NCBI GenBank assembly: GCA_026390115.1
Contig: JAPLGO010000038.1
Span: forward strand, 248,001 to 312,000
Reading direction: 5' to 3'
DNA: 64,000 nucleotides
DNA from: Campylobacterales bacterium
GTDB taxonomy: Bacteria; Campylobacterota; Campylobacteria; Campylobacterales; Sulfurimonadaceae
In this document: positions 1 through 64,000 of the stretch, piece by piece
Layout: every line of letters starts with the position of its first letter
Position numbering within the stretch: position 1 is the first letter of the stretch
Program-made: the position numbers and the translations under genes
Notes under the pieces: model-generated
Seen by the model: only the letters and a program-made list of their open reading frames with translations
What the model was told of the DNA's origin: nothing
The model's database searches: none

Positions 1-1
1 T

Positions 2-310
2 ACCATTGATAAGCATTTTGGACGTCTTTTTGAAAATATGATATATCTTGAGTTGTTAAAGTCAAACAGAGCGTGCTATTATGATGACGGGATTGACTTT
101 TACCTTCCGGATACCGAGGAGATTGTGCTTTGCATGCCTTTTACGGATGAGCGGGCGCTTTTTAAAAAAATGGAACAGATTGAGGCATTTATATTTAGTT
201 ATCATGTAAAAAAAATTACGGCAGTAACTATGAACCATGAGGGAAGGGTTTCTCATCCACTCTCAAAAGTAGAGATGATTCCTTTTGATTTATGGGCGTT
301 AAGTGACTGA
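2..310 (+). CDS. AAA-family ATPase, DUF4143-type C-terminal end (partial)
   Basis: The frame is open from the first bases of the window, so this is the 3' end of a longer gene and not a 90-residue protein starting at the ATG at 38. The residues before that ATG (HFGRLFENM) run straight into IYLELLKSNRACYYDDG, which resembles the end of the DUF4143 domain of predicted AAA+ ATPases, where a GxxFEN segment leads to a nuclease-like fold. No Walker motifs are in view because they would lie upstream. The cellular role of this family is poorly known. I am fairly sure of the truncation and moderately sure of the family. Confidence 0.6.
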   Translation, partial: TIDKHFGRLFENMIYLELLKSNRACYYDDGIDFYLPDTEEIVLCMPFTDERALFKKMEQIEAFIFSYHVKKITAVTMNHEGRVSHPLSKVEMIPFDLWALSD

Positions 311-392
311 TTAAAAATATTTCAGTTTTGAGAGTAAAATGAGAATGATTTTTGCTACAATTGCCAAAATATCTAACAAAAGGCTTTATTTC

Positions 393-1703
393 ATGTTTTT
401 TTCAAGCAAAAACGATAACCATAAGACAAAAGAGTTAGAGGATAGAATTGAATCTCTTCAACAGGAGTTGGATTTTTATAAAGAGGCTGCAACTTTTTCT
501 CAAGAAGAGATGCTGGTTGCCTTTGATAGCAGGGGGGAATTAAAATTTCAAAATGAAAAAGCATCCATTGCTATAAAAAATCCGGATGCTCTCTCGTCTG
601 AACTCAAACAGGGCGGCAATGTAGTTGAACTGAATGATTGTACCGGTAGGGTTGTGTCACGTAGAACCAAAGACGGTACAACGCTCTACAGAATAACCAA
701 GACCGATATGAGAGACACAAGAGACAGTAATATTTTAAGCCTTCATCAAAATGCTATAACAATTGCTTTAGCCGACACACAAAAAACTTTTTCACAGATG
801 CTTGATGAGTTAAAAGTTATGAAAAGTGAATCTGTATCAATCGCCGATGAGTCCAAGCAGGGTCTTGTGTTAATAGAACAATCTGAACATGCTATGGATT
901 TGTTAAGTCAGCACATGGAGGAGAATATGCAGGGCATGCACTCGCTCAATCAGAGAAGCGGCGAAATATCTACTGTTATAGCGCTTATTCAAGGTATCGC
1001 AGACCAGACAAACCTGCTTGCGCTCAATGCTGCCATCGAGGCGGCCCGAGCCGGTGAACATGGAAGAGGCTTTGCCGTTGTTGCAGATGAAGTACGCAAA
1101 CTTGCAGAAAAAACAGGAACTGCCACAAAAGATATCTCCTTGGTTGTCAAAGCCATGCAGCAGGAAACAAATCAGGCAGAGACGAACACAACCGAAGTAA
1201 ACACAATTGTACTAGAGACAAAAGAGAAGATAGAAGATTTAAATATTAAAATTAAATCATTCGAAGCAAACGCTTCTCGCAGCCAGTATGAAGTGGAACA
1301 TATCAGCGATAAAATCTTTACTTCTTTGGCAAAGATTGACCATGTAATCTATAAACATAATGTATATGCACTTATCTTCGGCGAAGAGAATAGCTTTAAA
1401 TCTACCGCTCACACCGAGTGCCGTCTTGGAAAATGGTACTCTCAGGGAGTAGGTAAAGAAAATTTCTCAAACATGCCATCCTATCCTAAACTCGATGCTC
1501 CGCATGCAATTGTACATAATCAGGCAAATCTGCTTGCGAGCGAATGCGGCGGTGACAAAGTTTTATGTTCGAAAGAAATTATAGAAGAACGCATCAATGC
1601 AATAGAAGTTGCAAGCAAAGATGTATTTAAATATCTCGATGCGCTCGTAGATGAGAGAGCAAATGAAACCATGCACAAAGCTGCAAAAAATCTATTTAAA
1701 TAG
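393..1703 (+). CDS. Cytoplasmic methyl-accepting chemotaxis protein with CZB domain
   Basis: This is a soluble chemoreceptor of about 436 residues with no membrane segment. The N-terminus is a short coiled coil followed by a PAS-like stretch (residues 30-110). The central part holds the signalling hairpin tip, [20 protein letters not shown], near residues 200-220, which docks CheA and CheW. The C-terminus (about 310-385) is a chemoreceptor zinc-binding domain with the His...CxLGKWY...His...His pattern. The architecture resembles Helicobacter TlpD, which senses oxidants; a similar role is inference. The frame is open from an ATG at 339, but I prefer the ATG at 393, where AAAGG lies at the right distance and the coiled coil begins. 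It heads a signalling cluster with the next two genes. Confidence 0.88.
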
Positions 1704-1714
1704 GGAGTATTACA

Positions 1715-2089
1715 ATGAGCCAAACACAAAAAATAGTAGTGATTATAGATGATGAGAATGATATTTTATTGATGCTAGAAAAATATCTTACTCGTGAGTG
1801 CGGTTACAAAGTTCAAACATTTAATAATCCGGTAGTGGCGATCTCTTCCCTTCCTAAGGAAACAGATTTAATACTGCTCGATATTATGATGCCGCAGATG
1901 AACGGTTTGGACGTACTTCCTAAACTGCTCGAAAAAAATCCTAAAACAAAAGTGCTAATGATGACCGCCTACTCTACGCTGGATAAAGTTCTTAACGCAC
2001 ACAGACATGGTGCCAATGATTATGTCATGAAGCCATTCTCTTCGCTCAATGCTCTTGGCAAAAAAATAGAAGAAGTTTTAGCAAAGTAG
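1715..2089 (+). CDS. Stand-alone response regulator receiver domain
   Basis: This 124-residue protein is a single CheY-like receiver with no output domain. The acidic pocket (D12, D13), phospho-acceptor D56 in LLDIMMPQMNG, T84 and K106 in the KPF motif are all present, so it should be phosphorylatable. It lies 11 bases after the chemoreceptor gene, and its TAG stop is followed directly by the ATG of the kinase gene. The three are probably co-transcribed. The likely phosphodonor is the downstream kinase. A cytoplasmic phosphorelay or motor-binding role is inference from domain content. Confidence 0.85.
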   Translation: MSQTQKIVVIIDDENDILLMLEKYLTRECGYKVQTFNNPVVAISSLPKETDLILLDIMMPQMNGLDVLPKLLEKNPKTKVLMMTAYSTLDKVLNAHRHGANDYVMKPFSSLNALGKKIEEVLAK

Positions 2090-3676
2090 ATGAATTCAAA
2101 AGAGATATCTATTTTATTTGTTGAAGATGATGAAGAAGTTAGAGTTGAAATATCTAATTTCTTAGAGAAGCAATTTTTCAAAAACATCTATATAGCAAAA
2201 GATGGTAGAGAGGGACTGAAAAAGTACTATAAATATAAACCTGACATTGTCCTGACAGACCTGACTATGCCTATTTTAAATGGGCTTGAGATGTCAAGGG
2301 AGATTAAAAAATCCGATGTAGCCACTCCTATACTTTTAATAACCTCTCATTTTGAAAGAGAGATAACTGAAACAATCGTTGATATAGGCATAGATGCTTC
2401 CCTTTTTAAACCAATCTCTTTTTCAAGATTAGAAAAAATTTTAGATAAATATATCAACCGCATTCTGCAGCAAAGAAAATTTCAAAAAGAGCATAAACTT
2501 TTGGAGGAGTACAAGGGTGCAATAGATGTGAGTGCCTCTGTTACGAAGACAGATATTCATGGTGTAATAACCTATGTGAATGACGCATTTTGTAACATGT
2601 CCGGTTATTTCAGAGAAGAGCTAATTGGAAAAAAACATAATATTGTAAGACATCCGGATACTGAAAAAAGTACATTTTCAGAGATGTGGGAAACAATAAC
2701 AAGTAAAAAAGTGTGGAGGGGCAGGATAAAAAATCTTAAAAAAAGTGGTGAAACATTCTACGAATACTCTGTTATTGTTCCCATTCTGAATGAAGAAGAT
2801 GAGATAGAGGAATTTATAGCTCTGAGACAAGATATTACAGACCTCTTTAATCAGGAGCAATATCTCAAAAAACGGATAAAAGAAGAGGTAAATAAAAATC
2901 TTAAACATCATAGAGAGCGGGAGAATGCACGACTTCAAGAAGAGAAATTTTCGACCATTGGAAAAATGGCAGCCGGAATTACGCATGAGATAAATACCCC
3001 TCTTACCTATGTGAGAGGAAACCTAGAGATGATGATACAAGATATCAATAAGCTCGATAAGAGTATCAAACAAAAAGTATATCTGCAAGAGGATAGCAAA
3101 ACCATACTCGATGGAGTTAATAGAATCGCTTCTATCGTGGAATCTATGCGAGAGATGGCGTCGCAAACAAATGAGCTTCCCCAACCCGGCAATATCTACT
3201 CCTCTCTAATAACGGCACTTACACTCTCCCATAACAAAGCAAAGTTTATCTCCAATATATTTATTCAAGATGAGCTATTTAAAATTGGCATGGACAAAGA
3301 TAGTTACAGCTTTATGGCACCCATTCAAAAACAGAGGATAGAACAAGTTTTTATTATTATCATAAACAATGCTCTTGATGTGTTAAAACTCACAAAAAAC
3401 TTTGAGGAGAGGTTTCTTAAAATCATCATAAAAGAGAGCGATACGTTCATTCTCGTTAGTTTTCAAGATAATGGCGGCGGAATTGATGAGGCGATGCTTT
3501 CAAAAATATTTGCTCCATTTCAAAGCAATAAAGAGGAGGGAGGAATGGGCATCGGTCTGAATGTTGCAAAACGAATCGTTGATGACCATGGCGGGAAAAT
3601 AAATCCTTCTAACTTCGAGGATGGAGCACTTTTTCAAGTCTATCTTCCTAAAAACATTCATAAGAGTAAAAAATAA
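2090..3676 (+). CDS. REC-PAS-histidine kinase (two-component sensor kinase)
   Basis: This 528-residue cytoplasmic kinase has an N-terminal receiver (D13, D14, D57, K107), an Aer-like PAS domain (about 145-262), a coiled coil and a HisKA/HATPase core. The phospho-accepting histidine is H299 in GITHEINTPL. The N box, the DNGGGI G1 box and the GGMGIGL G2 box follow. The PAS has the RHPD...F..MW signature and trailing KSGE.F.EY block of PAS domains that bind FAD in Aer, so redox or energy sensing is plausible. There is no membrane segment. An N-terminal receiver suggests input from another phosphorelay, possibly feedback with the preceding stand-alone receiver. Translation starts right after the previous stop. 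Confidence 0.87.
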   Translation: MNSKEISILFVEDDEEVRVEISNFLEKQFFKNIYIAKDGREGLKKYYKYKPDIVLTDLTMPILNGLEMSREIKKSDVATPILLITSHFEREITETIVDIGIDASLFKPISFSRLEKILDKYINRILQQRKFQKEHKLLEEYKGAIDVSASVTKTDIHGVITYVNDAFCNMSGYFREELIGKKHNIVRHPDTEKSTFSEMWETITSKKVWRGRIKNLKKSGETFYEYSVIVPILNEEDEIEEFIALRQDITDLFNQEQYLKKRIKEEVNKNLKHHRERENARLQEEKFSTIGKMAAGITHEINTPLTYVRGNLEMMIQDINKLDKSIKQKVYLQEDSKTILDGVNRIASIVESMREMASQTNELPQPGNIYSSLITALTLSHNKAKFISNIFIQDELFKIGMDKDSYSFMAPIQKQRIEQVFIIIINNALDVLKLTKNFEERFLKIIIKESDTFILVSFQDNGGGIDEAMLSKIFAPFQSNKEEGGMGIGLNVAKRIVDDHGGKINPSNFEDGALFQVYLPKNIHKSKK

Positions 3677-3678
3677 GT

Positions 3679-4227
3679 ATGTTGTGCGGAATAGATGAAG
3701 CAGGAAGAGGTCCGATTGCCGGAGATTTGGTAATTGCCGGCTGTATTTTAAATACATGTGTTGATGGATTGAATGATTCAAAAAAACTGAGTGAGAAAAG
3801 AAGAGAGTTCCTCTATGAAATAATTATTCAAAATTCAAAGTACCACATAGTTCAATTTTCTCCGAGCGAGATAGACACCCTTGGAATTTCAACATGCCTC
3901 AAGAGAGGACTGACCGAGATTATGAAAAATTTAATATGTGAAAGTTATCTCTTTGATGGAAATTCCAGTTATGGCGTAAAAGGGTTAGAGACCATGATAA
4001 AAGCGGATGGCAAAGTGCCGGAGGTAAGTGCCGCATCCATTTTGGCAAAAGTCACACATGACAGAAATATAATAGAATCAGCCAAAAAATATCCGGAGTA
4101 TGGATTCCACAAGCACAAAGGGTATGGAACAGCCCTGCATGTGGAGATGATAAAAAAATATGGCTATTGTGAAATTCACAGAAGAAGTTATAAAATAAAA
4201 GAGCTGAGAGAACCGACACTATTTTGA
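3679..4227 (+). CDS. rnhB: Ribonuclease HII
   Basis: RNase HII cuts the RNA strand of RNA-DNA hybrids and removes single misincorporated ribonucleotides. At 182 residues it is slightly short for the family. The N-terminus has the metal-binding CGIDEAGRGPIAG motif (D and E). The middle has KADGKVPEVSAASILAKV, which supplies the further acidic residue and the conserved serines, and the C-terminus has HKGYGT. It starts 2 bases after the kinase stop, so it may be read from the same transcript. The usual GPxV after GRGP is GDLV here, an ordinary variation. A palindromic repeat element follows immediately. Confidence 0.93.
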   Translation: MLCGIDEAGRGPIAGDLVIAGCILNTCVDGLNDSKKLSEKRREFLYEIIIQNSKYHIVQFSPSEIDTLGISTCLKRGLTEIMKNLICESYLFDGNSSYGVKGLETMIKADGKVPEVSAASILAKVTHDRNIIESAKKYPEYGFHKHKGYGTALHVEMIKKYGYCEIHRRSYKIKELREPTLF

Positions 4228-4233
4228 TTTGAT

Positions 4234-4415
4234 GTTACGCATCTAAACGAACGCGTCCGTTTAGGTGGCAGGGACAAATTGTCCCTACAACCCCCCCCCC
4301 TCAAGCTACGAAACAAGAGAATCGCTTTTCGCATAGCGAAAATGTTTCTTTAGAAAAAACTTTGTTTTTCGAGAATTATAAGGTTGTTATGCGCTTTTTC
4401 ATAAAAGTGCGTAAC
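4234..4415. repeat. Dispersed palindromic element with GTTACGCA ends and C10 tract (copy 1)
   Basis: About 182 bp of non-coding DNA is bounded by GTTACGCA at 4234-4241 and its exact inverse TGCGTAAC at 4408-4415. Inside, in order, are a hairpin (CTAAACG/CGTTTAG, 4243-4264), a palindromic core AGGGACAAATTGTCCCT (4270-4286), a run of ten C (4291-4300), AAGCTACG, and a tail with a second hairpin set. It fills the gap between the convergent rnhB and dapB genes. Related copies occur at 8554, 53034 and 62952. No transposase is encoded, and I see no clear target-site duplication. It is either MITE-like or a large bidirectional terminator/REP-type element. Confidence 0.8.
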
Positions 4416-4454
4416 ATTAAATAGATTCTCTTTTGTGGGATAGTTCTAAAGTTA

Positions 4455-5222
4455 TTATAACTCCAAACAGTCGCCGATTGTGTAGAGTTTAGCTTCTTTG
4501 CCAACTATCCAACCGCCTGCTCTCAGGGCACCTTTGGAAAATGTGCTTCTTGAAGTTGCCGTGTGGTTGAGCTCTAAAAACTCGCCCTCGTTGTAAAAGC
4601 CGACAGTGTGCCGCCCTACAATATCGCCGCCTCTTAAAGCCATAACGCCGATTTCATCCTTTGTTCTCTCTCCGATATTACCGTCTCTGCCGCTTACGCG
4701 AACTTTATCTAAACCAACTCCGCGACCCTTCGCCGCAGACTCACCCAGAGTAAGAGCTGTTCCGCTAGGAGCATCTTTTTTGTGCTTATGGTGCATTTCT
4801 ACAATCTCAATATCAAAGCCCTCAAGAGCTGCCGAGGCTTGAAAAACAAGCTTATTTAAAAGGGCAACGCCCAGAGACATGTTTGTTGCATAAAGAATCG
4901 GCATAACTTCACTTGCTTGTTTGAGAAGATTAAGCTGATGCGTGTTGAGCCCAGTTGTCCCGATAACCAGAGGCTTCGGTGTTTTTATAGCGGACTCCAA
5001 AAGAGACTCGCATGCCTCAGGGAGTGAAAAGTCTATTACAACATCACATGCATTTAAAAAAGATTTCATATCAGAGGAGACCAAAACAGAAGGGTCAATC
5101 GAAAAATCTAAGCTATTGCGAACATAAACAGAGCTAAGACTCATGTTTGGAGTAGATTTTAAATCATCTATCAAAAGTTTGCCAACTCTGCCATTGGCAC
5201 CGAATACACCGACTTTTATCAT
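4455..5222 (-). CDS. dapB: 4-hydroxy-tetrahydrodipicolinate reductase
   Basis: DapB catalyses the NAD(P)H-dependent reduction step to tetrahydrodipicolinate in lysine and meso-diaminopimelate synthesis, in the cytoplasm. The 255-residue length is normal. The N-terminus has the nucleotide-binding [13 protein letters not shown] motif, and the middle has VIGTTGL. The catalytic region [19 protein letters not shown] carries the conserved histidine and the K-DAPSGTA substrate loop. The start is an ATG with AAGGA just upstream. It lies 11 bases after trxB and is probably co-transcribed with it. Confidence 0.95.
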
Positions 5223-5233
5223 ATAATTTTCCT

Positions 5234-6175
5234 TTAGTGGCTTAATAATTCATCAACATAAGAGATAGCCTGAAGGGCTGCAACAGCACCGTCTCCTGCC
5301 GCACTTATGACCTGTTTCGGAGCTTCAACTCTCATGTCTCCTATCGCAAAAAGACCTGCAACCGAAGTTCTCATGCAAATATCTACTACTACCTGACCCG
5401 ACTTTGTCATGTTGCACAAAAAGCTGCCATCCTCTTGAATGAGGGTTTGGTTATTCACATCATTTCCTACAAATGTAAATACACCGGGAACGTCTATGTT
5501 ACGAATTGCACCGGAATTATTTTTTACTCTTATCCCCGTTACGCCCATAGCATCGCCGTAAACCTCTTCGGGAGTTGAATTTAGAACAAGCTCAATATTT
5601 GTTGTTCTTTTTACTCTCTCTACTGTATTTGGAGCAGAACGGAATGTGTCCCGTCTGTGAATCAGATAAACTTTTTTACATATTTTTGCAAGATAAAGCG
5701 CCTCTTCCAGAGCTGTATCGCCGCCGCCTACAACAGCAACCTCTTTTCCTTTGTAAAAAAAGCCGTCACATGTAGCGCAGGTGCTTACACCGCGACCAAA
5801 ATATTGCTCTTCTCCAGCAAATCCGGCATGGCGGGGGCGAGAGCCTGTTGCCATGATTACGCTATGTGCTTCTTCTACGGTTCCATCACCCTTATGGATT
5901 TTAAAAACAGCACCCTCTTTGCTCACTCGTGTGACTTCTATCATCTCATGTTTGAGACCAAATTTTTGGCACTGTTCTGGCCATGGCATCATCAAATCCA
6001 TGCCGCTGATTTCGCCTGTCACTCCAGGGTAGTTTTCTATCTCGGAGCTTGAGGTAATCTGCCCTCCGGGCATCCCCTTTTCAAACATGGTAACGCTCTC
6101 TAATCCGCCGCGGGTAGTATAGAGTCCGGCAGTAAGACCTGCAGGTCCACCGCCAATAATTGCACAATCCAACAT
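5234..6175 (-). CDS. trxB: Thioredoxin reductase (NADPH)
   Basis: TrxB transfers electrons from NADPH through FAD to thioredoxin. The 313 residues contain the FAD-binding [19 protein letters not shown] near the start, the redox-active CATCDG disulfide in the middle, the NADPH-binding [13 protein letters not shown] motif, and the C-terminal GDMR...Q...AAGDGAVAA motif. The start ATG has AAGGA upstream. The order trxA, 222-base gap, trxB, dapB on one strand keeps the redox pair together. The gap after trxA contains a terminator, so trxB probably has its own promoter. Confidence 0.96.
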
Positions 6176-6363
6176 AGCTAATCCTTAATAATTAGTATAA
6201 AGTTAATTTACGAATGCGCGTATAGTACTATCTTGTTTATAAAGAGTCTCTTTGGATTTATTTGTAAAAAAATAAATTAGAAATAAAGGTGATATATTTT
6301 TGTAGTTAAAGCAAATAAAAAGTGAAGTTATAAGGCAGTGAAAAGTAGGTAAAATGAAGAATA

Positions 6364-6386
6364 AAAGGAGGCTCTTACCTCCCTTT
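6364..6386 (-). terminator. Intrinsic terminator after trxA
   Basis: Read on the minus strand, AAAGGGAGG and CCTCCTTT form a stem with a six-base loop, followed by a T-rich stretch (TTTTATTCTT). It lies about 12 bases after the trxA stop. The rest of the 6176-6397 gap has only AT-rich sequence that probably carries the trxB promoter. I see no riboswitch-like structure in it. Confidence 0.65.
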
Positions 6387-6397
6387 ATCGTTAAATA

Positions 6398-6715
6398 TTA
6401 TAAATGTGCGTCAATTTTTTGTGCAAGAGCTTGTTTTGACTGAGCTCCAACAACTTGATCTACCATCTTGCCATCTTTAAAAAACATGATAGTAGGAATA
6501 GAACGGATACCAAATTTAACAGCAATATCTTGCTCGTCATCCGTATTCACCTTACAGATTTTAGCTTTTCCTTCATAATCATTTGCCAACTCTTCTATTA
6601 CGGGAGCTATCATACGACAAGGTCCACACCAAGGAGCCCAAAAATCTACAAGAGACACGCCCTCAGCAAGAGTAGCTTCAAAATTTGCACCAGTTAATTC
6701 TATGTATTTTCCCAT
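6398..6715 (-). CDS. trxA: Thioredoxin 1
   Basis: This cytoplasmic disulfide reductase is the substrate of the neighbouring TrxB. The 105-residue length is standard. The active site is VDFWAPWCGPCRM, and the cis-proline region is RSIPTIMFFKDGKMVD. No signal peptide is present. The ATG at 6715 has AAGGA about 8 bases upstream. A terminator follows the gene, so it is probably transcribed largely on its own at high level, as thioredoxins usually are. Confidence 0.96.
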   Translation of the reverse strand: MGKYIELTGANFEATLAEGVSLVDFWAPWCGPCRMIAPVIEELANDYEGKAKICKVNTDDEQDIAVKFGIRSIPTIMFFKDGKMVDQVVGAQSKQALAQKIDAHL

Positions 6716-6778
6716 CTAATTTTTCCTTGTATATTTTAATGTGCGGGTATTATACAAATCTAACCTTTAAATAAATCT

Positions 6779-8011
6779 TTATAGTTTTGTTTTTAAAATT
6801 ATATTAATAGTTATGATAAATATAAGCGCGCCTACTGCCAAAAGTGTAACCCCACTGTAATAAAAGTATAAGTTTTGCGAAGCGATTCCTACTGAAGATA
6901 ATAGAAGTCCACAAGTAGAAAAAAACCATTGCATGTTCGTTGATTTTTCAGGAATTATTTCATGCAACATCGGCACAGTTCTCTCTTCTATGAGTGGTGC
7001 GTAGATTTGAAACCAGACTAAAAAGGGGATAATTTTATAGAAATTGCCGATTACTATAAATCCAAAAAATCCAATGAAAAGAATCCACATGCCAAGCTTC
7101 AAAATGAGTTCATTTTCACTCAGCAGAAAGAAGAGCAACAAAATAAAAGCGATTATGAAAGAGGAAAATCCAACATACATAGATTTCGTCCAGATATCGT
7201 ATATGATTTTGGCTCTTGATGCGGTCATTTTAAAGAGTTGGTAGAGATATAAAAGAGTCGCAATAATTGTTACGGCATATGCAATATTTTTGAGATAGGG
7301 AGTTGCAAACAGTGGCGAAAGCATCATTATCATGACGCCAAAACTAAGAGTATAAAAACTGCCGGAGAATTCGTTGTCGCTTATTCGTTTTGCACTTCCA
7401 AACATAGGAATAAGAATGATGGAGATGCCCATTATCAACAGTAGTACAAAACCGATAACAAGTCCAAAAGTGTGAGCCAAAAGTATGGAATGCGGATTTA
7501 TATTCAAAATGCCGTTCAATCCAAAAGCCATTGCAATTCCGCTGATAACGCCAAGCAGTAAAAAGAGATTGCTCATTTTCATAGCTTTTGTTATGGTTGT
7601 TTTTCTTTTTGCAGATTTGAGAGTGAGCAGAAATTCTATTGAGTAGATGCTCATAGCGATAAGTACAAGAATTCCGCCAAATAGCAGGAAAACAACATCT
7701 GCATAAAAGCCAAGAAGAGTGAAAATAATCCCAAAAATCAGAAGCATCCATAAATATTTAAATATATTTACATGATAATGTTTTGTCTCTGAAACAATTG
7801 CACCAAGCTGTGCAATGGCAGAAAAAATTGCAAACATTATGAAGCCTAGCATGTAAAGATGCACCCAGCCGACTATTTGAAAATTATCAAGTGCGGAATG
7901 GGGCTTTATAAAAAAAAGCCATAGCATGCTAAGCAGATAAAAAAAAGCAGAAAATAAAAAATAGGGCTTCATGCGTTTTATAGATAGAGATAAGTCCGGA
8001 GATACATTCAT
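6779..8011 (-). CDS. Polytopic membrane protein resembling NnrS / heme-copper oxidase subunit I
   Basis: This protein of about 410 residues is almost entirely hydrophobic, with roughly twelve predicted membrane helices. Histidines sit inside helices in patterns like those of subunit-I-type proteins (GWVHLYMLGFIMF, LLAHTFGLVIGF). Near the end is GNFYKIIPFLVWFQIYAP followed by a further His in VPMLHEI. It could be an NnrS-like protein linked to nitric oxide or an isolated COX1-like protein; no oxidase partner subunits are adjacent. The frame is open from a TTG at 8062, but I choose the ATG at 8011 because it has AAGG upstream. It is divergent from a globin gene, which fits a role with NO or O2. 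The precise function is unknown. Confidence 0.6.
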   Translation of the reverse strand: MNVSPDLSLSIKRMKPYFLFSAFFYLLSMLWLFFIKPHSALDNFQIVGWVHLYMLGFIMFAIFSAIAQLGAIVSETKHYHVNIFKYLWMLLIFGIIFTLLGFYADVVFLLFGGILVLIAMSIYSIEFLLTLKSAKRKTTITKAMKMSNLFLLLGVISGIAMAFGLNGILNINPHSILLAHTFGLVIGFVLLLIMGISIILIPMFGSAKRISDNEFSGSFYTLSFGVMIMMLSPLFATPYLKNIAYAVTIIATLLYLYQLFKMTASRAKIIYDIWTKSMYVGFSSFIIAFILLLFFLLSENELILKLGMWILFIGFFGFIVIGNFYKIIPFLVWFQIYAPLIEERTVPMLHEIIPEKSTNMQWFFSTCGLLLSSVGIASQNLYFYYSGVTLLAVGALIFIITINIILKTKL

Positions 8012-8104
8012 ATTTAAGAGTACCTTATGGCAAGATGAAAGAATTTTATAGGAATATAACAAATTTTTCTATAAACTTTGGAAAATATTTTTTAAGGCTT
8101 ACGT

Positions 8105-8548
8105 ATGAAACTTACTATTACAGAGGGTGCAATCGGCGTCAGACCGCCGGTTGCTAAGCCGCATCCCGGTTTTTTACATGAGGTCGGTGAGAAGAGATTT
8201 AAAAAGTTGGTGTATGACCACTACGATTTAATAGAAAAAAGTGACATAGCCTTTTTGTTTCCCGTAAACGATGAAGAGGATTTTGCAGAGGCAAAAAAAC
8301 ATGCCTTTGATTTTCTCATACAGATATCAGGTGGACCTGACTATTTTAACCAATCACGCGGAGCACCTCAAATGGTGGGCAGACATGCACCTTTTCGTAT
8401 TGATGAAGCGGGGAGAAAGAGCTGGTTGATTCTTTATGCAACACTTTTAGAGGCTCTCGTTGATGAGGGCATAACACCTGAATATATACAATCTTTTTGG
8501 GATTATTTAGATATTTTTTCTATGTGGCTTGTAAATACTAAAAGTTAA
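8105..8548 (+). CDS. Truncated hemoglobin (group II-like)
   Basis: This is a small heme protein of 147 residues that binds oxygen or nitric oxide. The family signature is the ISGGPDYF...GAPQMVGRHAPFRID block. H in GRHAPF is the likely proximal heme ligand, and the W in KSWL resembles the conserved tryptophan of group II globins. The first 20 residues are an extension. An AAGG sits just before the ATG. It is transcribed away from the NnrS/COX1-like gene with a 93-base gap between them. That gap is AT-rich and shows no clear FNR or NssR palindrome. The group assignment is moderately sure; the globin call is firm. Confidence 0.85.
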   Translation: MKLTITEGAIGVRPPVAKPHPGFLHEVGEKRFKKLVYDHYDLIEKSDIAFLFPVNDEEDFAEAKKHAFDFLIQISGGPDYFNQSRGAPQMVGRHAPFRIDEAGRKSWLILYATLLEALVDEGITPEYIQSFWDYLDIFSMWLVNTKS

Positions 8549-8553
8549 CTGAC

Positions 8554-8692
8554 CTTACGCACTTTTGTGAAAAAGAGCGTAAAGTGTCAATTATTCTCCC
8601 ATAACCGAAAGATATGGGTAGCTTTAGGGGGGGGGGTGCAAGGGACAAATTTGTTCCTGCCATTTTATGGGCTTGCTCATAAAATGCGTAAC
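8554..8692. repeat. Dispersed palindromic element (copy 2, inverted) with G10 tract
   Basis: This copy lies in the opposite orientation to the one at 4234. Read on the minus strand it begins GTTACGCA (8685-8692), has a 9-bp hairpin CATTTTATG/CATAAAATG (8660-8685), the core GGAACAAATTTGTCCC (8642-8657), a run of ten C (8627-8636 as G on the plus strand) and AAAGCTACC, then a different interior, and ends with TGCGTAAG. It fills the gap between the convergent globin and histidinol phosphatase genes and stops 2 bases before the latter's stop codon. It is non-coding. Confidence 0.78.
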
Positions 8693-8694
8693 AA

Positions 8695-9489
8695 TTAAAA
8701 GTTAACGAACTCTCTTTTTCTGTTGCGAAAAATGGCGCATTGTGTATATCCTACACTTTTTGCCAGCTCCTCTACCTCTCTGCCAAAGAGCCCGACCTGT
8801 TCTGGTTTATGGGCATCTGAGCCAAAAGTGATTGGAATTCCTAACAAGTAAGCCTCTTTTAAAAGGGAGAGTGACGGGTACGCTTCAGCAACAGGTTTTC
8901 TGTACCCTGACATATTTATCTCCAAAACCATATCCGCTTCTTTTATCGCTAAGAGGGCATTCTTTGCTATCAAATTTATCTCTTTTTTTGGCATAAATTT
9001 AAAAACTTTTATTAAATCCAGATGCCCGACGATATCAAATAATTTGCTTTTTGCCATCTCTTCTATAGCATCAAAATATTTTTGCCAAATGTCATCTATA
9101 TTTTCACTCTCATATCGCCCGATGAATTCAGGATTATCAAAGCCCCACTCATCTATAAAGTGAACGGAACCTATTAAATAATCGACATGCGGAGTTAAAA
9201 CTCTTTCATCCATATGCCCCTTTAGAAAGTCAACTTCGTAACCTAAAAGTATCTCAATTTTATCTTTGTACTTTCCTTTTGCATCTAAAATGGCATTTTC
9301 ATACTTTTTCATCTGTTCAAAACTCATACGATATTTAGGGTCAGAATCCATCGGTGCATGGTCTGAAAAGCCAAAATATTTCGTTTTGTTTTTTATTGCT
9401 TTTTCTATATATTGTTCTATTTCACCCTCTGCATGTTTGCACAAAACAGTGTGATTATGTAGGTCTGCTATCACTGAAAATTCTCTCAT
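8695..9489 (-). CDS. PHP-type histidinol-phosphatase (HisJ/HisK family)
   Basis: This 264-residue cytoplasmic metalloenzyme is predicted to remove phosphate from histidinol phosphate in histidine synthesis. It starts with the PHP metal-binding DLHNHTVLCKHAEG motif. It continues with FSDHAP, LGYEVDFL, GSVHFID, VGHLDLIK and the C-terminal GSDAHKPEQVG, all metal-site motifs of the family. Members of the PHP family also include other phosphoesterases, but the HisJ-like spacing makes this the best call. No other his genes are nearby. The ATG has no obvious Shine-Dalgarno sequence. Confidence 0.82.
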   Translation of the reverse strand: MREFSVIADLHNHTVLCKHAEGEIEQYIEKAIKNKTKYFGFSDHAPMDSDPKYRMSFEQMKKYENAILDAKGKYKDKIEILLGYEVDFLKGHMDERVLTPHVDYLIGSVHFIDEWGFDNPEFIGRYESENIDDIWQKYFDAIEEMAKSKLFDIVGHLDLIKVFKFMPKKEINLIAKNALLAIKEADMVLEINMSGYRKPVAEAYPSLSLLKEAYLLGIPITFGSDAHKPEQVGLFGREVEELAKSVGYTQCAIFRNRKREFVNF

Positions 9490-9560
9490 ATTTATATTAT
9501 TTATGTTATTATAGTGCCAAATTATTAATTTAGCGAATTATACAAATTGGAGAAGTTTTT

Positions 9561-10265
9561 ATGACTCAAGAAGAATTAGATGCTTTAATGAACGGGGATA
9601 TGGATGACATTATATCACTAGAAAGTGCAAATGATGTTGAAGTTGAAGAAGAGTTCGATGAAGAACCTAAACCTAAAAATTCATCAAAATATGAGAATGC
9701 ACCTTTAGGCTACAGCGATGAAACTGCTCATCAGTGGCCGCTTCCTGCTACAGATGAAAACAAAATGGTGCATCAGCTTGATGATGTTACAAAAGAGAGT
9801 GAAGAAAAAGCGAGTGAAATCTTTGATATTATTGAAGGTATCAGCAGTGAGTTGATGGAGAAAGAGGGTAATCTACAAAATGTAATAGAAGTCTTAACAA
9901 GCAACATTAAACTTTTTACAACTTTGAGTACAAAATTTCCGGATGTGAAAGCTTTTGGCGAACAACTTCAAAAAAATAAAGATGCTCTCAATGATGCAAA
10001 TGAGACGGTTGAAACCCTTCAAACGAGTGGAGATTCCATCATGAACGTTATGGATATTATGCAGTACCAAGATATTCACCGCCAAAAAATTGAGCGTGTT
10101 ATCAATGTAATGCGCGCACTCTCTAAATATATGAATACCCTTTTTGAGGGCAGGATAGATGATAGCAAACGTGTTGCATCTGCGACTCATATTTCTGGTG
10201 ACACGCATAATGATGTGGCTTCTACAGATGATATTGAAGCTCTGCTTGCTCAGTTTGGGCAGTAG
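9561..10265 (+). CDS. cheZ: CheZ-like chemotaxis phosphatase (epsilonproteobacterial type)
   Basis: CheZ removes phosphate from CheY-P to end the motor signal. The 234 residues have an acidic linker (20-60) and a long helical hairpin. The key segment is MQYQDIHRQKIERVINVM (Q170, D171), matching the Gln-Asp of the CheZ active site (QDxxxQxI). The C-terminus, DDIEALLAQFG, is an amphipathic CheY-binding tail like the one in E. coli CheZ. Unusually, the N-terminus, TQEELDALM, looks like a second such peptide and resembles the N-terminus of FliM. AT-rich DNA with promoter-like boxes precedes it. It resembles the remote CheZ homologue described in Helicobacter. Confidence 0.82.
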   Translation: MTQEELDALMNGDMDDIISLESANDVEVEEEFDEEPKPKNSSKYENAPLGYSDETAHQWPLPATDENKMVHQLDDVTKESEEKASEIFDIIEGISSELMEKEGNLQNVIEVLTSNIKLFTTLSTKFPDVKAFGEQLQKNKDALNDANETVETLQTSGDSIMNVMDIMQYQDIHRQKIERVINVMRALSKYMNTLFEGRIDDSKRVASATHISGDTHNDVASTDDIEALLAQFGQ

Positions 10266-10269
10266 TTTT

Positions 10270-10395
10270 TAGTTTTAACCTACATGCTCCGTGAGCGTAG
10301 TGAGAAAGTATTCGTGGGTTGCCAACCCTTTTGGCTAAAATCCAAACAAATTCGCTTTAAGCACTTTTGCTTAAGGTACTAAAATGAGAAAATAG
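10270..10395. other. Intergenic region with short hairpins after cheZ
   Basis: This 130-base gap holds two compact inverted repeats: GGGTTG-C-CAACCC at 10316-10328, and CTTTAAGC/GCTTAAGG at 10355-10376 with one mismatch and a six-base loop. Neither is followed by a strong T run. Its base composition is more balanced than ordinary gaps here, which hints at a small repeated element. It lacks the GTTACGCA ends and AGGGACAAA core of the element family seen elsewhere. It may act as a terminator for cheZ. Confidence 0.4.
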
Positions 10396-11688
10396 ATGCA
10401 AAAAGTAGAACTCCTCTCTCCGGCAGGAACTTTAGAAAAATTAAAAATAGCACTTGATTTTGGGGCGGATGCCGTTTATGGCGGAGTCAGCCACTTTTCA
10501 CTCCGTATTCGCTCAGGAAAAGAGTTTAGCATGGAGGAGTTTAAAGAGGGAATCGAATATGCCCATGCAAGAGGCAAAAAAGTTTATGCGACTATAAACG
10601 GCTTCCCTTTTAACTCTCAACTGAATCTCCTTAAAAAACATATCTTAGCAATGGCTGAGCTGAAGCCTGATGCTTTTATAGTTGCAACTCCCGGAGTATT
10701 GAAACTCGCTCATGCTTTAGCTCCACAAATTCCTCTACACCTTTCAACTCAGGCAAATGTCATGAATGTTTTGGATGCTCAGGTGTATTATGACATGGGT
10801 GCAACTCGAATTATTACAGCTAGAGAAATTTCACTCAAAGATTTAAAAGAGATAAAAAAAGAGCTTCCCGATTTGGAGCTTGAAGTTTTTGTGCACGGTT
10901 CTATGTGCTTTGCCTATAGTGGCAGATGTCTTATCTCAACACTCCAAAGCGGACGCGTTCCGAACCGTGGAAGTTGCGCTAATGATTGCAGGTTCCCGTA
11001 TGAGATTTATGCAGCAAATCCTGACACGGGAACTCTTTTTAGACTCGAAGAGGATGAGGGAGTCGGAACTTACATCATGAATTCAAAAGATTTAAATCTT
11101 GCGTCACATCTCAAAGAGATTTTGGATAGCGGGGCGGTGGATTCAATTAAAATTGAGGGGCGAACAAAAACAGCATACTATGCCGCAACGACCGCAAAAG
11201 CCTATCGCATGGCGATTGATGATTATTATGCTGATAATGTTGGTATAAACAGATACCAATATGAACTTCAATCTCTTCAAAATCGCGGATATACCGATGC
11301 TTATTTGGTCTCTCGCCCCTTTGAAAAGCATGATACGCAGAGCTTAGATTTTACTATGCAGCTAGGAACACATCAAGTAAGCGGAGTGGTAACTGAAGAG
11401 GGAACGCACTTTTTATGCAAATATAAAACATTTCCACATGATGAACTTGAAATCGTTGCACCGCTTCATTCAGAAATCGAATTTATCGATAATGAAATCG
11501 GCACAATCTATGAGAGAGAGGGAAGAGTTTATTTGAAGCTAAAACAGCTGCTAGCCGAAAACAAGAAGGTGTGGAATGAGGTGCATAGCGGAAATCTAAA
11601 TCCGATAACATTGCCTACAAAACTTCCGCCTTATACTTTTTTACGGATACTTTCCTCCCCGGATATGGAAAATTATCCAAAAAGTTAA
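10396..11688 (+). CDS. U32-family protein, tRNA uridine-34 hydroxylase type (TrhP/YegQ)
   Basis: This is a 430-residue protein of the 'peptidase U32' family, now known to include tRNA-modifying enzymes. The N-terminus ELLSPAGTLEKLKIALDFG is the family signature. The core has VFVHGSMCFAYSGRCLIST followed by NRGSCANDCRFPYE. The cysteines there are expected to bind an iron-sulfur cluster. The length matches YegQ/TrhP, which hydroxylates wobble uridine using prephenate, and not the shorter RlhA-type proteins. The substrate is therefore probably tRNA, but this is inferred from the family. The ATG lies at the end of an intergenic hairpin region. Confidence 0.8.
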   Translation: MQKVELLSPAGTLEKLKIALDFGADAVYGGVSHFSLRIRSGKEFSMEEFKEGIEYAHARGKKVYATINGFPFNSQLNLLKKHILAMAELKPDAFIVATPGVLKLAHALAPQIPLHLSTQANVMNVLDAQVYYDMGATRIITAREISLKDLKEIKKELPDLELEVFVHGSMCFAYSGRCLISTLQSGRVPNRGSCANDCRFPYEIYAANPDTGTLFRLEEDEGVGTYIMNSKDLNLASHLKEILDSGAVDSIKIEGRTKTAYYAATTAKAYRMAIDDYYADNVGINRYQYELQSLQNRGYTDAYLVSRPFEKHDTQSLDFTMQLGTHQVSGVVTEEGTHFLCKYKTFPHDELEIVAPLHSEIEFIDNEIGTIYEREGRVYLKLKQLLAENKKVWNEVHSGNLNPITLPTKLPPYTFLRILSSPDMENYPKS

Positions 11689-11700
11689 AGAAAAGAAATG

Positions 11701-11706
11701 TATAAT
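11701..11706 (+). promoter_or_regulatory. -10 box upstream of purE
   Basis: A perfect TATAAT lies 27 bases before the purE ATG, with AGGAAG (11722-11727) as ribosome binding site. As is usual in Campylobacterota, no convincing -35 box is visible, only AT-rich DNA. Position and match make it the likely main promoter of purE and the following genes. Confidence 0.5.
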
Positions 11707-11732
11707 TTAAAAAATAAAATCAGGAAGATTAG

Positions 11733-12233
11733 ATGAAGTTTGTATCAATTGTTATTGGAAGTAAAAGCGATTATGAAGTTATGAAATATTGTTCAGACAC
11801 GTTCGAAGCTTTTGGTGTGAGTTATGAGTTGATTATTTCATCCGCGCACCGTTCACCTGAGAGAACTAAAGAATACATAGAAACGGCAGAGAAAAAAGGG
11901 GCGCAGGTTTTCATTGCCGCTGCCGGTATGGCTGCGCATTTAGCGGGTGTTTTGTCTTCTAAAACAGTAAAACCTATTATCGGTGTGCCTATGAGTGCTT
12001 CGGCACTGAGCGGAATCGATGCCCTCCTCTCAACTGTTCAAATGCCGGCTGGAATGCCGGTTGCTACAGTGGCAATAGGAAAAGCCGGAGCAATCAATTC
12101 AGCCTATTTAGCCATGCAAATATTGGCACTCGATAATGATGAGTTGTCTATGAAGCTCAAAGAAGACCGTATATCAAAAGCTAAACAGGTTGAGATGGAT
12201 TCTTTAGAGATTGAGACAATAATCGGCAAATAG
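11733..12233 (+). CDS. purE: N5-carboxyaminoimidazole ribonucleotide mutase
   Basis: PurE moves the carboxyl group of N5-CAIR to form CAIR in purine synthesis. The 166 residues are normal for the class I bacterial enzyme. The N-terminus has IGSKSDYEVM, followed by ISSAHRSPERT, IAAAGMAAHLAG and GVPMSASALSGIDALLSTVQMP, all substrate-site motifs. No purK is adjacent, so its partner must lie elsewhere. It starts with ATG and has a good Shine-Dalgarno sequence. Two genes of uncertain function, a small coiled-coil protein and a DUF89 protein, follow closely. Confidence 0.95.
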   Translation: MKFVSIVIGSKSDYEVMKYCSDTFEAFGVSYELIISSAHRSPERTKEYIETAEKKGAQVFIAAAGMAAHLAGVLSSKTVKPIIGVPMSASALSGIDALLSTVQMPAGMPVATVAIGKAGAINSAYLAMQILALDNDELSMKLKEDRISKAKQVEMDSLEIETIIGK

Positions 12234-12272
12234 TTTTTGATTGCATGAATTAACAATAAGAGGGGATTGGGC

Positions 12273-12743
12273 ATGAAGTGGATGAGTGATGAAGAGTATA
12301 GTGAGTTAACGGGTTTAGATATTTCAGAGATAGATGATTTGTGTGACCGTGGAAAGCTCACTATTAGAGTGGAGGATGGCATACGAATGATAGACCCATC
12401 CAAGGGCACGCAGTCGGTAGTTCCGGCACAGCTAAGAACTCTCTCAACTCATAACACGGCAGATATGGTAGTTAATCCTCAGTTTGTAGAAAAGACTATC
12501 GGCACAATCATCAACCTTCATGAAAAAGTTTTGGATGCCAAAGATGAGACTATTGTTTCCGTTAAGAATGAAAATGCGTTTTTGAGAGAGGCTCTCGGCT
12601 CACTTCAAGAACTTTACGATGAAGACAGAAAAACGATAGCAACACTCACGGAACAGCTCAAACTCTCCCAACAAGAAGTTGAGTTTATGAGAAGAAAATA
12701 TAAGCTTATGTGGAATAAAGCCATAGAAGAACACACTAATTAA
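12273..12743 (+). CDS. Hypothetical coiled-coil protein (possibly DUF3972)
   Basis: I do not recognise a function. The protein has about 156 residues. The N-terminal 30 residues (SDEEYSELTGLDISEIDDLC) look like a MerR- or helix-turn-helix-type segment, and the C-terminal half is a long heptad-rich helix (about 70-150). It may be the DUF3972 family seen in Campylobacter and Helicobacter. The frame can start at a TTG at 12267, but the ATG at 12273 has AAGAGGGG at better spacing. Its stop overlaps the start of the next gene (TAATG), so the two are translationally coupled. Confidence 0.6.
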   Translation: MKWMSDEEYSELTGLDISEIDDLCDRGKLTIRVEDGIRMIDPSKGTQSVVPAQLRTLSTHNTADMVVNPQFVEKTIGTIINLHEKVLDAKDETIVSVKNENAFLREALGSLQELYDEDRKTIATLTEQLKLSQQEVEFMRRKYKLMWNKAIEEHTN

Positions 12744-13600
12744 TGGTTATAGAAGAAGCTTGTGTCGGTTGTATCATCAACCAGAGCGTCAAAGTGGCAA
12801 ACGCAATACATGCTTCTGTTTCTCTCTCTCATGAACTCACTTCAACAGTTGAGTCCATGAGCAAAGAGTTCTCATTTTTTCAAACCCCTCCCGAAATTGC
12901 CTCCTATGTTTATGAAAAAATGGCACAAATTGCAAATAAAACCGACCTTTACGATGAGGTAAAAGAACTTTCAACCGTAAAAGCACTCTCATTTATTCCC
13001 CTTTTGAAAGAAAAACTTTCATTCTCTGATAACAAACTTCTCACTGCTACAAAAATCGCAGTTGCTGGAAATGTTATCGACTTGGCGGCAGAAGTGGAGT
13101 TTGACCTGAAAGAGGAGCTTGAGAAAATCTTTCATACTGAGTTTGCATGTAATGATTTTGAAAAACTAGCCTTAAAACTTTCACATGCCAAGAGTGTTTT
13201 AATCATCGGCGATAATGTAGGTGAACATATTTTTGATTACATGTTTCTTGAAACCTTAAAAGAGCTGTTTCCGCATATCAGCTATTACTACATGGTGCGT
13301 GGCAACCCGATTATCAACGATGTAACTATGAAAGAAGCTCTGGCTGCAGGATTTGACAATCTCTGCGAAATTGTGGACAGCGGAGTAAACACTCCTGGAT
13401 TTTTCTACTCTCGTGCAAATCCACATTCCAAGCAACTCTTTGATAGTGTAGATTTAGTACTATCAAAAGGGATGGGAAATTACGAATGTATGACCCCGTC
13501 CCACAGAAAAAATATCTGCTTCTTGCTGAAAGTAAAATGCCATGTCGTAGCGAACTCTTTAAGCAAAGAAGTCGGCGACATTATTTGTAAGCTGATTTAA
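12743..13600 (+). CDS. DUF89/ARMT1-like damage-control phosphatase family protein
   Basis: This 285-residue protein matches the DUF89 family, metal-dependent phosphatases thought to remove damaged or excess sugar phosphates and phosphometabolites. The evidence is the ordered set IIGDNVGEHIFD, RGNPIINDVTM, EIVDSGVNTPG and SKGMGNYEC. The Asp and Asn in these form the metal site. A CxxC (EACVGCI) begins the protein, as in prokaryotic members of the family. The substrate is unknown. Its ATG overlaps the stop of the preceding gene by one base. A 75-base gap with promoter boxes separates it from glyQ. Confidence 0.78.
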   Translation: MVIEEACVGCIINQSVKVANAIHASVSLSHELTSTVESMSKEFSFFQTPPEIASYVYEKMAQIANKTDLYDEVKELSTVKALSFIPLLKEKLSFSDNKLLTATKIAVAGNVIDLAAEVEFDLKEELEKIFHTEFACNDFEKLALKLSHAKSVLIIGDNVGEHIFDYMFLETLKELFPHISYYYMVRGNPIINDVTMKEALAAGFDNLCEIVDSGVNTPGFFYSRANPHSKQLFDSVDLVLSKGMGNYECMTPSHRKNICFLLKVKCHVVANSLSKEVGDIICKLI

Positions 13601-13623
13601 GTTCCAGCCATCATCATCTAAGG

Positions 13624-13652
13624 TATAATTTCGCAATTATTCAGCGTATAAT
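13624..13652 (+). promoter_or_regulatory. Tandem -10 boxes upstream of glyQ
   Basis: Two exact TATAAT hexamers lie at 13624-13629 and 13647-13652, 23 bases apart, upstream of the glyQ ATG at 13676. AAGG at 13664-13667 is the ribosome binding site. The downstream box gives a very short leader, and the upstream box gives a leader of about 40 bases. Confidence 0.5.
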
Positions 13653-13675
13653 GAAATAAAATTAAGGTAATAAAT

Positions 13676-14557
13676 ATGATAACTTTTAGCGAAATGTTAC
13701 TAAAACTACAAGAATTTTGGATGAAACAGGGGTGTAATATTGTTCAGCCCTATGACATCGCGGCAGGTGCGGGAACATTTCATCCGGCAACTTTTCTTCG
13801 TTCACTCGATTCTACTCCATGGTCGGTTGCCTATGTCGCACCGAGCCGTCGTCCTACAGACGGAAGATATGGAGAAAATCCAAACAGACTCGGAAGCTAC
13901 TACCAGTTTCAAGCCCTCATCAAACCCTCTCCGGACAACATTCAAGAGCTTTACCTGAAATCATTAGAGTATTTAGGACTGGATGTTTCACAGCATGACA
14001 TCCGCTTTGTAGAGGATAACTGGGAATCGCCGACGCTCGGCGCATGGGGACTTGGCTGGGAAGTTTGGCTCAACGGAATGGAGGTTACACAGTTTACCTA
14101 TTTTCAACAAGTAGGCGGAATTGAGTGTAATCCGGTAGCCGTAGAAATCACTTACGGAACAGAGCGACTCGCCATGTATCTGCAAGGTGTGGATACAGTT
14201 TTTGACATTGTATGGGGTGAAAACGCACATGGCAAAACGCTTTACCGCGATGTTCACAAAGAGGCTGAAATTGAGTTCTCAAAATACAACTTTGAGATTG
14301 CCGACACAGCGATGCTCTTTGCAGAATTCAACGCAAAAAGCAATGAATGTTTACGCACAATCGAAGCAGGTTTACCACTTCCGGCTTACGATTTATGCAT
14401 GGCTGCCGCAAACACTTTCAATGTCCTCGATGCAAGAAAAGCAATCAGCCAAACAGAGAGACAAAACTACATCTTAAAAATCAGAGAACTCTCAAAAGGG
14501 TGTGCGGAACTTTATAAATCGCAAGAAGAAGAGAGAAATAAAAGAGTGAAAGTATAA
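13676..14557 (+). CDS. glyQ: Glycine--tRNA ligase alpha subunit
   Basis: This is the catalytic alpha subunit of the bacterial alpha2-beta2 glycyl-tRNA synthetase. The 293 residues include [46 protein letters not shown] and the class II motif-like [23 protein letters not shown]. The length and motifs are standard. The beta subunit gene (glyS) is not adjacent, as is common in this phylum. It is followed by mutY after a 38-base gap. Confidence 0.96.
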
Positions 14558-14595
14558 AATATATTCCCTCACTTAATCAATAAGAGAGTGTTTTT

Positions 14596-15579
14596 TTGTC
14601 AAAATCACATCTTCACAACGCGCAAAATAAACTCCTAGCTTGGTACGAAATACATGGCCGTAAGGATTTACCTTGGCGTAATACGGAAAATATCTATCAT
14701 GTTTATGTGAGTGAGGTTATGCTTCAGCAGACGCAGGTGAAGCGGGTTTTGGAGGAGTATTATTTTCAGTTTTTAGAGAAGTTCCCCTCTTTTTTTGCAC
14801 TCGCTCATTCACCGCTTGAAGAAGTCTTTGGCATGTGGAGCGGGCTTGGGTATTATCGTCGAGCGAAGAATCTGCATGAGAGTGCGAAGCTTTGTTCGGA
14901 TGGACTTCCGCAGAATTTGAACTCTTTGCAAAAACTTCCGGGGATTGGACGCTACACTGCAAGCGCAATATGCAGTTTCGGATATCAGCAGAGTGTGAGC
15001 GTTGTGGATACAAATATTGCTCGTGTTTTGGCTCGCTATTTTGGAGTAGAGAATGCAAAAGAGGCATATTTGTGGGAACTTGCTGATTCATTTTTGAATA
15101 TTTCAAATCCAACTTTTCACAATCTTGCTCTTATGGATTTGGGTGCGATGGTGTGTCTGCCTAAAAATCCCGTATGTAAAGAGTGTCCTTTAGTCGGTGG
15201 TTGCAAAGGTGCAAGTGAGCCGGACAAATACTACAAAGTGCTGAGTAAAAAGTATGAAAACAAAAAACTTCATTTTGGTATTTGTGTGCGAGATGGCAAA
15301 ATCGCTATGAAGCGCTCAAATGAGGGAATGTACAAAGATATGCTTGAACTTCCAAACATTGAAACTTCGTTTTATGAGAAAAATTTGTTGGGTACATTTG
15401 CACATTCCGTGACGAAATATCGCCTTGAGGTGCATGTTTATAGTTTGGATTCCACTCCGGAGGATGTTATTTGGGTAGCACATGAAACGCTCCATGAAGC
15501 CGGAATTTCCTCAATGACAAAAAAAGCTTTAAAACTCTATAATGGCGTCAAAATTTCTGCTGAGGGCGTACAAAATTGA
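14596..15579 (+). CDS. mutY: A/G-specific adenine glycosylase
   Basis: MutY excises adenine opposite 8-oxoguanine. The 327 residues have WYEIHGRKDLPWRNT near the start, the catalytic Glu in VSEVMLQQTQV, the helix-hairpin-helix LPGIGRYTASAI with the following catalytic VVDTNIARV Asp, and the 4Fe-4S cluster motif C-x6-C-x2-C-x5-C in CLPKNPVCKECPLVGGC. A C-terminal NUDIX-like recognition domain follows. The start is TTG, supported by AAGAGAG upstream and by the normal N-terminal length. Its stop codon overlaps the start of the helicase gene, so the two are coupled. Confidence 0.95.
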   Translation: MSKSHLHNAQNKLLAWYEIHGRKDLPWRNTENIYHVYVSEVMLQQTQVKRVLEEYYFQFLEKFPSFFALAHSPLEEVFGMWSGLGYYRRAKNLHESAKLCSDGLPQNLNSLQKLPGIGRYTASAICSFGYQQSVSVVDTNIARVLARYFGVENAKEAYLWELADSFLNISNPTFHNLALMDLGAMVCLPKNPVCKECPLVGGCKGASEPDKYYKVLSKKYENKKLHFGICVRDGKIAMKRSNEGMYKDMLELPNIETSFYEKNLLGTFAHSVTKYRLEVHVYSLDSTPEDVIWVAHETLHEAGISSMTKKALKLYNGVKISAEGVQN

Positions 15580-17813
15580 GCGAAACTCTGATAGGTCGAA
15601 TCGACAAAATTTTGTTTGAAGAGGATGGTTTTTTTATTGCCGTACTCAAGGGCGGTGAGAAGATTAGCGGAACCTATTTTGAGAGTGATGTTTCGCATCT
15701 CAAAGGCTCTGCCATAACTATAAAAGGTGTTTGGCAGGAGCATAAAAAACATGGTAAGACCTTTAAATTTGACTCCATAAAAGTAAACCAGAATCAACTC
15801 TTTTTCTTCCTCAACAAAATCATAAAAGGGTTTACAAAAAGCCTCAGTGCCGAGCTCATCGAGCACTTCGGAAGTGAAAAACTGATTGAGATTTTAGACA
15901 ACGACATTGAGAGGCTTTTGGAGTTTAATGGTATCAAAGAGAAGCGGCTTAAAAAGATTCAAGCTTCGTGGAAACAGTTTCGTTCCATGCGGGAGTTTGG
16001 AGAGTTTTTAAGTCCTTATGATGTTTCTCCGGCGCTTTTAACCACCATCGCAACCGCTATGAAAGATGTCGATGACGCATGCCTGAAGATAAAAAACAAT
16101 CCCTATATTTTAACTTCCATAAACTCTATAGGCTTTAAAAGAGCGGATGAGTTGGCACTTAAAATGGGGATTGAGAGAGAAAATGAGGGTCGCATAAGTT
16201 CTGCTATGGATTTTGTACTTTTGAACTATTGTGAACAGCAGGGCAACAGTTGTGTGGCAAAAGAGGTTTTGTTTTCCGGGCTGAATGAGCTTTTAGGTTT
16301 TAGCGGCAAAAATCATCTCTATGAAGTTGCACTCATCGAGAGGGTCGCCGAGCAGAGCATTGTTATTATGAAAAATGAGAGAGTTTCTCCTGCGAGACTT
16401 TATGATGCAGAGAAATTTTTGTATGACAGTTTTAAATCGCGAGCAAAGCTTGACAGCGGCGGTTTCGTGAAGGATTTGGATTCCTTTCTGGCAAGTGGAA
16501 ATCTGAAACTGGGTGAACAGCAAAAAGAGGCTGTGGCAATTATAAACAGTGGTGCATCTCTGCTCTTTTTGGTCGGTTATGCAGGAACCGGAAAAAGTAC
16601 GACATCCAAAACCATACTTGATTTGCTCAACACCCGCTACGAAAAAGAGGAGATTATGACCTGTGCTCTGAGCGGCATCGCATCGCAACGTATCGCCGAT
16701 ACAACGGGGTATGAGAGTGCAACGATACAGTCTCTTTTGGTAAAACATGAATCTCGCGACACATTTCCATACGCGGTTCTACTGATTGATGAAGCTTCTA
16801 TGATAAACTCATCTCTTTTTGCACGGCTTTTGGCAAAGGTAAATAAAAACGCCATTCTTATTATAGTCGGAGACGATGCCCAGCTCCCGCCAATAGGCGC
16901 CGGAAATGTTTTGAGTGATGCTTTGACGCTTCAAATCGCCCCGATAGTCAAGCTCACAAAGATTTACAGACAGAGTGAAGAGCAGGCGATAACGCTCATC
17001 GCAAACGAAATACGCCTTGGAAATGTTCCGGAGTATAAAAAAAAGTATGAAGATTTTGAGTTTATAGATGTCTCGATACAAAATTACTACGGGCTCAAAA
17101 ATCAGCTTTCATCCAATGAGTTGCAGGAGCTAAGAGAAGAGAATTCAAACGCAATAGTCGCAGAGATAATGCATAAAGTTTTAGAAAACATTGAAAAAGC
17201 GAGATACAGACTTAAAAACAAAGAGATAAAAGAGTATCTCAACTATTTTCAGGTGATAACGCCCATGAAAGGGGGAATATTAGGCTCAAACAATCTCAAC
17301 ATAGTCTTGCAGGAGTATTTTAATCCAAACCCTAAAAAGTTTGTAAAAAAGGGTGGTTCAGAGTTTCGGCTCATGGATAAAGTGGTTCATACCAAAAATG
17401 AGAACATGACTTCATGGAGCGGCGAGGGCTTTAAAATGGGCGAAGATTCGGCTCAAAGACGCATCTTTAACGGCATGAGCGGATTGCTTTTTAAGATAGA
17501 GGAGGAGGATGAACAGGTTTTTGTCTTCTATCCTAGCGAGGACATTGTGGTCGTCTATGAGTATGAAGAGATAAAGTCGTTTTTGATGCTCTCCTACGCT
17601 TTGACAATCCACAAAGTCCAAGGCATGGAGTACGACATCGTCGTGATTCCTATGAGTTTCACCCACTTTATCATGCACAACACAAAGCTCATCTACACCG
17701 CAATTACGAGGGCAAAACATAAGTGTATTCTCATAGGCGAGGGTGGTGCATTTGAGAGTGCATGCAGAAAGTTTGAAGTCACACGGCGCGATACCGTGCT
17801 TCTTGAGCTGTAG
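15576..17813 (+). CDS. RecD2-type ATP-dependent DNA helicase
   Basis: This superfamily 1B helicase has 745 residues. The N-terminal part has an OB-like segment and helix-hairpin-helix repeats typical of RecD2. The motor has the Walker A loop VGYAGTGKSTTSK, the Walker B LLIDEASMI, GDDAQLPPIG (motif III), and near the end YALTIHKVQGMEYD and YTAITRAKHKCILIGE. No RecB or RecC subunit is adjacent, consistent with a RecD2 protein that works alone. The start TTG lies within the mutY stop (TTGA overlap). The pairing with mutY suggests a DNA repair unit. Confidence 0.88.
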   Translation: MSETLIGRIDKILFEEDGFFIAVLKGGEKISGTYFESDVSHLKGSAITIKGVWQEHKKHGKTFKFDSIKVNQNQLFFFLNKIIKGFTKSLSAELIEHFGSEKLIEILDNDIERLLEFNGIKEKRLKKIQASWKQFRSMREFGEFLSPYDVSPALLTTIATAMKDVDDACLKIKNNPYILTSINSIGFKRADELALKMGIERENEGRISSAMDFVLLNYCEQQGNSCVAKEVLFSGLNELLGFSGKNHLYEVALIERVAEQSIVIMKNERVSPARLYDAEKFLYDSFKSRAKLDSGGFVKDLDSFLASGNLKLGEQQKEAVAIINSGASLLFLVGYAGTGKSTTSKTILDLLNTRYEKEEIMTCALSGIASQRIADTTGYESATIQSLLVKHESRDTFPYAVLLIDEASMINSSLFARLLAKVNKNAILIIVGDDAQLPPIGAGNVLSDALTLQIAPIVKLTKIYRQSEEQAITLIANEIRLGNVPEYKKKYEDFEFIDVSIQNYYGLKNQLSSNELQELREENSNAIVAEIMHKVLENIEKARYRLKNKEIKEYLNYFQVITPMKGGILGSNNLNIVLQEYFNPNPKKFVKKGGSEFRLMDKVVHTKNENMTSWSGEGFKMGEDSAQRRIFNGMSGLLFKIEEEDEQVFVFYPSEDIVVVYEYEEIKSFLMLSYALTIHKVQGMEYDIVVIPMSFTHFIMHNTKLIYTAITRAKHKCILIGEGGAFESACRKFEVTRRDTVLLEL

Positions 17814-17815
17814 GT

Positions 17816-19654
17816 TTAGTAACTCTCACCGACCTCTTTATTCTCTATCATCGATTCATTGAAGGCAACAACTTTGTTCCTTCCGCTCTCTTTTGCCGCA
17901 TAGAGGGATATGTCGGCAAATTTTATGCATTTCCAGATACTATCGCTATCACGAGGAAAATGGGAACAACCGACACTGAGTGTTTTGCTGAATGTTTCAC
18001 CGTTTGCAGAGATTTTTTGCTTGCCGAATTCAACACGGATAGCCTCTGCGATTTGTATAATCTTTTCTTGTTCGCAGTTATAAAGAAGAACCAAAAACTC
18101 CTCCCCGCCATAACGAATTGCTATATCGGCTTTTCGTATCTGTTTTTTTATAACGCCGGAGATTATACGAATAGCCTCATCCCCTACATCATGTCCATAG
18201 GTGTCGTTTATCATCTTAAAGTAGTCAATATCCACCATTAAAACACCGTAGTTTGTGTTTGCACGAAGTGCCTGAGGGATTGAAACATCAGCAAACTCAT
18301 CTAAGAATTTACGGTTGTACATGCCGGTAAGTTGGTCAACCCTCGCCATCTGATTGAGCGTCTGCATCAGTTTTTTGCTTACAATTGCAGGTCGTGCCGT
18401 GGTGATATAATCTTCCACATCACTCATAATAGAGCGTACATATTTTGTTTGTACTTCGTTCGTTGTTATTATTGTTAAAATTAGTGTTAAATCATTAGAA
18501 ATAGTATATGGTGTGCAAATATGCTCACTATCTTCAAGCGAATACAAAGCACATGATTTAGTAAATATGCTTGAATCAACACTCGTTTGAATACGCTCTG
18601 CTCTACATTCTCCGCTCAAAATAGAGCAATGCGTCCCTTTCTCGCTATGTACAATTTTTTTAATTTTGTTCATGGTATCTATTTCAGTCATGGTAAAATC
18701 ATCCAAAAGAAAGTGATGTTTTAAAACATAAGCAATTCTGTTGTAGATATCTTCTAACTCTTTATCGTTTTCTATAGTTTGCTTAAACTTGTAAATATCG
18801 GAGAGCCTCTCTATGGTGCTGTTTATATTTTTAAGAGGGTCTGTCTCTTTAACATAATTTTTATTTTTTATAAACACATACACTTTTTTATCAAGCTCTT
18901 CAAAAGTGTGTTGCAATTTTTCTAGCATGGTATTTAAAAGTTTAGCTACGGACTCATTATCTGTATTGTTTACACATTTAACTCTTCCTGAATAATCCCC
19001 ACGGTACGCACTTTGCATGACATCTTTAATAGAGTAAAATATACTTACATAAGGTCTCACAAATCTATTCATAATTATAAATACAAAGATTGCTGTCAAT
19101 ATTGTCAGTCCCATGTTGTAGAGAACACTTTTTATACTGCTCATGCGGATATCAGTAATATCCATAACCATACTCACAACTCCTAAAACTTCACCCTCTT
19201 TTGCTTCATGGCACTGCATACAGTTCGGTGTGCCAAATTCTGATGCAGAAAATGGAATAGTGACACGCATTAAACTTTTACTCGGTGTCTCTGTTGTTAT
19301 GGACTTTGTAATACCGGATTGCAACACCTCTGCATCAATCTTATCCCTCGGTATTTCATTGTTGTGCCCTTCTCCGTACTGCTTGATAACGGTCGGAGAT
19401 CTTGCAACCCAAAGCTCACTAATCTTTTCAACTTTTCCAATCTTATCGAGAAAGTAGTCTCTGTGATCCATTGTACCGTTAACCATGTGTGAGGTTAATC
19501 CGATTTTGACTATTTCTGCAGTTAGGCTTGCTTTGCCTTCGGCCGTGCTTAGACCATAATTTCTAAAGTTTATCGTTGTGCTAACTACCATCGAGATAAA
19601 AAATAGAGCAAAAATTATTGATAAAGCTGTGATTATTTTTTGTTTTGATTCCAC
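17816..19654 (-). CDS. Membrane diguanylate cyclase with periplasmic heme c sensor domain
   Basis: This 612-residue protein makes c-di-GMP. TM1 is at about 8-28 and TM2 at about 177-198. Between them lies a periplasmic domain whose C-terminal part has the CMQCH heme c attachment site (145-149) followed by GEVLGVVSMVMDIT, as in redox-sensing heme domains of the DUF3365/Tll0287 type. A HAMP-like segment, a middle region and a GGDEF domain follow. The active site is GGEEF (516-520), and RKAD five residues before it is a canonical product-inhibition site. The start is GTG with AAAGG upstream. It converges on the helicase gene with a 2-base gap. Sensing of redox or a gaseous ligand is inference. 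Confidence 0.85.
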   Translation of the reverse strand: MESKQKIITALSIIFALFFISMVVSTTINFRNYGLSTAEGKASLTAEIVKIGLTSHMVNGTMDHRDYFLDKIGKVEKISELWVARSPTVIKQYGEGHNNEIPRDKIDAEVLQSGITKSITTETPSKSLMRVTIPFSASEFGTPNCMQCHEAKEGEVLGVVSMVMDITDIRMSSIKSVLYNMGLTILTAIFVFIIMNRFVRPYVSIFYSIKDVMQSAYRGDYSGRVKCVNNTDNESVAKLLNTMLEKLQHTFEELDKKVYVFIKNKNYVKETDPLKNINSTIERLSDIYKFKQTIENDKELEDIYNRIAYVLKHHFLLDDFTMTEIDTMNKIKKIVHSEKGTHCSILSGECRAERIQTSVDSSIFTKSCALYSLEDSEHICTPYTISNDLTLILTIITTNEVQTKYVRSIMSDVEDYITTARPAIVSKKLMQTLNQMARVDQLTGMYNRKFLDEFADVSIPQALRANTNYGVLMVDIDYFKMINDTYGHDVGDEAIRIISGVIKKQIRKADIAIRYGGEEFLVLLYNCEQEKIIQIAEAIRVEFGKQKISANGETFSKTLSVGCSHFPRDSDSIWKCIKFADISLYAAKESGRNKVVAFNESMIENKEVGESY

Positions 19655-19859
19655 TTATCTAGACCTTTTGAAATTTTTTATATTCTAGCACAAAAGTTAT
19701 AAAGAGGCAGAATTTAAGCAGACAATTTACTTCTAAAAAGTCTATAAAGAAGCTGTTTTTTCAGGGATATGGATAATTTTTATCTCTTTCTTTTGATATA
19801 TTTGTGATAAATTTATACGAAATATGATAGCATGTTACAAACATTAAATAGGAGATAAA

Positions 19860-20477
19860 ATGAAAAGAACAATAGTGGTAAGTGTTACAGCTTTTATGCT
19901 TGCATTTATGATGAGTGGCTGTACTGCAATGAAGTTGGGTGTAAAATTTATGGGATTTTCACCGGAAACACAGGAAGCGTATGCAGGAATGATGGATGTC
20001 GTTTCAGCAACAGGTGATCCGGCTCAGGCTATGATGAAAGAATGGCAGATCGTTGATAAAGATATAACAGAAGAGGCTATTTTTGAAGACATGAAATCAC
20101 TTGCCGGTGACTACAACATGAGATTTGTTGGTGAGAAAAACATGTTTAGACTTACAGCGGAAGAAAACCCTACACCTGATAAAGTTGTACATGCAAGAAT
20201 TGCTGAGTTTTGTTCTTTAAGTATTGCTAAAAAGATGTTAAATCACTCTCGTTTTTACGGCGGATTCATGCCATGCCGCGTACTCTATGTTGAGTATGGT
20301 GATGGTAGAAGATACTTAATTTCAATGGACATGACTTTAGCTTTATACGGCGGAACAGATAAAAAGCCGATTAATGCAGAACTTATGGAAGATATGAAAA
20401 ATGTTAAAAAAGCAATGGAAGAGATTCCTGCAATTGCAGCTGGTTATGATATAGAAAAAGCAGCAAAGAAAGATTAA
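19860..20477 (+). CDS. Putative lipoprotein of unknown function
   Basis: The 205 residues start with a lipoprotein signal peptide ending in the lipobox MSGC (cysteine near residue 21). The mature part has no motif I recognise. It contains EFCSLSIAKKMLNHSRFYGGFMPCRVLYVEYGDG, split here by no obvious domain border, and two cysteines. Many Campylobacterota lipoproteins of this shape resemble DUF302-like proteins, but I cannot support that firmly. AGGAG precedes the ATG, and TATGATAG about 30 bases upstream is a plausible -10 box. A strong hairpin follows the gene, so it is probably a single-gene unit. Confidence 0.6.
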   Translation: MKRTIVVSVTAFMLAFMMSGCTAMKLGVKFMGFSPETQEAYAGMMDVVSATGDPAQAMMKEWQIVDKDITEEAIFEDMKSLAGDYNMRFVGEKNMFRLTAEENPTPDKVVHARIAEFCSLSIAKKMLNHSRFYGGFMPCRVLYVEYGDGRRYLISMDMTLALYGGTDKKPINAELMEDMKNVKKAMEEIPAIAAGYDIEKAAKKD

Positions 20478-20489
20478 TAAATTATTCTC

Positions 20490-20515
20490 TATTCCCATCA
20501 TCTCTGATGGGAATA
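20490..20515 (+). terminator. Hairpin after the lipoprotein gene
   Basis: TATTCCCATCA and TGATGGGAATA form a perfect 11-bp stem with a TCTC loop, 12 bases after the stop codon. The following ATTATACTT is AT-rich but not a pure T run. A terminator or mRNA-stabilising hairpin is likely. Confidence 0.6.
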
Positions 20516-20629
20516 ATTATACTTCCACTTCACAACCCCACTTACTTAAGAAAACAAATCAGCCAATAAAAAAAGTTCAAAAAATAGAGTAAAATTGCAA
20601 CATAAAATTAGGGCATGTGGAGAATTATT

Positions 20630-21481
20630 ATGGTTAAAGTGTCTGCTATTCAGATGAGTATGGGTGAAGATAAGGGCGCGAATATCTCAAAGGCTGAGCG
20701 ACTTGTGCGAGAGGCGGCAAAGAGCGGTGCGAATATTGTGCTTTTACCGGAGCTTTTTGAAGGGTTGTATTTTTGCAAAGATATGGACAGCAAATATTTT
20801 TCATGGGCAAATGAGAGAGAAAACAATGCTCTTATAAACCGGTTCGCATTTCTGGCTAAAGAGCTTGAGATTGTGCTTTTGGTGAGCTACTTTGAAAAAG
20901 CCGAGAGTGAGTATTTTAACTCTCTTGTAGTTGTGGACAGAGATGGAATCATTATGGATAATTACCGCAAAACGCACATACCATGCGGAGCGGGATACGA
21001 AGAGAAGTTCTACTTTAAACCCGGGGATACAGGTTTTAAAGTTTGGGATACGGCATATGGAAGGATTGGAGTAGGCATCTGTTGGGATCAGTGGTTTTGT
21101 GAAACTGCAAGAGCTTTGACGCTTATGGGTGCGGAGATTATTTTTTATCCGACTGCAATCGGAAGTGAACCTGAGATAGGGCTGGATTCTAAAGAGCATT
21201 GGCAACGCGTTCAGATGGGGCATGCAGCTACAAACACAGTTCCGATTGTGGTTGCAAACAGATACGGTGAAGAAATCGGCGAGACATGCAGCCTCAATTT
21301 TTACGGTTCCTCTTTTATCACGGACTATACGGGTGCCAAAATCTCCGAAGCAAGCAGAGACAAAGAGGAGATAATTTATGCAGAGTTTGACCTCGAAGAG
21401 AATGCAAAACAAAGAGAATATTGGGGACTTTTACGAGATAGAAGAGAAGAGTGTTATGGAACTATCTGTAAGAAAATTTAA
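20630..21481 (+). CDS. aguB: N-carbamoylputrescine amidase
   Basis: AguB hydrolyses N-carbamoylputrescine to putrescine, CO2 and ammonia, the last step of the agmatine route. It belongs to the nitrilase superfamily. The catalytic triad is visible as Glu in LLPELFEG, Lys in YRKTHIP and Cys in VGICWDQWF. The 283-residue length and the block NRYGEE...FYGSSFI match AguB. The frame opens at an ATG at 20615, but the ATG at 20630 has GGAG at correct spacing and matches the family start (VKVSAIQMS). The partner aguA lies about 7 kb away on the other strand. Confidence 0.9.
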   Translation: MVKVSAIQMSMGEDKGANISKAERLVREAAKSGANIVLLPELFEGLYFCKDMDSKYFSWANERENNALINRFAFLAKELEIVLLVSYFEKAESEYFNSLVVVDRDGIIMDNYRKTHIPCGAGYEEKFYFKPGDTGFKVWDTAYGRIGVGICWDQWFCETARALTLMGAEIIFYPTAIGSEPEIGLDSKEHWQRVQMGHAATNTVPIVVANRYGEEIGETCSLNFYGSSFITDYTGAKISEASRDKEEIIYAEFDLEENAKQREYWGLLRDRREECYGTICKKI

Positions 21482-21523
21482 GTTTAAAAGAGTTCCGCAC
21501 GCCTAAATATCGGAATATAAACC

Positions 21524-21546
21524 AAACTCACTATAGTTTCTTTTTT
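21524..21546 (+). terminator. Terminator after aguB
   Basis: AAACT and AGTTT flank a six-base loop and are followed by CTTTTTT on the plus strand. It lies between aguB and the convergent apbE-like gene and ends at the latter's stop codon. The stem is short, so confidence is moderate. Confidence 0.5.
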
Positions 21547-22372
21547 ATAAAACGGAGTGAACAATTTTTACATGCGATGGAGGAGTTAAATTTGAGTTAA
21601 CTAGCAGTGCTGTGCTCCAGACTCCGGCATCGGTCGCTGTCGGGGCTATCACACTTATTTGAGAGTAATGCTTTTGTTTTCTCGAGATAATATGAGACTT
21701 TCTCTCTTGTTCTATCTGGTAAAAACGCTTTGAATGTCCTGAGGTGCAGAGTGCATTCTCATTTAGTGTAATTTTACAAAGATTTTGCTCCAAAGAGTCA
21801 GGATTTTGTACTCCTACGCACCATGAAGAGGAGTTAAATGTTCCGTATGCAGCCAAATCACCGCCAAAATTGACCAAAGCAGATGAAGCACCGGCATTTT
21901 TTAGAATGAGGATAGATTCATCAACGGCATACTCTTTTACTAAACCGCCTAAATCTATTTTTGTAAAATTGTTTAAAAAGGTAACTTCATTTTTATCGAT
22001 TTTTATATGAGAAGAGGAAGCAAACGGAAGCAGTTTCTTCATTTTTTTATTATACTCTTGGAGTGTCGAGGTAAAAGATGCCTCTTTGAGCGTACCTGCA
22101 ACTGCTATGTCAAAGGCGCCATTTGTTTTGTTAGTATAAAAAAGTGATAGTTGAATTAAACCTGCCAACTCATCGCTCACTATTTGTTTATTTTGTGTTC
22201 TATTATTTAATAAAGTGAGTTGGGAAGATGTTTTGAAAAAGCCATACTCGTTTTCCAACCTTTTTGCGTTTTGATAGATGGCGTGAGCTACTGAATCAGA
22301 GAGAATTTTATCTGCAATCTCTATTTGTAGTTCACACGGTGAGGTAAAAGCTTCAAAATTATAAAGAAACAC
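21545..22372 (-). CDS. ApbE-like FAD:protein FMN transferase
   Basis: ApbE enzymes attach FMN covalently to target flavoproteins such as NqrC or RnfG. The 275 residues carry KIDLGGLVKEYAVD, ALVNFGGDLAAYG and the metal-site region TATDAGVWSTALL, which match the family in order. SGHSKRFYQ replaces the more usual SGxYER/K. There is no clear signal peptide or lipobox, although most ApbE proteins are exported, so either it acts in the cytoplasm or the start is wrong. The start is GTG with a weak ribosome binding site. It lies 13 bases after the 88-residue ORF and may be co-transcribed with it. Confidence 0.75.
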   Translation of the reverse strand: MFLYNFEAFTSPCELQIEIADKILSDSVAHAIYQNAKRLENEYGFFKTSSQLTLLNNRTQNKQIVSDELAGLIQLSLFYTNKTNGAFDIAVAGTLKEASFTSTLQEYNKKMKKLLPFASSSHIKIDKNEVTFLNNFTKIDLGGLVKEYAVDESILILKNAGASSALVNFGGDLAAYGTFNSSSWCVGVQNPDSLEQNLCKITLNENALCTSGHSKRFYQIEQERKSHIISRKQKHYSQISVIAPTATDAGVWSTALLVNSNLTPPSHVKIVHSVL

Positions 22373-22385
22373 CCGTTTTTTGCTT

Positions 22386-22652
22386 TTAGCTGCTGTAAAC
22401 AGAAAGTATATTTTTCATTAAAATTGATTGCAGATTATTTGTATTTACTGCTTTATGCATAGGTGGCATCTGATTGGAGTCTGCACTTTGATTTTGTGCC
22501 AGTTTCATAGCCATCTCGCTAAACTGAACTTTATCCATAGAACTACTTTTTGATTCCGGTGCCATTCCGCTCGCACTACTTTGACTTTGAACTTTTGAAT
22601 TACTCTGCATCTGAGCTAAATTGCTGGACTGAGTCATACTGTTGATATTCAT
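22386..22652 (-). CDS. Small Ser/Gln/Asn/Met-rich hypothetical protein
   Basis: This 88-residue protein of unknown function is unusually rich in Ser, Gln, Asn and Met (for example SNLAQMQSNSKVQSQSSASG). It has one block that could be a helix (MDKVQFSEMAMKLAQNQ). There is no signal peptide or membrane segment. The start ATG has a strong GGGAGG ribosome binding site (CTTAGGGAGGTTAT on the minus strand), which supports real translation. It precedes the apbE-like gene by 13 bases. A 13-bp inverted repeat lies in its upstream region. Confidence 0.6.
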   Translation of the reverse strand: MNINSMTQSSNLAQMQSNSKVQSQSSASGMAPESKSSSMDKVQFSEMAMKLAQNQSADSNQMPPMHKAVNTNNLQSILMKNILSVYSS

Positions 22653-22674
22653 AATAACCTCCCTAAGATTTTTT

Positions 22675-22737
22675 TAGAATGTAAAAAAATGAGAGACATT
22701 GATAATAGGAAACTCTATCTTCTCTTTTTACATTCTA
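22675..22737. repeat. 13-bp inverted repeat upstream of the small protein gene
   Basis: TAGAATGTAAAAA at 22675-22687 is repeated exactly in inverted orientation at 22725-22737 (TTTTTACATTCTA). The 37 bases between are AT-rich. It lies just upstream of the 22652 start, so it is placed as a two-site operator or a long promoter hairpin. No known regulator motif matches that I can name. Confidence 0.55.
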
Positions 22738-22835
22738 GAACTATATAGCTTAAGAATGAAGATTTCGTGAAGATTATGTAAATACAACTGATAATTTCTA
22801 CATGCCAAGGCATGCGGAAATAGTAATAAGAGAGA

Positions 22836-24848
22836 TTAAAATTTAAAGTCTAAATTTGTGTAAACATATCTTCCCGGTTCGTTGAGAAGCATAGTATTTG
22901 CTCCTGCACTTAAAAGTGTCAGGTCAACATAAGTGTTTGATCGTGAATAAGCTTCATCTAACAGGTTATTTACGCCAAGAGTAAAGTCAAAGCTTTTGCT
23001 CACTGCATGCTTTACCTTCATATTTATGATTCCCCATGCATGCAACTCCTGCTCACCACTGTTTAGATCGTAGCTGCTCCATTTGTCTGAGAGCTGCGTC
23101 TCAATTGTAGCGATTGAGTTATTAGCATACTCATAATTTGCAGCTAACCTTCCTCTGAGCGGTGCCATGTCTGCTAAGTCTTTATCAGTTTGCCCTGGTA
23201 AAGATTTGTCTTTCTGTCCTCTTTTGTATGAGACGCTACCATCAAAAGTAAGAGCATCTGTAGCGTAAATTGAGGAGCTGAGTTCAGCTCCGTAAATTGT
23301 TGCATCAATATTCGTAAAGTTGTTTGTTGCAAGATTTTTGTTGTAGTAAATATAGTCTTTTAATGATGAGTAAAAAGTTTTTACTTTAAATTTCATCAAA
23401 CTGTTTTTTGACTCATATCCTAAATCTACCTCTTTATTTGTTGTTTGGTCTAGATTTGGAGTTCCAACTTCTTTGTTTGCAGAACTCATAAAATAGAGTT
23501 CTCTTGCATCCGGAACACGAGAAGCTTGACCTGCTCCTAAAAAGATTTTATTCTGTTTGTCTAAATTGTACGCCGTTAATATATTTGCGTTCACTCCTTT
23601 GTAGTCGTTATCTTGTTGGGTTGCTTTGTCACTTTGTATGTTTGTAGAGTCATATCTGCCCCCGAGAGTTAAATCTATATTACCAAAAGATTTGTCAAGT
23701 TTTGCAAAGAGTGCCGCATTTTTTGTTAGAGCATTATCTATACTTACGGGGCTAGCGGCTAATAGAGTGCCATTTTTATAATAGCTTCCATCCCATGTTC
23801 TTTTGCTTCCATCCACTCCAATTAAAAGTTTATTATCATCTATATCGAAACTGTTTTTAAGTTTAAGACCCTGCATTGTTGTTTTAAGCTGGCTTGTCAT
23901 CTCCATGGCAGGATTTGCTGCTGCCATTCTGTATGCAGTACTCATAGGATGGTCAACATCTGAATAATAATATTGCAAATTTATATCTTTATAAATCTTG
24001 CTGATATCTTTTATATCGTACGCAATGCTATAAAGATTTGAGTAGTCATACATAGCATCCATTGCAGAGTTTGGATACAAAACATTGTCACTTCTATTGT
24101 TTGTTACACCTAGTTGAAGTTCTTGGTTATCTGTAACAGTTACAAATGCTTTCGCCATTAAACTTTTCTTTTTGTAGGCTAACATGTCTTCATATTTTGT
24201 TTGGTATTTACTGCCTTGAACTTTTGCATAATTAGGGTCAGTCATTGGTACTGAAGCAGCATAATTTTTTACTTGTTCACTCAAAGTATTGCCGTTTCCA
24301 TCCACATATTGACCGCCTGTTTCGCTTGAACCGCTTACTAAAACTCTTACAATATCATTTCCGCCACTTGCAGTTGCACCCACTTTTGAGTAGTTCCAGC
24401 TTCCGTACCCAAAGTTTACTTCGCCATGGGCATCTTTTGTTGGTTTTTTAGTTGTGATTTTCACACCGCCGCTCATTGTTCCAAAAGTCTCAACATCGTA
24501 AGGACCTTCAATAACTTCTACTTGATCGATTTGACTCGCCAAGATATGAGAAACCGGAGGGTCCATTCTGTTTGGACATGCACCGCAGATTTTAGTTCCA
24601 TCCACTTCTATAGAGATATTGTCTCTTTTTTGACCACGGATAAAGATGTCGTTTGCGATACCGCTGCGACGGCTCATGTCGATACTAGGGACGCTTTCAC
24701 TTAATGCTTGAGCCAAATCTGCTGAAGTTTTTGCATTTTGGCTTACTTGTGTAACAACCGTTGACTCTACGCTTATTGGTGCCAGATTAACTTCTGCTGC
24801 ATATATAGATGCCGCAGCTATTAAAGAGAGAGGAATTATTTTTTTCAT
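22836..24848 (-). CDS. TonB-dependent outer membrane receptor, OprC/NosA copper type
   Basis: This 670-residue outer membrane receptor begins with a signal peptide (about 1-18). The plug domain (about 35-135) has FIRGQKRDNISIEVDG and the block CGACPNRMDPPVSHI (from C88), then VEVIEGPYDV and SGGVKITTKKP. The Cys/Met-containing PNRMDPP segment is characteristic of the OprC/NosA group, which imports copper and in denitrifiers supplies nitrous oxide reductase. The rest is a 22-strand-type barrel ending in an aromatic residue (NLDFKF). Copper as substrate is inferred from that motif. The gene stands alone. Confidence 0.8.
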   Translation of the reverse strand: MKKIIPLSLIAAASIYAAEVNLAPISVESTVVTQVSQNAKTSADLAQALSESVPSIDMSRRSGIANDIFIRGQKRDNISIEVDGTKICGACPNRMDPPVSHILASQIDQVEVIEGPYDVETFGTMSGGVKITTKKPTKDAHGEVNFGYGSWNYSKVGATASGGNDIVRVLVSGSSETGGQYVDGNGNTLSEQVKNYAASVPMTDPNYAKVQGSKYQTKYEDMLAYKKKSLMAKAFVTVTDNQELQLGVTNNRSDNVLYPNSAMDAMYDYSNLYSIAYDIKDISKIYKDINLQYYYSDVDHPMSTAYRMAAANPAMEMTSQLKTTMQGLKLKNSFDIDDNKLLIGVDGSKRTWDGSYYKNGTLLAASPVSIDNALTKNAALFAKLDKSFGNIDLTLGGRYDSTNIQSDKATQQDNDYKGVNANILTAYNLDKQNKIFLGAGQASRVPDARELYFMSSANKEVGTPNLDQTTNKEVDLGYESKNSLMKFKVKTFYSSLKDYIYYNKNLATNNFTNIDATIYGAELSSSIYATDALTFDGSVSYKRGQKDKSLPGQTDKDLADMAPLRGRLAANYEYANNSIATIETQLSDKWSSYDLNSGEQELHAWGIINMKVKHAVSKSFDFTLGVNNLLDEAYSRSNTYVDLTLLSAGANTMLLNEPGRYVYTNLDFKF

Positions 24849-24887
24849 TATTGCCCTTTTTATAATTATTGAAGTTCATAATATAGA

Positions 24888-24908
24888 AAAAGTGTTACAA
24901 AAGTGTTA
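24888..24908. promoter_or_regulatory. Direct repeat AAAAGTGTTA, 11-bp spacing
   Basis: AAAAGTGTTA occurs at 24888-24897 and again at 24899-24908, an 11-bp period. It lies 40 bases upstream of the TonB receptor start and 33 bases before a small ORF on the other strand. Tandem half-sites one helical turn apart are typical of OmpR/PhoB-type regulators. This is a candidate only. Confidence 0.4.
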
Positions 24909-24940
24909 GGAAGATTGAAAAAGTCTGCTAAAATTCTGAG

Positions 24941-25078
24941 ATGAGTAAAATAGAAAAAATAAAAAGATTGGTTTTGGTAGTTTTGGGTTTTGGCTTGTCC
25001 GCTTATTTGATGTACAGCGGAGTGGCTATTTTGAGTCAGGAAGATAAAAATTCTTCAAAGGCAGAGAGCACTAAATAA
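24941..25078 (+). CDS. Small single-pass membrane protein (45 residues)
   Basis: ATG at 24941 to TAA at 25076-25078 encodes 45 residues. A short basic N-terminus (KIEKIKR) is followed by a hydrophobic helix (LVLVVLGFGLSAYLMYSGVA) and a charged tail, so it is a plausible N-in single-pass inner membrane protein. The function is unknown. The ribosome binding site is weak. It lies between the divergent TonB receptor and the DTW-domain gene, 52 bases before the latter. It may be a real small gene or a chance ORF; the hydrophobic profile favours a real one. Confidence 0.5.
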   Translation: MSKIEKIKRLVLVVLGFGLSAYLMYSGVAILSQEDKNSSKAESTK

Positions 25079-25130
25079 TCAAATTTTAAAAGAGTATAAT
25101 TCGCAAATTTTTGATTGAGAGGCGCTGATA

Positions 25131-25838
25131 TTGCGAAATACCCTTTACGATGCTAGAGAAAAGTGTTACAACTGCTATAGACCAAAAAGTTCATGCATGT
25201 GTGAATTTATAAACAGTATAGAGACGAAGAGCAAATTCATAATACTGATGCACCCAAAAGAGTTTAAAAAAGTAAAAAACAATACAGGTTTTTTTACGCA
25301 CCAAAGCCTAAGCAACTCCGAACTTTTTATAGGGATAGATTTTACAAACAACAGCCGTATCAATGAGATTATAGAGACACATGAAAGTTTTATACTCTTC
25401 CCATCCAAAGATGCCGTAAATCTGACTAAAGAAAACCCCGCAAGAGCACTTTTGCATCCAAAAAACATGGCAATATTTCTAATGGACTCGACATGGGCTT
25501 GCACAAATAAGATGTTTCAAGAGAGCAAGAATTTGCAAAAGCTTCAACACATGAGCTTTGAGAGTTTGCGCACTTCGGAGTACAAAATAAAAGAGCAGCC
25601 CCAGAGCAATTATCTCTCCACCATTGAATCGACTCTGGAAGTTTTAGAACTACTCAATTTTTGGCATGTAGAAAATATAGAGCAAAAAAGTTTAGATCTG
25701 TTTCTGAACCCTTTTCATAAAATGGTAGAGTATCAGCTGGGGTGCATAAAAGATTCCGCCGATAAAAGTATTCGGTTTAGACAACATAAAGTTCTTGACA
25801 TACAATCTCAAACGCACTACAATTGTATCTACAAATAA
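25131..25838 (+). CDS. DTW-domain protein (tRNA-uridine aminocarboxypropyltransferase type)
   Basis: DTW-domain proteins (TapT, TuaA) add an aminocarboxypropyl group to tRNA uridine. The 235 residues open with a zinc-type CYNCYRPKSSCMC cluster. Next come ILMHPKEFKK and the signature region LMDSTWACTNKM, where the usual DTW reads STW after an Asp. The C-terminal YLSTIESTLEVLELL matches the family. Translation starts at a TTG with GAGAGG 8 bases upstream. A TATAAT about 34 bases earlier gives a likely promoter. The modification site itself is inferred from the family. Confidence 0.78.
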   Translation: MRNTLYDAREKCYNCYRPKSSCMCEFINSIETKSKFIILMHPKEFKKVKNNTGFFTHQSLSNSELFIGIDFTNNSRINEIIETHESFILFPSKDAVNLTKENPARALLHPKNMAIFLMDSTWACTNKMFQESKNLQKLQHMSFESLRTSEYKIKEQPQSNYLSTIESTLEVLELLNFWHVENIEQKSLDLFLNPFHKMVEYQLGCIKDSADKSIRFRQHKVLDIQSQTHYNCIYK

Positions 25839-25847
25839 AAGGATGAG

Positions 25848-26081
25848 ATGATGAAACAAGCTATCAATATAAGACTAGAAAAAGATATGATTGAAACTTT
25901 GGATGAGTACGCAAAAGAGCTGGATAAATCAAGAACTAGCTTAATTGAAAAGGCTATTGACCTCTATTTTGACAAACTTGATGAAATCATCGCCGACAAA
26001 AGAATAGATAATATTAAAAGCGGAAAAACAAAAGTGATACCTATGGAAGAGGTTTTCAGACAAGCCGGAATAGATGTATAG
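25848..26081 (+). CDS. Ribbon-helix-helix antitoxin
   Basis: This 77-residue protein has an N-terminal ribbon-helix-helix DNA-binding fold (INIRLEKDMIETLDEYAKEL then SRTSLIEKAIDLYF) and a C-terminal tail (KSGKTKVIPMEEVFRQAG) of the kind that wraps round a RelE/ParE toxin. The strand and first helix fit the CopG/RelB type. It overlaps the toxin gene by 8 bases, the usual arrangement for type II toxin-antitoxin pairs, and should repress its own promoter. Confidence 0.85.
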   Translation: MMKQAINIRLEKDMIETLDEYAKELDKSRTSLIEKAIDLYFDKLDEIIADKRIDNIKSGKTKVIPMEEVFRQAGIDV

Positions 26082-26331
26082 TGTTGCCTTTGAAGAGGAA
26101 GCGCAAAAAGAGTTTTTAAAACTTGCAGACAATGTTCGCAAACTTGTCTCTGTAAAAATAGTGGACTTAAAAAACGGAAAATTTTCAAACGATAAATCTC
26201 TCAAAGGCAAACATCACGGCAAATACAGAAAAAGAGCCGGAGACTATCGAATTATATATCTCAGAGAAAACAATATTTTGCTCATAACAATCATCAGATT
26301 GGCACATCGAAAAGAGGTGTATGAGAAGTAG
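26074..26331 (+). CDS. RelE/ParE-family toxin
   Basis: This 85-residue basic protein has the RelE/ParE fold pattern: AFEEEAQKEFLKL, then LKGKHHGKYRKRAGDYRIIYLREN and a C-terminal IIRLAHRKEVYEK. The LxGxxxGxYRxRxGDYRIIY core with its His/Arg/Tyr residues is typical of ribosome-dependent mRNA interferases of the RelE type. It follows its antitoxin with an 8-base overlap and is probably translated by coupling. The RelE-like core and the final HR.xVY make mRNA cleavage more likely than gyrase poisoning; this is inference. Confidence 0.85.
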   Translation: MYSVAFEEEAQKEFLKLADNVRKLVSVKIVDLKNGKFSNDKSLKGKHHGKYRKRAGDYRIIYLRENNILLITIIRLAHRKEVYEK

Positions 26332-26415
26332 AAAAAGTTTAAAAAAACCACACTTGCATCTCCAACAAAACCACAATTTCATCCACACATAAAAAATAAC
26401 AGATTAAGGCAAAAC

Positions 26416-26437
26416 ATATATATATATATATATATAA
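26416..26437. repeat. (AT)n dinucleotide tract
   Basis: An uninterrupted alternating AT tract of about 21-22 bases lies 30 bases before the ankyrin-protein ATG, with AAAAAAGGA between. It sits where the promoter -10 region is expected. Length change by slipped-strand replication could alter promoter geometry. Confidence 0.7.
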
Positions 26438-26466
26438 TCCTCAACTTCACAAAAAAGGATTTATAA

Positions 26467-26895
26467 ATGGTAAAAATAACTTATTCTGATGGGCAGGTTG
26501 TAGAACTTCAAGATGCTTATGATAAGGCAGAGTTGCGTTTAGTGAGAGCATGTTATTGCGATAGTTTGGAGGAAGTAAAATATATTATTGCTTCACATGC
26601 AAAGATAGATGTGAATGCAGTAGTGATTCACTCAAAAAGAGGTAATGGAACATCTTTGATCGTGGCAGGAACTAAAGAGATTGGTAAAGTACTTCTTGAA
26701 AATGGTGCCGATGTGAATAGAGTATATGACACGGGAAGTGCAATAATAACGGCACTTGATTCTGCATACAAAGAGCTTACAAAAAAGAGAGCTTTAACAG
26801 ACGAGACTGTAAAAGAGCAAATAGAAGAGTACATACTGTTTCTTAAAGAAAATGGTGGAAAAAAATATGATGATTTAAAAGAGGAGATGAAGTGA
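26467..26895 (+). CDS. Ankyrin-repeat-like small protein
   Basis: This 142-residue protein has the ankyrin pattern: a first repeat ending in YIIASHAKIDVNAV, then GTSLIVAGTKEIGKVLLENGADVNRV and a third ending in FLKENGG. The Leu/Ala spacing and GADVN turn support the call. No signal peptide is seen, so it should be cytoplasmic. AAAAGGA precedes the ATG. The stop (TGA) overlaps the ATG of the following TPR gene by one base, so the two are coupled. Partner and role are unknown. Such ankyrin-TPR pairs are common in accessory regions. Confidence 0.65.
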   Translation: MVKITYSDGQVVELQDAYDKAELRLVRACYCDSLEEVKYIIASHAKIDVNAVVIHSKRGNGTSLIVAGTKEIGKVLLENGADVNRVYDTGSAIITALDSAYKELTKKRALTDETVKEQIEEYILFLKENGGKKYDDLKEEMK

Positions 26896-27677
26896 TGAAA
26901 AAACTAACCCTCTCCCTCCTCTGTGCAGGATTAATTGCAACCGTTGCCATTGCAGAAGATATGTGCAGTGCAAGTTTTCAGGCAGGCAATTACATCCAGT
27001 CCGAACAATGTTACATCAAACAACTCAAAATAGAGCGTTCGTGGAGGAATTTATTTCGTCTCGGAGCTTCATTAGAGAACCAGCAACGCTATAAAGACGC
27101 ACTTATCTATCTCAATGAAGCCGAAAAGAAATCTTCTTCTTTGGACGAATATGCCCTCGTATACAGCTACCTTAGTTCGGTTCACAGCAACCTTCTACAT
27201 GAAGATAAGAACTATTTTTACAGTATGAAAGTTCTTGATATCAGATTGAAACAGGGAAATAACAATGAAATAGGAAGTGCTTATAACAATTTAGGATTAT
27301 ATTTTAAGAAGCAAACCCAACCGGAAAAAGCGCTTGAAAATTATGAAAAAGCATTGAACTACTCAGAAGAGTCCATGAAAGGAGTCACTTATGGTAACAT
27401 CGCAAGACTTGATGAGGATATGGGGAATACCAAAAAAGCAGAAGAGATGTATCACAAAGCTATTGCTAACTATGAGAAGTTTGGAAAATATGGAGAGTTG
27501 GGAAACACTAAGTGTAATTTAGGGATTTTTTACTATGAACAATCACGCTACGATGAAGCAAAAGTGCTATTTAATGAAGTTCTTGTTATTGCTCAAAGGG
27601 TAGGATTGAAACAAACAGAAGCTACGGCGTTAGAAGGGCTTTCTTTGATAGAAGAGATAAAAAAGGCTAAAAAATGA
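26895..27677 (+). CDS. Secreted TPR-repeat protein
   Basis: The 260 residues begin with a signal peptide (to about residue 20, ending AIAEDM). They continue with Sel1/TPR-like helical repeats, including GSAYNNLGLYFKKQTQPEKA, TYGNIARLDEDMGNTKKAEE and KCNLGIFYYEQSRYDEAKVL. Two cysteines lie near the mature N-terminus. A periplasmic scaffold role is inferred. I start at the ATG at 26895, which has GAGGAG upstream; a GTG three bases earlier is also possible. It is coupled to the ankyrin gene before it and overlaps a 20-codon ORF after it. Confidence 0.7.
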   Translation: MKKLTLSLLCAGLIATVAIAEDMCSASFQAGNYIQSEQCYIKQLKIERSWRNLFRLGASLENQQRYKDALIYLNEAEKKSSSLDEYALVYSYLSSVHSNLLHEDKNYFYSMKVLDIRLKQGNNNEIGSAYNNLGLYFKKQTQPEKALENYEKALNYSEESMKGVTYGNIARLDEDMGNTKKAEEMYHKAIANYEKFGKYGELGNTKCNLGIFYYEQSRYDEAKVLFNEVLVIAQRVGLKQTEATALEGLSLIEEIKKAKK

Positions 27678-27736
27678 AAACAAATGAATTTGAGAGAGCT
27701 GCGAAGATAGCTTGGAATAATTTTAATGCGGGATAA
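27674..27736 (+). other. 20-codon ORF overlapping the TPR gene (gene remnant or small peptide)
   Basis: An ATG at 27674 overlaps the TPR stop (ATGA) and encodes 20 residues (MKTNEFERAAKIAWNNFNAG) to a TAA at 27734. The overlap is the classical coupling arrangement. The peptide reads like the start of a longer soluble protein cut off by a stop. It may be the head of a decayed gene or a short coupled ORF. No downstream continuation in any frame was evident. Confidence 0.35.
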
Positions 27737-27766
27737 ATCTAAGATATAGTTGGAGATAAATGTGAA

Positions 27767-28459
27767 ATGAAAAAGTTATTAATAATTTTAGCTTTGATTT
27801 ATATAAATTTGCTTGCTTATCCATTAGATGAAAATTTACCATACTACAATGGCAGCAGATTTTATATAGGAACAGATTACGGTGTAACCAACAGTATGGA
27901 CGATGGTTATTTCGGTGGAAAAGAAAGTGTTGGAAATGTTGTTGGTGGAAAGAGTAGTACAAGATCAGATATTGAAATTGGTATGATTGAGTCATCCATT
28001 TATAGACCAATGAATGCATTTCTTTACAGATGGCAGTATGACAGCAATAAAAATTTTGAAAGTGGATATGGTATTGGTGCAAAATTTGGATTCCGTCTTG
28101 ATGATCGTAAAAATTTGGGTTATGTTTATTTTGGTGCAAAAGACGGTATCGGCTCACAGTCAACAAAAGGAAATGTTTTTATGACTAAAAACGGATTAAC
28201 AAATGTTTCTTATGCAACACTCAGCAATGGTGTCGGACCAAAACCTGCTGTTTTTATAAAAGATACAGATGTCATAGAGATTGATTTATTGCTTGGTTAT
28301 ACATACGATGTTTGTAAAACTTTTAAAATTTCAGCAAATGTTGATTATATCTCTTCAAATTATGATTTTGCATATCATCTACAAAGCGGAAATGTATTTT
28401 TAGGTGGTCTAACACAAGATACATTGTATTTTAATGTTGGCGTAAAATATGTTTTTTAA
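27767..28459 (+). CDS. Putative outer membrane beta-barrel protein
   Basis: This 230-residue protein has an N-terminal signal peptide (to about residue 18, ending LLAYP). The rest alternates polar and hydrophobic residues with many Gly and Tyr (for example GIGAKFGFRLDDRKNLGYVY). It ends with YFNVGVKYVF, a barrel strand with terminal Phe, as recognised by BAM. No enzyme motif is seen. It resembles small OmpA/OmpW-like barrels in general form only. The ATG is preceded by GGAGATAAATGTGAA, a plausible ribosome binding site. Confidence 0.65.
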   Translation: MKKLLIILALIYINLLAYPLDENLPYYNGSRFYIGTDYGVTNSMDDGYFGGKESVGNVVGGKSSTRSDIEIGMIESSIYRPMNAFLYRWQYDSNKNFESGYGIGAKFGFRLDDRKNLGYVYFGAKDGIGSQSTKGNVFMTKNGLTNVSYATLSNGVGPKPAVFIKDTDVIEIDLLLGYTYDVCKTFKISANVDYISSNYDFAYHLQSGNVFLGGLTQDTLYFNVGVKYVF

Positions 28460-28483
28460 CTAAAGAATTTTTCTATTTTTTCG

Positions 28484-28506
28484 TTCCATCCTCTCCCGAG
28501 GTGGAA
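28484..28506. terminator. Bidirectional hairpin between convergent genes
   Basis: TTCCATCCTC and GAGGTGGAA pair with one bulged base around a TCCC loop. T-rich DNA (TTTTTCTATTTTTT) flanks it on the left, so it could serve the minus-strand gene aguA as well as the barrel gene. Confidence 0.5.
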
Positions 28507-28518
28507 TGTATACTCAAA

Positions 28519-29514
28519 CTAAATAATCTCAACACCCTTCGCAAAGTTCATAGTCACACAGTGGAGAGAGCCATGTTGGCGGACTAGGACGGAGCAGTTT
28601 ACGGCTACAATCTCTCTGCCAATAAAAGTTTTTCTGAAAATCTCTAACGCCTCTTCATCCTGAGAAACTCCATAAGTAGGGACGATTACCGCACCGTTTA
28701 TAATTAAAAAGTTGGCGTAAGTAGCCGGAAGCCGCTCATCATCATAAATCATCTCGTCTGTCATAGGAAGTGCAACGAGTTTAAAACCATGTGATTTTTC
28801 TAGCTCCTGAAGCTCCTCTTCCATAAGTTTGAGCTCTTTGTAGTGCTCATCGCTCTCATCTTCGCACTTCACATACATGATGGTTTTTTCATCGCAAAAT
28901 CTTGCAAGTGTGTCGATGTGTGAGTCGGTATCGTCTCCTGCCAAATAGCCATGATTGAGGTAAAGAACCTCAGTTGCTCCGAGGTAAGCAGAGATTTTTT
29001 GCGTGATTTCTATTGAGTCAAGCATGTGATTTCTGTTTTTGTTTAAAACGCACTCCGAGGTTGTCAAAACCACTCCTGCACCGTTGCTCTCAACGCCGCC
29101 ACCTTCTAAAATAAAGTCGTAACTCTCCATCTTTGTCGAGTAGCGGTTTGCGATTGCTCGGCTCATCTCGTTGTCTAAACGGGCATCAAACTTTCCGCCC
29201 CACCCTGTGAAAATAAAATCAAGAAGTTTCACTTCGCCGTTCTCTTCCACGCATAAAACAGAGCTGTCTCTTGCCCATGTATCGTTTGTTTGGTACTCTA
29301 CAAAGTAAAGATTCCTGCTATCTTTAAAACGGCTTTTTACACTTTTAACATCATCGCAGACAACTAAACACTTCTGGTATCTGATAATCGCATTGATAAT
29401 ATTTACAAATGTCTCCTCTGCCTCATCCAAATACTCCGCCCAATCGCTCTTGGCATGGGGAAAGATAATTTGTGTAAAACTTTGTTCTTCAAACTCTGCT
29501 ATAAATCTTCTCAT
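28519..29514 (-). CDS. aguA: Agmatine deiminase
   Basis: AguA converts agmatine to N-carbamoylputrescine and ammonia. The 331 residues have the guanidino-group-modifying enzyme pattern: TNDTWARDSS, LEGGGVESNGAGVVLTT, NHGYLAGDDTDSHID and the C-terminal Cys nucleophile in GSLHCVTMN. The frame extends to 29580, but I choose the ATG at 29514 because AAGGAA lies 10 bases upstream and the family starts here (RRFIAEFEEQ). It is divergent from alr with only 16 bases between, and its Shine-Dalgarno shares bases with the alr -10 box. With aguB it completes agmatine to putrescine. Confidence 0.92.
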   Translation of the reverse strand: MRRFIAEFEEQSFTQIIFPHAKSDWAEYLDEAEETFVNIINAIIRYQKCLVVCDDVKSVKSRFKDSRNLYFVEYQTNDTWARDSSVLCVEENGEVKLLDFIFTGWGGKFDARLDNEMSRAIANRYSTKMESYDFILEGGGVESNGAGVVLTTSECVLNKNRNHMLDSIEITQKISAYLGATEVLYLNHGYLAGDDTDSHIDTLARFCDEKTIMYVKCEDESDEHYKELKLMEEELQELEKSHGFKLVALPMTDEMIYDDERLPATYANFLIINGAVIVPTYGVSQDEEALEIFRKTFIGREIVAVNCSVLVRQHGSLHCVTMNFAKGVEII

Positions 29515-29515
29515 T

Positions 29516-29524
29516 TGGTATAAT
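29516..29524 (+). promoter_or_regulatory. Extended -10 promoter of alr (leaderless candidate)
   Basis: TGGTATAAT is a perfect extended -10 box ending 6 bases before the alr ATG, so transcription should begin at or next to the A of the start codon. There is no room for a Shine-Dalgarno sequence. The same bases serve the opposite strand as the aguA ribosome binding region. Confidence 0.6.
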
Positions 29525-29530
29525 TCCTTT

Positions 29531-30580
29531 ATGGCTAAAATAACTTTAAATAAAAATAATTTTTTTAATAATCTCGACATTATCGCTAAAGCTACCCAAA
29601 GCGTAGATAAAATTGCGGTGGTTTTAAAAGATAATGCGTATGGGCATGGTTTGGTTGCAATGGCGACTATGGCAAAAGAGTATGGCGTGAAAAAAGCGGT
29701 TGTTCAGACGGAAGATGAAGCGAAACAAATCGAAGATTTTTTTGATTATATTTTGGCATTAAACGCAATTCCTCATGTGCCCGAGCGAAGCGGCAAACAC
29801 CCTTTGGGTGTTAAGAGTGATAAAGTCCGCTACACAATCAACGATTTACATTCGATAGTCAAATTTCCGCAAGGTACAAAAGTTGAACTGAAAGTCGATA
29901 CTGGCATGCACCGAAATGGAGTAGCAATGAACCAACTTGAAGAGGCATTTGCAAAGATAAAAGAGCAGGGGCTTGTTTTGGAAGCTCTTTTTACCCATCA
30001 CAGAAGTGCAGATGAGCTGAGCAGTGAATGGTTTTGGCAAAAGGACAATTTTAAAAAAGTCAAAGAGGAAGCAGTAGGTTTGGCAGGAAAATATGATTTT
30101 GGTGCACTCAGATTTCACTCTTCCAACTCAGCAGCGCTTTTTAGAAACAGCAGTTTTGATGAGGACATGGCAAGGGTTGGAATTGCGGCTTATGGATGCA
30201 TGCAACTTCCGGATGCTATAAAAATAGAAGGTTTAAAACCTGTTTTGTCACTTTATGCAAATAAAATTTCATCAAGAGAGCTTAATAGTAGTGAGAGGGT
30301 CGGCTATGGCGGAACTTTTGAAACAGACAAAAATTGTGTTGTGAGCAACTACGACTTTGGTTACGGAGACGGATTTTTAAGAGTATGCTCAAACAACTAC
30401 ACAACCCCACATGCCAAGAAATTAGTCGGCAGAATCTCTATGGATAACAGCTCTTTTATTTGTGAAGATGATGAGATTCTGATTTTTGATGATGCTTCAA
30501 AAATTGCCCTCAGTGCTAAAACAATGAGTTATGAAGTTTTGACTTCACTAAAATCCTCAATCAGAAGAGAGATAATTTAA
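29531..30580 (+). CDS. alr: Alanine racemase
   Basis: Alr interconverts L- and D-alanine with PLP for peptidoglycan. The 349 residues carry the PLP lysine in VVLKDNAYGHG, KVDTGMHRNG, the TH(H)R segment and, in the C-terminal domain, SSERVGYGGTF (catalytic Tyr) and VGRISMDNSS. The frame opens at 29393, but that would overlap aguA. The ATG at 29531 matches the family start (AKITLNKNNF). It has no ribosome binding site and a TATAAT 6 bases upstream, so the mRNA is probably leaderless. Its 3' end overlaps the convergent EAL gene by 24 bases. Confidence 0.92.
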   Translation: MAKITLNKNNFFNNLDIIAKATQSVDKIAVVLKDNAYGHGLVAMATMAKEYGVKKAVVQTEDEAKQIEDFFDYILALNAIPHVPERSGKHPLGVKSDKVRYTINDLHSIVKFPQGTKVELKVDTGMHRNGVAMNQLEEAFAKIKEQGLVLEALFTHHRSADELSSEWFWQKDNFKKVKEEAVGLAGKYDFGALRFHSSNSAALFRNSSFDEDMARVGIAAYGCMQLPDAIKIEGLKPVLSLYANKISSRELNSSERVGYGGTFETDKNCVVSNYDFGYGDGFLRVCSNNYTTPHAKKLVGRISMDNSSFICEDDEILIFDDASKIALSAKTMSYEVLTSLKSSIRREII

Positions 30581-32542
30581 ATTATCTCTTTTTGGGGCTT
30601 GCCGATTGTAGTACCCTTGAGCGTAATTAACACCCATTTTTTCCAGCAACTCCAGTGAATCTTTATCTTCAACAAACTCTGCGATTGTTTCAAGCCCAAG
30701 ATTTGCAGCGAAATTTATGATGGTCTGGGTTATTTTTTTTGAATTTTCATCCGTCATTACATGTTTTACCAAGGAAGAGTCTATCTTTAAATAATCAATA
30801 TTGAGTTCAAGAATATGTGCAAAATTGGAATAACCGCTTCCAAAATCATCAATAGCGATTTTACAGCCAAACTTTTTGACACTTATTATAAACTCTTTGA
30901 GCTCTTCATAATTCTCAATTTTATCGCTCTCCAGTATTTCAAAAACTACCCTATGGGGTGCGTTAAATGAGCTTAGTTTCTTTATAATAAATTCAAAAGT
31001 TTTTTTATTGAGTACATCATTTATAGAAATATTTATTGAAAATTCATACTCCTTATCTTTAAAAAATTCAAATGATTTGATTATCATCGCTTTTGTAATA
31101 TTTGGATACTGTTTAGACTTTATTGCAATATCTAAAAAATTCAGAGGAGGAACAACCTCTCCATCCTCTTTAATTATTCGGGCTAGACACTCATATTTTT
31201 CTATTATTTTTGTCTGTACATTATAGATTGGCTGAAAATAGGGAGTTATTAAATTTTTGTTTATCGCATCTTTTAAAAATGATGAACCTTCAATATTTTG
31301 AATAATTTTTGATGTTATGTCTAGAGTGTCATTATAAACTACAATATCTTTTTTATTATTTTTAGCATTTTGCAGAGCCATGTTTGCTTTGGACATTAAA
31401 GCTTTTTCACTTGAAGCCAACCCACAGCTCATGGTTATAAATATTTGATTATCTTCTATCTCAATCTGCTTTTTATTGACAGTTTTAAGCATCTCTTTTA
31501 TATTAAGCAAAAACGACTCTTTTGAAATTTTTTTTGTACTTAGAAGTGCGTATTCATCGCTAGGCAGTTTATAAAAAACATTTTCACCGTTTTGACAAGT
31601 ATCTTGCATGGTTTTTGCAATCTCTTTTAAGATTTTATCTCCGATTTCATATCCGTAAAAATCATTAAGTTCTTTAAAACTATCAATATTAAAAAGTGCC
31701 AAATGCAAAAATTTAGAGTTTTTATATTGTTTTATATCTTCTATAAGTTTTACTCTATTTGGCAAGTGCGTCAAAGAGTCGTAGATAAAAGAGTTTTTCA
31801 ACTCTGCCGTTTTTTTCTCTACTGTTGTTTCTAAAAAGTTATTAATATTTTTAACTTTTTTAATAATATAAAAGATAGTAAAAAATAGAAAAATAAAGAG
31901 TATTAAATCATATATTACAGAGTTCATGAAGTTTCTATAAAAATAACCATTTAGCTCTTTTACAGGTATTTTTATGCTTATAATGCCTCTGATTTCACCA
32001 AGTCTGTAGTCATATGCATTTTCATAATTATCCCTGACAAGTTTGGGAGCATCATCTTTTGCTCCATGGCATAATAAACACTTCTGTTCAATTTTTAAAG
32101 CATGGGCAAATTGAAAAAATTTACTATTGCTATCGCTGAAATAATTTTCTTTATCTTGATTTTGTCGTAAAAATTCTATTGCTTTAAGCTCGTCGCTATC
32201 GGCTGAATTTTTTATATTTCTTGCTCTGTCCGAAACAGTTTTAATGGTAATGTTAAGAGGATTCTGCAGTGAAAAAGTTTCTGATATTATACTTGAGCTA
32301 AATGCGGGAAGGGCAGGAAGTGTCTCTTTGTTGAGGGGTATTGTTTTGTTTATAAAAAAATTTTGGTAATACTCTCTGTGTGTAATGGCGTAACTGTTTA
32401 AAACTTCCGCCTCTTTTTTTGCAAACTCATACCTTCGCTCTTTTGTGTTATTGTAGGCGTAAGAAACCCTCAAAAGTATCACTATTATAAAAATTATCGG
32501 AATGATGTAGAGAATTCTGTTATTAAATAGTTTTACCGACAC
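30557..32542 (-). CDS. Membrane c-di-GMP phosphodiesterase (degenerate GGDEF + EAL) with heme c sensor
   Basis: This 661-residue protein has TM1 at about 9-27, a periplasmic DUF3365/Tll0287-type domain with a CLLCH heme c site (155-159), a second membrane segment (about 210-228), a GGDEF domain and an EAL domain. The GGDEF motif is degenerate (LPSDEYALL), so no cyclase activity is expected. The EAL domain keeps its key residues: E in YECLAR, N in SINISIND, E in FEILES, DD in AIDDFGSGYS, K in YLKID, and E in IAEFVED. It is predicted to degrade c-di-GMP. The start is GTG with AAGGA upstream. It mirrors the heme-c cyclase at 17816. Confidence 0.85.
   Translation of the reverse strand: MSVKLFNNRILYIIPIIFIIVILLRVSYAYNNTKERRYEFAKKEAEVLNSYAITHREYYQNFFINKTIPLNKETLPALPAFSSSIISETFSLQNPLNITIKTVSDRARNIKNSADSDELKAIEFLRQNQDKENYFSDSNSKFFQFAHALKIEQKCLLCHGAKDDAPKLVRDNYENAYDYRLGEIRGIISIKIPVKELNGYFYRNFMNSVIYDLILFIFLFFTIFYIIKKVKNINNFLETTVEKKTAELKNSFIYDSLTHLPNRVKLIEDIKQYKNSKFLHLALFNIDSFKELNDFYGYEIGDKILKEIAKTMQDTCQNGENVFYKLPSDEYALLSTKKISKESFLLNIKEMLKTVNKKQIEIEDNQIFITMSCGLASSEKALMSKANMALQNAKNNKKDIVVYNDTLDITSKIIQNIEGSSFLKDAINKNLITPYFQPIYNVQTKIIEKYECLARIIKEDGEVVPPLNFLDIAIKSKQYPNITKAMIIKSFEFFKDKEYEFSINISINDVLNKKTFEFIIKKLSSFNAPHRVVFEILESDKIENYEELKEFIISVKKFGCKIAIDDFGSGYSNFAHILELNIDYLKIDSSLVKHVMTDENSKKITQTIINFAANLGLETIAEFVEDKDSLELLEKMGVNYAQGYYNRQAPKRDNLNYLSSD
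30568..30594. terminator. 22-bp perfect palindrome at the alr/EAL 3' overlap
   Basis: AGAGATAATTT at 30568-30578 is followed directly by its exact inverse AAATTATCTCT (30579-30589) and then TTTTT on the plus strand. It contains the alr stop codon and lies within the last codons of the convergent EAL gene. It works best as an alr terminator. Coding and terminator sequence are shared between strands. Confidence 0.65.
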
Positions 32543-32627
32543 GAAAATATCCTTCTAAAAATAAAGAATCTGTAACGAAAAATATTATAATTTACATACG
32601 CTTAATATCATATTGTTTTTGAATTGA

Positions 32628-33122
32628 TTAAGGTAAAACTCTTCTGGTCTGTAGATATTTACTTTTCCAGTAAGGGTCATTCAGTTGTGAAATTTTTACA
32701 CCTTCTGTCGTGGAAGCATGCAAAAATTTTCCTTTTTCTATCATAATTCCTGAATGTCTTGTTTTGGCATCTACTTTAAAGAAAACTAAATCGCCCTCTT
32801 TGGAAGAGTTCTTCGGCACTTCATAACCTATTTGTGCTTGTTCGAGTGAAGTTCTAGGCAGTTTAATCCCAAAAGCATCCAGATAAACTTTTTGAACAAG
32901 CGAAGAACAATCTGTTCCTTGAAGCGTCTGTCCTCCAAATTTGTATGGAGTTTCGCACCACTTGTCATACTCTTTATAGAGAGCTTTTTTTACCCATTCA
33001 GGGTTTTCTTTTTCTTCTTCTATCGTAATAACACTTTGCTCCGGAAGCGGTTGAACCTCTCTGGTAGAACATCCTGCAAATATAAAAAGAGTGATAATAA
33101 AAATTAAGATATTTTTAAACAT
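32628..33122 (-). CDS. NlpC/P60-family lipoprotein (peptidoglycan endopeptidase)
   Basis: This 164-residue lipoprotein resembles Spr/MepS, which cuts peptide crosslinks in peptidoglycan. The signal peptide ends with a lipobox FAGC near residue 18. The NlpC/P60 domain has the catalytic Cys in GTDCSSLVQKVY, then GIKLPRTSLEQA, GDLVFFK and the catalytic His in RHSGIMIEKGKFLHAS. All three catalytic positions look intact. It lies 1 base after the preceding gene's stop, in a dense minus-strand operon running from ribA through rsmG. Confidence 0.88.
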   Translation of the reverse strand: MFKNILIFIITLFIFAGCSTREVQPLPEQSVITIEEEKENPEWVKKALYKEYDKWCETPYKFGGQTLQGTDCSSLVQKVYLDAFGIKLPRTSLEQAQIGYEVPKNSSKEGDLVFFKVDAKTRHSGIMIEKGKFLHASTTEGVKISQLNDPYWKSKYLQTRRVLP

Positions 33123-33123
33123 G

Positions 33124-33516
33124 TTATGAGTTTATCTTTACTATTGCGTTTGCAAAAATTATACCGTCAACACCCAGCAGTGCCAACTCTTCTATCTCGC
33201 TCTCTTCTTCTGCTCGAACTAATATTTTCGCATCAAAAAGGTAGTTATTTGCTATACTTTGAGCATTTAAAGCCAGTTCGGACGGTACTAAAATATAAGA
33301 AGCGCCAAGAGATGAAGCATATATAATCTCTGTAATATTGCTCACACCAAGAGCAAGAGAAATTTGATTATCATTTATAAAATCTATAATATCCAGATTC
33401 TCCTCGCTAAATTCTAAATACAAAACAGAAGAGGAGGGTGTATTTTTGATTGCTTCTATACATGCAATATGGTAAAAAGAGTCACTTTTTATAAATCTAT
33501 GTCCAAAAATATACAT
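33124..33516 (-). CDS. Hypothetical protein with TIM-barrel-like pattern
   Basis: About 130 residues. I do not recognise a firm family. The sequence alternates strands and helices (YLEFSEENLDIIDFI, ISLALGV, GASYILVPSELA, DAKILVRAEEESEIEELALLGVDGIIFANAIV), a pattern that recalls part of a TIM barrel such as glycerophosphodiester phosphodiesterases, without catalytic residues that I can identify. The frame starts at 33534, but the ATG at 33516 forms a TAATG junction with the upstream gene and is preferred. It is part of the minus-strand operon. Confidence 0.5.
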   Translation of the reverse strand: MYIFGHRFIKSDSFYHIACIEAIKNTPSSSVLYLEFSEENLDIIDFINDNQISLALGVSNITEIIYASSLGASYILVPSELALNAQSIANNYLFDAKILVRAEEESEIEELALLGVDGIIFANAIVKINS

Positions 33517-33722
33517 TATCTTTTCTCCACACACTCTTTTGAGCAGTAGTATTTATTACTACTTATAATCGCATCTTCTATTTGCGTATAGACTCCACAC
33601 TTCGAGCACTCCACCATGTCACTTACATCGGATTTATCACTGTTTTTTAAAGGTTTCTTCTTAAAGAAGACGAAATAAATTATCACTGCAACAGCGATAA
33701 CAAGTAAAATCTTTAGTAGCAT
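33516..33722 (-). CDS. PP0621-family small membrane protein with zinc-type motif
   Basis: The 68 residues have an N-terminal membrane helix (LLKILLVIAVAVIIYFVFF) and a soluble tail with CSKCGVY...YYCSKEC, a four-cysteine treble-clef-like zinc site. This matches the small PP0621 family found next to rsmG or sensor genes in proteobacteria. Function is unknown. It lies 3 bases after rsmG and its TAA overlaps the ATG of the next gene by one base. Confidence 0.7.
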   Translation of the reverse strand: MLLKILLVIAVAVIIYFVFFKKKPLKNSDKSDVSDMVECSKCGVYTQIEDAIISSNKYYCSKECVEKR

Positions 33723-33725
33723 AAA

Positions 33726-34307
33726 TTAATTTTCCCCTATGAGTAAGTAGTGTCTGTTTTTAGTTTTTATGATTTTGTGTTTGAGACTTTTATCCACTTC
33801 ATCATAAACATTTTCGCCCTTATAAAAAAGAAGTTTTGAGTTTTCATTTCTAAACCCCTCGCTTAGTTTTAAAAGCATGGCAGTATCTGTAACGGCTCTT
33901 GAAGTTATAAGCTCAAAAATCTCTTTTGGCATCTCTTCGACTCTCTTTTTGACAACGGTTACATTGCCAAGACCCAAATCACCCTTTATAAACTGTAAAA
34001 AACTTGCTCTCTTGGCAAGAGGTTCTACAAGTGTGACTTGTGTATCCGGTAGAGCTAAAGCCAAAATCATACCCGGAAAGCCGGCTCCTGTTCCAATGTC
34101 TAAAAGATTTTTGATTTTTGGCAAAAAGCTAACGGGAAAAACAGCGTCATAAATGAAGTTATCTACAGTTTTTTCATCTTTTGCACCGGTCAGGTTGTGG
34201 ATTTTATTCCACTTGAAAAGGTGCTCCTTGTATTTTTGAATGTTATGAAAAAAATCATCCGGTAACTCTATTTTATCGCTGATAAGCGTGGCTTTTAAAT
34301 TCAACAA
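33726..34307 (-). CDS. rsmG: 16S rRNA (guanine-527-N7) methyltransferase
   Basis: RsmG methylates G527 of 16S rRNA using S-adenosylmethionine. Loss is known to cause low-level streptomycin resistance. The 193 residues include [11 protein letters not shown], the SAM loop [31 protein letters not shown] and ITSRAV. It is slightly short, as in other Campylobacterota. It sits between ribA and the PP0621 gene with single-digit gaps, in one operon. Confidence 0.93.
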
Positions 34308-34313
34308 CTCTCC

Positions 34314-34877
34314 TTAAAAAAAATGTCCCATTTCGTCTTTTTTCGTATTAATATAATCTTCATTATATTTGTTGGACTGCATGACAATAGGCACCCGCTC
34401 AACTATCTCTATGTCGCTGATTGAGTTTACCTTGTCAGGGTTATTTGTGAGCAGTTTTATTTTGCGAATGTTAAAGTGGTGCAAAATAAAAGTAACCATT
34501 TCATAGGTTCGCTCATCGGCTCTAAAGCCTAATTGATGGTTCGCCTCGATGGTGTTATACCCTTTGTCTTGAAGAGCGTAAGCGTTTATCTTATTTAAAA
34601 GACCTATGTTTCGCCCTTCCTGTCGAAGGTAAATCACCATTCCATTTGTTGAAGATGCTAGTTTCAGGGCATATTCCAGCTGGTCTCTGCAGTCACATTT
34701 CAGGCTTCCCATGGCATCACCTGTAAGGCACTCTGAGTGAACCCTCACTACTGGTATTTCATCCAGATTTTCTGTGTAAACTACTAAATGTTCTTTTGAG
34801 CCCTCTTTGAAAGCTTTGACTTTAAAGTTACCGAATCTTGTTGGTAAATTGGCAATTTGAGAAATTTCTATATTCAT
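34314..34877 (-). CDS. ribA: GTP cyclohydrolase II
   Basis: RibA opens the ring of GTP in the first committed step of riboflavin synthesis. The 187 residues contain VHSECLTGDAMGSLKCDCRDQL (zinc Cys residues and catalytic site), GMVIYLRQEGRNIGL, LGFRADERTYE and the C-terminal LLTNNPDKV. It is the stand-alone form, not fused to RibB. No FMN riboswitch is evident upstream. It leads the minus-strand operon with rsmG. Another riboflavin gene, ribH, lies elsewhere in the window. Confidence 0.94.
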   Translation of the reverse strand: MNIEISQIANLPTRFGNFKVKAFKEGSKEHLVVYTENLDEIPVVRVHSECLTGDAMGSLKCDCRDQLEYALKLASSTNGMVIYLRQEGRNIGLLNKINAYALQDKGYNTIEANHQLGFRADERTYEMVTFILHHFNIRKIKLLTNNPDKVNSISDIEIVERVPIVMQSNKYNEDYINTKKDEMGHFF

Positions 34878-34944
34878 TAATTTAATCTTTAAAACGGTAA
34901 AATATTTTCAATAAAAAAATATTATAGCAAAAAAAAGGTTCAAT

Positions 34945-35919
34945 ATGTTTCAAAGATTTCGTAGAACTCGTCTAAATAAACATCTTCGTGCACTTGTCCG
35001 TGAGACAAGCGTAAGCGTAAATGATTTTATCTACCCTCTTTTTATTCGCAGCGGTAAGGGAATCAAGACAGAGATAGCCTCCATGCCGGGTGTTTTTCAG
35101 ATGAGCATTGATGAGGTTTTAAAAGAGTGCGAGGAGCTGAAATCCCTCGGAATTTACTCCATACTTCTTTTTGGAATTCCTGATGTAAAGGACTCTATCG
35201 GTTCAGACTCCTTGTGTGAACATGGAATAATTGCCTCTAGCATTCGTGCAATAAAAGAGGCGCATCCCGACATGTTTGTTGTAACCGACTTGTGTTTTTG
35301 CGAATACACAGACCATGGACATTGCGGAATAATTGACATGAAAACCCAGAGCGTAAACAATGATGCGACACTGGAAATTTCAGGCAAACAAGCGGTAATT
35401 CATGCAAAAGCCGGAGCAGACATGATAGCACCCTCAGGAATGATGGACGGGATTATAGAAACTCTCAGAACTGCTTTAGACGCGGCTGGATTTGAAAACT
35501 TACCGATTATGAGCTACTCAACAAAATTTGCAAGCGGATATTATGGACCATTTCGTGATGTGGCAGAATCAGCTCCAAGTTTTGGCGACCGTGCCTCGTA
35601 TCAGATGGATTCTGCAAACCGCCGTGAAGCAATAAATGAGAGTATTTCAGATGAGATGCAAGGAGCAGATATCTTGATGGTAAAACCGGCTCTCGCATAT
35701 CTTGACATAGTGCGAGAGATAAAAGATAACACTTCCCTTCCAATGGCGGTTTACAATGTAAGCGGTGAATATGCCATGTTAAAACTTGCACAAAAACATA
35801 ATCTGATTGATTACGAGAGAGTTATGATGGAGAATATGATTGCTTTTAAAAGAGCAGGAGCGGATATAATCATCTCCTATCATGCCAAAGAGGTGGCAAA
35901 ACTATTAAATAGTAAGTAG
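34945..35919 (+). CDS. hemB: Delta-aminolevulinic acid dehydratase (porphobilinogen synthase)
   Basis: HemB condenses two 5-aminolevulinate molecules to porphobilinogen for heme. The 324 residues have [33 protein letters not shown] (metal-site cysteines), [10 protein letters not shown] with the region of the first active-site lysine (YSTKFAS) and [12 protein letters not shown] with the second. The metal-binding cysteine pattern (C-F-C-...-H-C) suggests a zinc-type enzyme. It starts with ATG after AAAAAAAGG. It is followed by argF, an arrangement seen in other Campylobacterota. Confidence 0.95.
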
Positions 35920-35981
35920 TTTTTGTTAATTTAAAGAAAACTATGATTAGAATAACCGATATTTTATTTTAGGAAAAGAAT

Positions 35982-36902
35982 TTGAGACATTTTTTAACAC
36001 TGAAAGATTTTACAAAAGAGGAGATTTTAGAGATTATTGCTCTAGGTCTTGAGATAAAAAAAGATTTAAAAGTGGGTATTTATAAAGAGGAGCTCAAAAA
36101 TCAGACTTTAGCGATGATTTTTGAAAAGAGTTCCACACGAACGAGAGTGAGCTTTGAGGTTGGAATGTATCAGCTAGGAGGTCATGCTCTCTTCTTGTCT
36201 AACCGTGATATTCATTTGGGTCGCGGTGAGCCTGTTAAAGATACCTCCCGTGTAATCTCCAGCATGTGTGATATGGTTATGATACGAACGTTTGAGCAAT
36301 CCATGATAGAAGAGTTTGCAAAATACTCTAAAGTTCCTGTTATTAACGGCTTGACAGACTCTTATCATCCGGTGCAGCTGCTGGCAGATTATATGACCAT
36401 GGTTGAATATGGCGTGGCAGAAAATGCGATTGTTGCCTATATTGGCGATGGAAATAACATGACGCATTCTTGGATGATGCTAGCTGCAAAACTGGGCTTT
36501 GAACTTAGAATCGCAACACCAAAAGGGTATGAGGTTGATGGCAAAATTCTCGAAGAGGCTCTTAAAATTGCTAAAGAGAGCGGTGCGGTAATAAAGGTTT
36601 CAAACGACCCAAAAGAGGCGGTGCATGGGGCTACAATAGTTACAACGGACACTTGGGCTTCCATGGGACAGGAATCAGAAAAAGAGGAGAGAATAAAAGC
36701 TTTCAAAGGGTACATGGTTGATGATTTGATGATGTGTTTGGCAAAAAAAGATGCGAAATTCTTGCATTGTCTCCCAGCCTACCGAGGGCAAGAGGTCTCC
36801 GCTGAGGTTTTAGAGAACCACTGCGAGATAGTTTTTAATGAAGCGGAAAATAGACTGCATGCGCAAAAAGGGTTAATGGTTTGGTTAAACAATCATAAAT
36901 GA
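35982..36902 (+). CDS. argF: Ornithine carbamoyltransferase
   Basis: ArgF makes citrulline from ornithine and carbamoyl phosphate in arginine synthesis. The 306 residues have the carbamoyl-phosphate site [33 protein letters not shown] and HCLPAYRG with the catalytic Cys. It uses a TTG start at 35982 with AGGAAAAG upstream; this matches the family start ([10 protein letters not shown]). Its stop overlaps the uppP start (ATGA). Confidence 0.95.
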
Positions 36903-37666
36903 CGCTCCTTGATGCACTCATTCTTGGATCGCTTGAGGGTTTAACGGAGTTTTTACCTATCTCAAGCACCGGACACCTCATATTAGCTTCTCATCTTTTG
37001 GGGATTGAACAAACAGTTGCCCATAAAACATTCGAGATTGTTATTCAGCTTGGAAGTATTCTGGCGGTTCTGTTTTTATTCGCACAAAGACTTCTTACAA
37101 ACAGAATGCTTTGGCTTAAAATAGCAGTTGCATTTTTGCCGACAGCCGTTTTTGGCTTTTTATTTTACAAAACAATCAAATCACTTTTTGGAATAGAAAC
37201 TGTCTCTGTAATGCTTATTCTAGGTGGCTTAATTTTTTTGATTATTGAATATTTCAGAAGAAATCACGATGAGAGCAAAGACAAAAGTGTAGATGATTTG
37301 AGTATAAAAGAGTCTTTTATTATAGGACTATTTCAAAGCCTCTCCATGGTGCCGGGGACAAGCCGCTCAGGTGCCACAATGATAGGAGGACTTTTTGCAG
37401 GGCTCTCTCGCAAAAGTGCGGCGGAGTTCTCTTTTTTACTTGCAATTCCTACCATGTTCGCGGCAACTGCTTATGATTTATATAAAAATAGAGCAACAAT
37501 GGTTATCGATGATTACACGCTTTTGGCAGTTGGATTTATAACGGCTTTTGCTGTTGCATTTTTTACCGTAAAAGCTATGATGAAGTTTCTTACAACGCAT
37601 ACATTTGTAATTTTTGGGGTTTATAGAATTTTAGTCGGTCTTGCTTTTTGGTTTTTTGTGGTTTAA
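36899..37666 (+). CDS. uppP: Undecaprenyl-diphosphatase
   Basis: UppP (BacA) dephosphorylates undecaprenyl diphosphate to recycle the lipid carrier for cell-wall synthesis. The 255-residue polytopic membrane protein has [20 protein letters not shown] near the start and [19 protein letters not shown] in the middle, the two catalytic segments with E, S and R. It overlaps argF by four bases, so it depends on argF translation. Three or more hydrophobic segments follow the second motif. Confidence 0.95.
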
Positions 37667-37667
37667 T

Positions 37668-37691
37668 TACTAAAGATTTTACTCTTTAGTA
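37668..37691. terminator. Bidirectional terminator between uppP and trpS
   Basis: TACTAAAGA and TCTTTAGTA form a perfect 9-bp stem with a TTTTAC loop. The hairpin starts 2 bases after the uppP stop and overlaps the trpS stop and last codon. It probably serves both convergent genes. Confidence 0.6.
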
Positions 37692-38651
37692 TTTGATTCC
37701 TGTTACTCTTCTTATCTTCTCTATCATGGGCATTGCCGCTTCTTTTGCCTTTACACTTCCCATTCTTAAAATCTCTCTCACTTCATTTTGATTTGCTCCA
37801 AAATAGGCTCTTTTCTCTCTGAAGTCTCCAAAATATTCCCACATGACATCCGCAAGATAGAGTTTAAAGTGACCATGCCCCTCTCCGCCTTTTTTGTATC
37901 TCTCTTGAAGTTCTCTCAGCTCATTCTCATTTAAAAAAAGTTTTGCCATGTTGTAAACATTGCAGTTTTCAAACTCTTTTGGCTCTTCCATCGCGACATT
38001 CTCAGTGACTATTTTTTTGATGGTTTTAAGTTGCGCTTTCTCATCGCCGAAAATATTTACAGTATTTCCATAGCTTTTTGACATCTTCTGTCCGTCAGTT
38101 CCCGGAACAGTTGCAACATGCTCCTCAACCTTGAATGCCGGAATTTTCAGCACATCGCCGTATTGGTTATTGAATTTTATTGCTATATCTCTTGCTATTT
38201 CTACATGCTGAATCTGGTCTTTCCCAACAGGGACAATATCCGGAGAGAAGAGCAGTATATCTGCTGCCATAAGAACCGGATAGGAGAAAAGCGAATGGTT
38301 TGTTGCAAATCCTCTTGCCGTTTTGTCTTTGTAACTGTGCGCACGTTCTAACAGTCCCATGGATGTAAAAGAGGAAAGTACCCAGTAGAGTTCTAAAACT
38401 TCTTTTACATCGGATTGAACCCAGAATGTTGATTTTTTTGGGTCTATGCCAAGAGAGAGGAAGTCCGTTGCCGTCTGCATGGTCAATTGTGATAATTTTT
38501 GTCCGTCATTTACGCTGGTCTGTGCATGATAGTTTGCTATAAAAGCGAAAGTTTCACTCTGCTTTTGAGCCTCTACCATCTGTTTTATCGAGCCAAAATA
38601 GTTTCCAATATGTAAATCGCCAGAGGGCTGAATTCCTGTTAAAAGTCTCAT
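37686..38651 (-). CDS. trpS: Tryptophan--tRNA ligase
   Basis: This class I synthetase charges tRNA-Trp. The 321 residues have LTGIQPSGDLHIGNYFG (HIGH motif), QSDV, PVGKDQIQHVEIARDIA and the KMSKSYGN signature. The open frame extends to 38678, but the ATG at 38651 has AGGAAA 8 bases upstream and the family starts here (RLLTGIQPSG). It converges on uppP. Confidence 0.95.
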   Translation of the reverse strand: MRLLTGIQPSGDLHIGNYFGSIKQMVEAQKQSETFAFIANYHAQTSVNDGQKLSQLTMQTATDFLSLGIDPKKSTFWVQSDVKEVLELYWVLSSFTSMGLLERAHSYKDKTARGFATNHSLFSYPVLMAADILLFSPDIVPVGKDQIQHVEIARDIAIKFNNQYGDVLKIPAFKVEEHVATVPGTDGQKMSKSYGNTVNIFGDEKAQLKTIKKIVTENVAMEEPKEFENCNVYNMAKLFLNENELRELQERYKKGGEGHGHFKLYLADVMWEYFGDFREKRAYFGANQNEVREILRMGSVKAKEAAMPMIEKIRRVTGIKY

Positions 38652-38777
38652 TAAATTTTCCTGATTTTTTTGTGCCATTATAGCAAAATGAACTCACATA
38701 AATTACATTTTAGCTTTATTTTGTTATCATCCTTATATAAAAAAGAGCATGTAAAGTGCTCACAAAAAGGATTAGTT

Positions 38778-39107
38778 ATGAATGTAAAAATTCACGCAAA
38801 GGGTGTAACTTTGCATGAACATGCAAAGGCTCACATTGAGGCTGCTGTTGAGGGTTTTAGGAAATTTCAGTTGGATATTACGACTGTAAATGTGAATGTT
38901 AGCACAGAGAAAAAAGGTATTGCAATAGAATTTGATATTCATATCGCCCATGCTCAGCCGGTTGTTATTAGTCAAGGAGACAGCGATTTAGACACCGCAA
39001 TTGATTTAGCAATTGAGAGAGCTTCAAAAGCACTCCGCCGTCTGCATGATAAAGTAATTGACAAACATTCCGTATCGGTAAAAGATTTAGAAACACTGGA
39101 TGTGTAA
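38778..39107 (+). CDS. hpf: Ribosome hibernation factor, short HPF/RaiA type
   Basis: This 109-residue protein has only the HPF N-terminal domain, which binds the decoding centre of idle ribosomes: NVKIHAKGVTLHEHAKAHIE, FRKFQLDITTVNVNV, FDIHIAHAQPVVISQGDSDLDTAIDLAIERA and RRLHDKV. The frame opens at 38670, but the ATG at 38778 has AAAAAGG upstream. A second, longer HPF with the C-terminal dimerisation domain lies at 53091. The short form should promote or inhibit 100S formation through a partner; having both forms is notable. It is followed by an outer-membrane protein gene 3 bases later. Confidence 0.9.
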   Translation: MNVKIHAKGVTLHEHAKAHIEAAVEGFRKFQLDITTVNVNVSTEKKGIAIEFDIHIAHAQPVVISQGDSDLDTAIDLAIERASKALRRLHDKVIDKHSVSVKDLETLDV

Positions 39108-39110
39108 AGT

Positions 39111-39719
39111 ATGAAAAGACTCCTTCTCTCTGCTTTGCTGCTTTTTTCAACTCTTGCGCACGCGGAGGATGATTATTCATTCAGAGTTGCATATGGACAG
39201 GTTACAAAAAATGATTTTCTTGAAATTTTAGTTGGTCAAATTCAGCCGCATCGATATGATTTAAAAGTTCTCGCTTTTGACGGCGGTTATCTTTTGAAGC
39301 ATAATACATTTGATTTGCCGCTGGATTTATATGCAAAAGCAGGAGTGGCTCATTTTGATGAGAGAGGTTTGCAAGATGACATTTATGAAGGCACACTCTA
39401 TTTAAAGCTCTATTGGAATATAGATTTTTTAGATAATAGAGCAAGACTGGGGCTTGGAGAGGGTGGTTCCTATACTACTGACATTCTTTATGCGGAGTAT
39501 CTCGAAGCGATAGAAAAAAATGGTAAGAACTCAAAATATTTAAATTATTTAGATGTCAGTGTAGATTTAGATGTTGGAAAATTGGTTGATTACGAGCCGT
39601 TAAAAGGCACTTCTGTCGGTTTTGCTCTTAAACACAGATCAGGTATCTATGGACTAATCAATAATGTGAGAAGGGGTGGTTCAAACTACTACACCATCTA
39701 TTTAGAAAAGAATTTTTAG
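39111..39719 (+). CDS. Outer membrane beta-barrel protein (possibly PagL-like)
   Basis: The 202 residues have a signal peptide ending LAHAED (to about 18-19), a barrel-like body and a last strand ending KNF. The segment GFALKHRSGIYG contains His-x-Ser, the arrangement found in the lipid A 3-O-deacylase PagL, and lies at about the right position. That would make it a lipid A or phospholipid acyl hydrolase, but one short motif is thin evidence. It lies between hpf and hemJ with single-digit gaps, so the three share a transcript. Confidence 0.6.
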   Translation: MKRLLLSALLLFSTLAHAEDDYSFRVAYGQVTKNDFLEILVGQIQPHRYDLKVLAFDGGYLLKHNTFDLPLDLYAKAGVAHFDERGLQDDIYEGTLYLKLYWNIDFLDNRARLGLGEGGSYTTDILYAEYLEAIEKNGKNSKYLNYLDVSVDLDVGKLVDYEPLKGTSVGFALKHRSGIYGLINNVRRGGSNYYTIYLEKNF

Positions 39720-39729
39720 AGGAGATGAA

Positions 39730-40176
39730 ATGTACAGTTGGATAATTTGGTTTCATATTTTGTCTTTAATATCTTGGTTCGCAGTTCTTTTTTACCTGCC
39801 GAGACTTTTTGTTTACCATGCAGAGAATAGAGAAAATGTCGGATTCGTAGAAGTTGTAAAAGTTATGGAGTTTAAAATTTTCCAATACATTGGTGTTCCT
39901 GCCATGTGGGCAACAGTTATAAGCGGAATAGCTTTAATCTTCTTATCATCTTCTCACTACGGCGGAGTAAATATACTCTCGACCGGTGGATGGCTGCATG
40001 TTAAAATAGTTTTTGTTCTCTTTTTGATGGCTTATTTTTTCTCTTTGGGAGTTTTTAGAAAAAAACTTTTAGAAGATAAGTGTGAGAAGAGCGGAAAGTT
40101 TTTTAGAATTTATAATGAAATTCCGACGATACTTTTGATGATTATTGTTGCGATGGTAATAATCAGACCGTTTTAA
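39730..40176 (+). CDS. hemJ: Protoporphyrinogen oxidase HemJ (UPF0093)
   Basis: HemJ oxidises protoporphyrinogen IX to protoporphyrin IX. This 148-residue protein has four membrane helices with the family marks: WFHILSLISWFAVLFYLPRLFVYH (conserved His and Arg), a central VSGIAL segment, GGWLHVKIVFVLFLMAYF (conserved His-Lys) and a final NEIPTILLM. The length is normal. AGAGGAGA precedes the ATG. hemB lies about 4 kb upstream, but no other heme genes are adjacent. Confidence 0.88.
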   Translation: MYSWIIWFHILSLISWFAVLFYLPRLFVYHAENRENVGFVEVVKVMEFKIFQYIGVPAMWATVISGIALIFLSSSHYGGVNILSTGGWLHVKIVFVLFLMAYFFSLGVFRKKLLEDKCEKSGKFFRIYNEIPTILLMIIVAMVIIRPF

Positions 40177-40187
40177 TTTTCACAACT

Positions 40188-40215
40188 TTGGCATTGTGGA
40201 AATTCCACATGCCAA
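40188..40215. terminator. Strong bidirectional hairpin between hemJ and der
   Basis: TTGGCATTGTGGAA pairs with TTCCACATGCCAA with one bulged T and a single-base loop, giving a 13-bp stem between convergent genes. A pyrimidine stretch (CTTCTCTTACTTCTCCCCTC) follows. No comparable hairpin occurs at the other gene ends. Confidence 0.6.
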
Positions 40216-40222
40216 GCTTCTC

Positions 40223-41716
40223 TTACTTCTCCCCTCTTTTTTTTGCCTTAAATAACACGGGTGTTCCGGTAAAATTAAAAGCCTCTCTCAATTTATTTGT
40301 CAAATATCTTCTATAGGTAAAGTGAAGACCTCTTGGTTTGTTCATAACTATGGCAATTTTCGGCGGTCTTGTTTCATACTGCGTTGCATAGTAAATTCTA
40401 ATAACCTGACCGCGCATGCTCGGAAGTTGGTGGCGTCTGAGAGCTTTCTCCATCGCTTCGTTGAGCTTTGAAGTGGTAATTCTTTGAGAGTAGTTTTCAT
40501 TTATCTCTAAAATCATGTCATGGAGTTTCTCAACCCTTTGATGCGTGCTTGCAGAGAGGGTTATGATTGGCGCATAGGCTAAAAACTTAAATCTGTCTCT
40601 CACCTCTTTGATAATCTTGTCGTAATCATCTCTTGCTGCAATATCCCATTTGTTGAGAACGATGATACATGCCAGTCTGTTTTGATCTACAAGCCCCGCT
40701 ATCTTCTCATCCAAATCCAAAAATGGTTGGCTTGCGTCAAGAACAACGAGGGCCATGTTCGCACTCTCTAGCATCTCTGTTGTTCGCATTAGAGCAAATT
40801 TTTCAATGCCCGTGATTTTTCCTCTTCTTCTGATTCCGGCAGTGTCCACAAATGTTAACTGCTTTCCTTTGTAGTCTATGCTCTCATCAATCGGGTCGAT
40901 TGTAGTTCCGGCAACATCGCTTACAACTGAGCGTTCTTCTTTGAGAAGTGCATTCAAAAGTGAGCTCTTTCCAACATTTACGCGACCGATAATTGCAATC
41001 TTTATATGGTTGATGTCATTTTCGTCAAACTCTTTGATTCTGTCATTTTGAGCATAGATAGAGTCGTCTTCAATATCTTCTATCTCCTCTTCATCGGTGT
41101 AGAAAAAGCCGTCATCCTCTTCATCTTCGTCCATGTCATCTTCACCAAAGAGATCATACTCTTCGTCTTCATCAACTCTCTCATCACTTCTCTCTTCGTC
41201 ATTCTCTTCCTCTTCTGCGATGATGTCGCTATCGGGGATGAGTGCATAGAGCCAATCAAAAAGTGCAGAAACACCTCTGTTGTGAGAAACAGAGATACCG
41301 AAAATAGCATCCGTTCCAAACTCGTAGAAGTCCCAAAGCTTATCTTTCATCTTGTCATTGTCTATTTTGTTTACGACAAGTGCAACATCTTTACCCAGAG
41401 ATTGAAGTTCGTAAAAAAGTTTTTTATCTTCATCTTCAGGCAAACCTTTACCGTCCACCATAAATAAAATTATGTCCGCTTTGTATGCGGCTTGAAGAGA
41501 TTTCTCTTTGATTTTGTCAAATAGTTCGCACCCTTTATCGAGTCCGCCCGTGTCTAAAAGCTCAACCTGCTTGTTGATGATAATTGCGTTTCTTCTTTTT
41601 ACATCTCTTGTTGTTCCGGCTTGTTCGGATGTGATTGCATCTCTTTTTTTAAGAAGTCTGTTAAAGAGTGAACTTTTGCCTACATTCGGGCGACCGATAA
41701 TAGCGATTTTTTTCAT
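40223..41716 (-). CDS. der: GTPase Der (EngA) with an acidic inter-domain linker
   Basis: Der is a tandem GTPase needed for 50S ribosome assembly. G domain 1 has GRPNVGKSS (8-16), DTGGLD (55-60) and NKID (116-119). G domain 2 has GRVNVGKSS (244-252), DTAGI and NKWD. A KH-like domain ends the protein. At 497 residues it is long for the phylum because residues 168-233 form an exceptionally acidic linker: 34 of residues 168-220 are Asp or Glu. G1 to G4 motifs are intact in both domains. The ATG is preceded by AAGG. Confidence 0.95.
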   Translation of the reverse strand: MKKIAIIGRPNVGKSSLFNRLLKKRDAITSEQAGTTRDVKRRNAIIINKQVELLDTGGLDKGCELFDKIKEKSLQAAYKADIILFMVDGKGLPEDEDKKLFYELQSLGKDVALVVNKIDNDKMKDKLWDFYEFGTDAIFGISVSHNRGVSALFDWLYALIPDSDIIAEEEENDEERSDERVDEDEEYDLFGEDDMDEDEEDDGFFYTDEEEIEDIEDDSIYAQNDRIKEFDENDINHIKIAIIGRVNVGKSSLLNALLKEERSVVSDVAGTTIDPIDESIDYKGKQLTFVDTAGIRRRGKITGIEKFALMRTTEMLESANMALVVLDASQPFLDLDEKIAGLVDQNRLACIIVLNKWDIAARDDYDKIIKEVRDRFKFLAYAPIITLSASTHQRVEKLHDMILEINENYSQRITTSKLNEAMEKALRRHQLPSMRGQVIRIYYATQYETRPPKIAIVMNKPRGLHFTYRRYLTNKLREAFNFTGTPVLFKAKKRGEK

Positions 41717-41839
41717 ATGAAACCTTGTTGTGTAGTTATATAGTTTTAAGAAGTGTGGCTAATAAAATATATTTTTGAAGTGAAATTATATCTAAATAAT
41801 CATATTAGAGGATAGCCCCCAAAAAGAGAGGGCGGAAGA

Positions 41840-42430
41840 TTACTCTGTAGGAAACTCTTTTTCAAGACCTTCTAGTGCCTGTTGAGACTGAAACTGCTGC
41901 CATAGGGCATCATCTTTTTTAAAGCTTGAACGAACCGCATCTTTAATTTCACCGTTTACGGAAGCCTCAGGAACAGCGACTAACATGTAAAGGGCACCCG
42001 ATGGAGCGCTCCACATATCAACGGCATTGGAATTTTGTAAATTAATTTTTGCAACTTGTTTAGATACGGCAGTTGAAACCGCATCAACAGTCTCTTTGTC
42101 GCCGTTGCCGGTCGCTCTTGTAAAAACTTCTACCTTGTCTTTGACCAAAGTATTTATCTGCTGCGCTAAATCTGAACGGCCGTTTGCTAGTGCCACTCTT
42201 CTCATGTGACCCATTCCGGCATTGCTTTTAGGGGCGATTCCAACACCTGCATACGCAGATTTTACCTTAGGGATACATGTCCATTTCGGTGCATCAACAC
42301 CCTCTTGTTTGCACTTAAAATTTGAATCTTGCTCATACTCAATAGTTGTCGGGCTAGGCTTGTCTCCACACCCTATAAATAACATGGAAATCAAACCAGT
42401 AAAGAGAATCGATGAGAGAGTTTTTATCAT
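41840..42430 (-). CDS. LPP20-family lipoprotein
   Basis: The 196 residues have a lipoprotein signal with lipobox FIGC near residue 20. The body matches the LPP20 family of Campylobacter and Helicobacter: APKWTC, YAGVGIAPKS, RRVALANGRSDLAQQI, then SAPSGALYMLVAVPE. In Helicobacter, LPP20 is a surface and outer-membrane-vesicle lipoprotein of uncertain role. The frame opens at 42493, but the ATG at 42430 has AAAGGA 6 bases upstream and gives a proper signal peptide. It is divergent from the phosphoribosyltransferase gene. Confidence 0.82.
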   Translation of the reverse strand: MIKTLSSILFTGLISMLFIGCGDKPSPTTIEYEQDSNFKCKQEGVDAPKWTCIPKVKSAYAGVGIAPKSNAGMGHMRRVALANGRSDLAQQINTLVKDKVEVFTRATGNGDKETVDAVSTAVSKQVAKINLQNSNAVDMWSAPSGALYMLVAVPEASVNGEIKDAVRSSFKKDDALWQQFQSQQALEGLEKEFPTE

Positions 42431-42479
42431 TTTAAATCCTTTAAAATATTTTGAGAATGGTATCATAAATTTAAATAAT

Positions 42480-42488
42480 TGATATAAT
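42480..42488 (+). promoter_or_regulatory. Extended -10 promoter of the phosphoribosyltransferase gene (leaderless candidate)
   Basis: TGATATAAT, an extended -10 box, ends 7 bases before the ATG at 42496. The seven intervening bases (TCCACCT) have no Shine-Dalgarno match. Transcription should begin at or one base from the start codon. Confidence 0.58.
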
Positions 42489-42495
42489 TCCACCT

Positions 42496-42951
42496 ATGAA
42501 ATATTATGCATATGAAAATTTTAAAAACGACACAAGCAGTTTGATAGATCAGGTGAGGAACTTCCGTCCTGAGGCGATTATAGGAGTTGCAAGAGGGGGA
42601 TTGACAGTTGCGCATGCCATGGCTGAGGGGCTAAATATAAGGAATGTTCAAACCATACGAACAGAGCTTTACGATGAAGCACATAAGAGAGAAGAGATAA
42701 CCATCTTTGGTGCATGTAAATTTAGCAACATAAAAAGAGTCTTAGTGGTTGATGATATAGCTGACAGCGGAGATACTCTCAAGGCAGTTATGAGTTATTT
42801 GGCATCTGAATCTAGTGAGATTGAGTTCAAATCTGCAACACTCTTTTATAAAAAAACATCAGTTTATAAGCCACACTTCTGGGTCAATGAGGCGGATGAC
42901 TGGATAGATTTTTTTTGGGAGAGGGATTTTAAGTCTAACTCCGAGGCTTAA
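42496..42951 (+). CDS. Phosphoribosyltransferase (type I PRTase fold)
   Basis: This 151-residue cytoplasmic enzyme has the PRPP-binding motif VLVVDDIADSGDTL and an N-terminal IIGVARGGLTVAHAMAE segment, typical of xanthine-guanine or hypoxanthine phosphoribosyltransferases. The hood sequence is too divergent to name the base. A purine salvage role is most likely. It probably starts on a leaderless mRNA. Its last codons overlap the convergent cytochrome c gene by 4 bases. Confidence 0.82.
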   Translation: MKYYAYENFKNDTSSLIDQVRNFRPEAIIGVARGGLTVAHAMAEGLNIRNVQTIRTELYDEAHKREEITIFGACKFSNIKRVLVVDDIADSGDTLKAVMSYLASESSEIEFKSATLFYKKTSVYKPHFWVNEADDWIDFFWERDFKSNSEA

Positions 42952-43325
42952 TCCCTGCCTCCTCCGTTTTTTTTAGAAAAATCGGTCTCATATATATAGG
43001 CTGATATAGCTCGCAGTGCGTCGAGTTCAAAGCCGAGTTCCGGCATAAGCCCATGCTTGTTTATGGCTTCCAGCATTATCGACGTTTCCTCTTTTGGCTT
43101 GTGAACCCATGTGGACATATACTCCACGAAATCCTCTTTTTTGGCAAAAGCAGTTTTATATTTTTGTTTAATATCAATGACGGAAGGAGCAGAGACAGTT
43201 TTTGTCTCAAAATGGCATGTGGTGCAATTGCCGTGAAACAATAAAGATCCATTTTCATCTGCATCTGCATTGAAAGCGAGTAGTAAAAAAGAGGCTGTTA
43301 TTATCGCGTTTTTTTTAAATACCAT
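42948..43325 (-). CDS. Small periplasmic monoheme cytochrome c
   Basis: The 125 residues have a signal peptide (to about residue 22, ending ADAD), a CTTCH heme site at about 34-38 and a likely axial Met in HGLMPELGF. The fold is of the small class I cytochrome c type. It would carry electrons in the periplasm. It follows the DnaJ-like gene by 2 bases and may be co-transcribed with it, although no functional link is obvious. It ends with an overlap with the convergent phosphoribosyltransferase. Confidence 0.88.
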   Translation of the reverse strand: MVFKKNAIITASFLLLAFNADADENGSLLFHGNCTTCHFETKTVSAPSVIDIKQKYKTAFAKKEDFVEYMSTWVHKPKEETSIMLEAINKHGLMPELGFELDALRAISAYIYETDFSKKNGGGRD

Positions 43326-43327
43326 AA

Positions 43328-44083
43328 CTACTTTTTAGCCTTTTTTATCATTTCATACGCCTGATTTATCTCTTGTGTTTTTTCAGTCGCCTCTTTCATG
43401 TAATTATCACTTTTGTCCTGAGACTTTATGATGTCCGGATGATACTGCTTAACAAGGTTTCTATATGCTTTTTTAATAGTGTCCATATCATCACTCTCTC
43501 TAACGCCCAGAATCTTATAAGCATCCGTTATATTGGCTTTTGGATGGATATTCTTAATCATCTGCTCAAACTGCTCAAAAATTGCATGGTAGGCACTTGG
43601 GTCAAAATTAAAAGCTTCCGCAATAGTCTGCAGAACTTCGTCCTCATTTTTACTGACTTCACCGTCAACAAATGCGAGTTGGATTAAGAACCCCATGAAT
43701 TGCTGCTGTTTTGCTCTGTCTCTTCTGATAGCGTTACCTAAAGTTTGTGCCATTTCTTGAAGATTGTCGTATCTCTCTTTTTGTTCGCTGAATATCTCTT
43801 TTAAAATATCTTTTGTCTTTTGCGGTTCTGGAAAAACAGCAGAGATATCGTCAAACATTATGCCGATGAGTTCAGCTTCAAGTACATCGACTTTGCCGTC
43901 GGCTTTTGCCACTTTTGCCACAAGAGCCACAAAAAGACCAAGCTCACTTCGCATTAAAGACTCTTTTGTAATGCTCATATTTTTAAAAGCCTCTTTTGAA
44001 TATTCACTTGTATAGGTAGAATAACTCTTATATATCCAGTAAAAAACTCCGCCTAGAATTGCAAATAAAATTATATTGCCCAT
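43328..44083 (-). CDS. Membrane-anchored DnaJ-domain co-chaperone (DjlA-like)
   Basis: The 251 residues have an N-terminal membrane helix ([18 protein letters not shown]), a central TerB-like helical domain ([19 protein letters not shown] then [16 protein letters not shown]) and a C-terminal J domain ([24 protein letters not shown] motif in KQYHPDI). This is the architecture of DjlA, a co-chaperone for DnaK. The HPD tripeptide is intact, so it should stimulate DnaK ATPase. It is divergent from an EamA transporter gene. Confidence 0.88.
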
Positions 44084-44126
44084 ATAAAATCCTTATTTTT
44101 TTGAGATTATACAACACTAAAATGAA

Positions 44127-44136
44127 TGGGTATAAT
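44127..44136 (+). promoter_or_regulatory. -10 promoter of the EamA gene (leaderless candidate)
   Basis: TGGGTATAAT ends 7 bases before the ATG at 44144. No Shine-Dalgarno sequence lies between (TACACCC). The TG is one base further from the hexamer than in a standard extended -10 box. Confidence 0.55.
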
Positions 44137-44143
44137 TACACCC

Positions 44144-45031
44144 ATGAAACAGATAAAACAACTCAACCTTGGCGTAAAATATATGCTGATCTCCTCCTTT
44201 TTGTTTGCACTAATGGGTGCTTTTGCGAAGCTTTCGAGTGAGCATATGAGTTCTTTGGAAGTTGTTTTTTTTAGAAATATTTTTGGAGTGGTTATTATCG
44301 GTTTTGCCATCTGGAAGTCGCCTTTGAGAAATCTCGGCGGAAAGCCGTTTTTACTTTTTTTTAGAGGATTTATGGGGTTTATTTCGCTTCTTGCCTACTT
44401 CTATAACATTGCACATATCAGCCTTGGCGATGCTGTGACCTACTCAAAAACTGCACCTATTTTTACGGCAATTTTTGCGTGGCTCTTTTTAAAAGAGAAA
44501 CTTACACTGAACTCTTGGTTTGCAATTTTAGTAGGTTTTGGAGGGATACTTCTCATTACTCAGCCGAGCGGAATTGGATTTTCAAAATATGATATTTTAG
44601 GCATTTTCAGCGGAATCGGTGCGGCACTTGCATACACTTCTGTCAGAGAGCTAAAAAACTATTATGATATCAGAGCTATTGTTATGTCATTCATGTTGAC
44701 AGGCACGGTTGCACCTTTTTTTTTGCTTCTTATTTCCCCCTATTTTCAGATACCGGAACTTGACTTTATGCTGGGTGAGTTTATTATGCCTGAGGGAATT
44801 GTCTGGCTATATGTTGCTGGAATGGGCATTTTGGCGACACTTTCCCAGTACTACATGACAAAAGCGTATGGCGAAACAAAGGCAGGAATAGTCGGTGCTG
44901 TGAGTTACACAAATATAGTATTTGCGATTATTGTCGGTCTTTTTTTAGGCGATTCACTTCCTACTTTTGTTACCACATGCGGAATTGTTTTGATTGTTTT
45001 TGCGGGGATAATCGTAGCAAAGCAGAAATAA
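44144..45031 (+). CDS. EamA/DMT-family transporter
   Basis: The 295 residues form ten predicted membrane helices in two EamA repeats, the drug/metabolite transporter fold. Features are GAFAKLSSEHMSSLEVVFFRN at the start, AYFYNIAHISLGDAVTYSKTAP, FAWLFLKEKLT, and in the second half ATLSQYYMTKAYGETKAG. Substrates cannot be told from the sequence. I choose the ATG at 44144 over 44126 because the promoter hexamer ends between them. It is probably leaderless. Confidence 0.85.
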   Translation: MKQIKQLNLGVKYMLISSFLFALMGAFAKLSSEHMSSLEVVFFRNIFGVVIIGFAIWKSPLRNLGGKPFLLFFRGFMGFISLLAYFYNIAHISLGDAVTYSKTAPIFTAIFAWLFLKEKLTLNSWFAILVGFGGILLITQPSGIGFSKYDILGIFSGIGAALAYTSVRELKNYYDIRAIVMSFMLTGTVAPFFLLLISPYFQIPELDFMLGEFIMPEGIVWLYVAGMGILATLSQYYMTKAYGETKAGIVGAVSYTNIVFAIIVGLFLGDSLPTFVTTCGIVLIVFAGIIVAKQK

Positions 45032-45056
45032 AATAACCTTTGTTTAAAGCCAACAT

Positions 45057-45064
45057 GCTATAAT
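45057..45064 (+). promoter_or_regulatory. Extended -10 promoter of kdsA
   Basis: TGCTATAAT (45056-45064) matches the extended -10 consensus. It lies 29 bases before the kdsA ATG, with AAGGT as ribosome binding site between, so this gene has a normal leader, unlike alr or the EamA gene. It probably drives kdsA-ribH-nusB. Confidence 0.5.
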
Positions 45065-45093
45065 CATTTTCTATTTTTTAGCAAGGTAAAAAG

Positions 45094-45885
45094 ATGATAC
45101 TACTTGCAGGTCCCTGCGTTATTGAGAGTGAAGAGAATATATTTAAAATCGCTAAATCCTTAGAAATTTATCAGAATGACCCTACTATTGATTTTTATTT
45201 CAAATCAAGTTTTGATAAAGCAAACCGAACATCGCTTGAAAGTTTTCGCGGTTTAGGACTTGAAGAAGGGCTGAGAATTTTAGAAAAAGTAAAAAATGAT
45301 TTTGGCTATAAAGTGGTTACGGATGTGCATGAATCGCATCAGGTTGGGGCTGTTGCCGAGGTTGTGGATATGCTTCAGATTCCTGCGTTTTTGTGCCGTC
45401 AGACAGATTTACTTGTGGCATGTGCAAAAACCACAAAAGAGGTAAATATCAAAAAAGGGCAGTTTATAAATCCGCCTGACATGCGATACTCGGTTGCAAA
45501 AATTCTACAAACGCGCGGATGTGATGAAGTAAATTATGAAAACTCTAAAAAGCATGGAGTTTTTCTGTGCGAGAGAGGCTCCTCTTTCGGCTATGGGAAT
45601 ATAGTTGTTGACATGCGCTCTCTTGTAATTATGAGAGAGTTCGCACCTACTATTTTTGATGCGACACACTCAGTTCAAATGCCCGGAGCTTTGGGCGGAA
45701 AAACGGGCGGAGACAGCTCGATGGTTCCATATCTGGCAAGTGCCGCTGCGGCTGTCGGAGTGGATGGTTTCTTTTTTGAAACACATTTTGACCCAAGTGT
45801 AGCTTTAAGTGATGGACCGAATATGATAAAACTTGATGAGCTAGAGGCTTTGATAGCAAAAATAAAAAAAATTCAAAATATATAA
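45094..45885 (+). CDS. kdsA: 3-deoxy-8-phosphooctulonate synthase
   Basis: KdsA makes KDO-8-phosphate from arabinose-5-phosphate and PEP for lipopolysaccharide. The 263 residues have [54 protein letters not shown] and [14 protein letters not shown]. The Cys in AGPCVIE marks a possible metal-dependent form as found in this phylum. It heads the kdsA-ribH-nusB operon; spacing to ribH is 10 bases. Confidence 0.95.
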
Positions 45886-45895
45886 AGGAAGATAA

Positions 45896-46366
45896 ATGAA
45901 GTTAATAGAAGGCAAATTAAAAGTAATCAACGGCAAAAAAATCGCTATTGTAAGTACAAGATGGAACCATTTTATAGTGGACAGATTAGTTGAGGGTGCA
46001 AAAGATGCATTTTCTCGCCATGGCGGAAATGAAGAGGATATTGTTCATGTTTTAGCACCTGGGGCATTTGAACTTCCTATGGTTATCGATCAGCTTCTTG
46101 TAAGCGGCAAATATGACGGAATTTGTGCTTTGGGAGCAGTTATCCGCGGCTCAACTCCGCACTTTGATTATGTTTCGGCTGAGGCTACTAAGGGCATCTC
46201 AATGATGAGTCTTAAGTATCAAAAACCCGTCTCTTTTGGACTTTTAACAACGGACACAATTGAGCAGGCAATTGAGAGAGCCGGAACAAAAGCCGGAAAC
46301 AAAGGTTTTGAAGCGATGACGGTTGTAATAGAGATGTTAGACCTTTACGAAGCGATAGGAGCATAA
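45896..46366 (+). CDS. ribH: 6,7-dimethyl-8-ribityllumazine synthase
   Basis: RibH forms lumazine from the ribityl-aminouracil and dihydroxybutanone phosphate in riboflavin synthesis. The 156 residues contain [45 protein letters not shown] and [24 protein letters not shown], the standard active-site blocks. AAGGA lies before the ATG. nusB follows after one base. Confidence 0.96.
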
Positions 46367-46367
46367 T

Positions 46368-46772
46368 TTGGCGACAAGACAACAAGCCAGAATGGCAGTG
46401 GTAAGCCTTCTATATGCCTTTGATTTGGGGAATGGGAATCTTGCCGAGCATACAGATGAGATTTTAGAAGAGAAAAAAATCCGTAATAAACAGAAAGATT
46501 TTGCACTAGAACTCTATGAGGGCGTTTTAAAAAACATTGAACCGGTAGACAAGGCGATTATTGAGCACCTTAAAGAGTGGGATTTTGAGAGACTTGGAGC
46601 TATCGAGAGAGCAACTCTTAGACTTGCATGTTATGAGATACTTTTTGGCGAACTTGATTCTGCGGTTGTAATAAATGAGGCAGTTGAGATAACAAAAGCT
46701 TTTGGAACTGAACAGTCTCCAAAGTTTATAAATGGTGTGTTAGACGCAATTTCAAGAGACAAACAAGCCTAG
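46368..46772 (+). CDS. nusB: Transcription antitermination factor NusB
   Basis: NusB binds boxA RNA with NusE to keep rRNA transcription processive. The 134 residues have RQQARMAVVSLLYAFDLG at the N-terminus, LYEGVLKNI and the C-terminal VVINEAVEITKAFGTEQSPKFINGVLD. It starts with TTG, with AGGAG about 8 bases upstream. The order ribH-nusB is widely conserved. Confidence 0.95.
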   Translation: MATRQQARMAVVSLLYAFDLGNGNLAEHTDEILEEKKIRNKQKDFALELYEGVLKNIEPVDKAIIEHLKEWDFERLGAIERATLRLACYEILFGELDSAVVINEAVEITKAFGTEQSPKFINGVLDAISRDKQA

Positions 46773-46775
46773 TAG

Positions 46776-48818
46776 ATGATAAAAATACTCCTATTATTTC
46801 TGTTTTTGACTCAGATGCTCTTTGGTGCAAATGAGTGTTTGAGTTGCCACAAAGAGACAGAAAAAATTCGTGATGCATCTTCGGGCATGATGAAAGCTAT
46901 TTTAGAGCTCTCAGAAAAAGCCGGACATGGCGGAAATGACTGCATCGTTTGTCATGGCGGTACTCCAAATACCAAAAAGAAAAATAAGGCGCATGAGGGA
47001 ACTGTTGAATATTTTAAAAATAATAGAGGTCCAAAAGGATTTTATCCTTCTCCTTCAACAGTATCGGTAAACAAAAATACATGCGGAGTGTGTCACGAAA
47101 ATCAGGTGGCATCTCAGCCGAACTCTCTTATGATGAATAATCAAGAAAAAATTGGGGAAACACTCAAAAGCTTCGGAACAAAAAACAGCACTGCAGTGGG
47201 ATTGCATAAAACGCAAAATCCTGATGATGCGCATAAGCGGCTCGGAAGCGAGGCGTATCAAAAATATATGCAAAGTCTCCAAACTTTGGAGCCACATGCA
47301 TTTGTTAAAGAGCTAAGCAAGCTTCCGTCTGCTCCAACCGCTAAAGCTGTTAAGGAAGAGCCTTCATTGGCAGCATTTGCATATCTGAATCAAGACAAAT
47401 CCAGTAAAGAGATGGGGTGCGCATCATGTCACATTCCCCATACAAATGATGGAAAACTTGTCCACTCCATACAATCCTCAAGAGAAGCCAAAGTCAAAGT
47501 AGATGGGAAAGAGTATTCAGGAATTCCAGTTGAGACATGTGCTGCTTGTCATAAGCGAGAGAAAAGTATCGGCACCTCCTATCAAGGTTTGATAGAAAAA
47601 GAGAACTCCTCCCCAAAAAAATATATTCATATGCAAGAGGATGTTCACTTTTTAAAAGGGATGCTGTGTCAGGATTGCCACACCTCAAATGATCTGCATG
47701 GGGATGGTTTTTTAAACGGAACCAGTGCAACTGCGGTTGAGATAGAGTGTCAGGATTGTCATGGAACAATAACCTCTTATCCATGGGAGTTGCCTCTTGG
47801 ATACAGTGATGAGTTTAATGCAACTGCTGCAAAAGGCAAAGCAAGAGGAACAGTAACAACCGTAGCAGAGTACCTAAAGCAGGGGAATGTAGGAGAGGCA
47901 AAAGAGGGCTACCTTGTTAGTGCGAGAGGAAACCCACTTCCGCATGCCCTAAGAGACGGCGATAAAATAATAATACAGTTGGCAAACGGCAGCGATATAG
48001 AACTTCAGCCTCTGAAAAAACTAAAAAAAGATAAAAAATTATCTCAAAAAGCAATTTTAGCTATGGAGAACATAGCTGCCCATACCGATAAGATGGAGTG
48101 TTACACCTGTCATGCGAGTTGGGCTCTGCAAGTTTATGATAATCATATAGAAATTGATTATTCTAAAAAGAGTTCAATGGATGCAAAGGTGATAGAGAGC
48201 CATTCTTTCATGCGATGGGAAGAACCGGCACTTATTCAAAACCCAGAGGGAAGAGTAGCTCCAAGTATTCCAAAATATCAGTCAAGGGTAACCGTTGTTG
48301 GAGAAGATTCAAATACATTGTTATACAAAACCCTACATGTAAATGATTTAAATACAACCCCGATTCAACCGCACAGTGTGCAAAAAGAGGCGAGAAGCTG
48401 TGAGAGTTGTCACACAACCCCGAAAGCTATGGGAATGGGAATAAGCGGGTTAAGAGTAAAGAAAAATGTAGCAGACTCTTTTGATGAGAACAGAATTCAA
48501 AAAGAAGAGTTTAAACTTTTAGCGCCTCTCTCCGAGGCACAGCTGAATAAGCTCGATAGAAGCGGTGTTTGTCTTTCTTGCCACCTTAATATTCCAAAAG
48601 GAAATTTAGCAACTTCTACTATCTCTCACATGCGAGAGATGGCAGAGGTGAAAATAGACAAAAATACGCACAACGAGATTGTAAGCAATACAATAAATAT
48701 CAGTGCTTGGACGCAGTTTATAGGTGCAATTTTTGTAGGAGTGCTTATTATGCTTGGAATTTATATAGCTTTTATTAAAAAACAACCAATTAATCCAAGA
48801 AATGAGGGATGGAAATAG
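46776..48818 (+). CDS. Decaheme c-type cytochrome, membrane-anchored
   Basis: The 680 residues have a signal peptide (to about residue 18), ten CXXCH heme sites (CLSCH, CIVCH, CGVCH, CASCH, CAACH, CQDCH, CQDCH, CYTCH, CESCH, CLSCH) and a C-terminal membrane helix (FIGAIFVGVLIMLGIYIAF). It should be a periplasmic electron carrier or reductase facing the quinone pool. Unlike NrfA there is no CXXCK site, and I cannot match it to hydroxylamine oxidoreductase, which has eight sites. Its substrate is unknown. It follows nusB by 3 bases and precedes mqnC by 6, so all three may share a transcript. Confidence 0.85.
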   Translation: MIKILLLFLFLTQMLFGANECLSCHKETEKIRDASSGMMKAILELSEKAGHGGNDCIVCHGGTPNTKKKNKAHEGTVEYFKNNRGPKGFYPSPSTVSVNKNTCGVCHENQVASQPNSLMMNNQEKIGETLKSFGTKNSTAVGLHKTQNPDDAHKRLGSEAYQKYMQSLQTLEPHAFVKELSKLPSAPTAKAVKEEPSLAAFAYLNQDKSSKEMGCASCHIPHTNDGKLVHSIQSSREAKVKVDGKEYSGIPVETCAACHKREKSIGTSYQGLIEKENSSPKKYIHMQEDVHFLKGMLCQDCHTSNDLHGDGFLNGTSATAVEIECQDCHGTITSYPWELPLGYSDEFNATAAKGKARGTVTTVAEYLKQGNVGEAKEGYLVSARGNPLPHALRDGDKIIIQLANGSDIELQPLKKLKKDKKLSQKAILAMENIAAHTDKMECYTCHASWALQVYDNHIEIDYSKKSSMDAKVIESHSFMRWEEPALIQNPEGRVAPSIPKYQSRVTVVGEDSNTLLYKTLHVNDLNTTPIQPHSVQKEARSCESCHTTPKAMGMGISGLRVKKNVADSFDENRIQKEEFKLLAPLSEAQLNKLDRSGVCLSCHLNIPKGNLATSTISHMREMAEVKIDKNTHNEIVSNTINISAWTQFIGAIFVGVLIMLGIYIAFIKKQPINPRNEGWK

Positions 48819-48824
48819 TTAGAG

Positions 48825-49874
48825 ATGAAAAGATTAATAAAAGAAGAAGCACTATCCCTTATAAAAAATGGTGACTTAAAAGAGTTAGGGCGCATGGCAA
48901 GTGCAAGAAAAAAAGAGCTCCATCCGGATGGCATTACCACTTTTGTGGTTGACAGAAATATCAACTACACAAATATTTGCTGGGTTGACTGCAAATTTTG
49001 CGCCTTTTACAGACATGAGAAGGATGCGGATGCTTATGTTCTCACCTACGAAGAGATTGATGTAAAGATAGATGAACTCTTAGAAATCGGCGGAACACAG
49101 ATACTTTTTCAGGGAGGAGTCCATCCTAAGCTGCAAATTGAGTGGTACGAGGAGTTGGTGGAGCATATCCATACAAAATATCCGCAAATCACTATTCATG
49201 GCTTCTCTTCCATCGAGATAGATTTTATTGCCAAAGTGTCACGCATAAGTGTTGAAGAAGTCTTAATTCGTCTCAAAAATAAAGGTCTTGCTTCTATTCC
49301 GGGAGCCGGAGCGGAGATACTCTCTGACAAAGTTCGAGATATTATCGCACCCAAAAAGATTGATTCAGAGGTATGGGTGGACATTCATAGAAAGGCGCAT
49401 AAGCTGGATATAAAATCAACGGCGACAATGATGTACGGAACCGTTGAGAGAGATGAGGATATAATAGAACATTTGGACATGGTGCGAAAACTTCAAGATG
49501 AAACGGGCGGTTTCAGAGCATTCATCATGTGGAGTTTTCAGGGAAAAAATACAGAGCTGTTAAGGCTTATTCCAGAGATGGAAAAGCCTTCTTCAAACCG
49601 ATACTTAAGACTTTTGGCAGTTGCAAGACTCTATCTTGACAATGTGCCTAATATTCAGAGTTCATGGGTGACGCAAGGTGCCTATATCGGACAGATGGCA
49701 CTGAAATTCGGAGCGAATGATTTGGGTTCAACCATGATGGAGGAGAATGTGGTCAGCAGTGCAGGAGCAGCGTACACTATGGCAAAAGAGGAAATGGTGC
49801 AGCTCATACGGGATATTGGTGAGACACCTGCGGTCAGAAATACGGCGTATGAGATTTTGGAGAAATTTGAATGA
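48825..49874 (+). CDS. mqnC: Dehypoxanthine futalosine cyclase (MqnC)
   Basis: MqnC is a radical SAM enzyme that closes dehypoxanthine futalosine to a cyclic intermediate in the futalosine route to menaquinone. The 349 residues have RNINYTNICWVDCKFCAFYR, where the C-x3-C-x2-C binds the 4Fe-4S cluster, followed by GGTQILFQGGVHPKLQIEWY and SIPGAGAEIL. In Helicobacter pylori its gene (HP0656) is also directly before an M16 peptidase homologue, as here. The stop overlaps the next start (ATGA). Confidence 0.93.
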   Translation: MKRLIKEEALSLIKNGDLKELGRMASARKKELHPDGITTFVVDRNINYTNICWVDCKFCAFYRHEKDADAYVLTYEEIDVKIDELLEIGGTQILFQGGVHPKLQIEWYEELVEHIHTKYPQITIHGFSSIEIDFIAKVSRISVEEVLIRLKNKGLASIPGAGAEILSDKVRDIIAPKKIDSEVWVDIHRKAHKLDIKSTATMMYGTVERDEDIIEHLDMVRKLQDETGGFRAFIMWSFQGKNTELLRLIPEMEKPSSNRYLRLLAVARLYLDNVPNIQSSWVTQGAYIGQMALKFGANDLGSTMMEENVVSSAGAAYTMAKEEMVQLIRDIGETPAVRNTAYEILEKFE

Positions 49875-51151
49875 AATATATAGTGACACTTTTAATTTTA
49901 GGACAGATACTAATGGCAGCAACGATAGAATATATTGAGACAAATTCCTCAAAAGTACCGGTTGTTTACGAGAGCGATACAAGACTTCCTCTTGTGACAA
50001 TGCAGTTTACATTCACAAACAGCGGAAGCGTGACGGATCTTAAAAAAGCCGGATTGGCACGATTCAGTGCAAAGGTTATGAGCGAGGGCACCAAAACACT
50101 CGGAAGTGCAGCTTTTGCAGAAGCTCTTGAAGCTAAAGCAATACATATCTCTGCTTCAAGCGGAGGTGAGACTTTTGTGATTGAAATGAGTTGTCTCAAA
50201 GAGGAATTTGATGAGGCGCTTCAATATTTTGACTCACTTATAAAAGAGCCGAATTTGAGTGATGAAACTCTAAATAAAGTTAAAACTATGACTTTAGGCT
50301 CTCTTAGTTCAAAAGAGAATGACTTTGATTACGTAGCTTCAAATGAGCTAAAGGCTATTTTATTTAAGGGAACTGTTTTAGGACAACCCTCTTTGGGGAC
50401 GGGAGAGAGTGTAAAAAGCATAGAGCTTAGCGATGTAGAAGAGTTTGTCAAATCGAACCTTGTCAGTAAAAAACTTATAGTAGTTATTGGCGGAGATGTT
50501 GATTTTGAGAGTGCAAAAGCCAAAATAGCAAAAGTGATAGAAGCAATGCCAGAGGGCAACTCAAGCCAAACTGTAAACTACTCTGTTACGAAAGAGCCAA
50601 AAGAGAATATCCTTAAAAAAGAGACAGAACAGGCATACATTTATTTTGGGTCGCCTTATAATATTGAGGAGAATTCCCCAGAGTATTACAAAGCGAGAGT
50701 CGCCACATTTATACTCGGAACCGGCGGATTTGGATCAAGACTTATGGAAGAGATACGGGTAAAAAGAGGACTGGCTTACTCTGCATATGCGAAAATCGAT
50801 GTCAGCAAATCCAGCAGTTATTTTAACGGCTATCTGCAGACAAAGTTGGATGCACTTGAAGTTGCAAAGAAAACAGTCAATGAAGTAATAGCCGATTTTG
50901 TAAAAAATGGCGTTACAAAGGATGAATTGGAGCAGACAAAGAAGTTTTTGCTGGGAAGCGAACCGCTCAGAGTTGAGACCATGAGCCAAAGACTTAACCG
51001 CACTTTTATGGAGTTTTATAAAGGTCAAGAACTTGGTTACTCCCAAAAAGAGTTAGATATGATTAAATCGCTGAAATTAGAAGATTTGAATACATTTATA
51101 AAATCTCATACAGAGATAAACAATTTAAGTTATGCAATAGTCACAAAGTAA
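49871..51151 (+). CDS. M16 family peptidase homologue lacking the zinc motif
   Basis: The 426 residues have a signal peptide (to about residue 17) and two M16 domains. The N-terminal segment where HxxEH is expected reads GLARFSAKVMSEGT, so both zinc-binding histidines and the Glu are missing. The C-terminal half keeps the R-x-(Y) element (EEIRVKRGLAYSAYA). It is therefore likely a non-catalytic M16B protein that normally pairs with an active partner. No partner gene is in this window. It is the counterpart of Helicobacter HP0657, coupled to mqnC. Confidence 0.88.
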   Translation: MKYIVTLLILGQILMAATIEYIETNSSKVPVVYESDTRLPLVTMQFTFTNSGSVTDLKKAGLARFSAKVMSEGTKTLGSAAFAEALEAKAIHISASSGGETFVIEMSCLKEEFDEALQYFDSLIKEPNLSDETLNKVKTMTLGSLSSKENDFDYVASNELKAILFKGTVLGQPSLGTGESVKSIELSDVEEFVKSNLVSKKLIVVIGGDVDFESAKAKIAKVIEAMPEGNSSQTVNYSVTKEPKENILKKETEQAYIYFGSPYNIEENSPEYYKARVATFILGTGGFGSRLMEEIRVKRGLAYSAYAKIDVSKSSSYFNGYLQTKLDALEVAKKTVNEVIADFVKNGVTKDELEQTKKFLLGSEPLRVETMSQRLNRTFMEFYKGQELGYSQKELDMIKSLKLEDLNTFIKSHTEINNLSYAIVTK

Positions 51152-51221
51152 TTATTGCAATTTGTCATCTTTTGAACATTTGTTTTTTAAATAATGTAGT
51201 ATGTGATACTAAGGAATTAAA

Positions 51222-53033
51222 ATGAATCTCACAAAAGAGCGAGAGCTAAAGTTTAAAAAATTGGGCATTCACAGCTGGTGTGAACTTGCCTTACTCGTTC
51301 CACATGCTTATGAAGATTTCAGGCTTCATAGTCAACTTCAAAACGGTATGCCGCAACTTATAGATGCTACCGTTGAGTCTGTGCACCGCTCTGCTAACTC
51401 CATTCAAATAACTTTTTTTGCACACAATTTCGGGTACTCTGTGACCGGTGTACTTTTCCGTCCAAAGCCCTATATGCTCCATCAGTTTAAGGTAGGGGAG
51501 AGAGACTGTTACTATGGCATGGTTGAGTGCAAAATGGGGCAATGCACAATAGCAATGCCTAAAAAAATAAGTGCTGTCGGTGCGATAACTCCAAAGTATA
51601 AATCAGCTCTGAGAAGCGATGTGATGCAGCGTTTTGTGCAAAATAATCTTACAAAAGAGAAGTTACTAGGTGAGGGTTTAGGTGAAAAAGTAATTGATGA
51701 AGTTCTGAAACTTCATTTTCCGACAGAGGAAATTTTACTCCGCAGAGAGCTCTCGCAAGAGGCTATAAATACCCTAAAGCATCTGGAACTCTTTGCATAT
51801 ATGAAACTCTTAGCAGGTAAAAGAAGATATTTTGATGCCATGGCATGTATAACCGAAAGAGGAAATAAGAGTTATGAAGATTGGGCAGGCACACTTCCAT
51901 TCAAGCTCACGAACGAGCAGGTTAAGGCAATAGAAGATATAAAAAATGATTTCTCTAAAAACATTGCATCAAAGCGAATGGTTGTAGGCGATGTCGGGTG
52001 TGGTAAAACAATGGTTATATTAGCTGCATGCATAATGATGTTGCCACACCGCTCAATCCTTATGGCACCGACAACCATTCTTGCAAATCAGCTCTTTGAG
52101 GAGGCTTGCAAATTTATTCCTCAAGCCAAAACAATATTAGTAACCAATAAAACCAAAAAAGTAAATTTAGAAGAGTTTGATTTTATTATAGGAACACATG
52201 CATTGCTTTACAGAGAACTTCCAACAGCCGCACTTGTTATGGTGGATGAACAGCACCGCTTTGGAACGCAGCAGCGAAACATGTTGGAGAAGCTGGTGAG
52301 TAGTGGAAATAAAAAGCCCCATTTCTTGCAGTTCAGTGCAACTCCGATTCCAAGAACACAAGCCATGATTGAGACTGCGCACATTGATGTCAGCCTCATC
52401 ACGACAACACCTTTTGAAAAAAATATTACCAGCAAGGTGATTCACAAGAGCGACTTTAAAGAGTTGCTCTCTCACATAAAAGAGGAGCTGTATAAAAATA
52501 ATCAGGTTTTAATAGTCTATCCTTTGGTTGAGCAAAGTGAATCAATTGAATATCAAAGTATAGAGGAAGCCAGAAGTTATTGGGAGAAAAATTTTGAGAG
52601 TGTCTATGTAACGCATGGAAAGGATAAAGAGAAAGAGGAAGTGCTTTTTGAGTTCCGTGAATCTGGATCAATTTTGATTGCAACAACGGTTGTTGAGGTT
52701 GGTATCTCTTTACCGCGCCTCACCACGGTTGTAATTGTCGGTGCCGAGAGATTGGGCTTATCAACCCTACATCAGCTAAGGGGAAGAGTCAGCAGAACAG
52801 GGTTGAAAGGATACTGTTTTTTATATACAAATCAAGAAAAATCCAAACGATTAGATGAGTTCGTAAACACTTCAAGCGGTTTTGACATAGCCAATATGGA
52901 TCTGAAATACAGAAAAAGCGGCGATCTGCTTAAAGGAACAAACCAGAGCGGAAGTCAGTTTAGATGGGTAGATTTGGCGGAGGACGCAGAGATAGTTCAG
53001 AGCGTAAAAGAGGAATTAAATCTCACTAATTGA
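51222..53033 (+). CDS. recG: ATP-dependent DNA helicase RecG
   Basis: RecG remodels stalled forks and Holliday junctions. The 603 residues are shorter than the usual 690, with a reduced wedge domain, as in Helicobacter RecG. Motor motifs are VGDVGCGKTM (Walker A), MVDEQHRFGTQQR (motif II, DEQH), QFSATPIPRT (motif III), VEVGISLPRLTTVVI and QLRGRVSRTG (motif VI). The ATG has AAGGA upstream. Confidence 0.93.
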   Translation: MNLTKERELKFKKLGIHSWCELALLVPHAYEDFRLHSQLQNGMPQLIDATVESVHRSANSIQITFFAHNFGYSVTGVLFRPKPYMLHQFKVGERDCYYGMVECKMGQCTIAMPKKISAVGAITPKYKSALRSDVMQRFVQNNLTKEKLLGEGLGEKVIDEVLKLHFPTEEILLRRELSQEAINTLKHLELFAYMKLLAGKRRYFDAMACITERGNKSYEDWAGTLPFKLTNEQVKAIEDIKNDFSKNIASKRMVVGDVGCGKTMVILAACIMMLPHRSILMAPTTILANQLFEEACKFIPQAKTILVTNKTKKVNLEEFDFIIGTHALLYRELPTAALVMVDEQHRFGTQQRNMLEKLVSSGNKKPHFLQFSATPIPRTQAMIETAHIDVSLITTTPFEKNITSKVIHKSDFKELLSHIKEELYKNNQVLIVYPLVEQSESIEYQSIEEARSYWEKNFESVYVTHGKDKEKEEVLFEFRESGSILIATTVVEVGISLPRLTTVVIVGAERLGLSTLHQLRGRVSRTGLKGYCFLYTNQEKSKRLDEFVNTSSGFDIANMDLKYRKSGDLLKGTNQSGSQFRWVDLAEDAEIVQSVKEELNLTN

Positions 53034-53090
53034 TGCAGAGACAATTTGTCCCTGCCACTAAAACGAACGCATCCGTTTTAGTGTGTTACA
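53034..53090. repeat. Dispersed palindromic element (copy 3, partial, inverted)
   Basis: On the minus strand this reads GTAACACACTAAAACG...CGTTTTAGTGGCAGGGACAAATTG..., the first part of the element at 4234: the left end, hairpin 1 with a 10-bp stem (CACTAAAACG/CGTTTTAGTG, 53055-53082) and the core palindrome (53038-53056). It then stops before the C tract. It fills exactly the gap between recG and the convergent hpf gene. Confidence 0.72.
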
Positions 53091-53633
53091 TCAATATAAA
53101 CCGAAACTTCCATTGCTTTTCTTATAAAGAACACGAGTTTTACCTTCATTGTCTAAGAAAATTTCAAAAATCTTAGCACTCTCTTTTAAATCTTGAAGTA
53201 CATCTTCAACTTCACGAGGTTTGTAGAGAGAGAGCTCAACAGGAACTATTTCATCTTCTAATGCTTCAGCAATCTCTTTTACATCCACATGGTTATTAGC
53301 CTCAATTTTTGCTACATTTAGACCATCTTTATGGTGCTCTGTACCACGGTCATGCATGCGGCGCATAGCTTTTTGTGCTCTGCCTGCCGCTAAATCAATT
53401 GCTGCATATAAATCATCGTCACTCTGTTTAATGACAATAGAGTTTTTATGTGCAAGATTGATAACAAACTCTACGCATGAATGCTCTTTACCTTTTTTTG
53501 TTTGAGCAGTTGCAATGACATTAACGGAGATAATATCCAAGTGGAATTTACTAAGGGTCTCGATAGATGTACTCATATGCGTTTTAATGGCATCAGTTAG
53601 TTCTAAATGTCTGCCTGTTAGAGAGATATTCAT
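53091..53633 (-). CDS. Ribosome hibernation promoting factor, long type
   Basis: The 180 residues have the HPF N-terminal domain (NISLTGRHLELTDAIKTHMS, HLDIISVNVIA, SDDDLYAAIDLAAGRAQKAMRRM) plus a linker and a C-terminal domain (YKPREVEDVLQDLKESAKIF, VLYKKSNGSFGLY) that in long HPFs dimerises 70S ribosomes into 100S particles. The C-terminal domain has the family's final YGL-like motif. It is the second HPF of the window. The ATG at 53633 has AAAAGGA upstream on the minus strand. Confidence 0.9.
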   Translation of the reverse strand: MNISLTGRHLELTDAIKTHMSTSIETLSKFHLDIISVNVIATAQTKKGKEHSCVEFVINLAHKNSIVIKQSDDDLYAAIDLAAGRAQKAMRRMHDRGTEHHKDGLNVAKIEANNHVDVKEIAEALEDEIVPVELSLYKPREVEDVLQDLKESAKIFEIFLDNEGKTRVLYKKSNGSFGLY

Positions 53634-53698
53634 TTGTAATCCTTTTAATCGTTTGATTTTTAATTATAACATTAAATAGTAGATATCGATTTACATAA

Positions 53699-54160
53699 CT
53701 ACAATTTTTGGATACTTCTTCTAAAATATTTTATTGGTTCGCTTGTAATATTTTCATCAGTTACAGATACGGTTATATCCATAAGAACTGAACCGTTTTG
53801 TTCAGGAGTGGTAATCGTAAAATAATCAATGCCGCCCGGAGGCGGAGTTGCGATGCATGGAGATGGATTTGTGTAAATATAGTGTATATCTACATTTATA
53901 TTATAGATTGAGTCTTGCGTAAAATTTAGATTGTTAACACTGCATGGCGGGTTTTGAGAGATTTGAAGAAGTGCATACTCCGCCGCACTTTTTGAGAGTA
54001 AAACCGCCTGCTCGTAAAGATATAAATCTGTTGTTTTTTTGGTTGTCTCCGCCGTCATAGCCAATGAAAGAGCCATAATTGTAGAAATTATAACAATGAC
54101 GGAAATCGCCATTATCATGGCGAAGGCAGATTTTTTTAATAAATAGTTTTTTCTTTGCAT
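53699..54160 (-). CDS. MshP-like minor pilin (prepilin-like)
   Basis: The 153 residues have a prepilin-like N-terminus (KKSAFAMIMAISVIVIISTI) with cleavage expected before Phe, then one hydrophobic helix and a small globular part with two cysteines. The Glu at position 5 is missing, as in MshP- or GspK-like tip subunits. It is the last gene of a four-gene set whose order and shapes match mshQ-mshD-mshO-mshP. It overlaps the preceding gene by 25 bases. Confidence 0.75.
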   Translation of the reverse strand: MQRKNYLLKKSAFAMIMAISVIVIISTIMALSLAMTAETTKKTTDLYLYEQAVLLSKSAAEYALLQISQNPPCSVNNLNFTQDSIYNINVDIHYIYTNPSPCIATPPPGGIDYFTITTPEQNGSVLMDITVSVTDENITSEPIKYFRRSIQKL

Positions 54161-55011
54161 AATGAATACTCCTCTACTAAATCACTTTTGGCGCAAACCT
54201 GAATCTTTACGAGCGAACCAATTGCCATAAATCTAAAAGAGCTTACATTTTCCATTATTGTTGCTGATTTTCCATTCGTATAATTTTCTCCATTCCAAGG
54301 CTGATAATCGTAATATAAAACCAAGGTGCTCATCTTTGTAGTAGTATCATAATTTTCTATGGAGACTGCGTACGCACTCCATGCAAGCTGATAGTATTCG
54401 TAGATTTCACTAAAATTACCATCTGTGGATGCAAATGTTGCCCCTCCAATTATTGGGTGCATGGTTCTATTTTGGTCACTTATTGGAGTGCCGTTCCAGC
54501 CATAGCCTGTTGTTATATCACTGCTTGAACCAACGAAATAGAGAGCCGCGTCATTTATGGAACTACCTCCATCGGAGAGAGTGTCAATAAGTTCATCTAG
54601 TTCAGTTGTGTTGGTTTCTGGCGAGAATATGGTTGTTTTATTACTTAAATCCAAATCTATAACTCCGCTCCATGTAGGAAGAGAAGAGTCAGAATTTCCG
54701 CGCAAACCATCAATGTCAGCTCCCACCCACTCTAAAATGGTGTACTCTTCGCCACTGGCGCTCCCTAGAGCTACAAAAGAGTTGTCTGAGCTTTTTCTAG
54801 CAATTATAGAATCTTTTATTCGGTGCTGGAGCCTAGTAGAGATAAACTCAACTGCTGTTGCACTATTTGCTTGCAGGGTATTATTCACATTAGAATAGAT
54901 AAAATCTTTGTACGCCCCAGCTAAAAACTCAACCCCGAATTTGCCTATAATACCAATCACGACTATAACAAATACAAGCTCAATAAGGGTAAAGGCGTTA
55001 CGAAACTTCAT
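54136..55011 (-). CDS. MshO-like minor pilin (type IV prepilin)
   Basis: The 291 residues have a classical prepilin start (RNAFTLIELVFVIVVIGIIG) with Glu at position 5. A central region has many Ser, Thr and Asp residues, and the C-terminus has a pair of cysteines. The length and place match MshO or PilW. The cleavage site has Ala, not Gly, before Phe, as seen in many Campylobacterota prepilins. The start overlaps the preceding stop (ATGA). Confidence 0.8.
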   Translation of the reverse strand: MKFRNAFTLIELVFVIVVIGIIGKFGVEFLAGAYKDFIYSNVNNTLQANSATAVEFISTRLQHRIKDSIIARKSSDNSFVALGSASGEEYTILEWVGADIDGLRGNSDSSLPTWSGVIDLDLSNKTTIFSPETNTTELDELIDTLSDGGSSINDAALYFVGSSSDITTGYGWNGTPISDQNRTMHPIIGGATFASTDGNFSEIYEYYQLAWSAYAVSIENYDTTTKMSTLVLYYDYQPWNGENYTNGKSATIMENVSSFRFMAIGSLVKIQVCAKSDLVEEYSLCKEKTIY

Positions 55012-55640
55012 TGGTAACTTCTTTTATAGTAGTCAATTTCGCCTATGTTTGCGCTATATGTTTTTAAAAGAGTAATTACTTTTGCATCACTGTCTGTGAT
55101 AGAAACTGTGACTTTTTTCATGTTTTGACTTGCTGCAGTTGTCGCTCCAAAGTCAGCATACTCTACACTAATGGAGCTGCTATACTCCTTTTTGTATCCA
55201 CTGCTCGTTCCAGACACCTCAGTAAAGATGCTCACAGGAGTTGTTTTTATAGTGTCATCAATATCATTTAATGTACCATCTATGGCGATAGTCGGTCTTA
55301 ATACCTCATTATCAATACACTTCCTATGAAGAGGCTGATTTATATGACCTGCTCTTAGTTTTGTTGTTGAGTTACAATCGGTGGCATTCGTCCATACAAC
55401 TTTTGAGAGTAGATTAGAACCATCCATAGCATTTTCGTCCCACTGATAGGAAAGAACTTGATTTAACTCTGTGGAGGCCGCAAAGATAGCCTCTTGCACA
55501 AGGTTTCCCTCAACTCCTTTAGCTGTTGCCTGTGTCACCATGGGAAGGGAAATAACGGATATGCCAATAATGACAATGGCAAAAATAAGCTCTATCATCG
55601 AAAAAGCGGATTTGCTCACTACTTGCATTTTGCTTACCAC
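55008..55640 (-). CDS. MshD/PilV-like minor pilin (type IV prepilin)
   Basis: The 210 residues have the prepilin N-terminus SAFSMIELIFAIVIIGISVI, with cleavage expected before Phe and a Glu at position 5. The length and place suit MshD or PilV. The start may be the GTG at 55640, overlapping the stop of the large gene by 7 bases, or the ATG at 55628; AGAAG favours the GTG. It is part of the four-gene pilin operon. Confidence 0.78.
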   Translation of the reverse strand: MVSKMQVVSKSAFSMIELIFAIVIIGISVISLPMVTQATAKGVEGNLVQEAIFAASTELNQVLSYQWDENAMDGSNLLSKVVWTNATDCNSTTKLRAGHINQPLHRKCIDNEVLRPTIAIDGTLNDIDDTIKTTPVSIFTEVSGTSSGYKKEYSSSISVEYADFGATTAASQNMKKVTVSITDSDAKVITLLKTYSANIGEIDYYKRSYQ

Positions 55641-58600
55641 ATCGTTCTTCTATTGGTTTTATCTGTGCCACTTTTATTGGTCGTGGTATTTGTTTCATGT
55701 TTGCCTGTCCAGCTACTTCCACTTCCTTCAAACTCAACTTCAAACTCGTTTGCAGTGGCTGCTGCATTGTATTTGTTGTAAATCAGCCAGCTTGGGGCGC
55801 TGTTTTGCATAGTTGTTTTGTAGGGATACCCTTTGGTAGCCGATGCCGTGTAGTTGAGAGTCGCTTGAGCAGGGTTAGCATTGCTCGGCATAGTTGCCGT
55901 AACAATATTGGCGCCATTTTTTTGCGTGGCAGCCGTAGCCACACCCGATAGGCTTGTATGGTTTGCATTAATAAACCATCGTGGGTCATCTGTGCTAAGA
56001 GAGCTGCTCCCGTTTGGAAGTAAAGTTTTATTACATGCTGTGCCGCTACTGTCTGTACCATGACAAAAGGATTCATAATATATCAATGCTATGCCTGTGT
56101 CAGTAGAAAATCTATATCTCGGTGCATGTGTGCGACCATATAAAAATGTAGCATTTTGATCAGCTGCGCTTAATCCTGTCACCACTTTTGTAGTGCCGGA
56201 ATCTGTATATGTTGATTTTGCAGCAAGTGTCACTTCAGAGCCATTTATGATAAATGGATTTTTTGAATCATTTATATCTCGGTTGAAGTTGAACATCAAT
56301 TTTTTAGTGGCATTCGTCTCGCTCCAAGGTATTATGATTGTTCCCAAACTGAATCCAAGATTTTGAGTTTCGTTGATATCGTCTTTAATAATTGCAGGAG
56401 TAGACGCAGCACTGACAACACTCATATTGACATCCAAAGGGTTTTCCCAAGAGCCTGATTTGAAGTTTTGTGTAGTGTTGTTATCAAGATTTTTTGCAAA
56501 AACAGTAACATCTAAGTGGGCAGACATGTTTAGGTCATTCGAGAGATATGTGAATGTTTGAGCACTGTTATTGCTTAGATGAACCGCACTGAGAGTAAAG
56601 TGGTCTGGTACAAAAGTGGCATTGATGTCTCCGCATACATATCTTCCTGTTGTATTGCAATCACCGGAAGTGTCATCGCTGTCAACATCCGCCCAAGTTG
56701 TGTCTTTGAACTCTATATTGACCTTTCCTACATCATCAAATTTAATAAGAGCATTGGCAACTCCATTAGTAACATTAAATGGAGTAGCTGAAAAAAAGAG
56801 TGAGCCATTTAGTGTATTGTCAACAATATTGGATGGTTGATACATGGTTCTGATGAGGCTTAAGACTAAGTTTGCAGTCGAAATAGTATAGTTGTTAGCA
56901 GGTGTAGTTGTATCAAATTGTGGAGCAGTTACAGCAAAAGTGTATTCTTGCGCCGATGTTAAAAGATTGCTGTTTTCTCCGCTAGGGGCACTCAGGAGAA
57001 AACTGTCGGGACGAATGGCAAAATTGTCGCTGCTTGCAACATCATCTTTGAATGTGCATCCTGAAACTACCGGATACTCACAGTTTGAATAGGGCTTAAT
57101 GCTATTATTTGCATCTCTGCAATATTTAAATCTCACACGAACATTTTTATAAGCACTTGGATTGACGGTATATGTTTTATTTATGTCCGAAGCTACGCTT
57201 GCATCAAAACTTGCATAACCGGTAACGCTGCTGTTAGTGTCGTAATCGTAGAGTTGATACTTTGCTGTTATTCCTGTTTTTGTTTGCAGAACTGCTCTTG
57301 CGGCATCTAAACTGGCAATTGTAAGAGTAAATGGTTTGTTTACAATTTTTGTAGTTATTTCTCTGTTTGCTATACTTTGGGTAGATTCCCAAGCATCAAA
57401 AATTCCTAAAACCGGAGTTGTTGTACCTCCGCATGTGCCGTATCCCAAGTTGCTCGCATCACCACTTTGTATAAAATCCGGGTTATTTCCATTAATCTCA
57501 ATCGGTCCCTCTGAAGTAATTCCTCCATTGATTTTCCAATTATTTGAGTTGTTGGTTAAAGTAGTTGAGCCTTTTACATACATGAATGCTTTCCAAGAGG
57601 TGGTACCTCCACCGTTTCCTAAGCTTTCAAAATTCCCTCCAACATATGTGAAAAGGTTGTTTTCACTGCTTCCTGCAGCTGTATTGTAAGAGAGATTATT
57701 CATGTCAATTAAAAAATTATTTTTTATAAATATACGCACTGGACCGCCACTTGGAAGAATCAGATTGTTGTTATTGCTATCAATCGTTAAAGAATCAAAA
57801 TAGTAATCACCCGGTTGAAAGTTGAGTGTTGATTTAGAAATAGTGACATTTCCCAGTAGCATTACTTTTGATATATTATCTGAATATGTGGCAGCCGGAT
57901 TGAAATTAATTGTTGCATTGTTATAAGTTAGATTACCGTACTCCAAATCCGTTAATGTTGTAGGATCTGAACCGTTTGGAGAGCCGGATTTGCTATTGGT
58001 CGGAAATGTAGGATTTAACCTATTAGTAGGTGGGTCTTGCCTTTGGCATACGGTGCTGCCACCACATGTAGCGGGATTACATGTGATACTTCCGGTTAGC
58101 TCACCCGCGGGGTAGGAGATATTGTTCGTATAGCAGGCTTGATCATTATTTCCGTTTGAATAAATATGGGTGTAAGAAGTTAGAACGCTGCTAAATAATC
58201 CACACTCCGATGTGTTTTGAAAAGTTGGCGCACCGCTTGATGCGGCAACCGTTAAGGTCATAGAGCCATTATTTGAATTGCCGTCCTTGTCTGTTGCATA
58301 GACTGTGAAATTATATGTTCCATTTGTTGTGGGAGTTCCGCTAAAAGCACCGGTTGAGCCACTAAACAACAGCCCAGTCGGTAAAGAGCCGCCCAGTGTG
58401 TAGGATAATATCGGGTCACTATTTGTAAGTGTGACATAATCAGAGATATTTAATGTAAAAGGTGTTCCGTTGATTGCATTCTGGTCAGGAATATTGCCCA
58501 CTACAGGCGGAGTGCCCGATGAGGTTACGATAAGTATTAAAGAGTCACTATTAGAGTTTCCACTATTATCTGTAACTGTTAAAGTAATAGTATGTGTTCC

Positions 58601-59173
58601 TGCAGAAAAATCATTTTTAGTAAAGCTAACAAGCGAGCTTAAAAGTGTTGCCCCGTCCTTCCATGTGTAGCTTACAATCGAGCCATCGGAGTCACTGCTG
58701 CCATTTCCATTTAGAGTGACATTCGTTCCAATTGTGGCAGTTTGATCTGCTCCTGCATTTGCTATTGGAGGCAGGTTACTAGAAGGAACAACAATTTCCG
58801 CCGTACTTGTGGTAATATGTCCGTTGCTTTGGCTTGCTCCACCTATTGCAGAGGTGAGTGTTACATTACATGTCGTGCCACTGATGAGTGATGCGGTTGC
58901 AATTGTAATATTGCCGCCTGAAGAGCCTTCTGCAAATAGCATTGTGCCACTGGAATTGTTGCATGAGTCACTATAATGAACAGTTATAGAATTTTTGTTT
59001 GGAGCAGGAGTTAAAGAAATATGGAGAGTAACAGAAGCTGTACCTACTGAAATATTTTGCGTTGTTGGAGAAATAGTTACACTGGGTGTGTTTGAAGAAT
59101 CAGCAAACAACCCTGAGATTATTAAAAATGGGACTATTGCTGTCAAAAAAATCTTTTTTATATCAAATTTCAT
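55634..59173 (-). CDS. Large MshQ-like surface protein (PKD, Ig-like, DUF6701-type)
   Basis: The 1179 residues have a signal peptide (to about 24), a Calx-beta-like region (25-130), a PKD domain (about 135-215, PIANAGADQTATIGTNV then SYTWKDGATL), a putative Ig/cadherin-like domain (about 218-310, FSGTPTTNGTYNFTVYATD) and a region with parallel-beta-like NxN segments (about 400-560). The long C-terminal part (from about 600, GIFDAWESTQSI onward) ends in RWFINANHTS and resembles the DUF6701 domain of MshQ. Such proteins sit at the pilus or cell surface as adhesins. It leads the pilin operon, as mshQ accompanies mshD-mshO-mshP. Confidence 0.75.
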   Translation of the reverse strand: MKFDIKKIFLTAIVPFLIISGLFADSSNTPSVTISPTTQNISVGTASVTLHISLTPAPNKNSITVHYSDSCNNSSGTMLFAEGSSGGNITIATASLISGTTCNVTLTSAIGGASQSNGHITTSTAEIVVPSSNLPPIANAGADQTATIGTNVTLNGNGSSDSDGSIVSYTWKDGATLLSSLVSFTKNDFSAGTHTITLTVTDNSGNSNSDSLILIVTSSGTPPVVGNIPDQNAINGTPFTLNISDYVTLTNSDPILSYTLGGSLPTGLLFSGSTGAFSGTPTTNGTYNFTVYATDKDGNSNNGSMTLTVAASSGAPTFQNTSECGLFSSVLTSYTHIYSNGNNDQACYTNNISYPAGELTGSITCNPATCGGSTVCQRQDPPTNRLNPTFPTNSKSGSPNGSDPTTLTDLEYGNLTYNNATINFNPAATYSDNISKVMLLGNVTISKSTLNFQPGDYYFDSLTIDSNNNNLILPSGGPVRIFIKNNFLIDMNNLSYNTAAGSSENNLFTYVGGNFESLGNGGGTTSWKAFMYVKGSTTLTNNSNNWKINGGITSEGPIEINGNNPDFIQSGDASNLGYGTCGGTTTPVLGIFDAWESTQSIANREITTKIVNKPFTLTIASLDAARAVLQTKTGITAKYQLYDYDTNSSVTGYASFDASVASDINKTYTVNPSAYKNVRVRFKYCRDANNSIKPYSNCEYPVVSGCTFKDDVASSDNFAIRPDSFLLSAPSGENSNLLTSAQEYTFAVTAPQFDTTTPANNYTISTANLVLSLIRTMYQPSNIVDNTLNGSLFFSATPFNVTNGVANALIKFDDVGKVNIEFKDTTWADVDSDDTSGDCNTTGRYVCGDINATFVPDHFTLSAVHLSNNSAQTFTYLSNDLNMSAHLDVTVFAKNLDNNTTQNFKSGSWENPLDVNMSVVSAASTPAIIKDDINETQNLGFSLGTIIIPWSETNATKKLMFNFNRDINDSKNPFIINGSEVTLAAKSTYTDSGTTKVVTGLSAADQNATFLYGRTHAPRYRFSTDTGIALIYYESFCHGTDSSGTACNKTLLPNGSSSLSTDDPRWFINANHTSLSGVATAATQKNGANIVTATMPSNANPAQATLNYTASATKGYPYKTTMQNSAPSWLIYNKYNAAATANEFEVEFEGSGSSWTGKHETNTTTNKSGTDKTNRRTMW

Positions 59174-59278
59174 AAGAAACTCCTCTCACCAATCTAGTAC
59201 AATTTTATCATTATACTGATATAAAGGCTTAATAGTCACTGAGTAAGGAGAAGTAGTTTCCACGCTACATGTGAAAAT

Positions 59279-59659
59279 TTATTTATTTAAAAACGAAGAA
59301 ATCTTCTCTGCTACACCGTACTCTCTTGATTCGCTGAGTATGATTTGAGCGGCTTTATTGTTGTCTGTGTTAAATATGAGCGGACCTACAAAGTTAATTA
59401 TGGAGTCTTCTATCGGTGTTTGAATGAGAATAATATTAAAAATAAGCAGATTGGATTTTTCATCAATCTCCAAGATTTTTTTAGCACTTGAAGGAACTTG
59501 AAAATCATACTCTCTCAAAATAAAAGGATTTATCAGCGTAAAAGCGATATGCTCATTGTCTACGGCTTTCATCTTCATAAAAATATCATCTATCTTTTCC
59601 AATTCTACCTGTTTTAGCTCTTCAAAACCTAAAATGGGCACACATATATCAAATTTCAT
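59279..59659 (-). CDS. fliW: Flagellar assembly factor FliW
   Basis: FliW binds flagellin and the translational regulator CsrA, so unexported flagellin limits its own synthesis. The 126 residues include FDICVPILGFEELKQVELEKID, FTLINPFILREYDFQVP and NFVGPLIFNTDNNKAAQIIL, which match the family in order. The frame opens at 59704, but the ATG at 59659 has AAAGG upstream. No csrA gene is adjacent. The FliW fold is well supported by the C-terminal NxxGPLI motif. Confidence 0.88.
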   Translation of the reverse strand: MKFDICVPILGFEELKQVELEKIDDIFMKMKAVDNEHIAFTLINPFILREYDFQVPSSAKKILEIDEKSNLLIFNIILIQTPIEDSIINFVGPLIFNTDNNKAAQIILSESREYGVAEKISSFLNK

Positions 59660-59780
59660 AGAAAACCTTTGGTTAAAATTACTTGATTCTATCACTTTAA
59701 GCATAAAATATACCTACTTTAATGAGATATATATCTCTTTTTGATAGAATAAGAATCTATTTTAATTAGGATTATAATAT

Positions 59781-60536
59781 ATGAGAGTTAAAACAAAACT
59801 TGCAATGATAATAGTTGTTGCTTCTCTGTTCTTTGGAGGATGTACAAAAGATGCAGAGGAATACAACAAACCGGCTGCTTATTGGTACGCAAAAGTTATA
59901 GAGTCGGTTTCTAATAATAATCTGGAAAAAGCAGATGACTATTACAGTTCGCTTCAAGGTGAACATGTAGGCTCTCCGCTTCTGCCTGAAGCTACAATGA
60001 TTTTGGCTATCGCTCACATGCATTACGATGAGTATGTTTTAAGTGAATATTTTTTAAATGAGTATGTGACAAGATATGCAAATCCAAATGAGAGAGAGTT
60101 TGCAGAGTATTTAAAAATCAAATCAAAATATTTGGCTCTGCCGAATCCGAGACGTGATCAGGTTCTTATAAATGAAGCGATTGTAGAGAGTGAAAAGTTT
60201 AAAAGCAACTATCCAAACTCTATGTATTACGGTATCGTCGATACTATGCTAACAAATCTCTACATGGCAGCGGCATCTCTCAATGAGTCTATCTCAGATT
60301 TGTATACGAGACTCGATAAACCAAAAAGTGCGAAATATTACAAAACTATTCAGAATCAAACATGGATAAAATGGGAGAATGTTGACAGAGACAATACTCC
60401 TTGGTATCGTGAATGGTTTGAAGGAGACGGAACTTCTAGCTGGTACGGCTTCTTAATTCCTCATACAAGAAGCGTTGTTTCTAGAAATTCTGTGAGTGAA
60501 ACAGAGACAAATAGCACGAGCGGAGAGAAGTTATGA
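59781..60536 (+). CDS. bamD: Outer membrane assembly lipoprotein BamD
   Basis: BamD is the essential lipoprotein partner of BamA in outer membrane protein insertion. The 251 residues have a lipobox FGGC near residue 21 and TPR-like helical repeats (AAYWYAKVIESV, PEATMILAIAHMHYDEYVLSEYFLNEYV, VVESEKFKSNYPNS...). The first repeats hold the pattern A...Y..A...I.N...DKA of the family. Its stop overlaps the lon start (ATGA), so the two are coupled. AGGATTATAATAT precedes the ATG. Confidence 0.9.
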   Translation: MRVKTKLAMIIVVASLFFGGCTKDAEEYNKPAAYWYAKVIESVSNNNLEKADDYYSSLQGEHVGSPLLPEATMILAIAHMHYDEYVLSEYFLNEYVTRYANPNEREFAEYLKIKSKYLALPNPRRDQVLINEAIVESEKFKSNYPNSMYYGIVDTMLTNLYMAAASLNESISDLYTRLDKPKSAKYYKTIQNQTWIKWENVDRDNTPWYREWFEGDGTSSWYGFLIPHTRSVVSRNSVSETETNSTSGEKL

Positions 60537-62950
60537 AACTGAGTAATTATGGTCAATTTCCTACAGATATACCTGTAATAGCGGAGGATGAGCTTTTTTT
60601 ATACCCATTTATGATTTCGCCGCTCTTTTTGAGCGATGAAAGCAACATAGAAGCTGCAACAAAAGCAATAAACGAGAACTCTTTAATAATCGTATGTTCA
60701 ACCAAGCCTTCGCATGAGGGTGAAAGAAAATTTGATTCGCTCTATGACGCGGGTGTTGTGGGCTCAATTATGAGAAAAGTATCACTTCCCGATGGAAGAA
60801 TAAAAGTTCTCTTTCAAGGCTTGGCAAGAGCTCAAATGCTTTATGAAACGCAAGAACATCCACTTGCTGCACATGTTAAAATTTTAGAAGCTACAAATAC
60901 AAGCTCTCTAAAAATTGATGCAATTTTAGAGATAGTTCGTGAAAAAGTGAGAACACTCTCGGGTGTGAGCAACTATTTTCCCCCGGATCTGCTCAGAACA
61001 ATAGAAGAAAACCATGACTATAACCGCATAATCGATTTGATATGCAGTACAGTGAAGCTCAAAAAAGAGCAGGCTTATAAACTCTTTGTTGAAACGGATA
61101 CAGAGAAGAGATTTTTGCTTTTAATTGATTATCTTATAGAAGAGATAGAGGCGAACAAGCTTCAAAAAGAGATTCGCTCAAAGGTGCATACGCATATAGA
61201 AAAAGTGAATAAAGAGTACTTCCTGAAAGAGCAGTTGAAGCAGATTCAAAAAGAGTTGGGAGCAGATACGGCGAGAGAAGAGGAGCTTGACGAGTATAGA
61301 AAAAAATTAGAGGCAAAAAAAGAGAAGATGGGCAAGGATGCCTATAAAGAGATAGCAAAGCAGGTGGAGAGATTCTCACGCATGCACCCAGATTCTTCGG
61401 ATGCTTCTATGACGCAAACCTATCTTGATTGGGTTTTAGAGATTCCTTTTGGAGATAAATCCAAAAAGGCTCTGAAAATTTCTGATGTTGAGACGCAGCT
61501 CGATAAAGATCACTTCTCCCTGGAAAAAGCAAAAAAAAGAATAGTGGAATATTTTGCCGTTAAAGAGCTTCTGGAGCTTCGAGGAGTGAGTAATCAACAA
61601 ACGGCGGGGGCAATTCTGTGCTTTTTTGGACCTCCGGGGGTCGGTAAAACTTCTCTTGCTAACTCAATTGCTACGGCACTCAAACGTCCGCTCATTAGAA
61701 TCGCACTTGGCGGGTTAGAGGATGTAAATGAGCTTCGCGGTCACAGAAGAACCTATGTCGGAGCGATGCCGGGGCGAATCACGCAAGGGCTGATTGATGC
61801 TAAAAAGATGAATCCTGTAATTGTTTTGGACGAGATAGACAAAGTAAGCCGCTCACAAAGGGGAGACCCGACTGCGGCACTTTTAGAAATTCTTGACCCT
61901 GAGCAGAATAAGGAGTTTAGAGATTATTATCTTAACTTTAACATCGATTTGAGCAATGTAATTTTTATTGCAACAGCAAACGATATTGGAAACATACCGA
62001 CTCCTCTTCGCGATAGAATGGAATTTATTGCTGTAAGTTCATACACGCCTCAGGAGAAGTTTGAAATTGCTAAGAGATATTTGATTCCTCAAGAGTTGAA
62101 AAAACATGGTCTAAAAAATTCTGAAGTCAGTATCTCTCAACCCGCTTTAAAAGAACTGATCCACAGCTATACCCGTGAAGCAGGTGTTAGAAATCTTCGC
62201 CGCCGTATAGCCGACATGTGCAGGAAAGTGGCTAAAGATATACTACAAAATCCAAAACTTGATAAAGTTTCGGTAAGTTTGAAGAATCTAAAAGAGTTCT
62301 TTGAGAAGAGCGTTTTTGAGATAGAAAAAACAGATAAAGTTCCTGTTGTCGGTGTTGTGAATGGACTTGCATGGACAGCGGTCGGAGGTGATGTTCTTAA
62401 AATAGAGAGTATCCGCATCAAAGGCAAAGGCAATCTGCAGTTAACGGGCAGTCTGGGCGATGTTATGAAAGAGTCGGCTAGAATTGCCATGAGCGTTGTT
62501 AAAACTCTCATTGATACAAAAAAGATAAAAATATCTCCTGAGAATATTCCTCTTACATTTGAGGAGACTAAAGATAATGTAGTGGTTGATCCGAGTGAAG
62601 TGTATAAAAGATATGATTTACACATACATGTCCCAGATGGAGCAACACCAAAAGATGGACCGAGTGCAGGCATCGCCATGGTGAGCGTCATTGCATCTAT
62701 CTTGAGTTCACAGAAGATTCGTTCCGAGATTGCCATGACCGGCGAAGTCTCTTTAAGCGGAGATGTTTTGCCTATCGGCGGACTCAAAGAGAAGCTTATC
62801 GCTGCTCATAAAGCAGGCATGACAAAAGTTCTGATTCCTGCAAAAAATTATGAGAGGGATTTAGAAGATATTCCAAAAGAGGTCAGAGAGGCTTTAGAAA
62901 TTATTGGAGTGAGCAGGATAGAAGAAGTTTTAAAACAGATTTTAATTTGA
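60533..62950 (+). CDS. lon: ATP-dependent protease Lon
   Basis: Lon degrades misfolded and regulatory proteins. The 805 residues have the N-terminal LON substrate-binding domain (to about 200), a coiled linker, the AAA+ domain with FFGPPGVGKTSLANSI, VILDEIDKV-like Walker B (VIVLDEIDKVSRS), and the protease domain with the catalytic Ser in PKDGPSAGIAM and Lys in GGLKEKLIAAHKAG. All catalytic residues are present. Unusually for lon, it is translated by coupling with bamD. It is followed by a palindromic element. Confidence 0.96.
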   Translation: MKLSNYGQFPTDIPVIAEDELFLYPFMISPLFLSDESNIEAATKAINENSLIIVCSTKPSHEGERKFDSLYDAGVVGSIMRKVSLPDGRIKVLFQGLARAQMLYETQEHPLAAHVKILEATNTSSLKIDAILEIVREKVRTLSGVSNYFPPDLLRTIEENHDYNRIIDLICSTVKLKKEQAYKLFVETDTEKRFLLLIDYLIEEIEANKLQKEIRSKVHTHIEKVNKEYFLKEQLKQIQKELGADTAREEELDEYRKKLEAKKEKMGKDAYKEIAKQVERFSRMHPDSSDASMTQTYLDWVLEIPFGDKSKKALKISDVETQLDKDHFSLEKAKKRIVEYFAVKELLELRGVSNQQTAGAILCFFGPPGVGKTSLANSIATALKRPLIRIALGGLEDVNELRGHRRTYVGAMPGRITQGLIDAKKMNPVIVLDEIDKVSRSQRGDPTAALLEILDPEQNKEFRDYYLNFNIDLSNVIFIATANDIGNIPTPLRDRMEFIAVSSYTPQEKFEIAKRYLIPQELKKHGLKNSEVSISQPALKELIHSYTREAGVRNLRRRIADMCRKVAKDILQNPKLDKVSVSLKNLKEFFEKSVFEIEKTDKVPVVGVVNGLAWTAVGGDVLKIESIRIKGKGNLQLTGSLGDVMKESARIAMSVVKTLIDTKKIKISPENIPLTFEETKDNVVVDPSEVYKRYDLHIHVPDGATPKDGPSAGIAMVSVIASILSSQKIRSEIAMTGEVSLSGDVLPIGGLKEKLIAAHKAGMTKVLIPAKNYERDLEDIPKEVREALEIIGVSRIEEVLKQILI

Positions 62951-62951
62951 G

Positions 62952-63130
62952 GTTATGCACTAAAACGAATAAAAGAGGAGAATCGCTCGCGAAGCGATGT
63001 TTCTTAGAGGCAGGGACAAATGTCCCTCCAACCTCCTAAAGCTACGAAAACAAGCGAAGTGCTTTTCACAAAGCGAGAATGTTTCTTTAGTAAAACTTTA
63101 TTTTTCGAGATTTGAAGGTATTAAACGCAA
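62952..63130. repeat. Dispersed palindromic element (copy 4, degraded C tract)
   Basis: This copy is in the orientation of the one at 4234. It starts GTTATGCA (62952-62959), has a hairpin ATCGCT/AGCGAT around 62981-62997, the core AGGGACAAATGTCCCT (63012-63027), then CCAACCTCCTAAAGCTACG in place of the C10 run, and the same tail (TGCTTTTCACAAAGCGAGAATGTTTC...). The right end is poorly preserved. It fills the gap between lon and the convergent receiver-protein gene. Confidence 0.75.
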
Positions 63131-63147
63131 GCCATTAGTTCTAGTCT

Positions 63148-63999
63148 CTATCTTCTAATCAACCTTTCAAACAAGACTTTCATTGAATCTTTATTAATTA
63201 CATTGTGAATCACTTCATCAAAAGAGGCATCTAACAGAGGGTCGTCCTGTGTTGAAGGGTTGTATATTAAAACAAGTCTTGTGTCAAGTATTAAACTCTC
63301 TCTTAACTCTTTTGCTCTGTCAGCAAAAAGAGCCATATTAACATTTTCAAACTCTTTATCAAAGAGAACAATTTTATAGATAGAAGATGCCATAAGTTTA
63401 TCCAGCTCATCCTTTGTGCCGGCAAAATCATAAGAGTAGCCCAAAGATTTTAGTATCTGAATATAAAGCTTTGATTCAAAAGAACTTTTTTTAACAAGAA
63501 GAACATCCGCTTTGTAGCTAGGTTTTTCATCTTTTTTTATTAGTGCTTGATGTGGTGTAACAATTTTTTTTGGTTCAGTCGGTATCTTATGAAAACTTTC
63601 TTCCGTAATTATCTGTATATTATCAAGATCATCCTCTGTTTCAATGATTTCTGAAACTATTTTTGCTGCTTTTTTTATTGCGGGAACCGCCTCTGCAATT
63701 TTTTTATCAATTATATGTTCAGATAAATAGTGATTAAGAAGAGAGATTATTTCATTGCGGACTAACGGCTTGGATGTATATTCATCTAGTCCTGCCTGTA
63801 TAAATTTATCTCTGTCATCTTTAAGCGCATTGGCAGTCAATGCAATAATAGGCACATGCGGCAGATTAGAATCTTTTTCATGCTTTAAAATCTCTTTTGT
63901 AGCTTCAAGTCCATCAAGAAGCGGCATCTGAATATCCATAAAAATCAGATCAAAATTTTCATCTTTTCTTTTTTGGACTGCTTCAAGGCCATTTTTGGC
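63148..63999 (-). CDS. Multi-receiver signalling protein, C-terminal part (partial at window edge)
   Basis: The gene continues past the window end: reading from the edge, the frame is open (AKNGLEAVQKRKDENFDLIFMDIQMP) and includes the phospho-acceptor Asp in the MDIQMP motif of a receiver. The visible first receiver is followed by a TANALKDDRDKF and YTSKP segment (conserved Thr and Lys), so it is functional. A linker and a second, receiver-like domain (about 165-263 of the visible part) follow; it lacks the DD pocket, having VLFDKEF. This is the tail of a hybrid histidine kinase or multi-receiver protein. The kinase part is outside the window. Confidence 0.8.
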   Translation of the reverse strand, partial: AKNGLEAVQKRKDENFDLIFMDIQMPLLDGLEATKEILKHEKDSNLPHVPIIALTANALKDDRDKFIQAGLDEYTSKPLVRNEIISLLNHYLSEHIIDKKIAEAVPAIKKAAKIVSEIIETEDDLDNIQIITEESFHKIPTEPKKIVTPHQALIKKDEKPSYKADVLLVKKSSFESKLYIQILKSLGYSYDFAGTKDELDKLMASSIYKIVLFDKEFENVNMALFADRAKELRESLILDTRLVLIYNPSTQDDPLLDASFDEVIHNVINKDSMKVLFERLIRR

Positions 64000-64000
64000 A

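What the first reader, a model, noticed from the sequence alone, without database searches (positions are those of the whole stretch)
17816..32542. A matched pair of heme-c sensor proteins: one makes, one degrades c-di-GMP
The proteins at 17816-19654 and 30557-32542 share a membrane layout with a periplasmic CXXCH motif of the DUF3365/Tll0287 type. The first has an intact GGEEF and an inhibition site RKAD. The second has a dead GGDEF (PSDEY) but a complete EAL domain. Such sensors could set c-di-GMP up and down according to redox state or a gas, with opposite outputs. They lie 11 kb apart in a window rich in respiratory genes.
Basis: partly seen in the sequence, partly recalled or inferred. 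Interest (0 to 1): 0.6.

Follow-up and report, generated by a model that had tools for sequence, protein, structure and literature searches.

The report
Two heme-c sensors controlling c-di-GMP
A Sulfurimonas-type bacterium carries, 11 kb apart, one membrane protein that should make and one that should break down the signal molecule c-di-GMP, each probably steered by a heme outside the membrane; both resemble known sensor types and do not look like a special matched pair, but the maker also has a second, cysteine-rich sensor-like domain inside the cell.

Summary
Both proteins exist as described. P1 (17816-19654, -) has an intact GGEEF and RKAD I-site. P2 (30557-32542, -) has a degenerate GGDEF (PSDEY) and all catalytic EAL residues. 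Each has a CXXCH between two membrane helices. "DUF3365/Tll0287" fits P2 firmly (98 bits, cut-off 24) but not P1, which fails that profile. A confident model gives P1's sensor the same broad fold (single Cache); the Geobacter heme-c chemoreceptor GSU0935 (3b42) is the best Foldseek hit, and invariant Met57 could be the distal ligand. P2 has no conserved distal Cys, Met or His. So the two hemes probably differ. "Matched pair" is not supported: the genome has at least six predicted heme-c c-di-GMP enzymes, chance proximity is about 0.06-0.14, and co-occurrence in 47 congeners is not significant. P2's sensor family, including fusions to c-di-GMP enzymes and NO binding, was described in a February 2026 preprint. 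It is found in 132 of 397 sampled Campylobacterota genomes, all in the window's order, and sometimes without the heme sensor, so P1 looks like a two-input cyclase.

The parts
17816..19654 (-). P1: 612-aa membrane diguanylate cyclase, heme-c single Cache - TM - HAMP-like linker - Cys-rich GAF - GGDEF
   Evidence: HAMP profile matched in 3 of 29 relatives only, best E 0.001
19562..19642 (-). P1 first membrane helix (res. 5-31)
   Evidence: hydropathy; coordinates
19136..19567 (-). P1 sensor (res. 30-173), single-Cache fold, inferred periplasmic
   Evidence: model pLDDT 89.5, pTM 0.83; 3b42 best Foldseek hit
19484..19486 (-). P1 Met57, candidate distal heme ligand
   Evidence: 29 of 29 and 34 of 34 in an overlapping set found through the GAF domain; GSU0935 Met60 by analogy (PMC8396549 passages)
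19208..19222 (-). P1 heme-c motif CMQCH (res. 145-149)
19052..19135 (-). P1 second membrane helix (res. 174-201)
   Evidence: hydropathy; coordinates
18359..18832 (-). P1 cytoplasmic GAF-fold domain (res. 275-432)
   Evidence: model of 275-440, pLDDT 90.8, pTM 0.85; GAF hits, best Z 12.7
18515..18628 (-). P1 GAF cysteines C343, C350, C368, C380
   Evidence: C350, C368, C380 29 of 29; C343 column 26 of 29 but only 29 of 80 in the larger alignment; a Cys somewhere in the 20 columns before C350 in 28 of 29 and 77 of 79
17873..18346 (-). P1 GGDEF domain (res. 437-594), GGEEF 516-520, I-site RKAD 507-510
   Evidence: 149.6 bits
30557..32542 (-). P2: 661-aa membrane c-di-GMP phosphodiesterase, Tll0287-like heme-c Cache - TM - degenerate GGDEF - EAL
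32447..32536 (-). P2 first membrane helix (res. 3-32)
   Evidence: hydropathy; coordinates
31964..32428 (-). P2 Tll0287-like sensor (res. 39-193), inferred periplasmic
   Evidence: PF11845 98.4 bits, cut-off 24.1; profile hits 5b82 at E 2.5e-19
32066..32080 (-). P2 heme-c motif CLLCH (res. 155-159)
31844..31933 (-). P2 second membrane helix (res. 204-233)
   Evidence: hydropathy; coordinates
31349..31786 (-). P2 degenerate GGDEF (res. 253-398, signature PSDEY)
   Evidence: 79.6 bits; GG absent in 12 of 12 of the direct orthologue group
30608..31276 (-). P2 EAL domain (res. 423-645)
   Evidence: 204.1 bits; catalytic residues

Best explanation
P1 and P2 are two independent inner-membrane c-di-GMP enzymes of a Sulfurimonas-type bacterium with denitrification genes, each with a covalent heme c in a periplasmic single-Cache domain. 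In P1 the heme is probably held by His149 and Met57; oxidation, or NO/CO binding, would displace the Met and pass a movement through TM2, the HAMP-like linker and the GAF domain to the GGDEF pair, changing c-di-GMP synthesis. The GAF domain adds a second, cytoplasmic input through its cysteines (Fe-S cluster, Zn or thiol switch). In P2 the distal heme site seems to lack any conserved protein ligand, comparable to the NO-binding P. azotoformans protein that lacks the axial Cys, so P2 would be an NO-responsive phosphodiesterase whose degenerate GGDEF is structural or binds GTP. Shown here: sequences, domains, conservation, fold models, genome content. Inferred: topology, heme attachment, ligands, signal, sign of the response, enzyme activity.
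For: P2: PF11845 98.4 bits, profile to Tll0287 5b82 E 2.5e-19, EAL residues intact. P1: CXXCH and Met57 invariant in 29 of 29 and 34 of 34; sensor model with GSU0935 3b42 as best Foldseek hit, E 6.8e-7, and Tll0287 at Z 8.9; a same-genome chemoreceptor whose sensor is related to P1's (E 1.1e-7) passes PF21563 at 37 bits, cut-off 27. P1 output GGEEF plus RKAD. GAF model with three invariant cysteines and nearly always a fourth in the loop before them, and the same cysteines in proteins without heme sensor, L298-L300. The genome encodes a cytochrome c assembly protein (1050-aa frame), a cytochrome cd1-type nitrite reductase and a NosZ-type protein, so heme c attachment and periplasmic NO are plausible. 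Literature: a membrane sCache_heme protein with HAMP bound NO tightly (PMC12889525, parts 1-4 of 6 read); GSU0582/0935 bind NO and CO and switch spin state with redox (PMC8396549 passages).
Against: P1 fails the PF11845 profile; PF21563 is not listed for full-length P1 and stays under its cut-off for the N-terminal part. The sequence profile of P1's sensor found no heme Cache structure in the PDB even at E 10, only CXXCH cytochromes or chance matches. The 3b42 match has TM 0.45 and rmsd 14; I ascribe this to the domain swap. P1 itself has no HAMP match. No heme, ligand or activity data exist. P1 presence is not associated with nirS (p=0.69), and the nir-adjacent relative of P2 in this genome has no nir/nor gene nearby in 14 of 14 loci of 13 relatives. 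So NO as the signal is not backed by gene context, apart from P2 x nirS (12 of 13 congeners against 17 of 34, p=0.008, uncorrected for descent and for ten tests).
Confidence: 0.6

Rival explanations
1. A true matched pair: P1 and P2 read the same redox or gas signal and set c-di-GMP up and down in opposition.
For: Opposite intact outputs; genes 11 kb apart here and about 9 kb apart in the same order in G047, and probably near each other in G021.
Against: Sensors alike only around CXXCH; conserved Met57 in P1 but no conserved distal Met or Cys in P2 orthologues; co-occurrence not significant (p=0.19 in 47 congeners, 0.68 in the 34 that are at least 90% complete); gene order alr - P2 - orf136 in 11 of 12 fetched relative P2 loci, while P1 has varied neighbours; chance proximity 0.06-0.14.
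Confidence: 0.12
2. The hemes are redox sensors of the periplasm or respiratory chain (nitrate, oxygen, sulfide) rather than NO sensors.
For: His/Met type predicted for P1 as in GSU0935, for which redox-linked ligand exchange is proposed (PMC8396549 passages); P1 not associated with nirS.
Against: The one membrane sCache_heme protein with HAMP that the preprint tested bound NO tightly and formed no stable O2 complex (PMC12889525); P2 co-occurs with nirS (uncorrected).
Confidence: 0.3
3. P1's GAF is the main input and the heme domain is a modifier or relic; or the cysteines only bind structural Zn.
For: The Cys-GAF-GGDEF part occurs without the heme sensor in L298-L300.
Against: CXXCH is present in 79 of 79 relatives and Met57 in 80 of 80 aligned sensors, P1 included (one of the two search patterns included HM, so see also 34 of 34 for each), so the heme site seems to be under strong selection.
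Confidence: 0.2

Closest known systems
sCache_heme / DUF3365 / Tll0287-like (PF11845), PMC12889525
   Same: P2: profile, CXXCH, two membrane helices, fusion to a signalling output; the preprint already names fusions to c-di-GMP enzymes, enrichment in Campylobacterota and NO binding. P1: same broad fold and motif.
   Different: P1 is not recognised by the PF11845 profile; neither window protein has been assayed as far as I found.
GSU0582 / GSU0935 heme-c chemoreceptor sensors of Geobacter (3b47/3b42; PF21563 Mcp40H-20_sensor, link between the two recalled)
   Same: P1: best Foldseek match, CXXCH just before the last strand, conserved Met in the N-terminal helix comparable to GSU0935 Met60.
   Different: Output is a cyclase, not a chemoreceptor; P1 scores 16 bits against a cut-off of 27.
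Chloroplast Sensor Kinase / Hik2 GAF with [3Fe-4S] (PMC6949291, passages read)
   Same: A GAF domain with a conserved cysteine used for redox sensing.
   Different: CSK has two conserved cysteines, one of them a shown ligand; P1 has three invariant cysteines and nearly always a fourth, of unknown cofactor, and a GGDEF output.
PA14_53310, P. aeruginosa cyclase with a heme-binding periplasmic CHASE4 domain (PMC13277305, passages read)
   Same: A cyclase whose periplasmic domain binds heme.
   Different: Added, non-covalent heme in a CHASE4 domain; P1 has a CXXCH in a single Cache.
PA0861 (5xgb) and other EAL phosphodiesterases
   Same: P2's EAL domain aligns over most of its length with all catalytic residues, including the AEFVE motif.
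   Different: Different input domain; P2's GGDEF signature is lost.

Membership tests
Tll0287-like / sCache_heme (PF11845): P2 | profile match over the curated cut-off | tested here: met
   98.4 bits against 24.1; profile to 5b82 E 2.5e-19
Tll0287-like / sCache_heme (PF11845): P2 | CXXCH heme-c motif between two membrane helices | tested here: met
   CLLCH 155-159; motif kept in 11 of 12 of the direct orthologue group L039-L050, lost in the broken L040
Tll0287-like / sCache_heme (PF11845): P1 | profile match over the curated cut-off | tested here: not met
   no match at E<=1; 2 of 29 P1-type members match, best E 0.031
Tll0287-like / sCache_heme (PF11845): P1 | single-Cache fold with the CXXCH in an insertion before the last strand | tested here: met
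   (WalK, DcuS, CitA; 5b82 Z 8.9, rmsd 4.8 over 125; 3b42 E 6.8e-7)
Mcp40H-20_sensor (PF21563, GSU0582/0935 type): P1 | profile match over the curated cut-off | tested here: not met
   16.1 bits against 27 over most of the profile for residues 5-435, not listed for the full length; same-genome chemoreceptor L007 passes at 37 bits
Mcp40H-20_sensor (PF21563, GSU0582/0935 type): P1 | distal Met ligand | tested here: inconclusive
   Met57 invariant, but no residue-level alignment to 3b42 was available
both sensor families | covalently bound heme c | not testable with these tools
   needs heme stain and spectra; the genome has a cytochrome c assembly protein
GGDEF diguanylate cyclase: P1 | GG[DE]EF active site and RxxD I-site | tested here: met
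   GGEEF 516-520, RKAD 507-510; activity not testable
EAL phosphodiesterase: P2 | catalytic residues E, N, E, DD, K, E, Q (list recalled) | tested here: met
   enzyme activity itself not testable
GAF domain: P1 residues 275-432 | GAF fold | tested here: met
   pLDDT 90.8; GAF structures such as 3ci6 Z 12.7, rmsd 3.3 over 152
GAF domain: P1 residues 275-432 | Pfam GAF profile match | tested here: not met
   none for P1 at E<=1; none among the 25 of 47 families shown for 29 members at E<=0.5
Fe-S or Zn GAF sensor: P1 | bound cluster or metal | not testable with these tools
   only the cysteine pattern is known

The most novel reading that the evidence does not exclude
P1 belongs to an undescribed, order-wide class of two-compartment redox cyclases in Campylobacterota: a heme c with His/Met ligation senses NO or redox outside, and a four-cysteine GAF domain holding an Fe-S cluster senses it inside, both gating one GGDEF output.
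Probability: 0.35. Interest if true: 0.65.

Novelty: new variant of a known kind. Interest (0 to 1): 0.38.

Why it matters
The heme-c sensors were reclassified as a Cache family in a 2026 preprint that tested two proteins, neither with a catalytic c-di-GMP output as described in the parts I read. P1 and P2 would let one host show how a heme c outside the membrane controls making and breaking of c-di-GMP, with two different heme environments. The Cys-GAF domain of P1, found in a third of the sampled Campylobacterota genomes, is a concrete sensor candidate that also occurs without the heme domain and can be purified on its own.

Tried and rejected
Matched-pair test by co-occurrence: P1 (sensor at least 49% identical) against P2 (at least 45%) in 47 congeners (own genome left out), 4 with both, 4 only P1, 9 only P2, 30 neither, p=0.19; with any P1-type protein p=0.17. 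G004's broken P2 was counted as present. Not supported.

Chance of proximity: with 3 cyclases and 3 EAL proteins bearing CXXCH (7 of 50 fetched GGDEF/EAL loci, one protein being there twice; 30 of 60 GGDEF and 20 of 23 EAL places were fetched, and long proteins may be cut, so six is a lower bound), an opposite-output pair within 12.9 kb has p about 0.085 and any pair 0.137; with five proteins 0.057 and 0.093. Not significant.

NO by gene context: a 657-aa heme-c GGDEF-EAL protein near nir/nor genes in this genome looked like strong context, but 0 of 14 loci in 13 relatives show nir/nor genes in the fetched stretches, several of which end at contig ends; G002, G041, G032 and G048, which have a close relative of the protein, have no nirS match. 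Rejected as evidence.

P1 sensor against PDB by sequence profile: no heme Cache. 3b42, first in Foldseek, is not among the 50 rows shown by VIA-align. GAF against PDB by sequence: only chance matches. Plasmids: no match to the P1 GAF. Viral contigs: no relative of the GAF among 198 pattern matches. tRNA and Rfam scans of the window: nothing.

Literature: no paper on a GAF domain with an iron-sulfur cluster in a diguanylate cyclase appeared (two hits, unrelated by title and start of abstract; none); no title or abstract start described P1-type proteins, but I did not open most of those papers, and the library lacks most subscription journals. For PMC3460858 I saw the listing and one passage search without hits; of PMC3831638 passages.

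Limits: sets overlap. The 29-row P1 set uses 29 of 30 loci (L021, a partial frame, left out); the 79 loci and the 34 sensors include some of the same genomes. A2 uses 17 of 30 loci: L040 and L052 were left out because they lack CXXCH, 11 others as distant or partial, so describe motif-bearing sensors only. A5 uses 66 and A7 63 of 80 rows (79 loci plus P1): 14 rows were thinned by eye as near-duplicates, and A7 also lacks two partial frames (L094, L097) and L083 (it contains an X). In the 80-row alignment the C343 column holds Cys in only 29 rows, so the fourth cysteine has no fixed place. No model coordinates were available, so distances between the GAF cysteines could not be measured. In one search at most 9 candidates per genome were scored, so 132 is a lower bound.


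Full report
Setting. The window lies on contig C8 of a 2.64-Mb genome. The best named matches to P1's N-terminal part are MAGs labelled Helicobacteraceae bacterium (97%) and Sulfurimonas sp. (96%), so the host is a Sulfurimonas-type Campylobacterota bacterium.

Observation. P1 (17816-19654, minus) and P2 (30557-32542, minus) are genuine genes with a CXXCH between two hydrophobic helices. P1 has GGEEF and RKAD; P2 has LPSDEY and a full EAL. The genes are 10.9 kb apart (12.9 kb from start to start). Between them lie, among others, alanine racemase, a deiminase, DTW, a TonB receptor, ApbE, a nitrilase-like hydrolase and a DUF302 protein.

P2 sensor. Pfam PF11845 at 98.4 bits; a profile of 17 sequences, P2 included, finds Tll0287, 5b82, at E 2.5e-19. 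In each of the 12 sequences of the direct orthologue group (L039-L050, own P2 first) the sensor holds exactly two cysteines; Met varies from 0 to 2, and L043 has no His outside the motif. So no distal ligand is conserved. One orthologue, in G004 (L040), reads CLNCN and is interrupted; a 45% relative, L052, reads CLSGH.

P1 sensor. No PF11845 match. Comparing profiles of 29 P1-type and 17 P2-type sensors aligns only 37 columns around CXXCH and the next strand, probability 90.8. A model from 66 sequences has pLDDT 89.5 and pTM 0.83. Foldseek ranks GSU0935 (3b42) first at E 6.8e-7, with TM 0.45 and rmsd 14; that the swapped dimer causes the poor superposition is my inference. VIA-align ranks WalK 12.4, DcuS 9.5 and Tll0287 8.9. 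PF21563, named after a class-40H chemoreceptor, matches residues 5-435 of P1 weakly over most of its length (16 bits, cut-off 27; 5 of 29 members, best E 0.00049) and is not listed for full-length P1. It passes for a chemoreceptor of the same genome (L007, 37 bits) whose sensor is related to P1's (E 1.1e-7). That PF21563 covers GSU0582/0935 is recalled from its name, not from a call. H56 and M57 are invariant in 29 of 29; in 34 sensors found through the GAF domain instead, M57 is 34 of 34 and H56 32 of 34. In GSU0935 one heme has His144-Met60 ligation, and CO or NO replaces the Met (PMC8396549 passages). I infer His149/Met57 for P1.

P1 GAF domain. Residues 275-440 were modelled from 63 sequences with pLDDT 90.8 and pTM 0.85. 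The leading matches are mostly GAF domains, with some quorum-sensing receptor domains of similar shape among them (3ci6 Z 12.7), although no Pfam GAF profile matches P1. C350, C368 and C380 are 29 of 29 and the C343 column 26 of 29; in the larger alignment the C343 column has Cys in 29 of 80, but some cysteine lies in the 20 columns before C350 in 77 of 79. The domain occurs in 132 of 397 sampled Campylobacterota genomes and 41 of 68 genera, all matching genomes being in the window's own order. In this genome there are two matches: P1 and a 39% identical paralogue (C33, 615 aa). In L298, L299 and L300 the domain precedes GGDEF without a heme sensor and with the cysteines kept, so it is a module in its own right. 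Three rows (L292, L297, L301) reported only a fragment as the GAF match and were not counted either way.

Pairing. Six predicted heme-c c-di-GMP enzymes were found among the fetched GGDEF/EAL loci of this genome, beside 60 GGDEF and 23 EAL matches in all and heme-c kinases, chemoreceptors and a stand-alone domain. The gene order alr - P2 - orf136 holds in 11 of 12 fetched relative P2 loci, the exception being the 45% relative L219. P1 lies beside recD2 in the window and in L082 (91% identical); in five other genomes (L077, L079, L086, L089, L090) it lies some 5-6 kb from a TonB-receptor gene, and elsewhere in other places. P1 and P2 are near each other in G047 and probably in G021, where the TonB gene lies at the ends of two contigs. 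P1 and P2 do not co-occur more than chance. I therefore reject the matched pair as a unit, while keeping the two outputs as predicted.

Signal. The genome has a cytochrome c assembly protein, a cytochrome cd1-type nitrite reductase and a NosZ-type protein, so periplasmic NO is plausible. P2 occurs with nirS in 12 of 13 congeners, against 17 of 34 congeners without P2, p=0.008, not corrected for descent or for the ten tests made. P1 shows no such link. The nir-adjacent heme-c phosphodiesterase of this genome has no such neighbours in 14 loci of 13 relatives. The preprint PMC12889525 (parts 1-4 of 6 read) reports tight NO binding for one membrane member with HAMP and redox-like behaviour for a stand-alone one. 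NO for P2 and redox or NO for P1 is the best guess, not a result.

Novelty. P2 is a new member of a family described with this kind of fusion. P1 is a variant: a heme-c Cache outside both Pfam profiles, joined to a cysteine GAF for which the searches listed no description in a cyclase; the nearest found was the Fe-S GAF of chloroplast sensor kinase (PMC6949291 passages).

Noticed in passing
L206:5980-8744 and 9859-17134 (G000:C18): A 657-aa heme-c (CLKCH) protein with HAMP-like region, degenerate GGDEF and EAL, followed by a Crp/Fnr-type regulator, faces a nir/nor block (names other than the two cytochrome cd1-family proteins are my reading of the sequences); 0 of 14 relative loci show this arrangement.
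   Followed up: yes
L108, L110, L111 and 15 other loci up to L145, about 7.8-10.6 kb: 18 of 79 P1-family loci, 15 of them labelled Sulfuricurvum, carry a second P1-type heme-c/Cys-GAF protein convergent with the first; none of the 18 has GG[DE]EF, and the four read show FDGDEF (two), YGGDTF and LSGDEF, so a possible active/inactive pair.
   Followed up: partly
L298, L299, L300: The cysteine GAF joined to GGDEF without a heme-c sensor.
   Followed up: partly
L040 / L207 (G004): A P2 orthologue that is interrupted and has lost the heme-binding His of CXXCH (CLNCN).
   Followed up: no
G000:C24, 851-aa protein (L166, L187): Another heme-c (CLVCH) protein with GGDEF and EAL domains, possibly bifunctional.
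   Followed up: no
window 6779-8062: A 427-aa hydrophobic protein with no Pfam match at E<=0.01.
   Followed up: no
window 30557-30580: The 3' ends of P2 and the alanine racemase gene overlap by 24 bases on opposite strands.
   Followed up: no
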